In this document: in pieces, positions 1 to 36,258 of the stretch
How the letters are laid out: each line of letters opens with the position of its first letter
Numbering within the stretch: the stretch's first letter is position 1
Source: Streptococcus sp. HSISM1
GTDB taxonomy: Bacteria > Bacillota > Bacilli > Lactobacillales > Streptococcaceae
Assembly (NCBI RefSeq): GCF_000448565.1
Contig: NZ_CM002128.1
Location: 1,783,253 to 1,819,510 of the forward strand
Direction: 5' to 3'
DNA: 36,258 nucleotides
Notes under the pieces: model-generated
What the model was told of the DNA's origin: nothing
The model's database searches: none
Seen by the model: only the letters and a program-made list of their open reading frames with translations
Program-made: the position numbers and the translations under genes

Positions 1-546
1 CCTTTGCGCATTCATGATTCGATTCGTATCATCCACTAAAGTTGGAACAAAGCGCAAACTCATAGATAGCATTAACCCAATCTCATGTGCTGGAACTTTA
101 ATAATTTTTAGTGGTGTGAGGATCTTTTCAACAGCATCTGCTAAACTCAATGGTGTCGTCGTCACGGTTAAAATCGTCGAATAAAAAATGATTAAAATAA
201 ATCTACAAAATATGATGGCGGCTTGCATCAATCCTTGGTCGGTTAATTTAAAAAACCACCATTGATACAAAATAGTTCCTTGAGAGGTCGCAAATAATTG
301 AAAAATGGTTGTAAAAGCAATGATAAAAATCATTGATTTTAAACCTTTAATATAAAAACTAACCGAAATCCTCGTTAGATACATTAAAACAAAAATAAAA
401 CCAAAGAGAAGAACATTTGTCTGGATATTATTTGCCCAAAACAGAAGAAATATGAATAAAAACATTGAGAGCAACTTCCCACGAGGATCTAGTTGGTGGA
501 TAATGGAGTTTCCAGGAATATACCTTCCCAAAATCATATTATTCAT
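1..546 (-). CDS. ecfT: ECF transporter transmembrane subunit EcfT, partial (C-terminus outside window)
   Basis: EcfT is the membrane scaffold of energy-coupling factor vitamin transporters. It couples the EcfA1/EcfA2 ATPases to interchangeable substrate-binding S components. The visible N-terminal part (about 182 codons) begins [12 protein letters not shown], continues with a DPRGKLL motif typical of the family, and then has several hydrophobic segments. The right coupling-helix region would lie beyond position 1. The start is ATG at 546, overlapping the ecfA2 stop by 8 bases; an in-frame ATG at 537 is an alternative. It is the last visible gene of the minus-strand operon ymfF to ecfT. Identification is by family resemblance and by position after two ecfA genes. 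Confidence 0.9.
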
Positions 547-1381
547 GAAGTAACAGCTCCTTTAGTTCCTCAATTTTGATTGGTAGTCTGTCCAGAGGAA
601 GTCCTCTTCGTTTCAATTGAAGAGCAAAATTCGTAATTTGTGGGACTCCTAATTGAAGTTTTTGTAAATACTCAACCTGTTGAAACACTTCCCTTGGGGA
701 TCCGTTTAGGACAAGTTTTCCCGCTTCTAAAGCAAATACAGTATCAGCAAAATTTGCTACATCATCCATCGTATGAGTTACCAGAACTAGGGTCATCCCA
801 TTTTTATGTAATGTCTCAAACAGCGCCATCAATTCCTTTCTTCCAGCAGGATCTAGACCTGCTGTTGGCTCGTCCAATACTAAAATCTCTGGTTCGATAG
901 CTAAAATACCTGCGATCGCAACCCGTCTCATCTGTCCACCAGATAGTTCAAATGGACTTTTATCATAGATAGACTCTTCTAAACCAACGATCGCTAATTT
1001 TTCTTTGGCTATTTCCTCCGCTTTGTCCTTAGGTACCCCAAAATTCTGTGGTCCAAAGGCTACATCAGCTAGAACGGTTTCTGCAAACAGCTGACTTTCT
1101 GGAAATTGAAAAACCAAACCAACCTTTTTTCTCAGGTACTTCATTTCTTTTGGCTCAGAATGATTATCTAAAACAAAATCTTCAAATTGAATCGTTCCTT
1201 TAGTCGGACGCAGTAAACCATTTAGTAATTGCAACAAAGTAGACTTGCCACTACCAGTATGCCCGATAATGGCTGTATAAGATCCATCTTTTATTTCCAA
1301 ACTAATATCAGAAAGCGCCTGCCCTTCAAAAGGACTTCCCTCTTGATAAGTATAATAGACATTCTTTAAAGAGATTCCCAT
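539..1381 (-). CDS. ecfA2: ECF transporter ATPase EcfA2
   Basis: One of two ATP-binding subunits that power uptake of vitamins and other micronutrients through EcfT. The 280-residue protein has a Walker A at about residues 40-48 (GHTGSGKST), a Q-loop near 92, the ABC signature LSGGQ at 146-150 and a Walker B ILVLDE at about 166-171. All catalytic motifs look intact. Its start (ATG at 1381) overlaps the end of ecfA1 by 16 bases and its end overlaps ecfT, so the three genes are probably translationally coupled. Length and motifs match the streptococcal CbiO2/EcfA2 protein. Confidence 0.95.
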
Positions 1382-2190
1382 AATTGGTCTAATAACTCAC
1401 TTTCTGTTAGATAATCCTGTTTTAGCGGAAAATGCGAGCTGAGAGATTCTTGAACCTGCTTACTAAAAGGCTTATCTAGTCCAATCTCATTGAGGTCATT
1501 TCTTGAAAACAATTCCCGCGGCGTCATAGAAGACTCTAGTTTTCCTTTTTGAAACACGAGTGTTCGATCACTTAAGGCAATTTCGGTTAAATCATGGGTA
1601 ATGGAGATAATTGTTAATTGAAATTTTTTCTGAAGTTCTCTCATTACCGCCATTAGATCCTCTCTACCTTCTGGATCTAACATACTAGTTGCTTCATCAA
1701 GGATAATAATAGTTGGTCTCAAGGCGATAATACCTGCTATAGCCACCCGTTGCTTTTGACCACCTGACAAACGAGATGGTTCGCGATCTTTAAACTCCAG
1801 CATACCAACTTGCTCAATAGCCTTCTCCACACGTTGAAACATTTCTTCCCGTGGAATTCCTTGATTTTCTAAACCAAAGGCAACATCATCTTCTACTGTC
1901 GCACCAACAAATTGGTTATCAGGATTCTGAAATACAATCCCAATTTTACTACGGATTTCCCATATGGTTTCACGAGTCAGTTGTTTTCCATCAATGTAAA
2001 TCTCACCAGACTCAGCTTCCAAAAGACCATCAATCAGGCGTACAACTGTAGATTTCCCACTACCATTGTGTCCAACAATCGAAAGCCACTCTCCTTGTTT
2101 CACGTGAAACGAAACCGTGTCAATTTGATACTCTTCTACTGTTTTATCGTATCGAAAGGATACATTTTTTAGCTCAATCATCTGTTTCAT
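1366..2190 (-). CDS. ecfA1: ECF transporter ATPase EcfA1
   Basis: Second ATPase of the ECF transporter, expected to heterodimerise with EcfA2. It has 274 residues, with Walker [10 protein letters not shown] at about 40-48, signature LSGGQ and Walker [13 protein letters not shown], all intact. The start is ATG at 2190, immediately after the pgsA stop; an ATG three codons in (2181) is possible, and neither has a clear Shine-Dalgarno sequence, suggesting coupling to pgsA. The codons for F-H-V-K before the Walker A region (residues about 28-31) form a near-perfect parS sequence at 2096-2111, so this stretch seems to carry both protein and chromosome-partitioning information. Confidence 0.95.
2096..2111. 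other. Candidate parS site inside ecfA1
   Basis: TGTTTCACGTGAAACG matches 15 of 16 positions of the Firmicute parS consensus TGTTTCACGTGAAACA, including the full 14-bp palindromic core. ParB is encoded in this window. Its neighbourhood, within about 20 kb of oriC, is where parS sites are expected. No binding data. Confidence 0.85.
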
Positions 2191-2730
2191 TTATTTAAAT
2201 GTGTCTTTAAAGAGATAGCTACTTCCCTTAAAGTAGTCGTAACCAGAATAAATTGTGAAAATCAATGCAATATAAAGCAACACTTGCCCTGGAAGAGTCC
2301 AATGGCAAAGCAAAAAGATAATGGCAAACATTTGGCTAAAGGTTTTAATTTTTCCAGGCATGGCTGCAGCAAGAACTGTACCACCTGTCTCAACAAGTAG
2401 AAGACGCAAACCAGTAACAGCTAACTCACGACAAATGATAACGGCTGCAATCCAAGCAGGAACCATTTTTAATTCAATCATCATGATAAAGGCTGACATG
2501 ACCAATAATTTATCTGCCATTGGATCGGCAAATTTACCAAAATTACTCACTACATTCCATTTTCGTGCAAGAAAGCCATCTAAATAATCTGTAATACTAG
2601 CAATTGCAAAAATAACTGCCGCTACAATATGTCCTAAGTAAGAGTGACTTAAACTTAAAATGGCAATAAAAATAGGAATCATCACAACCCGAATTAATGT
2701 CAATGCATTAGGAATATTTTCTTTTTTCAT
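2191..2730 (-). CDS. pgsA: CDP-diacylglycerol--glycerol-3-phosphate 3-phosphatidyltransferase
   Basis: Makes phosphatidylglycerolphosphate from CDP-diacylglycerol and glycerol-3-phosphate, the committed step to phosphatidylglycerol, in the membrane. The 179-residue protein carries the full CDP-alcohol phosphotransferase signature DGx2ARx8Gx3Dx3D (about residues 51-73, beginning DGFLAR and ending with FADPMAD) and several hydrophobic helices. The start is ATG at 2730 with a good GGAGG upstream. It sits between rodZ (31-base gap) and ecfA1 (abutting), the usual streptococcal order. Confidence 0.95.
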   Translation of the reverse strand: MKKENIPNALTLIRVVMIPIFIAILSLSHSYLGHIVAAVIFAIASITDYLDGFLARKWNVVSNFGKFADPMADKLLVMSAFIMMIELKMVPAWIAAVIICRELAVTGLRLLLVETGGTVLAAAMPGKIKTFSQMFAIIFLLCHWTLPGQVLLYIALIFTIYSGYDYFKGSSYLFKDTFK

Positions 2731-2761
2731 ACTTCCTCCAAAAAATAAACTATCTTTACAT

Positions 2762-3169
2762 CTATTTTACAGATGCTGTAAACTCATAAAAATATACGAT
2801 ATAAATCACAAAACCAAGAATGACAAAACTAACTAGTAGATAATACAGGATTGGTAACCAGCTCGCTTTCTGTCTTAATTTTCTTGAATGAAGCTCTTCG
2901 TCATCTACAAGTATTTCTTCATCAAATAACAATTCTTTTCCTTCACGAAAAGCTGTCAATAGGATGGACTCATCTAATCCCAAAGCCCATGCTAACTTTT
3001 TAAGATAGATCTGAGCGTAAAAGGGACTCGGTAATAGATCAAACTCATCGTTTTCCAACGCTTCTATATAAGGAATTTCAATGGCTGTCTTATTTGACAC
3101 ATCCTGTAAACTTAAGTGTAAATTTACTCTTGACAGTCTTAACACTTGACCAATCGTTCTCTTCTTCAT
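2762..3169 (-). CDS. rodZ: RodZ-like cell-shape protein, short form without extracellular domain
   Basis: RodZ is a membrane-anchored helix-turn-helix protein linked to the cell elongation machinery. The 135-residue product has an N-terminal HTH domain (residues 1 to about 75, with the typical LPSPFYAQIYLKK stretch), a basic linker and a single transmembrane segment at about 107-128, and then stops after about 8 residues (FTASVK). Other streptococcal RodZ proteins, from memory, are about 270 residues with a Ser/Thr-rich linker and an extracellular beta domain. Only 31 bases separate its stop from pgsA, so the missing domain is not simply out of frame. The start is ATG at 3169, 26 bases after ymfH. 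The gene is real; whether the short form is normal for this species is unknown. Confidence 0.85.
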   Translation of the reverse strand: MKKRTIGQVLRLSRVNLHLSLQDVSNKTAIEIPYIEALENDEFDLLPSPFYAQIYLKKLAWALGLDESILLTAFREGKELLFDEEILVDDEELHSRKLRQKASWLPILYYLLVSFVILGFVIYIVYFYEFTASVK

Positions 3170-3195
3170 GTTTTCCCTTCTTGATACATTGTTTA

Positions 3196-4470
3196 CTACT
3201 TTTGAAAAATCATATAGTCAACTATCTCAGCCTGGTCGATGAACTGACGTCCTAATTTGATGATATCTTGTAAACTAATACCTTGTAAAATCTTTGGAAG
3301 ATCATAAGAAGTGCTACCGTCTGAAAAATATTCAAACTGAGTGGCACTATACTCAAGCGAATTTAAACCTTGTAAGAAATCACCAAACATTTCGCTTTTA
3401 ATCGTATCCAAATGTTCCTGATTCACATCTGGATCCTTCTCAAATTGTTTGATCGCTGACCTAAATTGATGAGATAAGGACACCGGTTCTTGAGTATCCA
3501 TTGTCAAAATAACGAAATGAAATAATTCCTCAACCTCGACTTCAAGTGTCAATGAGTTGTCAATCTTCCCAGCTTCATATAAACTTTGAAACCGTTGCGA
3601 AGTCCAACCAAACATCATCGAAAATAGTAATTTCAACATCAATTTATAACGAAATTTTTCCTCTTCCTTAATGATATCATTTCCTCGAATTCCAATTGCC
3701 AACTTCGGAGTAGCAACTTCCATTCTACAAGATTGATTCAATTTTACTTCATTTTTTTCTACAGGAAAACGTTCTAACTCCACAGATGGATGAGGAGGAA
3801 CTAGATCATATTTCTTTACTACTTGCAATACTTCATCAACATCAAAGTTTCCGATCACTAATAAGTGCATTTGAGAGGGATGATAGAATAGATCAAAGTT
3901 TTCACGGAGATTATCTATTGTAATGTCAGAAATAGACTCCCTAGTCCCAGCAATATCATCTGCTAACGGTGTTCCAGGATATAAATTTTCTAAAGCACCA
4001 AAAAATAATCGATAGTCTGGACTATCTTGGTACATTCCAATTTCTTGTTGAATGATTTCTCTTTCCTTAGATACAGATTTTTCTGTAAAGGAAACCTTTG
4101 AAACCATCTCCAATAACAATTGAATATTTTCAGGGACCTTTGAAGTTGTTGAGAAAAGATAACTTGTCTTTGTAAAGCTTGTAAAGGCATTACTTTCCGA
4201 TCCTAAATGAACGAATTTTTTTAAATAATCTTGACCATTTTCATCTTCAAATACTTTATGTTCTAGAAAATGAGCAATTCCTGCAGGATATTGCCTTTCA
4301 TCACCATTCACTAGAATTCGTGTATCCACTGAGCCAAACTTAGTTGTGATTATTCCATAGGTTTCATAATAATCTTCTTTGGGAATTAAATGAATAGTCA
4401 ACCCATTTGACAAGCGTGTAAAGTATACTTGCTCACCAACTGATTCATAATATTTTTCTTTAATTTTCAA
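3196..4470 (-). CDS. ymfH: M16 family zinc metallopeptidase, YmfH-like
   Basis: Insulinase-family (M16) zinc peptidase of 424 residues. It keeps the inverted zinc motif HxxEH (HFLEH at residues 67-71) and a downstream glutamate in REIIQQEIG, so it should be catalytically competent. It is paired with ymfF, whose product lacks the motif, 8 bases upstream; such M16B pairs usually form active/inactive heterodimers (family knowledge). The substrate is not known. The start is TTG at 4470; an in-frame stop lies two codons upstream, so no longer start exists. Confidence 0.9.
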   Translation of the reverse strand: MKIKEKYYESVGEQVYFTRLSNGLTIHLIPKEDYYETYGIITTKFGSVDTRILVNGDERQYPAGIAHFLEHKVFEDENGQDYLKKFVHLGSESNAFTSFTKTSYLFSTTSKVPENIQLLLEMVSKVSFTEKSVSKEREIIQQEIGMYQDSPDYRLFFGALENLYPGTPLADDIAGTRESISDITIDNLRENFDLFYHPSQMHLLVIGNFDVDEVLQVVKKYDLVPPHPSVELERFPVEKNEVKLNQSCRMEVATPKLAIGIRGNDIIKEEEKFRYKLMLKLLFSMMFGWTSQRFQSLYEAGKIDNSLTLEVEVEELFHFVILTMDTQEPVSLSHQFRSAIKQFEKDPDVNQEHLDTIKSEMFGDFLQGLNSLEYSATQFEYFSDGSTSYDLPKILQGISLQDIIKLGRQFIDQAEIVDYMIFQK

Positions 4471-4478
4471 TCTTTACA

Positions 4479-5726
4479 CTACTTTCCTTCCATAAAATAA
4501 ACAGACTGTAAATTAATTGTTTTTGCCACTTCAATAATTTCTTCTCTACTAACCTTATCGATGGACTCTAACCACTCTTCTAAAGGAAGGACTTTCTTTC
4601 CTAGGATCGTTTTCAAATATTCCCTTTCAATCAAGGTATTTTGCCGATCCTGTGCTAATAAGGTCGTATTCACCAACATTTCTTTTGTCAATTGAAGCTC
4701 TGACTCTGTAAACTTGCCTCGTTTTAAATCATTCAACTGTCTCATAATCAAGGTCATTACTTTCGTACGAGATTCCTTATCAATGCCTGCAAAAACTCTC
4801 ATGAAGCCTGTAAAAATATCAAAATGGCTTGAGATTGTATAAGCGAGGCCTTCTTTCTCACGAATTATTTGAAAAAGTCTCGAATGCGAGAAAGCTCCCA
4901 GCATCCCATTTAATACAACTAGAGGGATATGGAGAGATTCTCCATACTGGGTAGAAAAATGGTAACCTAATTCTAAAATAGATTGTTGGTTTTGTTTTTG
5001 CTCTAACTTTTCTCTTACAACATTTGTAAAAGGTTGTTGATAGGTGACAGACAAATTGTTATCACGTGGCTTGAATTCAAACTGGTTCACTCGATCCACA
5101 ATAGCGACCTCATTAAAGTCACCTATGAAAAAGAAGTCAATGTTATCTAATTGGAGCATCTGATGAAACTGTTCAAGAGAACTTTGAGCTGTCTCTTGTC
5201 TCACTAAATCAACTTTCCCCAATCTTGACATCCCGATTGTTTCGTCTTCAAAAAATAGTTGATTCAATTGCCCATGTGCATAATAATAAGGCTCTTCAAT
5301 TTCTGACTCCAAATCGGAAATCGTATTTTTCTTTTCAACGTCAAATGTGTCACTGTCAAAGTGATCTTCTACTACCAAAGGTGAAAAGAAGATAGTTTCT
5401 ATAATGTCCAAAACCTCATCAGTAAGAACATTTTTCTTACTTAAAAAGTCATCGCGCACAAAGGAAATATTCAAATCAACATAATGAACACGCCCCCTCT
5501 TAGAGACTGAGGTTGACAATTCTACCCCGTATAGACTCGCTAATTTTTCACGGAATAATTGTGAAGTTGGATATTTTTGATTTGCAGTTTCCATCATACA
5601 GGCTACTAAAACACGCGCAGCCACGGTATTTTCATCTAATGGCGATGAAAAACGGACCTTAATTTTATTGGTTTTAAATTTTTTTGATTGAAGAAAGTGA
5701 AGATTCACGCCCTTTACTAATTCCAT
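4479..5726 (-). CDS. ymfF: M16 family peptidase-like protein, YmfF-like, no zinc motif
   Basis: Non-catalytic M16 homologue, likely partner of YmfH. The region where the zinc motif should be reads VLVACMMETANQ, with no HxxEH. I place the start at ATG 5726 (MELVKGVNLHF), which gives 415 residues and a GAGG ribosome site six bases upstream. An in-frame TTG at 5747 and ATG at 5732 are longer alternatives with poorer spacing. It is the first gene of the minus-strand operon and diverges from yaaA. An extended -10 promoter lies just upstream (5759-5767). Confidence 0.88.
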   Translation of the reverse strand: MELVKGVNLHFLQSKKFKTNKIKVRFSSPLDENTVAARVLVACMMETANQKYPTSQLFREKLASLYGVELSTSVSKRGRVHYVDLNISFVRDDFLSKKNVLTDEVLDIIETIFFSPLVVEDHFDSDTFDVEKKNTISDLESEIEEPYYYAHGQLNQLFFEDETIGMSRLGKVDLVRQETAQSSLEQFHQMLQLDNIDFFFIGDFNEVAIVDRVNQFEFKPRDNNLSVTYQQPFTNVVREKLEQKQNQQSILELGYHFSTQYGESLHIPLVVLNGMLGAFSHSRLFQIIREKEGLAYTISSHFDIFTGFMRVFAGIDKESRTKVMTLIMRQLNDLKRGKFTESELQLTKEMLVNTTLLAQDRQNTLIEREYLKTILGKKVLPLEEWLESIDKVSREEIIEVAKTINLQSVYFMEGK

Positions 5727-5758
5727 TTTCATCCTCGTTCTACTCAATAGTAACTTTC

Positions 5759-5767
5759 ATTATAACA
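5759..5767 (-). promoter_or_regulatory. Extended -10 promoter for ymfF operon
   Basis: Read on the minus strand this is TGT-TATAAT, a consensus extended -10. No good -35 element is visible 16-18 bases upstream. It would drive the ymfF to ecfT operon. Confidence 0.6.
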
Positions 5768-5852
5768 CGAAATCACACTAAAATCCTAATTCAAACTGTG
5801 AAAAAGCTCCTCAAATCACTCAACATTCTCTACCCTAGAAAAACTAAAAATA

Positions 5853-5861
5853 TGGTATAAT
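5853..5861 (+). promoter_or_regulatory. Extended -10 promoter for yaaA-recF
   Basis: TGG-TATAAT 21 bases before the yaaA start codon, a consensus extended -10 without a clear -35. It is divergent from the ymfF promoter. Confidence 0.6.
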
Positions 5862-5881
5862 AACACGCAAAGAGGTGAACT

Positions 5882-6243
5882 ATGAATTACAAATTATTTG
5901 ATGATTTTATTACATTACAAGCAATCTTAAAAGAACTCGGTATTATACAGAGTGGTGGTGCAATCAAAGCCTTTCTTCAAGAAAAAGAAGTCTTTGTTAA
6001 TGGTGAATTAGAACAACGGAGAGGCCGTAAACTTCGTGTCAATGATCAAATTGACATTCCTGAACTGAGCATAACTATCACCATTCTTGAACCTTCTCAA
6101 GAAGAAATAGAAGAGCATCTTAAAGAGAAAGAAGAAAAGGAACGTGTTGCTAAACTTGTCAAGCAACTCAATCAACAACAAAAGAAACTACCGACAAAGA
6201 CTAACAAAAAGAAAAAGCAATTCGCTTTCCTGGTATCTCGTAA
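5882..6243 (+). CDS. yaaA: S4-domain protein YaaA, C-terminal frameshift
   Basis: Small S4-type RNA-binding protein encoded next to recF in many Firmicutes; exact role unclear. The S4 fold covers about residues 1-70 ([20 protein letters not shown]). As written, the frame runs on to 6280 (132 residues) with an odd tail after residue 109. One additional A in the run 6206-6210 gives the usual ending [11 protein letters not shown] and a stop at 6241-6243 that overlaps the recF ATG as TAATG, restoring a 120-residue protein and classic stop-start coupling. I give the restored end. The start is ATG at 5882 with AGAGGTG upstream. Confidence 0.85.
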
Positions 6244-7337
6244 TGTGGTTAAAACAATTATCCATTCAACATTTTCGTAATTATCAAGAACTTGAAGTCG
6301 AGTTTCATCCTGGATTAAATATTTTCCTAGGTCAAAATGCTCAAGGAAAGACCAATATTCTCGAATCAATTTATTTTCTAGCTTTAACCAGAAGTCATCG
6401 AACACGAAATGATAAAGATCTCATCTATTTTGAATCCACCGATTTTAAAGTTTCTGGTCAATTACAAAGAGAAACTGGTCCCCTTCCATTAGAAATTTCC
6501 TTGACACCAAAAGGTCGGATAACTAAGGTAAATCATTTGAAACAAGCCAAATTATCGAACTATATTGGCCATATGAATGTTGTCCTTTTTGCACCCGAAG
6601 ATTTGCAACTGATCAAAGGATCACCTGCAGGGCGTCGAAAGTTTATTGACATTGAATTAGGTCAGATGAAACCTCTCTATTTATCCGACTTATCTCAATA
6701 CAACCATGTACTGAAACAAAGAAACAGTTATCTAAAAAATTCGGAAAAAATTGATGCTACATTTTTGGAGGTCTTAGATTCACAACTAGCTAATTTTGGA
6801 AGTCGCGTCATCCATCATCGGCTTGAGTTTATTAAAAAATTAGAAGCTAAAGCAGAAGAAAAACACACTCGACTTTCTGACAACAAAGAAGACCTATCGA
6901 TTCAATATCAGTCAACTGTTTTTTCTGAAGAAGGAAATGATATAGAAGAGCAGTTTCTCTCTATGTTGGAAAAAAACCGTCAGAAGGATATTTTTAGGAA
7001 AACAACAAGTATTGGGCCTCACAGGGATGATTTGGCATTTTTTATCAATAATATGAATGCTACCTTTGGTAGTCAGGGCCAGCATCGAAGTGTTGTTCTC
7101 TCTCTAAAATTAGCAGAAATTGAATTGATGGAAGAAATCACAAGAGAAAAGCCTATTTTATTACTTGACGATGTCATGAGCGAACTTGACAATTATCGTC
7201 AACTTCAACTACTTGAAACCATCTCTAATAATATTCAAACATTTATTACAACGACCACTCTCGATCATTTAAAAGACCTGCCTGAAGAGTTGAAAATTTT
7301 CACTGTTCAAGCCGGTCATATCAAAACAGCATCTTGA
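6243..7337 (+). CDS. recF: DNA replication and repair protein RecF
   Basis: RecF acts with RecO and RecR to load RecA at single-strand gaps. The 364-residue protein has Walker A GQNAQGKT at 30-37, the ABC/SMC-type signature region around [18 protein letters not shown], and Walker [13 protein letters not shown] near the C-terminus. I chose ATG 6243 ([14 protein letters not shown]) because it matches the family N-terminus. An in-frame start at 6144 would add 33 residues of out-of-frame yaaA sequence. Co-transcribed with yaaA. Confidence 0.96.
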
Positions 7338-7365
7338 CAGAATTGTCAAGATGCTGTTATTTTTG
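7325..7365 (+). terminator. Terminator after recF, convergent with guaB
   Basis: A perfect 15-bp stem (7325-7339 with 7344-7358) and a 4-base loop overlap the recF stop codon, followed by a T-rich stretch. A strong rho-independent terminator for recF; it may also act on guaB transcripts arriving from the right. Confidence 0.9.
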
Positions 7366-7382
7366 TTTACAAATGTGTAAAT

Positions 7383-8885
<1,503 letters not shown>

Positions 8886-8919
8886 TTATTTGAGCAAGGC
8901 TCGAATTTTTATTGTTAAT

Positions 8920-8947
8920 ATCATACCATTCTATGGCAATTTGTCAA
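8920..8947 (-). promoter_or_regulatory. guaB promoter
   Basis: On the minus strand: -35 TTGACA (8942-8947), a 16-base spacer, and -10 TATGAT (8920-8925) preceded by TGG, so both a consensus -35 and an extended -10. Its strength fits a housekeeping purine gene. Confidence 0.85.
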
Positions 8948-9005
8948 TCATTTATTGGTAACTATCAATGAACGGTATAAAATGTTCGCTATTAATGAAG
9001 TCGTT

Positions 9006-10034
9006 TTATTTTTTAAAATAGGTAATTCCCATCGCAGATTTGACTTCATCCAATGTTTGAGCTGCTACATTTCGAGCACGTTCACTTCCTTTTTCAAGAA
9101 TAGAGTAGACTTCACCCATATCCTTTGCAAATTCAAGGCGTCTTTCACGAATTGGTCTTAATTCACGATCTAAAATTTCTAAAAGATATCGTTTGGTCTT
9201 TACATCACCAAGTCCACCACGTTGATAATGTTCTTTCATTTCTGCAATTTCAGCTGAATCTTCTGGACGGCCAAATACATCCAGGTAATGAAACACCATA
9301 TTGCCTTCGATTTTTCCTGGATCCTCTACTTTAATATGATCCGGATCGGTATACATACTCATCACTTTTTTCTTTAAAGTATCCGCATCATCAGCTAGGT
9401 AAATTCCATTATTCAATGATTTAGACATTTTAGCATTTCCATCTAAACCAGGTAAGCGCCCCGCTGCTTCATTTTCAGGATAAATTCCTTCCGGTTCCAC
9501 CAAAGTATCTGTGTTGTATGCATGATTAAAGGAACGAACAATCTCACGAGTTTGCTCAATCATAGGCTTTTGATCATTTCCTACTGGAACAAAATTCGCT
9601 TTAAATGCTGTGATATCGGCTGCTTGTGAAATAGGGTATACCAAAAATCCTGTTGGAATACTCTCACCAAAACCTTTTTGAGAAATCTCGGTTTTTACAG
9701 TTGGATTCCTTTCAAGTCGCGCCAAAGATACTAGATTCATGTAATACATGGTCAATTCCGCTAATTCAGGAATCTGACTTTGAATGAAAATCGTAACTTT
9801 TTCAGGATCTAGTCCAGCTGCCAGATAATCCAAAGCAACATTACCAATAGATTCTACAATCGTTTTTGGATCTTTTGCATGGTCTGTCAAAGCTTGCTGG
9901 TCTGCTAGGAAAACAAACATATTATACTCATCTTTATTTTGCAACAAGACGCGATTTTTTAAAGAACCAACATAGTGGCCAATATGGAGTTTTCCTGTCG
10001 GTCTATCTCCTGTCAGAATGATGGGTTTTGTCAT
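9006..10034 (-). CDS. trpS: Tryptophan--tRNA ligase
   Basis: Charges tRNA-Trp. The class I synthetase motifs are present: HIGH (residues 17-20 in [11 protein letters not shown]) and KMSKS (KMSKSLNN near residue 200). I chose ATG 10034 ([14 protein letters not shown]), with AAGGAGA five to six bases upstream, giving 341 residues; an upstream in-frame start at 10064 would add ten unsupported residues. Transcribed alone, ahead of guaB. I see no T-box leader in the short upstream region. Confidence 0.97.
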
Positions 10035-10062
10035 ACTCTTCTCCTTAATCGTTATCCCTATC

Positions 10063-10071
10063 ATTATAGCA
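10063..10071 (-). promoter_or_regulatory. trpS extended -10 promoter
   Basis: On the minus strand TGC-TATAAT, about 30 bases before the trpS start. There is no good -35, but a full extended -10. Confidence 0.6.
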
Positions 10072-10132
10072 CTTTCTAGTTGAAAATGTTAGTCTATCCT
10101 CTATGTTTGTAAGGAATTAACACTTTACTAAA

Positions 10133-10173
10133 CTGTCAATTTCGTTTACATCATTGTAAAAACAAATTGACAG
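10133..10173. repeat. 41-bp inverted repeat between trpS and the ABC-F gene
   Basis: Left arm CTGTCAATTT (10133-10142) pairs exactly with AAATTGACAG (10164-10173). Nested inside is TTTACA-TCAT-TGTAAA (10145-10160). It lies between the divergent trpS and ABC-F promoters. No T-tract follows on either strand, so an operator is more likely than a terminator. Confidence 0.6.
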
Positions 10174-10181
10174 TAAAAAAG

Positions 10182-10210
10182 TTGAATTTTCCCCTATTTT
10201 CTAGTAAAAT
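10182..10210 (+). promoter_or_regulatory. Promoter of the ABC-F gene
   Basis: -35 TTGAAT (10182-10187), a 17-base spacer and -10 TAAAAT (10205-10210), 30 bases before the TTG start codon. It begins 9 bases after the inverted repeat. Confidence 0.65.
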
Positions 10211-10239
10211 GAAGACATTATAGAAAGAGGAGAAAATCA

Positions 10240-11865
10240 TTGCTTACAGTATCAGACGTCTCACTACGTTTTAGTGATCGAAAATTGTTTGACGATGTCA
10301 ATATCAACTTTACAGAAGGAAATACATACGGTCTCATCGGTGCCAACGGTGCTGGAAAGTCAACCTTTTTAAAAATTTTAGCTGGAGATATTGAACCAAC
10401 AACTGGTCATATTTCTCTTGGCCCTGATGAACGTTTGTCTGTTTTGCGTCAAAATCACTTTGACTACGAAGACGAGCGGGTCATCGATGTTGTCATTATG
10501 GGAAATGAAAAGCTCTACAACATTATGAAAGAAAAAAATGCTATCTACATGAAAGAAGATTTCTCTGATGAAGATGGTGTCCGTGCAGCTGAACTTGAAG
10601 GTGAATTTGCCGAACTTGGTGGATGGGAAGCAGAAAGTGAAGCATCTCAATTGCTTCAAAATCTAAATATTTCAGAAGACCTTCATTATCAAACTATGAG
10701 CGAGTTAGCCAATGGGGATAAAGTGAAAGTTCTCTTAGCTAAAGCCCTTTTTGGTAAACCAGATGTCCTTCTTTTGGACGAGCCGACCAATGGATTGGAT
10801 ATTCAATCCATTACCTGGTTAGAAGATTTTCTGATTGATTTTGAAAATACGGTTATCGTTGTATCCCATGACCGCCACTTTTTGAATAAAGTCTGCACCC
10901 ATATGGCGGATCTCGACTTTGGAAAAATCAAACTTTACGTCGGGAACTATGATTTCTGGAAAGAATCTTCTGAACTTGCAGCAAAATTACAAGCAGATAG
11001 AAATGCAAAAGCTGAAGAAAAAATTAAACAATTACAAGAGTTTGTCGCACGTTTCTCAGCCAACGCTTCAAAATCAAAACAAGCAACTTCGCGTAAAAAA
11101 ATGCTTGACAAGATTGAACTTGAAGAAATTGTTCCATCTAGTCGGAAGTACCCATTCATCAACTTTAAGGCAGAACGAGAAATTGGTAACGATCTCTTGA
11201 CAGTTGAAAATCTTTCTGTCAAGATTGATGGAGAAACCATCCTTGACAATATCAGCTTTATCTTACGTCCTGGTGACAAAACCGCCCTTATCGGACAGAA
11301 CGATATTCAAACAACCGCTTTGATCCGTGCATTGATGGATGATATTGAATATGAAGGAACTGTCAAGTGGGGAGTTACAACTAGTCGATCATATCTACCA
11401 AAAGACAACAGTCGTGATTTTGCAGGTGGTGAAAGTATTCTCGATTGGCTTCGTCAATTTGCAAGTAAAGAAGAAGATGACAATACTTTCCTTCGTGGTT
11501 TCTTAGGACGTATGCTCTTTTCGGGTGACGAAGTTAACAAGTCTGTCAACGTCTTGTCAGGGGGAGAAAAAGTTCGTGTCATGTTGTCTAAATTGATGCT
11601 CCTCAAGTCAAATGTTCTTGTACTGGATGATCCAACCAATCACTTGGATTTGGAGTCTATCTCAAGTTTGAATGATGGATTGAAGAATTTTAAAGAATCG
11701 ATTATCTTTGCCAGCCATGACCACGAATTCATTCAAACACTCGCCAACCATATTATCGTTCTTTCAAAAAACGGCGTAATCGATCGTATTGATGAAACCT
11801 ATGATGAGTTTCTTGAAAATGAAGAAGTTCAAGCAAAAGTGAAAGAACTTTGGAGCCAATCATAA
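10240..11865 (+). CDS. ABC-F family ATPase, YkpA/YbiT type
   Basis: Soluble protein with two ABC domains and no membrane segments, as in ABC-F ribosome-associated translation factors. It closely resembles Bacillus YkpA/YbiT-type proteins in length (541 residues) and text. Domain 1 has Walker A GANGAGKST (about 33-41), a divergent signature LANGDK, and Walker B VLLLDEPTNGLD. Domain 2 has a non-canonical Walker A (GQNDIQTTAL, without the Gly-Lys pair), a canonical LSGGEK and Walker B VLVLDDPTNHLD, with Asp where Glu is usual. The loss in the domain 2 P-loop is, from memory, shared by this subfamily. The start is TTG at 10240 with GAGGAG seven bases upstream. Its precise ribosomal role is unknown. 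Confidence 0.93.
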   Translation: MLTVSDVSLRFSDRKLFDDVNINFTEGNTYGLIGANGAGKSTFLKILAGDIEPTTGHISLGPDERLSVLRQNHFDYEDERVIDVVIMGNEKLYNIMKEKNAIYMKEDFSDEDGVRAAELEGEFAELGGWEAESEASQLLQNLNISEDLHYQTMSELANGDKVKVLLAKALFGKPDVLLLDEPTNGLDIQSITWLEDFLIDFENTVIVVSHDRHFLNKVCTHMADLDFGKIKLYVGNYDFWKESSELAAKLQADRNAKAEEKIKQLQEFVARFSANASKSKQATSRKKMLDKIELEEIVPSSRKYPFINFKAEREIGNDLLTVENLSVKIDGETILDNISFILRPGDKTALIGQNDIQTTALIRALMDDIEYEGTVKWGVTTSRSYLPKDNSRDFAGGESILDWLRQFASKEEDDNTFLRGFLGRMLFSGDEVNKSVNVLSGGEKVRVMLSKLMLLKSNVLVLDDPTNHLDLESISSLNDGLKNFKESIIFASHDHEFIQTLANHIIVLSKNGVIDRIDETYDEFLENEEVQAKVKELWSQS

Positions 11866-11869
11866 AAAT

Positions 11870-11902
11870 AAAGAGCCCTGAAATCATTATTTCAGGCTCT
11901 TT
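11870..11902 (+). terminator. Hairpin after the ABC-F gene
   Basis: A 14-bp stem with one bulged C (11870-11884 with 11889-11902, loop CATT) four bases after the stop codon. It ends in only three T residues, so termination may be partial before the YfhO gene. Confidence 0.7.
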
Positions 11903-11914
11903 CAGTAGAAATAT

Positions 11915-14480
11915 ATGAATAAAACAAAGCTAAAAACATCCCTTTTTATAGTATCTTCTTTCCTGATTCCGGCTATCATGATGTTCTTTATTTACCTCTC
12001 ACAAGGAATCTACTGGAACAGTGATACATCCCCCTTATTAGGAGATGGTTATCATCAGTATGTCATTTTTGATACCACACTTCGAAATATTTTACACGGG
12101 ACAGATAGCCTATTTTACAGTTTTCAAAGTGGATTAGGCATTAATTTCTATGCACTCAGTAGTTATTATCTAGGAAGTTTCTTTTCTCCTCTTGTCTACT
12201 TCTTTAATGCACAATCCATGCCAGATGCTGTTTACCTCATCACTCTTCTTAAATTTGGAGCTATTGGCTTAAGCACTTATATTAGTTTACATGGAATGTT
12301 TTCTAAAATTCCTAGATCCCTGGTTCTTACCCTTTCAACATCATTTGCTCTTATGAGCTTTGCTATCAGCCAAATTGAAATAAAAACTTGGCTAGATGTT
12401 TTTATCCTAGCACCATTAATTCTTTATGGATTTAAAAAACTCATTTACAATGAGGGAGAGATTCTCTACTTTATCAGCTTAACCAGCTTGTTTATCCAAA
12501 ATTATTATTTTGGGTTTATGATGTCTATTTTTCTTATTTTATGGTACTTGACACAACTGTCATGGGACATCAAAGGAATTGGAAAACGCTTCTTTCATTT
12601 TGTGATTGTATCTCTTTTATCAGTTATAACAAGCCTTGTGATGTTATTTCCAACCTTCTTAGATTTACGCACTCATGGAGAAAGTTTTTCAAAGGTTGAC
12701 AGTATCTTTACAGAAAAAAGTTGGTATCTTGACGTATTTGCAAAAAATTTCATTGGAAGTTTTGACACTACTAAATATGGATCAATTCCAATGATCTACG
12801 TGGGATTATTTCCACTTCTTTTAGCGATTACCTTTTCTTTGTAAAGTCGATCAAGTTTCACGTGAAACTTTCTTACTTTATACTCTTGACCATTCTTATT
12901 TTGAGTTTTCGTTTTCAATTATTAGATCTCCTTTGGCAAGGTATGCACGCGCCGAATATGTTTCTTCATCGATACTCTTGGATCTTTTCTTTGACGATTA
13001 TTCTGATGGCAGGAGAAGTACTAAATCGAATAGAGGAGATCACTTGGATTCGTTTTAGTCTTGCTAATTTCCTCCTTATTCTAGGATTTGGAGCAACTGT
13101 CCTTTACAGCAGTCACTATAAATTTTTAGATGCTGTCAATTTTATTGTTACTTTTGAATTTTTAATTGCTTTCTATTTGGTCTGTTTAGGGTTTATCCTA
13201 AAAAAGATACCGCCTAGACTTTTCTATCTTTCGATCCTGTTTTTCTCCATCTTTGAATTATCGGTGAATAGTTATTATCAAATGGAAGGAATTGCGAATG
13301 AATGGGTATTTGCTTCTCGGTCATCCTACGAACGAGACTTAAAAGCCATCCAATCCTTAGTAAAAGAGAAGACAGACTCTAATTATCGGACTGAGATTTT
13401 ACAGCCACAAACGGGCAATGATAGCATGAAGTATGGTTATAATGGAATTTCTCAATTTTCATCTGTACGAAATACGGATGCTAGCTCGACATTGGACAAA
13501 CTAGGATTTAAATCTGAAGGAACCAACCTCAATCTTCGATACCAAAACAATTCTATTTTAATGGATAGTCTATTTGGTGTTCGCTATAATTTAAGCCAAC
13601 AACCTGTTCAAAAATTTGGATTTAAAGAGATTGCAACCAAAAATGGAGTCTCACTTTCAGAAAACGAATATGCCTTACCAATCGCCTTTCTGTCAGCAAA
13701 ACCTTATAAAAATACTTCCTTTACGAATTTGACACTGGATAATCAGACACGATTCATCCATCAAATCACAGATGAAAAATATAAATTTTATAAGAAATTA
13801 AATATTCTCTCGCCTACTTCACAAAATACTACATCTTCGTTGCAAACTGCAAAAATTGAAGAAGATAGTCATCTTTCCTACGCAAGTATTCAATATGAAG
13901 TAACGGTTCCTGCCCATAGCCAACTATATGTCAATGTTCCAAATTTACAATTTTCAAACGATGATCGAAAAGATATTGAAATCAGCTACAATGGACAGAC
14001 TCAACGCTATACCATTGATAATGCCTTTCCATTCTTTTCGATTGGCCATTTTGACACAGAGGAAACAGTTACTATTCGTATGAGTTTTCCAGAAAATTCG
14101 ACAGTCTCTTTTGATACACCAGAATTTTTTGCTCTGGATCTTGACCAATACACACAAGCTATCGCTAGCATTCGTCAGCAAGAAGTTGCTATTCACAAAA
14201 AGAAAACAAATTGGTAGCAGCCTATAACGCAAATAGAGACACTACCCTTATTTTTACACTCCCTTATGATAAAGGCTGGTCAGCTAAACAAAATGGAAAA
14301 CCTATCAAAATTCATCGCATCCAGAAAGGATTAATGGGAGTTCGTGTTTCAAAAGGATCCGGAACAGTCACCTTAACATTTGTTCCCCAAGGCTTCATTG
14401 AAGGACTCATTGCCTTTTTCGTTGGAATCATTCTCTTTTTCCTCTACGAATGGAGACAAATAAAAAGACGAAAAAGTTAA
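11915..14480 (+). pseudogene. yfhO: YfhO-family polytopic membrane protein, broken by two apparent frameshifts
   Basis: One large gene read in three consecutive pieces: 11915-12844, 12862-14217 (upstream extension open from about 12841) and 14211-14480. The first two pieces hold many hydrophobic helices, followed by a soluble extracytoplasmic part and a final C-terminal helix, the architecture of YfhO-type GT-C-like proteins. In Bacillus, YfhO has been tied to glycosylation of lipoteichoic acid; the substrate here is unknown. Adding one T in 12833-12840 and one A in 14197-14201 joins the pieces into about 855 residues (the joins read FFFVKSIKFHVKL and IHKKENKLVAAYN). Both breaks are in short homopolymers, so this is probably an intact gene with sequence errors. 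If real, it is a pseudogene. Confidence 0.85.
12854..12869. other. Candidate parS site inside yfhO
   Basis: AGTTTCACGTGAAACT contains the complete 14-bp palindromic core of parS. It encodes K-F-H-V-K-L in the YfhO frame, as the other site does in ecfA1. In pneumococcus a parS a few kb from comCDE lets ParB influence competence (literature); this site is about 2 kb beyond comE, in an equivalent place. Confidence 0.85.
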
Positions 14481-14513
14481 GGAATCTAACCATCGGTTCA
14501 CTTATAAATAAAA

Positions 14514-14543
14514 GGCTAGGATAGTCATTATCCTAGCCTTTTT
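14514..14543 (+). terminator. Terminator after yfhO
   Basis: A 10-bp stem (14514-14523 with 14529-14538), loop of five bases, followed by five T residues. A rho-independent terminator 33 bases after the yfhO stop. Confidence 0.88.
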
Positions 14544-14544
14544 C

Positions 14545-14570
14545 AAAACAAAAAAACACCCAAATGGGTG
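14545..14570 (-). terminator. Terminator of the tRNA-Glu/tRNA-Asn unit
   Basis: CACCC-AAAT-GGGTG (14557-14570) is followed, on the minus strand, by a run of T (A-rich 14545-14556). It lies 10 bases downstream of tRNA-Asn. Confidence 0.8.
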
Positions 14571-14579
14571 CTATACTAG

Positions 14580-14653
14580 CTCCGCCAGTAGGACTCGAAC
14601 CTACGACATCATGATTAACAGTCATGCGCTACTACCAACTGAGCTATGGCGGA
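14580..14653 (-). tRNA. tRNA-Asn (GTT)
   Basis: 74 bases fold as a cloverleaf: acceptor TCCGCCA with TGGCGGA plus discriminator G, anticodon loop CTGTTAA giving anticodon GTT, and T-arm GGTTCGAGTCC. CCA is not encoded. It follows tRNA-Glu in the same transcript. Confidence 0.95.
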
Positions 14654-14661
14654 ATGAGATA

Positions 14662-14733
14662 TAGTCCGTACGGGATTCGAACCCGTGTTACCGCCGTGAA
14701 AAGGCGGTGTCTTAACCCCTTGACCAACGGACC
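14662..14733 (-). tRNA. tRNA-Glu (TTC)
   Basis: 72 bases, acceptor GGTCCGT with ACGGACT, discriminator A, anticodon loop TTTTCAC giving TTC. Identical over all 72 bases to the plus-strand copy at 35111-35182. Transcribed with tRNA-Asn. Confidence 0.95.
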
Positions 14734-14759
14734 ATATATTCATTAACAGAACATATCCC

Positions 14760-14787
14760 ATTATATCAAAATTTAACTAATTGTCAA
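14760..14787 (-). promoter_or_regulatory. Promoter of the tRNA-Glu/tRNA-Asn unit
   Basis: On the minus strand: -35 TTGACA (14782-14787), a 16-base spacer and a perfect -10 TATAAT (14760-14765). The -35 overlaps the stop codon of comE, so the tRNAs could also be reached by comDE read-through. Confidence 0.85.
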
Positions 14788-15542
14788 GCACTAAATTCTA
14801 AATTTTGCTCTTCAATTAATTTTTTGGCACGTTTGATATTGCTTCTTGAGATTGGACAAGAATAGCCTTCTTTCAACAGTAGCTGTTTCTTTTTCTTATC
14901 CATTCCAATGATCATACTTCTATTCACGATAAAAGATTGATGGGGACTGAAATATCTCTCCTCCACATCTTTCTCCAAGACATCTGATAAACTTCCCGCA
15001 ATTTCTTTTTGAAAATTTTTCCCAACTAAGTTTAATTTATAAGCCGAACCAACAGTTTCAATATAAAGAATATCCTTAAATGGAATTTTTATCTTTTTAT
15101 CCTTAAAGTCATACTCAAAATAATCTGTCAAATCATCATTTCCAATTTGAATAGTCGTTAGGTACTCAATACACTCCTTAATTTTTAATCTAAATAAATC
15201 TTCATTCAAATTTTTATCAATAAAATCTAAGGCAGATACTTTATAACGATAGGTAATCGAAGCGAATTCTGATTTTGTAGTAATAAAAACAATAATGGCA
15301 TAAGGATTTGCTTCTCGTATTTTTTGAGCAATTTCCAGCCCACAATACTCATTGTCTTGGATATGAATATCTAGAAAATATAATTGGTGGATATCCGAAT
15401 GCTGGATATAATTTTCAAATTCCGAAATTTTACCGGTAGAAATCACTTCAAGTTTAATTTCTAATTCCTTAGCAATTTCTGCAATATGTTTTTCTACCCG
15501 TATCTGTTGAGAGAGCTCATCTTCTAATAAAAAAATCTTCAT
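14784..15542 (-). CDS. comE: LytTR-family response regulator, ComE-like
   Basis: Response regulator of 252 residues: an N-terminal receiver domain with phospho-acceptor Asp58 (YFLDIH) and acidic pocket LEDE at 6-9, and a C-terminal LytTR DNA-binding domain (about 140-250, including ILYIETVG and SPHQSFIVNRS). It closely parallels pneumococcal ComE, which, when phosphorylated by ComD, activates comCDE and comX. It overlaps comD by 4 bases (ATGA). Position between tRNA-Glu/Asn and tRNA-Arg is the canonical comCDE locus, which is the main reason for choosing comE over the related blpR. Confidence 0.88.
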   Translation of the reverse strand: MKIFLLEDELSQQIRVEKHIAEIAKELEIKLEVISTGKISEFENYIQHSDIHQLYFLDIHIQDNEYCGLEIAQKIREANPYAIIVFITTKSEFASITYRYKVSALDFIDKNLNEDLFRLKIKECIEYLTTIQIGNDDLTDYFEYDFKDKKIKIPFKDILYIETVGSAYKLNLVGKNFQKEIAGSLSDVLEKDVEERYFSPHQSFIVNRSMIIGMDKKKKQLLLKEGYSCPISRSNIKRAKKLIEEQNLEFSA

Positions 15543-16879
15543 TCTTGTTCGTATCCTCCAATCTTCAAAACTTGTAAAAAACGATTTCCTTGCAATTCTG
15601 TTTCTAAAAACATCGTTCCATAATTTGCTAAGATTTTTCTCACATTATTTAATCCTAGTCCTCTATTTTCTCCTTTTGTCGAATAGCCTTCTTCATATAT
15701 TTTTCTAATATCAAAAGTGATTTCATTTGTTGTATTATGAATCACTAAGTAAACAATTTTTGAAATAGAGAAAATAGCAATATGAACTTTCTTTTCTTCT
15801 GCTTCTTTTGAAGCTTCCAAAGCGTTTGTCACTAGAATCCCAACGATTCTCACGATATCTAATAAATCAACTGGTAGTTGCTCGATTGGTTCACTCGTTT
15901 CAAAGGTCATTTCTACCCCAGCATCTCTTGCATCCAACCAGCCTCGAATCAAAATACTTCGTAAAGCAGAATCTTTGATATTGACCAAGTTGAATCCTGA
16001 TAATGCTTCTGTATTGATCTCTTTATAACCTTTTTCCAATACTTCTCTATGGATTCTCTGTATTTCTGGAATATTTTCTTCCTCAATAGCTAATGACATA
16101 GAAATAACTAAATTTCCCAAATCGTGACGAAATCCCCTAACAATAGAATAGAGACTTTGAATTTCAGCCATATACCGACTCATTTGTTGCTCAGAAAATT
16201 CTTTATACTCCAGTTCTAAATTTTTACGATACTGATCTCGCTCGATTTTCATATGGAATAAGCTGACTACAAAAGAGAAAAAACAAATCGTTGCCAACAT
16301 ACTCCCAAAATTTTTATATTGCGCTTGTTCACTAATCCATAAAGCAAAATTAATCACTACAAATATAGCAAAATAGACACAGATGAGTCTCTTTAAATAT
16401 TTTTCAAATTCTTTCTCATAAAAAGGAGTGAAATCAAATTCAAATAGGTCAATTAACTTCAAAATGATTCCTAAAGAAATCAAACGAATGCACATATTGT
16501 AGACAATCGAGTAAGCTGCTACAACAGCATCCCCCAATACTGAAGAGACAATTATCGTCAGAAAAGTTGCTGTTCCTTCAACCGCTAAATAAGTAAAAAA
16601 AGAATAAAAAATGGCGCACAAGCGATTCGTCCGATTGGCATAATGATAATAAGGATATAAATAAACCGGCCATAAGAGCATATTTAAATCAGAGAGTCGA
16701 ATATTTGAAAATAAAGTCACATCTAAAAATACTAAGAGACTTTCAAAAAGAAGAACAAAGGTGCTCAGCAGAAAGATAAATGCAAATTGATGTTCCTGAT
16801 AGATTTTTTCGTCCACTAATGCAAACGTCAGAACAATGATCCCTCCCAAGAGAAAAGACAAGATTAATGACTGAATCAC
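15539..16879 (-). CDS. comD: Peptide-sensing histidine kinase, ComD-like
   Basis: Membrane histidine kinase of the HPK10 family, 446 residues. The N-terminal ~210 residues hold about six to seven hydrophobic helices (the peptide-sensing half), followed by a coiled stretch, the H-box RGFRHDLGN with phospho-His252, an asparagine box in ILVTNALEAS and the G-box RGLGLNNVRKIL. The start is GTG at 16879 with GGGAG five to seven bases upstream; no ATG is available nearby. The pheromone gene comC, normally immediately upstream, was not found. Specificity of the sensor is therefore unknown, and a Blp-type or other peptide cannot be excluded. Confidence 0.85.
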   Translation of the reverse strand: MIQSLILSFLLGGIIVLTFALVDEKIYQEHQFAFIFLLSTFVLLFESLLVFLDVTLFSNIRLSDLNMLLWPVYLYPYYHYANRTNRLCAIFYSFFTYLAVEGTATFLTIIVSSVLGDAVVAAYSIVYNMCIRLISLGIILKLIDLFEFDFTPFYEKEFEKYLKRLICVYFAIFVVINFALWISEQAQYKNFGSMLATICFFSFVVSLFHMKIERDQYRKNLELEYKEFSEQQMSRYMAEIQSLYSIVRGFRHDLGNLVISMSLAIEEENIPEIQRIHREVLEKGYKEINTEALSGFNLVNIKDSALRSILIRGWLDARDAGVEMTFETSEPIEQLPVDLLDIVRIVGILVTNALEASKEAEEKKVHIAIFSISKIVYLVIHNTTNEITFDIRKIYEEGYSTKGENRGLGLNNVRKILANYGTMFLETELQGNRFLQVLKIGGYEQE

Positions 16880-17200
16880 ACAAACTCTCCCACTTTGTTT
16901 TTTCTATTTTATTATACTCTAGTATTATTATAAAAAATAAAATTTTATATACAAAAAATTATAATATAAAATAGCCTAAAATTAAAGGGAATAGGTAAAA
17001 TTGTAATGTTTTTAATGTTTTTGTTACATGAATGAAAACTATTTTACACAATTTATATAATCTACACTTTGCACTATATAGGGATTGTTAGTTCTTTTTT
17101 AAAATATTCCTAATAAATCATTTCATCACTATTAATCTATAGCAAAGTATACAAAAATTAATAGATAATGAAAATTTATACATTTTAACATAAAAGAAAA
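16880..17200. other. AT-rich gap upstream of comD with no recognisable comC
   Basis: About 320 bases between comD and the tRNA-Arg terminator, roughly 80 percent A+T. On the minus strand the only ATG-started frames are very short, about 20 codons at most, for example one near 17190 that reads MLKCINFHYLL and stops. None has a Gly-Gly leader, and there is no GGNGGN doublet in the stretch. Possible promoter elements: TATAAT on the minus strand at 16911-16916 and 16927-16932, and short repeats of ACATT near 17008-17025 that might be regulator half-sites. Nothing stronger can be supported. Confidence 0.6.
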
Positions 17201-17220
17201 GATGCAGCAAAAGCTGCATC
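17190..17220 (-). terminator. Terminator of tRNA-Arg
   Basis: Perfect 8-bp stem (17201-17208 with 17213-17220), AAAA/TTTT loop, then a T-rich stretch on the minus strand, a few bases downstream of tRNA-Arg. It separates tRNA-Arg from comDE. Confidence 0.88.
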
Positions 17221-17227
17221 TCTCATT

Positions 17228-17301
17228 TGATCCCAGCAGGATTCGAACCTGCGACCGTTCGCTTAGAAGGCGAATGCTCTATCCAGCTGAGCTATGAGAC
17301 C
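17228..17301 (-). tRNA. tRNA-Arg (TCT)
   Basis: 74 bases: acceptor GGTCTCA with TGGGATC plus discriminator A, anticodon loop CTTCTAA giving TCT, T-arm AGGTTCGAATCCT. In other streptococci this tRNA-Arg marks the upstream edge of comCDE. Confidence 0.95.
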
Positions 17302-17312
17302 GAACTTACTTC

Positions 17313-17341
17313 ATTTTAGCAGAAAAAGGAAGGAGCGTCAA
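17313..17341 (-). promoter_or_regulatory. tRNA-Arg promoter
   Basis: On the minus strand: -35 TTGACG (17336-17341), a 17-base spacer and -10 TAAAAT (17313-17318), just after the rlmH stop codon. Confidence 0.75.
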
Positions 17342-17343
17342 GG

Positions 17344-17823
17344 TTATTTATGGTAAGGACTCCCCTGTTGAATCATGAAAGCACGATAGATTTGTTCCAC
17401 CAACACTAATTTCATCAACTGATGAGGAAGAGTTAATTGACCAAAGCTCATTAATAGATTTCCTCTTTTTTTCACTTCAGGAGACAGACCAAGACTGCCT
17501 CCAATAACAAAAGTAAGGTTTGAATAACCAGATGTCATAATCTGGTCAATCGTTTGACTAAATTTATCTGAAGGAAATTGTTTTCCTTCGATGGCTAATA
17601 CAATCACATATTCCTTATCTGAAATCTTAGAGAGAATTCGTTGTCCCTCTTTTTCAAGGATTTGTTGATTTTCGAGTTGACTGGCACGATCTGGAGTTTT
17701 TTCATCAACTAACTCAACCTGTTCTACTTTTGCAAATCGACCAAGCCTTTTAATATACTCCGCGATCCCATCTTTTAAGTATTTTTCTTTTAATTTTCCA
17801 ACGGTTATCAATTTAATTTTCAT
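17344..17823 (-). CDS. rlmH: 23S rRNA (pseudouridine-1915 N3)-methyltransferase RlmH
   Basis: SPOUT-family methyltransferase that modifies pseudouridine 1915 in helix 69 of 23S rRNA. 159 residues, the family length, beginning [16 protein letters not shown], with the SAM-binding knot region [12 protein letters not shown] and the C-terminal [15 protein letters not shown] stretch. The start is ATG at 17823. An extended -10 (TGC-TACAAT on the minus strand, 17830-17838) is so close that the transcript might begin at or next to the start codon. Confidence 0.95.
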
Positions 17824-17847
17824 TCCCCTATTGTAGCATAATTCTTC

Positions 17848-17957
17848 AATTCCACAAATAATCCACAGCTATAGAAAGGAAATCTATTCTATAAAGTCCT
17901 TTTTAAAGCCATTTCTCAACTAAATTCTACAAGTTATCCACAATTTGTGGATAACTT
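17848..17957. promoter_or_regulatory. DnaA-box cluster between rlmH and htrA
   Basis: A perfect 27-bp dyad at 17931-17957 contains two consensus DnaA boxes head to head, TTATCCACA (17934-17942) and TGTGGATAA (17946-17954), separated by three bases. Weaker copies are TAATCCACA (17859-17867, one mismatch) and AATTCCACA (17848-17856, two mismatches). It lies about 2.4 kb upstream of dnaA, between divergent promoters. Confidence 0.8.
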
Positions 17958-17963
17958 TAGTTA

Positions 17964-17980
17964 TTTAAGATATAATTAAG
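17964..17980 (+). promoter_or_regulatory. CiaR binding site of htrA promoter
   Basis: TTTAAG-ATATA-ATTAAG matches the streptococcal CiaR direct repeat NTTAAG-N5-WTTAAG. It ends 10 bases before a -10 TATACT (17991-17996), the usual geometry of CiaR-activated promoters, and htrA is a CiaRH target in pneumococcus. Confidence 0.85.
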
Positions 17981-17990
17981 AAAGTTTTTC

Positions 17991-17996
17991 TATACT
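17991..17996 (+). promoter_or_regulatory. htrA -10 element
   Basis: TATACT 32 bases before the htrA start. There is no consensus -35; the CiaR repeat occupies that place. Confidence 0.65.
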
Positions 17997-18027
17997 CTAG
18001 ACAATTTGATATCCTTAGGAGGAAAAT

Positions 18028-19209
18028 ATGAAATCTTCATCTAATTTACTGAAAAAAGTTGGAAACATAGCCCTCATTTTTGTTGTAGGTTTTCTAGGTG
18101 GTATTCTTGGAACCTTTTTAACCTTACAAACATCTCATTCTTCTACTTCAAATACTGAAAGTAAGCAAGTCCACTCAACCACTGTTAAAACAGCTTATAA
18201 AAATACAACCTCAACTAGTGAGGCCGTAGACAAGGTGAAAAATGCTGTAGTTTCTGTGATTACTTATTCTGATTCTTCGAATCAAGGGTTATTTGAAAAA
18301 GAAGAAAACTCTGACTCACAAATTTCTAGTGAAGGTTCTGGGGTCATTTATAAAAAAGAAGGAAAATATGCCTACCTTGTTACCAACACCCATGTGATCA
18401 ATGGTGCTAAAAAAGTAGATATTCTTTTAGCAGATGGGAATAAAGTCCCCGGAGAAGTAGTTGGGTCAGATGTCTATTCTGATATTGCAGTCGTTCGTAT
18501 TAGTGCGGATAAAGCAAAGGCAGTAGCTGAATTCGGAGATTCAAACCAATTAACAGTCGGTGAGACTGCAATTGCAATTGGTAGTCCTCTTGGAACAGAT
18601 TATGCTAATTCTGTTACCCAAGGAATTATTTCCAGCCAAGGCCGCAATGTGAAATTGAAAGCCGATAATGGACAAAATATCTCTACACGCGCCCTACAAA
18701 CAGACGCAGCCATCAACCCAGGAAACTCTGGAGGTCCATTAATCAATATTCAAGGACAAGTCATTGGAATTACCTCAAGTAAAATTTCAAATAACGGACA
18801 AACTTCAGTAGAAGGAATGGGATTTGCAATTCCTGCAAATGATGTTGTCAATATTATCAAGCAACTAGAAGAAAAAGGAAAAGTAGTTCGACCAGCTCTT
18901 GGGATCCAAATGATGGATTTATCCAACCTTTCAACTTCTGATTTAAGCCAATTAAAACTTCCTGAAAAAATCTCTGGAGGAGTACTGGTTCGTTCAACAC
19001 TTGAAAATATGCCTGCTTCAGATAAATTGCAACGTTATGATGTCATCACAAAGATCGATGATACAGATATCGAGTCAACTGCAGATTTACAATCCGCCCT
19101 CTATTCTCACCAAATCAATGATACGATCAAGGTCACATTCTATCGTGATGGAAAACAACAAACAACTTCTATCAAGTTGACAAAATCAACTGAGGATCTG
19201 AGCGATTAA
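18028..19209 (+). CDS. htrA: Surface serine protease HtrA (DegP family)
   Basis: Membrane-anchored trypsin-like quality-control protease, 393 residues. A transmembrane anchor at about 13-34 is followed by a Ser/Thr-rich linker, the protease domain with triad His122 (TNTHVI), Asp152 (YSDIAV) and Ser234 (NPGNSGGP), and one PDZ domain from about 290. In streptococci it degrades misfolded exported proteins and can limit the competence peptide signal. The start is ATG 18028 with AGGAGG seven bases upstream. Preceded by a CiaR site and DnaA boxes. Confidence 0.96.
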
Positions 19210-19234
19210 CGTTCACTTTCTTGACATACTTGTA

Positions 19235-19266
19235 AACACACCTTTACGAATTTGTAAAGGTGTGTT
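19235..19266 (+). terminator. Terminator-like hairpin between htrA and parB
   Basis: A 13-bp perfect stem (19235-19247 with 19254-19266) with a 6-base loop, followed by a short AT-rich stretch rather than a T-run. It ends 14 bases before the parB ATG, and its right arm holds the only purine-rich Shine-Dalgarno-like sequence nearby. Confidence 0.75.
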
Positions 19267-19280
19267 ATTCTATTCATAAG

Positions 19281-20042
19281 ATGGAAAAATTAGAAAAAAT
19301 AGCGGTAAAGGACATTCGAACCAATCCTTTCCAACCAAGAAAAGTATTTGATCAAGAAAAATTAGAAGAACTGGCTCAGTCAATCAAAGAAAATGGCTTA
19401 ATTCAACCCATTATTGTCAGAAAATCTCCAATAATTGGTTTTGAATTGCTTGCAGGTGAAAGACGTTTTAGAGCTTCAAAAATTGCTGGATTAGAGCTTG
19501 TTCCTGCGATTATTAAAGAGTTAACAGATCAAGAAATGATGCGACAAGCCATTATTGAAAATCTTCAACGAGAAGATCTCAATCCAATTGAAGAAGCTAT
19601 CTCCTACCAGAAGCTCGTTGATCATGGCTATAAGCACGACCAAATCGCTCAATTTATGGGGAAATCTAGACCCTATATCAGCAATATGCTTCGCTTGTTA
19701 CATCTAGCTCTCTCTGTTCAAGAAGCAGTCATTCAAAATGATATTTCTTCGGCTCACGCGCGTGTTCTTGTTCCTCTTGATGAAGAAGAGCAGCGCTTTT
19801 GGTTGGAGCGAATCAAACAGGATCATTTAAATGTTCGAACATTAGAAAATAAGATCAGTTCAAAAAGAAAACAGAAAAATAAAAAAGCAAAAGAGAGCTT
19901 CCTACTAGAAGAGGAACAACGATTGAAAAAAATATTAGGAACAGATGTGACGATACACTCCTCTTCTCAAAATAAAGGAACTATCCAAATTTCTTTTTCC
20001 AGTCTTGATGAATACCAACGAATTATCAACAGCCTCAAATAA
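19281..20042 (+). CDS. parB: Chromosome partitioning protein ParB (Spo0J)
   Basis: CTPase/DNA-clamp protein that binds parS near the origin and loads SMC. 253 residues from ATG 19281 (MEKLEKIAVKDI). Box I/II motifs are seen in QPRKVFDQ and LLAGERRFRASK, then a helix-turn-helix (HDQIAQFMGKSRPYISNMLRLL) and a C-terminal dimerisation part. An in-frame GTG at 19260 would add seven residues but falls in the hairpin. No parA is adjacent, as usual in streptococci. No clear ribosome site precedes the ATG. Confidence 0.95.
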   Translation: MEKLEKIAVKDIRTNPFQPRKVFDQEKLEELAQSIKENGLIQPIIVRKSPIIGFELLAGERRFRASKIAGLELVPAIIKELTDQEMMRQAIIENLQREDLNPIEEAISYQKLVDHGYKHDQIAQFMGKSRPYISNMLRLLHLALSVQEAVIQNDISSAHARVLVPLDEEEQRFWLERIKQDHLNVRTLENKISSKRKQKNKKAKESFLLEEEQRLKKILGTDVTIHSSSQNKGTIQISFSSLDEYQRIINSLK

Positions 20043-20060
20043 GGCTGTTATTTTTATTTT
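20028..20060 (+). terminator. Terminator after parB
   Basis: An 8-bp stem (20028-20035 with 20042-20049) overlaps the parB stop codon, followed by a long T-rich tract. A rho-independent terminator separating parB from dnaA. Confidence 0.85.
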
Positions 20061-20309
20061 TTATATTGACAAGCTTTTCCACCATAAAAATCTTTTGTAA
20101 ATAGCAGAAAAATAAGAATATTCTCTAGTTATCCCCACTTTGTGGATAACTTTTAAAAACAATGTGAATTTAAATCCACAACTTGTGGAAAAGTTTAAAA
20201 CTATAATTTAATTTCATGAAATTTAGCCTGTGGAAAACTATTTTTGTTTGTGGTAGAATAGGAGTACGTATGATTTGATACAATTCAAGAAAAGGAGGGA
20301 AGTCTGATA
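20043..20309. other. oriC: oriC, upstream part: DnaA boxes between parB and dnaA
   Basis: Boxes read here: TTATCCCCA (20129-20137, one mismatch) and TGTGGATAA (20141-20149, perfect) head to head with a 3-base gap; AAATCCACA (20172-20180, two mismatches) and TGTGGAAAA (20184-20192, one mismatch), again with a 3-base gap; and TGTGGAAAA (20229-20237), which overlaps the likely dnaA -35 region. Together with the dnaA-dnaN gap this is the usual bipartite Firmicute origin. Confidence 0.85.
20251..20259 (+). promoter_or_regulatory. dnaA extended -10 promoter
   Basis: TGG-TAGAAT, about 50 bases before the dnaA start. The position 17 bases upstream is TGGAAA inside a DnaA-box-like sequence (20229-20237), which would allow DnaA to repress its own gene. 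Confidence 0.55.
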
Positions 20310-21667
20310 GTGTCACAAGAAGAGCAATTTTGGTCTCGTTTTTTAGAATTAGCCCAATTACAACTAAAAGATAGTGCCTATGATTTTTTTGTCGCCGATT
20401 CAAAATTAGTCAAAATCGATGGAGAAACGGCTACTATTTATCTTGATGGAAATTATAAAGAATTATTTTGGGAAACAAATCTAAAAAATGCTTTGATCAC
20501 AGCCAGCTTTGAAGTCTACAATACAGATTTGAAGTTCCATTTCGTTTTTGAAGATACCGAAGAAATTCCTAGTAGTCATAGCGGTGAGAATAGGAGATTA
20601 TCTTCAGGTAGCTTAACAACCGAACCGTTACCTAAAATTGATACAGGTTTGAAATCAAAGTACACCTTTGATAATTTTGTGCAAGGGGATGGAAATATTT
20701 GGGCGAAAGCAGCAGCGCTTGCAGTTTCTGAAAATCTTGCAACAACATACAACCCTCTATTTATTTATGGTGGACCAGGGCTTGGAAAGACTCACCTATT
20801 GAACGCAATTGGAAATCAAATCCTAGAAAATATTCCAAATGCACGAGTTAAGTATGTCCCAGCAGAAACCTTTATTAATGAATTTTTAGAACACCTTCGA
20901 TTAGGAGAAATGAAGACGTTCAAGAATACCTATCGAAGTCTTGATCTCTTACTGATTGATGATATCCAGTCACTCGGTGGGAAAAAAGTCACGACTCAAG
21001 AGGAATTCTTTAATACCTTTAATGCCCTCCATAGCGACAACAAACAGATTGTTCTAACAAGCGATCGAAGTCCGGATCATTTAGATAGTCTTGAAGAGCG
21101 ACTGGTTACTCGTTTCAAATGGGGACTAACGCAAAATATAACACCACCTGATTTTGAAACTCGGATTGCCATCTTACGAAATAAAATTGAAGATCTAGAT
21201 TATATTTTTCCTAATGACACACTAGAATATCTAGCTGGTCAGTTTGATTCAAATGTCCGAGACTTAGAAGGTGCCTTAAATGATATTTCTTTAATGGCGA
21301 AGGTGAAAAAACTAAAAGAAATTACGATCGATGTTGCAGCTGAAGCTATTCGAGCTCGTAAAAACGATAATAGCAAGACGCTTGTCATCCCCATTGAAAA
21401 AATTCAGGAAGCAGTTGGAGCCTTTTATGGAGTCAGTGTAAAAGAAATCAAAGGTTCTCGAAGAGTTCAGAATATTGTCCTAGCACGACAAGTGGCCATG
21501 TATCTTTCAAGAGAGATGACGGACAACTCACTTCCTCGAATCGGAAAAGAATTCGGTGGAAAAGACCACACGACTGTCATTCATGCTTATGAAAAATTAA
21601 AAGTATGGTCGACACAGATGATAATCTACGACTCGAAATTCAAAGTATCAAGAAAAAGTTAAATTAA
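20310..21667 (+). CDS. dnaA: Replication initiator DnaA, apparent frameshift near the C-terminus
   Basis: Initiator ATPase that binds DnaA boxes and opens oriC. Domain I spans about 1-85, followed by a variable linker, the AAA+ domain with Walker A GGPGLGKT (154-161) and Walker B LLLIDDIQ, and domain IV with the signature [13 protein letters not shown]. As written the frame stops at 21662 (450 residues) with a tail [14 protein letters not shown] unlike any DnaA I know. One extra A in the run 21592-21596 gives [23 protein letters not shown], matching streptococcal DnaA, with stop at 21667. I give that end. The start is GTG 20310; AGGAGG lies 11 bases upstream, a long spacing, but no better start exists. 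Confidence 0.93.
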
Positions 21668-21826
21668 TCTGTGGATAACTTACTCTAAACTTCTAGGGGT
21701 TATGCACAATTTTTAAACAAGTAACTTTTTAAGTCATAGATAGGATTCTGAGAGTTTTCCACAACTTCCACACAACCTACTATTACTATTAACTTACTAA
21801 TCATAAAATAAATAAAAGGAATGACC
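21668..21826. other. oriC: oriC, downstream part: DnaA boxes, DnaA-trio-like tract and AT-rich region
   Basis: Perfect box TGTGGATAA at 21670-21678; TTATGCACA (21700-21708, one mismatch); TTTTCCACA (21755-21763, one mismatch), then a further partial box ACTTCCACA (21764-21772). Directly after come five triplets CTA-CTA-TTA-CTA-TTA (21777-21791), complementary to 3'-GAT/AAT, the DnaA-trio pattern described in Bacillus, followed by an AT-rich stretch to the dnaN ribosome site. This order (boxes, trios, AT-rich) marks the predicted unwinding site. Confidence 0.8.
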
Positions 21827-22963
21827 ATGATAAATTTTTCTATTAACAAAACTTTATTTTTACAAGCACTAAATACTACCAAAAGAGCGATCAGTTCAAA
21901 AAATGCTATCCCAATTCTTTCCACGATTAAAATTGATGTCACTCCAGAAGGAGTTGCCTTATCTGGATCGAATGGCCAAATTTCAATTGAAAACTTTATT
22001 TCTATCAAAGATGAAAATGCTGGTTTACTAGTGACCTCTCCAGGTTCTATTTTATTGGAAGCAACTTTCTTTATTAATGTGGTTTCAAGTTTACCAGATG
22101 TTACTTTAGATTTTAAAGAGATTGAACAAAAACAGGTTCTTTTAACAAGTGGAAAATCAGAAATTACACTTAAAGGAAAAGATGCAGATCAATATCCACG
22201 TATTCAAGAAATTGCTGCAAGTAATCCATTAGTTTTGGAAACAAAATTATTAAAACAATTAATTAATGAAACAGCATTTGCAGCAAGTGTACAAGAAAGT
22301 CGTCCAATTTTGACAGGTGTTCACTTTGTTTTATCGGATAATAAAGAGCTAAAAACAGTAGCAACAGACTCTCACCGTATGAGTCAAAAAGTGATTACAC
22401 TGGAGAAAAATGGAGACAACTTTGATGTTGTCATCCCAAGTCGCTCTCTTCGTGAATTCACCTCTGTTTTTTCTGATGATATTGAAACAGTTGAGGTTTT
22501 CTTTGCTAACAATCAAATTCTCTTTAGAAGTGAACACATTAGTTTTTATACCCGTTTGCTAGAAGGAAATTATCCTGATACAGACCGTCTCATTCCAACA
22601 GAATTCAATACAGAGGCAACCTTCAATGTGGCCAACCTTCGATTTGCAATGGAGCGTGCTCGTCTTCTTTCAAATGCGACTCAAAACGGAACGGTTAAAT
22701 TAGAGTTCAAAAATGGAGTGGTTTCTTCCCACGTTCATTCACCAGAAGTTGGGCGAGTAAATGAAGAGATCGATACGAGCGCCGTTTCAGGAGAGGATTT
22801 GTCTATTAGCTTTAATCCAACTTATTTGATTGAAGCGCTCAAAGCTATTGACAGTGAACAAGTTGTTATTCGTTTTATTTCTTCTGTTAGACCGTTTACA
22901 TTGGTTCCAGAAGGAAATGAACAAGGGTTCATTCAATTGATTACGCCAGTTCGCACAAATTAA
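21827..22963 (+). CDS. dnaN: DNA polymerase III beta sliding clamp
   Basis: Ring-shaped clamp that tethers the replicative polymerase to DNA. 378 residues with three DNA-clamp domains and the conserved C-terminal peptide QLITPVRTN. I place the start at ATG 21827 (MINFSINK), six bases after AAAGGA; the ATG at 21821 directly abuts that ribosome site and is unlikely. Transcribed from the dnaA-dnaN gap or with dnaA, and followed 12 bases later by the DUF951 gene. Confidence 0.96.
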   Translation: MINFSINKTLFLQALNTTKRAISSKNAIPILSTIKIDVTPEGVALSGSNGQISIENFISIKDENAGLLVTSPGSILLEATFFINVVSSLPDVTLDFKEIEQKQVLLTSGKSEITLKGKDADQYPRIQEIAASNPLVLETKLLKQLINETAFAASVQESRPILTGVHFVLSDNKELKTVATDSHRMSQKVITLEKNGDNFDVVIPSRSLREFTSVFSDDIETVEVFFANNQILFRSEHISFYTRLLEGNYPDTDRLIPTEFNTEATFNVANLRFAMERARLLSNATQNGTVKLEFKNGVVSSHVHSPEVGRVNEEIDTSAVSGEDLSISFNPTYLIEALKAIDSEQVVIRFISSVRPFTLVPEGNEQGFIQLITPVRTN

Positions 22964-22975
22964 CAAAGGTGAATC

Positions 22976-23167
22976 ATGTATACGTTAGGTGATTTTGTAG
23001 AAATGAAAAAGCCTCACGCTTGTGTGATTAAAGAAACAGGCAAGAAGGCAAATCGTTGGGAAATTACGCGACTTGGTGCAGACATAAAAATCAAGTGTAG
23101 CAATTGTGATCATGTGGTCATGATGAGTCGCCATGATTTTGAACAGAAAATGAAGAAAGTACTATAA
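22976..23167 (+). CDS. DUF951 family small protein
   Basis: 63-residue protein beginning MYTLGDFVEMKKPHACVIK, with a CSNCDHVV pair of cysteines near residues 42-45 that suggests metal or nucleic-acid binding. It is the DUF951/YyzM-type protein that follows dnaN in many Firmicutes; its function is not known. The start is ATG 22976 with AAAGGTG upstream. Probably co-transcribed with dnaN and ended by the hairpin at 23166-23199. Confidence 0.92.
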   Translation: MYTLGDFVEMKKPHACVIKETGKKANRWEITRLGADIKIKCSNCDHVVMMSRHDFEQKMKKVL

Positions 23168-23199
23168 AAGGTTCAGTCACTTATGTGACCGAACCTTTT
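23166..23199. terminator. Bidirectional terminator between DUF951 gene and lipoprotein gene
   Basis: Long stem (23166-23180 with 23185-23199, one A/C mismatch, loop TTAT) with A residues on one side and T residues on the other, between convergent genes, 4 bases from either stop codon. Confidence 0.9.
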
Positions 23200-23202
23200 C
23201 GA

Positions 23203-23700
23203 TTATTTTAATTCTTCAAATTTTCCATTTTTAACTTCTTTGAAACCACCCTGTTTCATCATATCAAAAGTTGATTTGAAGCTGATATAGTCGACTTTTT
23301 TATCTTTTTGTGTCGTTACTAATTTCTTTTCAATTAGCTGATCTAAGTCTGCCTTTTCATAATTTAGTGTTGTTTTTTCAACCAAATAATCATCTTTATA
23401 TTCAGCAGAATGTGTGAATCCTTTGACATCTTTGTATTCTTCATCATATTTATCGATCATTTTCTTTAATTGATCTTTCGTAACTCCCGCCTCTTTGTAA
23501 TAAATAGTAGTGGTGGTTTGGTTACTGATCGCTTTATCACCTTTATGTTCTAGTGTAATACGAACATCTGTTTTCTTTTCTTGGTTGATTGCCTGAAGAT
23601 AGGATTTTTGAACAGATTGTTGTCCACAAGCTCCAAGAAGAAAGAGCGTAAAGATAGCGATTAAAGAAAGAAAAATAGATTTCCATATTTGTTTTTTCAT
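23203..23700 (-). CDS. Lipoprotein, DUF1307/YehR-like
   Basis: 165-residue predicted lipoprotein: basic start MKKQIWK, a hydrophobic signal segment and lipobox LLGAC with the lipidated cysteine near residue 25, followed by a lysine-rich soluble domain resembling DUF1307 proteins (YehR family). Function unknown. I chose ATG 23700 because AAAGGAG lies eight bases upstream; an in-frame ATG at 23721 lacks a site. A likely extended -10 (TGA-TATACT on the minus strand) lies at 23732-23740. Confidence 0.88.
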   Translation of the reverse strand: MKKQIWKSIFLSLIAIFTLFLLGACGQQSVQKSYLQAINQEKKTDVRITLEHKGDKAISNQTTTTIYYKEAGVTKDQLKKMIDKYDEEYKDVKGFTHSAEYKDDYLVEKTTLNYEKADLDQLIEKKLVTTQKDKKVDYISFKSTFDMMKQGGFKEVKNGKFEELK

Positions 23701-23833
23701 CTGAAAAACTCCTTTGTTCATTGTTAAATATAGTATATCATTTTTATCTTTTTAGAACGTTACAGTTTGATGAAAAAATCTAGTTTCAAAGGTCATGAAA
23801 TATTTTATTTTTCATTACTTGTCTTTTGAATTA

Positions 23834-23842
23834 TGTTATAAT
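23834..23842 (+). promoter_or_regulatory. ychF extended -10 promoter
   Basis: TGT-TATAAT 36 bases before the ychF start, a consensus extended -10 without a matching -35. Confidence 0.6.
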
Positions 23843-23878
23843 AAAAGAGATTGAAATTTGAACGGAGAAAAAAGAAAA

Positions 23879-24994
23879 ATGGCATTAACAGCAGGTATCG
23901 TTGGCTTACCAAATGTTGGTAAATCAACCCTATTTAACGCAATTACAAAAGCAGGAGCAGAGGCCGCAAACTATCCCTTTGCAACCATTGATCCAAACGT
24001 CGGGATGGTAGAAGTTCCAGATGAACGCCTCCAAAAATTGACGGAAATGATTACTCCTAAGAAGACAGTTCCGACTACTTTTGAATTTACAGATATTGCT
24101 GGGATTGTGAAAGGGGCTTCTAAGGGAGAAGGACTTGGTAATAAATTCTTGGCCAATATCCGTGAAGTAGATGCCATTGTCCATGTAGTGCGTGCTTTTG
24201 ATGATGAAAATGTCATGCGGGAGCAAGGTCGTGAAGATGCCTTTGTTGATCCACTGGCAGATATTGATACCATCAATTTAGAATTAATTTTAGCCGACTT
24301 AGAGTCTGTCAATAAACGCTATGCGCGTGTAGAAAAAATCGCTCGTACACAAAAAGATAAGGATTCTGTTGCGGAATTTAATGTTCTACAAAAAATCAAA
24401 CCAGTTCTTGAAGATGGTAAATCAGCTCGGACCATTGAATTCACGGAGGAAGAACAAAAAGTGGTGAAAGGACTTTTCCTTTTGACTACCAAACCAGTTC
24501 TTTATGTAGCCAATGTGGATGAAGATGTTGTTGCAGATCCAGATTCTATCGAGTATGTGAAGCAAATTCGTGACTTTGCGGCAACAGAGAATGCGGAAGT
24601 CGTGGTGATTTCTGCGCGTGCTGAGGAAGAAATTTCTGAGCTAGATGATGCAGATAAACAAGAATTTTTAGAGGCAATTGGCCTAACAGAGTCTGGAGTT
24701 GATAAACTCACGCGTGCAGCTTACCACTTGTTGGGACTTGGCACTTATTTCACAGCTGGTGAAAAAGAAGTGCGTGCTTGGACCTTCAAACGTGGTATGA
24801 AAGCTCCTCAAGCTGCTGGAATCATCCACTCTGATTTTGAAAAAGGATTTATTCGTGCCGTGACCATGTCCTATGATGATTTAGTTAAATACGGTTCTGA
24901 AAAGGCTGTAAAAGAAGCAGGACGCTTGCGCGAAGAAGGAAAAGAATATGTTGTCCAAGACGGGGACATCATGGAATTCCGTTTTAATGTATAA
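23879..24994 (+). CDS. ychF: Redox-regulated ATPase YchF (OLA1 family)
   Basis: Obg-like P-loop NTPase that prefers ATP and associates with ribosomes; involved in stress responses and leaderless translation in other bacteria. 371 residues, with G1 GLPNVGKS at 9-16, DIAG switch, and a C-terminal TGS domain (VRAWTFKRG to DIMEFRFNV). The start is ATG 23879 ([12 protein letters not shown]). A TTG at 23858 would add seven residues. GGAG lies 11 bases upstream, rather far. Confidence 0.96.
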
Positions 24995-25013
24995 GATAGT
25001 TAAAAAAATGTAA

Positions 25014-25041
25014 AGGTTGGAAAAAATATTTCCAACCCTTT
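25014..25041 (+). terminator. Terminator after ychF
   Basis: A 9-bp stem (25015-25023 with 25029-25037) followed by CTTTT. It lies 20 bases after ychF and ends 22 bases before pth. Confidence 0.8.
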
Positions 25042-25062
25042 TAGTGTTTTGAAAGGAAAGAG

Positions 25063-25632
25063 ATGACGAAATTAATTGTTGGATTGGGAAATCCAGGTGA
25101 TAAGTATTTTGAAACGAAACACAATGTAGGCTTTATGTTAGTTGATCAAATGGCAAAGTCTTTAAATCTTACTTTCTCCCATGATAAGATTTTTCAAGCT
25201 GATATCGCCTCAACATTTTTGAATGGAGAAAAGGTCTATTTTGTAAAGCCGACCACTTTCATGAATGAGAGTGGAAAAGCAGTCCATGCCCTTCTGACTT
25301 ATTATGGTCTGGATATTGAAGATCTTTTGGTTATTTACGATGATTTAGATATGGAAGTTGGTAAGATTCGTCTTCGAGCTAAAGGATCAGCTGGAGGTCA
25401 TAACGGAATCAAATCGATTATCAATCATATTGGAACTCAGACTTTTTATCGAATTAAGATTGGAATTGGAAGACCTAAGCAGGGCATGTCAGTTGTTCAT
25501 CATGTATTAGGAAAATTTGATAAAGGCGATTACATCACTATTCTACAAACAATCGATCGAGTAGAAGAAGCGGTTAACGATTACTTGGTAGAAGAAAATT
25601 TTGAAAGAAGCATGCAGAAATACAACGGGTAA
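25063..25632 (+). CDS. pth: Peptidyl-tRNA hydrolase
   Basis: Releases tRNA from peptidyl-tRNA that has dropped off the ribosome. 189 residues, with GLGNPG at 7-12, catalytic His20 in KHNVGF, Asn in TFMNESG and the DDLD acidic stretch near residue 95. The start is ATG 25063 with AAAGGAAAG. First gene of the long cluster ending with ftsH; mfd begins 4 bases after it. Confidence 0.97.
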
Positions 25633-25636
25633 GTAG

Positions 25637-28600
25637 ATGAATGTAATTGATTTAGTGAGTCAAAACTCCAACCTTCTATCCTGGCAACAAGGTTTGCAAA
25701 AAAATAATAGGGAATTGATCTTAGGATTATCTGCGACCACAAAGGCTATTGTAATGGCTTCAGCCTTTGATTCTATTGAAAAAGCAGTCCTCATCACTTC
25801 CAGTTATAACGAAGCAGAACGATTGGCCAGTGATTTTATTGCCTTACTTGGAGAAGAGAAAGTCCATACATTTTTGGGAGATGATAACCCTTTAGCAGAA
25901 TTTGTTTTTGCTTCACAAGAAAGGCAATTTGCACGATTAGAGGCTTTGAACTTTTTATGCCAAGAAGATCGTCAAGGCATCCTTGTGACCAATGTGAGTG
26001 GTATAAAACTACTATTACCTTCTCCTAAAGTTTTTGCATCTAGCATTTTTCAATTGAAGGTTGGTCAAGAAATAGACTTAACTACTCTGAGTGAAACATT
26101 ACAGAAAATTGGCTACCAAAAGGTGAGCCAAGTTTTGCAACAGGGAGAGTTTAGTCTACGAGGAGATATTTTAGATATCTTTGAGATCGACCAACTCCAA
26201 CCCTATCGGATTGAATTTTTCGGAGATGAGATTGATGGAATCCGAATCTTTGACCCAGAAAGTCAGCGTTCTGTTGAAAATGTTGAAGAAGTTCAACTGA
26301 AGGCAGTGAGTGATCTATTGTTGCAAGAGGAAGATTTTATCCGTGGTCAGCAGCAAATAGAACAATTGCAAGAACAGAGTGCAAATGAAGAATTTAAATC
26401 TTATCTAGCAGAAATTCTGGGAGATATTTCTCAAAGGAAACTCCATCCGGATCTTAGGAAATTTATTAGTTTCTTTTACAAAAAGCAATATACCCTATTC
26501 GATTATCTCCCTAAACATACTCCAGTCTTTCTGGATGATTATCAAAAAATAGCAGACCAAATAGCGAGATTTGAACTAGATACAGCTAATCTCTTGACGG
26601 AAGATTTACATAAAAATAGAGCTTCTTCTCGCCAAGTGTATTTTGCAGACACCAGTACAACATTACGAAAATATACGCCTGCAACTTATTTTTCAAACTT
26701 TCAAAAAGGATTAGGAAATCTGAAGTTTGATCATTTGTATCAATTCAATCAATATCCCATGCAGGAGTTTTTTGGACAATTTGATTTACTAAAAGAGGAA
26801 ATTGAACGGTATCGAAAATCAAACTATACTGTTATTGTCCAAGCAACTTCTCATCACAATCTTCAACAGCTCCATAAAAATTTAGAAGAGTATGGGATTC
26901 GATTAGATTATATTGATGGGGATACGATCATTCCTCAAGCTAGTCAATTAGTCGTTGGAGGATTAGCTCACGGTTTTCAATTTGTTGATGAAAAAATTGT
27001 CTACATTACAGAATCAGAGATTTATCAGAAAAAGATCAAACGAAAGATTCGCAGGCAAAATATTTCCAATGCAGAACGCCTAAAAAATTATAATGAATTG
27101 GAAAAAGGGGACTATGTTGTTCACCAAGTTCATGGTATTGGTCAATATTTGGGAATTGAAACGATTGAAATTTCGGGTGTCCATCGTGATTATGTTTCAA
27201 TTCAATATCAAAATGGAGATCGCATCTCGATTCCTGTCGATCAGATTCAGATGTTGTCCAAATACGTTGCAAGTGATGGAAAAACGCCAAAAATTAACAA
27301 GTTAAACGATGGGCGTTTCCAAAAAACGAAGCAAAAGGTTCAGACCCAGGTAGAGGACATTGCGGATGATTTGATAAAACTTTATGCGGAGCGTAGTCAA
27401 TTAGAAGGCTTTGCCTATTCCCAAGATGATGAAAATCAAGAGGCTTTTGAACAAGATTTTCCATATATTGAAACAGATGACCAATTACGTTCCATTGAAG
27501 AAATTAAAAAAGATATGGAATCGAATCGTCCGATGGACCGATTGCTGGTTGGAGACGTCGGTTTTGGAAAAACAGAGGTCGCTATGCGAGCAGCCTTTAA
27601 GGCAGTAAATGATCATAAACAAGTAGCAGTGCTGGTTCCTACCACTGTTCTTGCCCAACAACATTATGCCAATTTTAAGGAGCGTTTTGAATCTTTTGCA
27701 GTAGAGGTTGCTGTTTTAAGTCGTTTCCAGAGTAAGGCAGAGCAGAAAGAAACGCTTGAAAAGTTGAAAAAAGGACGAGTGGATATTATTATTGGAACTC
27801 ACCGTCTCTTGTCCAAAGATGTTGTTTTTTCAGACTTAGGTTTAATCGTGATCGATGAAGAACAACGTTTTGGAGTGAAGCACAAAGAAACCTTGAAAGA
27901 ATTGAAAAAAAAGGTGGATGTGCTTACCTTGACAGCTACCCCTATACCTCGAACTCTTCACATGTCTATGCTAGGAATTCGAGATTTGTCTGTCATCGAA
28001 ACACCTCCGACCAATCGGTATCCTGTGCAAACTTTTGTATTAGAGACCAATCCAACCATTATTCGAGACGCTGTGTTGCGGGAGATGGATCGTGGAGGAC
28101 AAGCCTATTATCTTTACAACAAGGTAGATACAATTGAACAAAAGGTGTCTGAATTAAAAGAGTTGATTTCAGAGGCTTCGATTGGCTTTGTTCATGGTCA
28201 GATGAGTGAGGTTCGCTTAGAAAATACCCTGTTGGATTTCATTAATGGCGAATACGATGTCTTAGTGACGACAACCATTATTGAGACAGGTGTGGATATT
28301 CCAAATGCCAATACGCTCTTTATTGAAAATGCGGATCATATGGGACTTTCAACGCTTTATCAATTAAGAGGTCGTGTGGGACGAAGCAATCGAATTGCTT
28401 ATGCCTATTTGATGTATCGTCCAGACAAATCTCTTACAGAAGTGTCTGAAAAACGTTTAGAAGCGATTAAAGGTTTTACTGAGTTGGGGTCTGGATTTAA
28501 AATTGCTATGCGAGATTTATCGATCCGTGGAGCAGGGAATATCCTTGGAGCTTCTCAATCTGGTTTCATCGATTCAGTTGGTTTTGAAATGTATTCTCAA

Positions 28601-29131
28601 TTGTTAGAAGAAGCTATTGCTAAGAAACAAGGCCAAGAGCATCGTCGGCAAAAGAGCAATGCAGAGTTGAACCTTCAAATAGATGCGTATTTACCTAATG
28701 AATATATTTCAGATCAACGTCAAAAAATTGAAATTTACAAACAAATTCGTGAAATGAATTCTACAACGGACTATGAATACTTGCAAGATGAATTGATTGA
28801 TCGTTTTGGAGAATACCCAGATGTTGTGGCCTATCTACTTGAAATTGGTTTAGTGAAAGCTTACTTAGATCAAGTCTTTGTCCGTCTTGTTGAGAGAAAA
28901 CAACAAAAAGTGACAGTGAAATTTGAACCTATTGCCAAACAACTGTTTTTAACACAGGATTATTTCAAAGCTCTGTCAATGACACAGTTGAAGGCACAGA
29001 TTGCAGAAGAAAAGGGATTGATTGAAGTGATCTTTGATATTCGAAACAAGAAAGATTTTGAAATTTTAGAAGCTCTGAAGCAATTTGGTCAAACCTTATT
29101 GGAAATTAAACAGGAAAAAGAAGAGAACTAG
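25637..29131 (+). CDS. mfd: Transcription-repair coupling factor Mfd
   Basis: Displaces RNA polymerase stalled at DNA lesions and recruits UvrA. 1164 residues, intact. The N-terminal UvrB-like region carries GEFSLRGDILDIF, the RNA polymerase interaction domain begins near YVVHQVHGIGQYLG, and the RecG-like translocase has Walker A GDVGFGKT (639-646), motif II DEEQ (about 739-742) and motif VI QLRGRVGRS. The C-terminal domain follows. The start is ATG 25637, 4 bases after pth. Confidence 0.97.
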   Translation: MNVIDLVSQNSNLLSWQQGLQKNNRELILGLSATTKAIVMASAFDSIEKAVLITSSYNEAERLASDFIALLGEEKVHTFLGDDNPLAEFVFASQERQFARLEALNFLCQEDRQGILVTNVSGIKLLLPSPKVFASSIFQLKVGQEIDLTTLSETLQKIGYQKVSQVLQQGEFSLRGDILDIFEIDQLQPYRIEFFGDEIDGIRIFDPESQRSVENVEEVQLKAVSDLLLQEEDFIRGQQQIEQLQEQSANEEFKSYLAEILGDISQRKLHPDLRKFISFFYKKQYTLFDYLPKHTPVFLDDYQKIADQIARFELDTANLLTEDLHKNRASSRQVYFADTSTTLRKYTPATYFSNFQKGLGNLKFDHLYQFNQYPMQEFFGQFDLLKEEIERYRKSNYTVIVQATSHHNLQQLHKNLEEYGIRLDYIDGDTIIPQASQLVVGGLAHGFQFVDEKIVYITESEIYQKKIKRKIRRQNISNAERLKNYNELEKGDYVVHQVHGIGQYLGIETIEISGVHRDYVSIQYQNGDRISIPVDQIQMLSKYVASDGKTPKINKLNDGRFQKTKQKVQTQVEDIADDLIKLYAERSQLEGFAYSQDDENQEAFEQDFPYIETDDQLRSIEEIKKDMESNRPMDRLLVGDVGFGKTEVAMRAAFKAVNDHKQVAVLVPTTVLAQQHYANFKERFESFAVEVAVLSRFQSKAEQKETLEKLKKGRVDIIIGTHRLLSKDVVFSDLGLIVIDEEQRFGVKHKETLKELKKKVDVLTLTATPIPRTLHMSMLGIRDLSVIETPPTNRYPVQTFVLETNPTIIRDAVLREMDRGGQAYYLYNKVDTIEQKVSELKELISEASIGFVHGQMSEVRLENTLLDFINGEYDVLVTTTIIETGVDIPNANTLFIENADHMGLSTLYQLRGRVGRSNRIAYAYLMYRPDKSLTEVSEKRLEAIKGFTELGSGFKIAMRDLSIRGAGNILGASQSGFIDSVGFEMYSQLLEEAIAKKQGQEHRRQKSNAELNLQIDAYLPNEYISDQRQKIEIYKQIREMNSTTDYEYLQDELIDRFGEYPDVVAYLLEIGLVKAYLDQVFVRLVERKQQKVTVKFEPIAKQLFLTQDYFKALSMTQLKAQIAEEKGLIEVIFDIRNKKDFEILEALKQFGQTLLEIKQEKEEN

Positions 29132-29139
29132 CAGTTCTC
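29123..29139 (+). terminator. Weak hairpin at the end of mfd
   Basis: GAGAACT-AGC-AGTTCTC overlaps the mfd stop codon; only a short T-stretch follows several bases later. Possibly a partial terminator. A possible extended -10 (TGA-TACAAT, 29171-29179) lies before rqcP. Confidence 0.4.
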
Positions 29140-29199
29140 AGCTCATTTTTCGCATTTTATGTATAAAAAATGATACAATACTATGTTAGAGGTGACAGT

Positions 29200-29465
29200 A
29201 TGAGATTAGATAAATATTTAAAAGTTTCTCGCATTATTAAGCGTCGCCCTGTTGCAAAGGAAGTTGCAGATAAAGGGCGGATCAAAGTTAATGGAGTATT
29301 AGCCAAAAGTTCAACGGATTTGAAAGTGAATGATCAAATTGAAGTTCGTTTTGGAAATAAAGTATTGACGGTTAAAGTCTTGGAAATGTTGGATAGTACA
29401 AAAAAGAAGATGCATCCAAAATGTACGAAATAATTAGTGAAACAAGGATAGAAGAAGATGCCTAA
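29200..29465 (+). CDS. rqcP: S4-domain ribosome quality-control protein RqcP (Hsp15-like), C-terminal frameshift
   Basis: Small S4 RNA-binding protein of the Hsp15/YabO family, which in Firmicutes works with RqcH in adding alanine tails on obstructed 50S subunits. The S4 domain is clear ([24 protein letters not shown]). As written it stops at 29433 (77 residues from ATG 29200) after a tail KKMHPKCTK. One more A in 29400-29405 gives [16 protein letters not shown] and a stop at 29463-29465, overlapping the divIC start by 8 bases and restoring 88 residues, the usual streptococcal length. I give the restored end. AGAGGTGA precedes ATG 29200. Confidence 0.9.
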
Positions 29466-29826
29466 AAATATCGTTCAAATGAACAATAAATATATCAAAG
29501 ACGAAAGTCAGCGAAAACGTTTTTTAGAAGAAGAAAGAAAAAAACGCAATCGTTTTCTGGGGCTCGTTTTGATATTGGTCATGTTATTGTTTATTCTTCC
29601 AACTTATAATTTAGCCCAGAGCTATCAATCGCTACAAGATAAAAAAGAACAATACAAACAGTTGGAAAAAGAGTATAAAGAAACAAGTGAACAAAAAGAA
29701 TACCAACAAGACATCGCTAAAAAATTAAAAGACGATGATTATGCAACAAAATATGCACGCGCTAAGTATTCTTTTTCAAAAGATGGTGAATATGTTTATA
29801 CCATCCCAGATTTACTCCCCCAATAA
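29458..29826 (+). CDS. divIC: Septum formation protein DivIC (FtsB-like)
   Basis: Bitopic membrane protein of the divisome that pairs with FtsL and DivIB/FtsQ. 122 residues: a basic cytoplasmic tail, one transmembrane helix at about 34-53 (GLVLILVMLLFILPTYNLA), an extracellular coiled coil (about 54-90, rich in Lys/Glu/Gln) and a conserved end YARAKYSFSKDGEYVYTIPDLL. The start is ATG 29458, overlapping the restored rqcP stop. A typical neighbour of mfd and rqcP in streptococci. Confidence 0.95.
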   Translation: MPKNIVQMNNKYIKDESQRKRFLEEERKKRNRFLGLVLILVMLLFILPTYNLAQSYQSLQDKKEQYKQLEKEYKETSEQKEYQQDIAKKLKDDDYATKYARAKYSFSKDGEYVYTIPDLLPQ

Positions 29827-29829
29827 CCG

Positions 29830-29958
29830 ATGGAAAATATCTTACAAACAGTTAAACAATTCCTTGAATTTTCGGATGAAAAATTAGAGGAATTAAAAAA
29901 GAAAAACCAAATGATTAAACTTCAAAAGGATGAAAAGGAAAGGAATACAGGTGTCTAA
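29830..29958 (+). CDS. Small conserved hypothetical protein (42 residues)
   Basis: An ATG-started frame, MENILQTVKQFLEFSDEKL then a Lys/Glu-rich helix ending ERNTGV. It starts 3 bases after the divIC stop and its stop overlaps the GTG start of the next gene by 8 bases. A similarly sized protein of similar composition occupies this place in pneumococcus (recollection). Highly charged, likely helical, no known function. Tight packing between neighbours supports it as real. Confidence 0.7.
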   Translation: MENILQTVKQFLEFSDEKLEELKKKNQMIKLQKDEKERNTGV

Positions 29959-31215
29959 ACGATTTCTGCTCCTATTGTTAGTTCCAATTTTATTTATTGG
30001 GTCTCAAGCAGCGAGTATCGAGCAGTCTGAGTCTTCTCAGACAATGGCTCATCCATCAGAACTTTATTTTTCTTCAATTCCAGCGAACCCGAATGTCTAT
30101 CGCAAAATTTCTGTTTTTTCTGATCCTCAGTTGAAAAAAGCAAAAGGAGAAATTCTTCCCAACACACCGTTTACAATCGAACAACTCTTTGTAAATGATG
30201 AAGGGAAAGCTGTATTTAAAATAGTAGATAAAGGATATGTATTAGCAGATTCTTCTGTCATTTTTTCTGATGTTGTACAAGAAACACAAGAAAAAAACAA
30301 GACATGTGGCTAAAACCTGGTTTTAAAGTGTATGACCGACCCTTAATAAATGGTGCAAAAGAAAAAAATACACCTCTTTCTCCTTATACAAAAGTGACAG
30401 TCTTACGTACAGCTAAGACTTTACGAGATGAATTTGTGGAGATTGAAGGTCAGGGCTGGGTGAACAAACCATTCGTTACTGAAAAAGATAATCGAATGGA
30501 AAAAGTCCAGGACTTGTTAAATAGTAAATACAATTCTCCTTCGTATGGAATCTATGTAAAACAATTAGAGACTGGAAATACTGCTGGAATCAATCCGCAA
30601 AAAGAAATGTATTCTGCCAGTGTAACGAAATTACCATACTTGTACTACGTCCAAGAACAGCTCAATAAAAAAGCCATTTCTCCAACTACAACCTACAAAT
30701 ATATTCCAGAAGTCAATGATTTCAAAGGTGGCTATGAACCAGAAGGAAGTGGTAGCCTTTCAAAAACACCAGATGGAAAAGAATATAGTGTTCAAGAGTT
30801 GGTAGATAAAATTGCAAAAGAATCAGATAATGTTGGACATAATATCTTGAATTATTATGTCACTCATCAATCAGATCAAGACTTCCAAAAAACTTTGGAT
30901 AAAATTGCAAAGAAACATTGGGATGTTGAAAAAAGAGAAGCATCCGCTGAAATGGCTGGCAATGTCATGGAGGCTGTCTATCAACAAAATGGCTCTATTA
31001 TTGATGCACTCTCCTCTACAAAATATGATGATCAACGGATTGCGCGTGACCTTCCAGTAAAAGTTGCTCATAAAATTGGAGATGCCTATGATTTTAGACA
31101 TGATGTTGCGATTGTATACACAAATTCACCCTATGTACTAGTCGTTTTTACAGATCATTCGAATTATGATACGATTTCCAACATTTCAAAGGATATCTAT
31201 GAGGTATTGAAATAA
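29951..31215 (+). pseudogene. Secreted class A beta-lactamase-like serine hydrolase, split by an apparent frameshift
   Basis: Read in two frames, 29951-30313 and 30304-31215. Joined by one extra A in 30291-30297 (QEKKQDMWLKPGF), it is about 421 residues: an N-terminal signal segment (RFLLLLLVPILFIG), an SH3-like region, and a penicillin-recognising serine hydrolase domain with SxxK (SVTK, 224-227), SDN (292-294) and KIG (375-377). The active-site motifs are intact, so the enzyme would be functional if the frame is whole. The role is probably in cell-wall metabolism; true beta-lactamase activity is not implied. I prefer GTG 29951 as start (AAAGGAA upstream) over ATG 29930. It ends TAATG with tilS. 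Confidence 0.85.
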
Positions 31216-32489
31216 TGGAAAAGCGATTTTTAGAGTTTTGTGAAAAACAAGATCTATTTACTCCCCATCGCCGTGTTTTAGTTGCCTTATCTGGTGGATT
31301 GGATTCAATGAATCTGTATGAACTTTTATATAAGAATAAAGAACGATTGAAAATCCATCTGGTACTCGCTCATATCAATCATGGACAAAGACCAGAATCA
31401 GATTTAGAAGAAAGTGAACTTCGAACGCTAGCTGATAGGCGAGAGACACGTATTCATGTGGCTCACTATTCGGGTGATTTTACGGAAGCAAAAGCTCGTA
31501 CCTTTCGTTATGATTTTTTTAAACAGATTATGGAGAAAGAAGATTGCACTGCTTTAGTAACAGGTCATCATGCAAATGATCAAGCTGAAACAACTTTCAT
31601 GCGCTTGATACGAGGAACAAAATTACGCCATTTAAGTGGCATTCCTGTACGCCAACCATTTGGCAAGGGTGAGCTAATCCGTCCTTTGTTAATTTTTACC
31701 AAAGATGAGTTGATGGAAATCCCTCACTTTGAAGATAGTAGCAATGACTCACAGGACTATTTCCGAAATCGTGTACGCCATCAATACCTTCCTGAATTTG
31801 AAAAAGAAAATCCTCAAATGCAAGCAAGTCTTCGTTATTTAGCAGAGGAAGTGACTCATTGGCACCAAGCCCTGAAAGAATTGACTAGCGAGTTAAGTAT
31901 TCAAGATTTAGCTTCTTTTAGAACGTATTCTGATTCTGTACAATCATTCTTATTAGAAGAGTATTTGGCACAATTTCCAGATTTGCAACTTGGTAGGGTA
32001 CAGTTTCAAGAATTATTAGATTTACTGCGAAAAAAAAGAAATTGCGTTCATTATTTAAAGTCGAATTATGAACTACATCAAGAATATGATTTCTTTGAAA
32101 TACAAAAAATCAGTCAAAAGTCGGATGACCAACCCCTCCCATTTTTGTTAGAATTTGGGAATATTTTTGAAATTGCAAATTATAAACTATCTTTTGGACA
32201 ACCATTAGTAGGGGAAAATGTAGAAATTCTTTCTGTTTCACGCGAAACTCCCATCTTAATTAGAAGGAGAAAGGAAGGAGATCAGCTGCTTGTTAATGGC
32301 CACCATCAAAAATTAAGGCGGTGGTTTATCAACCATAAAATTCCAATTTCTCTTCGGCAAAAGGCTCTCATTATAGAACAGAATCATAATATTCTTTCTG
32401 TAGTGGGATTGGTAACGAGTGATTTGAGTAAGCCCTCAAAAAGTGGTATAATGAAAGATGATCTTTATGTTCAAAAAATAGATAGGTAA
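31215..32489 (+). CDS. tilS: tRNA(Ile)-lysidine synthase TilS
   Basis: Converts C34 of tRNA-Ile(CAU) to lysidine using lysine and ATP, an essential decoding step. 424 residues, with PP-loop SGGLDS at 26-31, a [10 protein letters not shown] motif near 115-125, and a C-terminal substrate-binding domain. The start is ATG 31215, sharing TAATG with the serine hydrolase. hpt follows 4 bases later, the standard arrangement. A degenerate parS-like sequence lies inside at 32234-32249. Confidence 0.96.
32234..32249. other. Degenerate parS-like sequence in tilS
   Basis: TGTTTCACGCGAAACT differs from the parS core by one base at the centre (CGCG for CGTG) and from the full consensus by two. On the right side of the origin. 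Binding by ParB is uncertain. Confidence 0.35.
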
Positions 32490-32493
32490 AAAC

Positions 32494-33036
32494 ATGTTAG
32501 AAAAAGATATAAAAAAAGTATTGGTTTCACATGATGAAATTGTAGAAGCAGCAAAGAAATTGGGGGAAACCCTAACAAAAGAGTACCAAGGAAAAAATCC
32601 AATTTTTGTTGGAATTTTGAAAGGCTCTGTTCCATTTATGGCAGAGTTGATCAACCACGTGGATACACATATTGAATTGGATTTTATGCTGGTTTCAAGT
32701 TATCATGGTGGTACAGCAAGCTCAGGTATTATTAATATTATCAAGGATATCGACCAAGATATTACTGGTAGAGATATTTTATTTGTAGAAGATATTATCG
32801 ATACAGGTAAAACCCTCAAGAGTCTAAAAGAACTCTTTGAAGAACGAAATGCAGGATCTGTGAAGATTGCTACCTTACTGGATAAACCTGAAGGACGTTT
32901 GGTTGAGATTGAAGCAGATTATACCTGCTTTACGATTCCAAATGAGTTTGTTGTAGGATATGGTTTAGACTATGATGAAAATTATCGTAACCTACCCTAT
33001 GTTGGTGTATTAAAAGAGGAAGTGTACTCAAAATAG
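32494..33036 (+). CDS. hpt: Hypoxanthine phosphoribosyltransferase
   Basis: Purine salvage enzyme converting hypoxanthine (and guanine) with PRPP to IMP/GMP. 180 residues, with the PRPP motif [11 protein letters not shown] (about 97-107) and the flexible loop [11 protein letters not shown] near 68-78. The start is ATG 32494, 4 bases after tilS; ribosome site weak. ftsH begins 10 bases downstream. Confidence 0.96.
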
Positions 33037-33046
33037 AGGAGACTAG

Positions 33047-35019
33047 ATGAATAACAGAAAAATAACGGTTTTGTTCGAAATCCATTTCTGTATTTGTTGA
33101 TTATTGTAGCGGCTGTGACAGGGTTCCAGTACTTTTTTGCGGGTAATGGAGTTGGTCAAAGTCAGCAAATCAACTACACAGAATTGGTCAAAGAAATTAA
33201 AAATGATAATGTAAAAACGATCAGTTACCAACCAAATGGTAGTGTGATTGAAATTGCAGGGACCTATAATAAAGCTAAAGAATCAAAAGATGATACAGGA
33301 ATTCAATTTTTTACCCCAAGTGTTCAAAAAGTATCTCGCTTTACTAGTGTCATCCTTCCATCTGACATCACTGTCAATGAATTACAAAAATTAGCAGCTG
33401 ACCACAAAGCGGAAATCACTATCAAACGTGAAAGCTCAAGTGGCATGTGGATAACCATTCTGACTTCAATTGTTCCATTTGTTATCGTCATGTTCTTCTT
33501 CTTCTCAATGATGAACCAAGGCGGTGGCGGAGGTGCCCGCGGTGCCATGAACTTTGGTCGTAATAAAGCCCGCGCTGCTAATAAAGAAGATATTAAAGTT
33601 CGTTTTTCAGATGTAGCAGGAGCTGAAGAAGAAAAACAAGAACTTGTTGAAGTTGTTGAATTTTTAAAAGATCCAAAACGCTTTACTAAATTGGGTGCAA
33701 GAATCCCAGCAGGTGTGCTTCTTGAAGGCCCTCCCGGAACTGGTAAAACCCTTTTAGCAAAAGCAGTAGCTGGTGAAGCTGGAGTGCCATTCTTCAGTAT
33801 TTCTGGTTCTGACTTCGTTGAAATGTTTGTCGGAGTCGGCGCTAGCCGGGTTCGTTCACTTTTTGAAGATGCTAAAAAAGCAGCACCAGCCATTATCTTT
33901 ATCGATGAAATTGATGCTGTTGGGCGCCAACGTGGTGTAGGTCTTGGTGGCGGAAATGATGAACGTGAACAAACCCTTAACCAGCTCTTGATTGAGATGG
34001 ATGGTTTTGAAGGCAACGAAGGAATCATTGTTATCGCAGCAACTAACCGTTCTGATGTCCTTGACCCTGCCCTTCTTCGTCCTGGCCGTTTTGACCGTAA
34101 AGTATTGGTTGGACGTCCAGATGTGAAAGGTCGTGAGGCAATTCTTCGTGTTCATGCTAAGAATAAGCCACTTGCTCAAGATGTGGACTTGAAATTGGTT
34201 GCTCAACAAACACCAGGATTTGTCGGTGCTGATCTCGAAAATGTTTTGAACGAAGCAGCCTTGGTTGCAGCTCGTCGAAATAAAAAAGTAATTGATGCTG
34301 CTGATATCGATGAAGCAGAAGATCGTGTTATTGCAGGTCCATCTAAGAAAGATCGGACGATTTCACAAAAAGAACGTGAAATGGTTGCTTATCACGAAGC
34401 TGGTCATACAATTGTTGGTCTGGTCTTATCAAATGCTCGTGTAGTTCATAAAGTTACGATTGTTCCACGTGGTCGTGCAGGCGGTTACATGATTGCCCTT
34501 CCTAAAGAAGATCAAATGTTACTTTCTAAAGAAGATATGAAAGAACAATTAGCTGGGCTCATGGGAGGACGTGTTGCCGAAGAAATTATTTTCAATTCGC
34601 AAACAACGGGTGCTTCAAATGACTTTGAACAAGCTACCCAAATGGCGCGTGCAATGGTGACAGAATATGGTATGAGTGAAAAACTTGGACCGGTCCAATA
34701 TGAAGGAAATCATGCAATGTTTGGTGCTCAAAGTCCACAAAAAATGATTTCAGAACGAACAGCTTACGAAATTGATGAAGAAGTTCGTAGTCTGTTGAAT
34801 GAAGCCCGTAATAAAGCGGCAGAAATTATTCAAGGAAATAGAGAAACGCATAAATTAATTGCGGAAGCTCTATTAAAATATGAAACCTTGGATAGTGTTC
34901 AAATTAAATCATTATATGAAACAGGAAAAATGCCTGAAAATTCAGAGCATGAATTAGAAGAAGAAGCAAAACCTCTATCATATGATGAGATTAAGTCAAA
35001 ATTAGAAGAAAATAACTAA
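33047..35019 (+). pseudogene. ftsH: ATP-dependent zinc metalloprotease FtsH, apparent frameshift at codon 5-6
   Basis: Membrane AAA+ protease for quality control. From ATG 33047 (GAGGAG upstream) the frame as written gives [13 protein letters not shown] and stops. One extra A in 33058-33062 gives [18 protein letters not shown] and continues to 35019, about 657 residues. In that numbering: first transmembrane helix about 13-28, extracellular loop, second helix about 136-155, Walker A GPPGTGKT 228-235, Walker B IIFIDEID, second region of homology ending GRFDRK, zinc motif HEAGH 450-454. A shorter product from TTG 33094 is possible but would lose part of the first helix. Given FtsH's importance, sequence error is likelier than a true pseudogene. 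Confidence 0.9.
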
Positions 35020-35024
35020 TTCAA

Positions 35025-35051
35025 AAGAAGGAAAATATTTCCTTCTTTTTT
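35025..35051 (+). terminator. Terminator after ftsH
   Basis: A 10-bp stem (35025-35034 with 35038-35047), 3-base loop, continuing T-run to 35051. Ends the pth-ftsH cluster. Confidence 0.88.
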
Positions 35052-35064
35052 ATTAAAAAAAGTG

Positions 35065-35092
35065 TTGACAGAGTAAAAATATTCTGTATAAT
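35065..35092 (+). promoter_or_regulatory. Promoter of tRNA-Glu (right copy)
   Basis: -35 TTGACA (35065-35070), a 16-base spacer, -10 TATAAT (35087-35092), 18 bases before the tRNA. Confidence 0.85.
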
Positions 35093-35110
35093 AGAATATG
35101 TTGTAAAAAT

Positions 35111-35182
35111 GGTCCGTTGGTCAAGGGGTTAAGACACCGCCTTTTCACGGCGGTAACACGGGTTCGAATCCCGTACGGACTA
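35111..35182 (+). tRNA. tRNA-Glu (TTC), second copy
   Basis: All 72 bases match the minus-strand copy at 14662-14733; anticodon TTC, discriminator A, CCA not encoded. It stands alone between ftsH and comX. Confidence 0.95.
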
Positions 35183-35187
35183 TCGAT

Positions 35188-35214
35188 AAACTGTCACCAA
35201 GTGGCAGTTTTTTT
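35188..35214 (+). terminator. Terminator after tRNA-Glu
   Basis: A 10-bp stem (35188-35197 with 35201-35210, one G-T pair), 3-base loop, ending in a run of seven T residues. Confidence 0.88.
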
Positions 35215-35224
35215 GTGTATTTGG

Positions 35225-35261
35225 ACAAAATAGCTAAAAATAATAACCAAATAGTTAAAAA
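35225..35261 (+). promoter_or_regulatory. Direct repeats upstream of comX, putative ComE binding site
   Basis: ACAAAATAGCTAAAAA (35225-35240) and ACCAAATAGTTAAAAA (35246-35261) match at 14 of 16 positions and start exactly 21 bp apart, two helical turns, the phasing of pneumococcal ComE boxes. The likely -10 (TATAAA, 35305-35310) begins 43 bases after the second repeat. The base sequence differs from the pneumococcal box, as expected for a different ComD/ComE pair. Confidence 0.65.
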
Positions 35262-35280
35262 AACGTGCAGAATAGAAAAA

Positions 35281-35305
35281 AAGTCCAATGGGCTTCTTTA
35301 TTTTT
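35281..35305 (+). terminator. Small hairpin just before the comX promoter
   Basis: AAGTCC-AAT-GGGCTT (35281-35295) with A residues before and a T-rich stretch after. It may block residual read-through from tRNA-Glu into comX. Confidence 0.45.
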
Positions 35306-35336
35306 ATAAAATACAGATAAAAGTAAAGGAGAGCTT

Positions 35337-35816
35337 ATGGAATTTAATAAAATGTATCAAAAAGTAAAATATATCGTAAGAAAATGTGAAAAAGAATATT
35401 ATATTCAATTATGGGAAAAGGATGATTGGGAACAAGAAGGACAGCTAACACTCTTTGAACTTTATCAAAAAAATCCTGAAATTGAAACAAATGAAGAATT
35501 ACTTTATACATATTTCAAAACAAAATTTAGAAATCATATTAAAGATAAAATAAGACAACAGGAAAGTGATAAAAGAAAAATTAATAGACTTCCATATATT
35601 GAAATTGGAGAAATTAGTCACAGAATTTCATCAAGAAAAATATATTTAGATGAGCTGGTTGTTCTGAGAGATGCATTAAAACGTTTTAAAGAAAAATTAA
35701 CCGTAAAAGAAAAAGAACAATATGAAGCATTACTAGCAAACAGAAGATGTCTAGGAAAAACAAAAATGAAAAAGAAATTGGAGAACTATCTAAAGGACTT
35801 TAAAAATTCAATTTAA
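35337..35816 (+). CDS. comX: Competence-specific sigma factor ComX (SigX)
   Basis: Alternative sigma factor that redirects RNA polymerase to late competence promoters (cin-boxes). 159 residues, the family length. Diagnostic streptococcal stretches: LWEKDDWEQEG near residues 26-36, YFKTKFRNHIKDKIRQQES near 60-78 (region 2) and the motif EIGEISHRIS near 90-99. The start is ATG 35337 with AAAGGAG. Located between a tRNA-Glu and an rRNA operon, as comX copies are in pneumococcus. Expected to be switched on by ComE through the repeats at 35225-35261. Confidence 0.95.
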   Translation: MEFNKMYQKVKYIVRKCEKEYYIQLWEKDDWEQEGQLTLFELYQKNPEIETNEELLYTYFKTKFRNHIKDKIRQQESDKRKINRLPYIEIGEISHRISSRKIYLDELVVLRDALKRFKEKLTVKEKEQYEALLANRRCLGKTKMKKKLENYLKDFKNSI

Positions 35817-35879
35817 AAGCTGAAAGTTGACAGTTTATAAATGAACTTTCAAAAAAATAAATTTTTTTGAGAAAAAGTG

Positions 35880-35908
35880 TTGACAGTAAGGGTAGGTCAT
35901 GATATACT
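35880..35908 (+). promoter_or_regulatory. rRNA operon promoter
   Basis: -35 TTGACA (35880-35885), a 17-base spacer, -10 TATACT (35903-35908) preceded by TGA. A strong promoter with both -35 and extended -10. Just downstream, TTGTCGC/GCGACAA (35916-35935) forms a hairpin near the 5' end of the leader. Confidence 0.9.
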
Positions 35909-36058
35909 AATATAGTTGTCGCGCGAGAGCGACAAAGACCTTTGAAAACTGAACAAGACGAACCAATGTGCAGGGCGCTATAACTAAGGTTATAGTAACT
36001 GAACAATAAAAAACAATAAATCTGTCAGTGACAGAATGAGTTTAAGACAAACAATTAT
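35909..36058 (+). other. rRNA leader (pre-16S)
   Basis: About 150 transcribed bases before 16S. It contains the 5' hairpin (35916-35935), a CTTTGAAAACTGAAC stretch typical of Firmicute rRNA leaders (possible boxA-like antitermination region), and short inverted repeats near 35980-35997 and 36022-36036 that may take part in 16S processing. No coding sequence. Confidence 0.7.

Positions 36059-36258
<200 letters not shown>

Follow-up and report, generated by a model that had tools for sequence, protein, structure and literature searches.

Six plus-strand genes, dnaA and ftsH among them, are broken by seven frameshifts within one short stretch of the Streptococcus sp. HSISM1 assembly. Are these lesions carried by the bacterium or only by its assembly? 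The stretch, referred to below as the window, is 36,258 bases long and corresponds to bases 1783253-1819510 of a single contig of 2,334,492 bases. Several Streptococcus parasanguinis strains have a dnaN product 100% identical to the one encoded here, and recF shows 96-98% identity to that of five genus mates; judged by sequence identity, the genome is S. parasanguinis-like.

Loci and genomes compared

The window was aligned to 20 S. parasanguinis-type loci, 11 of them named and nine of them stretches from five further genomes. Three of the five duplicate named genomes, so that the distinct genomes are fewer than the loci: at most 5 cover the site in yaaA, 11 each of the two sites in yfhO, 12 each those in dnaA, rqcP and the serine hydrolase gene, and 4 that in ftsH. 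None of the relatives extends over window bases 1-653. Ten further stretches of 20 kb were taken from elsewhere on the contig, and seven of these were compared with three relatives (G038, G030 and G094); together with the window, this gives 111,017 bases for which all three have coverage. The G086 loci were left out of the counts. An exact-flank comparison of runs retained too few sites, so alignment-based counts were used and then deduplicated, the loci being overlapping. The labels ‘coding’ and ‘non-coding’ are those of mechanical reading frames.

The breaks in the window

The broken genes are the following.

5882..6280, plus strand: yaaA, an S4-domain protein gene adjoining recF; break in the A run 6206-6210, about the last dozen residues altered
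11915..14480, plus strand: yfhO; three pieces in three frames, with breaks at 12833 and 14203
20310..21662, plus strand: dnaA; break in the A run 21592-21596, about the last 24 residues altered
29170..29433, plus strand: rqcP-like S4-domain gene; break in the A run 29400-29405, about the last 20 residues altered, two frames
29930..31215, plus strand: serine hydrolase of the beta-lactamase-fold family; divided at about residue 122 of 428 by a break in the A run 30291-30297
33047..35019, plus strand: ftsH; break in the A run 33058-33062, within codons 4-6

Profile matches identify the families. A relative's YaaA protein matches TIGR02988 (YaaA_near_RecF) with 93.4 bits, the cut-off being 84.75; the 855-aa YfhO protein of a relative matches PF09586 (YfhO) with 835.3 bits; and a relative's 657-aa FtsH protein, starting at the ATG that corresponds to 33047, matches TIGR01241 (FtsH) with 843.8 bits. 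Residues 4-657 of FtsH lie in a single frame in the window. DnaA matches TIGR00362 (DnaA) with 495.9 bits over residues 8-431 of 450, and when its C-terminus is set against four relatives a 14-residue stretch [14 protein letters not shown] is kept. For the rqcP-like gene, a relative's protein matches PF01479 (S4) with 39.5 bits; the name rqcP is that of the first-pass annotation, the profile match itself giving S4 only. The serine hydrolase matches PF13354 (Beta-lactamase2) with 147.1 bits in the downstream piece, 30304-31215, and its break thus sits upstream of an intact beta-lactamase-fold domain. As a class A beta-lactamase it scores 48.9 bits, far under the 200-bit cut-off.

The first-pass annotation had ascribed the breaks to seven one-base losses in A/T runs and had suggested comparison with the nearest Streptococcus genomes. 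That comparison bears the claim out: all seven losses are present, and at 7 of 7 sites the window differs from every covering S. parasanguinis-type locus. By alignment, the difference is seen in 5 of 5 loci for yaaA, 15 of 15 for the serine hydrolase and 4 of 4 for ftsH. At each yfhO site all 14 covering loci differ, the second-site difference being placed two bases on in one locus. For dnaA and rqcP the figure is 15 of 15, the aligner having put one dnaA difference in the next run and four rqcP differences one base off. One position has to be amended: the second yfhO break, previously assigned to 14197-14201, belongs by alignment to the A run that starts at 14203, one run away. The runs remaining at the seven sites are 4-7 bases long.

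Among the six genes, only yfhO and the serine hydrolase gene are broken far from an end. The changes in yaaA, dnaA and rqcP lie near the C-terminus and that in ftsH within codons 4-6. Further differences in the window that are private, or nearly so, either fall in non-coding sequence (at 8960-8980 and 14495) or are shared with two strains (at 23868).

The alignment also revealed a separate structural difference. Strain P430801 (loci L009 and L102) appears to be without approximately 1.29 kb at window positions 15197-16483. The gap takes in part of each member of a response regulator and histidine kinase pair on the minus strand, which is AgrA/AgrC-like, although below the cut-off, and which looks like comDE from its position between tRNA genes.

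Losses along the contig

The losses are not peculiar to the window. Where all three relatives provide coverage (111,017 bases), the HSISM1 assembly has private one-base losses at 19 sites with a coding label and at 8 with a non-coding one, as well as 5 gains. The corresponding private coding losses number 1 in G038, 0 in G030 and 4 in G094; two of the four in G094 fall in one divergent spot beside a two-base loss, and one lies next to a gain. Private non-coding one-base losses are found in the relatives as well (2 in G038, 6 in G030 and 4 in G094). Measured by their length in the relatives, A/T runs of five bases or more hold 16 of the 19 coding losses; the other three, polA's included, lie elsewhere.

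About three of the 19 coding labels are doubtful, namely the pfkA site, L109:8669, where the frame holding the loss is short and has no family match, and L113:8548, where there is no clear frame change. The A-run loss at the pfkA site (L105:4505) falls upstream of the likely start, and pfkA was dropped as evidence of a broken gene. The rqcP site is mislabelled in the other direction and was counted as non-coding.

Coding losses were found in six of the seven compared stretches, L108 being the one without any, and they affect genes on both strands. The genes broken elsewhere on the contig include dnaE, encoding DNA polymerase III alpha, which is broken twice in mid-gene, and polA, encoding DNA polymerase I, which is broken once. 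It had been argued that natural mutation of essential genes such as dnaA and ftsH is improbable. For these two the argument is weakened, because the lesions touch only the gene ends; it is dnaE, with its two mid-gene breaks, that makes the stronger case.

The break in polA (L112:9895) is of a different appearance, lying beside a G run with neighbouring substitutions and not in a long A/T run, so that it may stem from an error of another kind or from a genuine change.

Stretch L108 carries, at L108:7522-7710, a dispersed repeat of approximately 185 bases. In relatives it occurs in at least dozens of places among the matches listed; in the eleven HSISM1 sequences searched it occupies seven places, one of them partial, and none of these is in the window. 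Against Rfam it gives only a weak match to S35 (29.8 bits, the gathering score being 69).

Minus-strand genes had been described as unbroken. This holds for the covered part of the window, where no private one-base differences were found in minus-strand genes, but the pattern is local: minus-strand genes are broken in the sampled stretches L106, L109 and L110. Approximately 7 losses would be expected in the plus-strand genes of the window and approximately 2.5 in its minus-strand genes, and 7 and 0 are seen, the rates being derived partly from the same window. These expectations used 9/1541 for 5-base runs instead of 11/1546, which lowers them by <0.2. The restriction to the plus strand is compatible with chance, as a local sampling effect. 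Strand-specific damage was rejected; genes on both strands are hit elsewhere on the contig.

Dependence on run length and indifference to coding

The fraction of A/T runs that are shorter in the HSISM1 assembly climbs steeply with length, from 11/1546 for runs of five bases to 17/545 for six, 39/166 for seven and 9/15 for eight, or approximately 0.7%, 3%, 23% and 60%. These counts pool three pairwise comparisons that share the HSISM1 assembly, and they include natural non-coding variation. The change is also mostly in one direction: against the three relatives, HSISM1 runs are shorter versus longer in 27 versus 4, 23 versus 7 and 28 versus 6 cases. Control pairs can be uneven too: the shorter run is that of G038 in 2 cases and that of G030 in 10, and for G038 and G094 the figures are 2 and 11, whereas G030 and G094 are nearly balanced (10 versus 9). 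None of the uneven G038 control differences lies in a coding A/T run of five bases or more. Among G/C runs of three bases or more that passed the flank filter, none was shorter in HSISM1; one G-run loss (L106:9528) lies outside the filter.

The sharpest distinction is seen within genes. After deduplication, 17 of 601 coding-labelled A/T runs of five bases or more are shorter in HSISM1 than in G038 and 1 is longer (18 of 641 were short before deduplication), whereas no run of this class is changed in the controls (0/626 for G030 and 0/616 for G094; P about 5e-6 each). Non-coding runs show no excess, although the numbers are small: 11/150 are shorter in HSISM1, compared with 8/137 and 9/148 in the controls. 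Run-length variation in the controls is confined to sequence outside genes, as expected under selection, while in HSISM1 it extends inside genes too; the HSISM1 losses therefore ignore selection. Error superimposed on natural variation ought also to raise the non-coding fraction, and the absence of such a rise argues against a simple uniform error, again on small numbers.

Origin of the breaks

The losses are private to the assembly, mostly one-directional, dependent on run length and spread over the sampled stretches. The first-pass annotation had taken homopolymer undercalling to be the simplest reading of the window, and the wider sample strengthens it: in the sampled stretches around the contig, losses exceed gains, favour A/T runs, become more frequent as these lengthen, occur in genes of both strands and are blind to coding, although non-coding runs show no excess. 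We regard the seven breaks as almost certainly an assembly artefact caused by undercalled A/T homopolymers.

Such runs would have been called one base short at base-calling or consensus building, the probable source being long reads without enough short-read polishing, and the genes of the organism itself are most likely intact. That the cause lies in the sequencing and not in the cell, like the kind of platform, is what we infer from the pattern of losses. The assembly has a completeness of 95.65, compared with 99-100 for 28 of 29 single-contig genus mates, which accords with this reading. According to a review, both long-read platforms have difficulty with homopolymers, and many spurious truncated proteins are predicted from assemblies that were not carefully corrected (PMC7006217). 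Among the papers listed by a literature search for a nanopore S. parasanguinis genome, none is by its title an announcement of a genome of that species, and a search for nanopore homopolymers in Streptococcus found nothing.

Of the alternatives, the one that survives best concedes most of this: one or two of the seven breaks, for example those in yfhO or the serine hydrolase gene, could be real pseudogene mutations amid many errors. Strains do lose dispensable genes, and on the assembly sequence alone a single site is indistinguishable from a mutation. The error rate nevertheless accounts for as many plus-strand losses as are seen in the window, with the reservation on the origin of the rates given above, and neither control has a loss in any coding-labelled A/T run of five bases or more; we consider such an admixture improbable.

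A mismatch-repair-deficient mutator lineage might instead have gathered real one-base homopolymer losses. Replication slippage also climbs with run length, as do the losses in HSISM1. The mutS frame is open, however, at 851 aa in both HSISM1 and G038, the mutL match extends over positions 1-554 of 555 with no internal stops, and divergence to the relatives is 3.5-3.6%, compared with 3.5-4.0% among the relatives, with no long branch. With both repair genes open and an ordinary divergence, a mutator is therefore very unlikely. Losses outnumber gains, which also counts against it, and dnaE is essential, so that two breaks inside this gene should be lethal. We give equally little credence to the notion that some of the short runs are real, the strain tolerating them by slippage or belonging to a decaying lineage with damaged replication genes.

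The least credible proposal, which we would discount almost entirely, is that the breaks are real and tolerated, slippage of the polymerase or ribosome on the run bringing some of the product back into frame, as has been proposed for Blochmannia; the runs here are short, all covering relatives are intact at the window sites, and two corrections apiece would be required in yfhO and dnaE. Part of the Blochmannia account stresses tracts of at least nine bases in extremely AT-rich genomes (PMC3017870), and insertions during transcription are elsewhere stated to grow exponentially with run length (PMC5574713).

Consequences for use of the assembly

As undercalled homopolymers, the seven breaks are biologically unremarkable and add nothing to what is known of the bacterium. 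Their importance is as a warning of quality. The sample gives 19 coding-labelled losses in 111,017 bases, some three of which are doubtful; if this rate applies throughout, the contig of 2.33 Mb may contain some 350-400 false frame breaks, and pseudogene counts, gene-loss claims and pangenome comparisons using it would be wrong.

Comparison with known systems

The homopolymer frameshifts of ant endosymbionts, for which transcriptional slippage has been proposed, resemble the present breaks in that they occur in A/T runs and include replication genes (PMC3017870). Those described in that account belong to long tracts in extremely AT-rich genomes (PMC3017870), whereas the runs here, in a streptococcus, are of 4-7 bases, and the covering relatives are all intact at these sites. 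The closer likeness is to the homopolymer indel errors of long-read assemblies. Although no non-coding excess is visible here, which is a difference from such errors, the two share one-base A/T losses that become commoner in longer runs, frameshifts dispersed among conserved genes and a lowered completeness.
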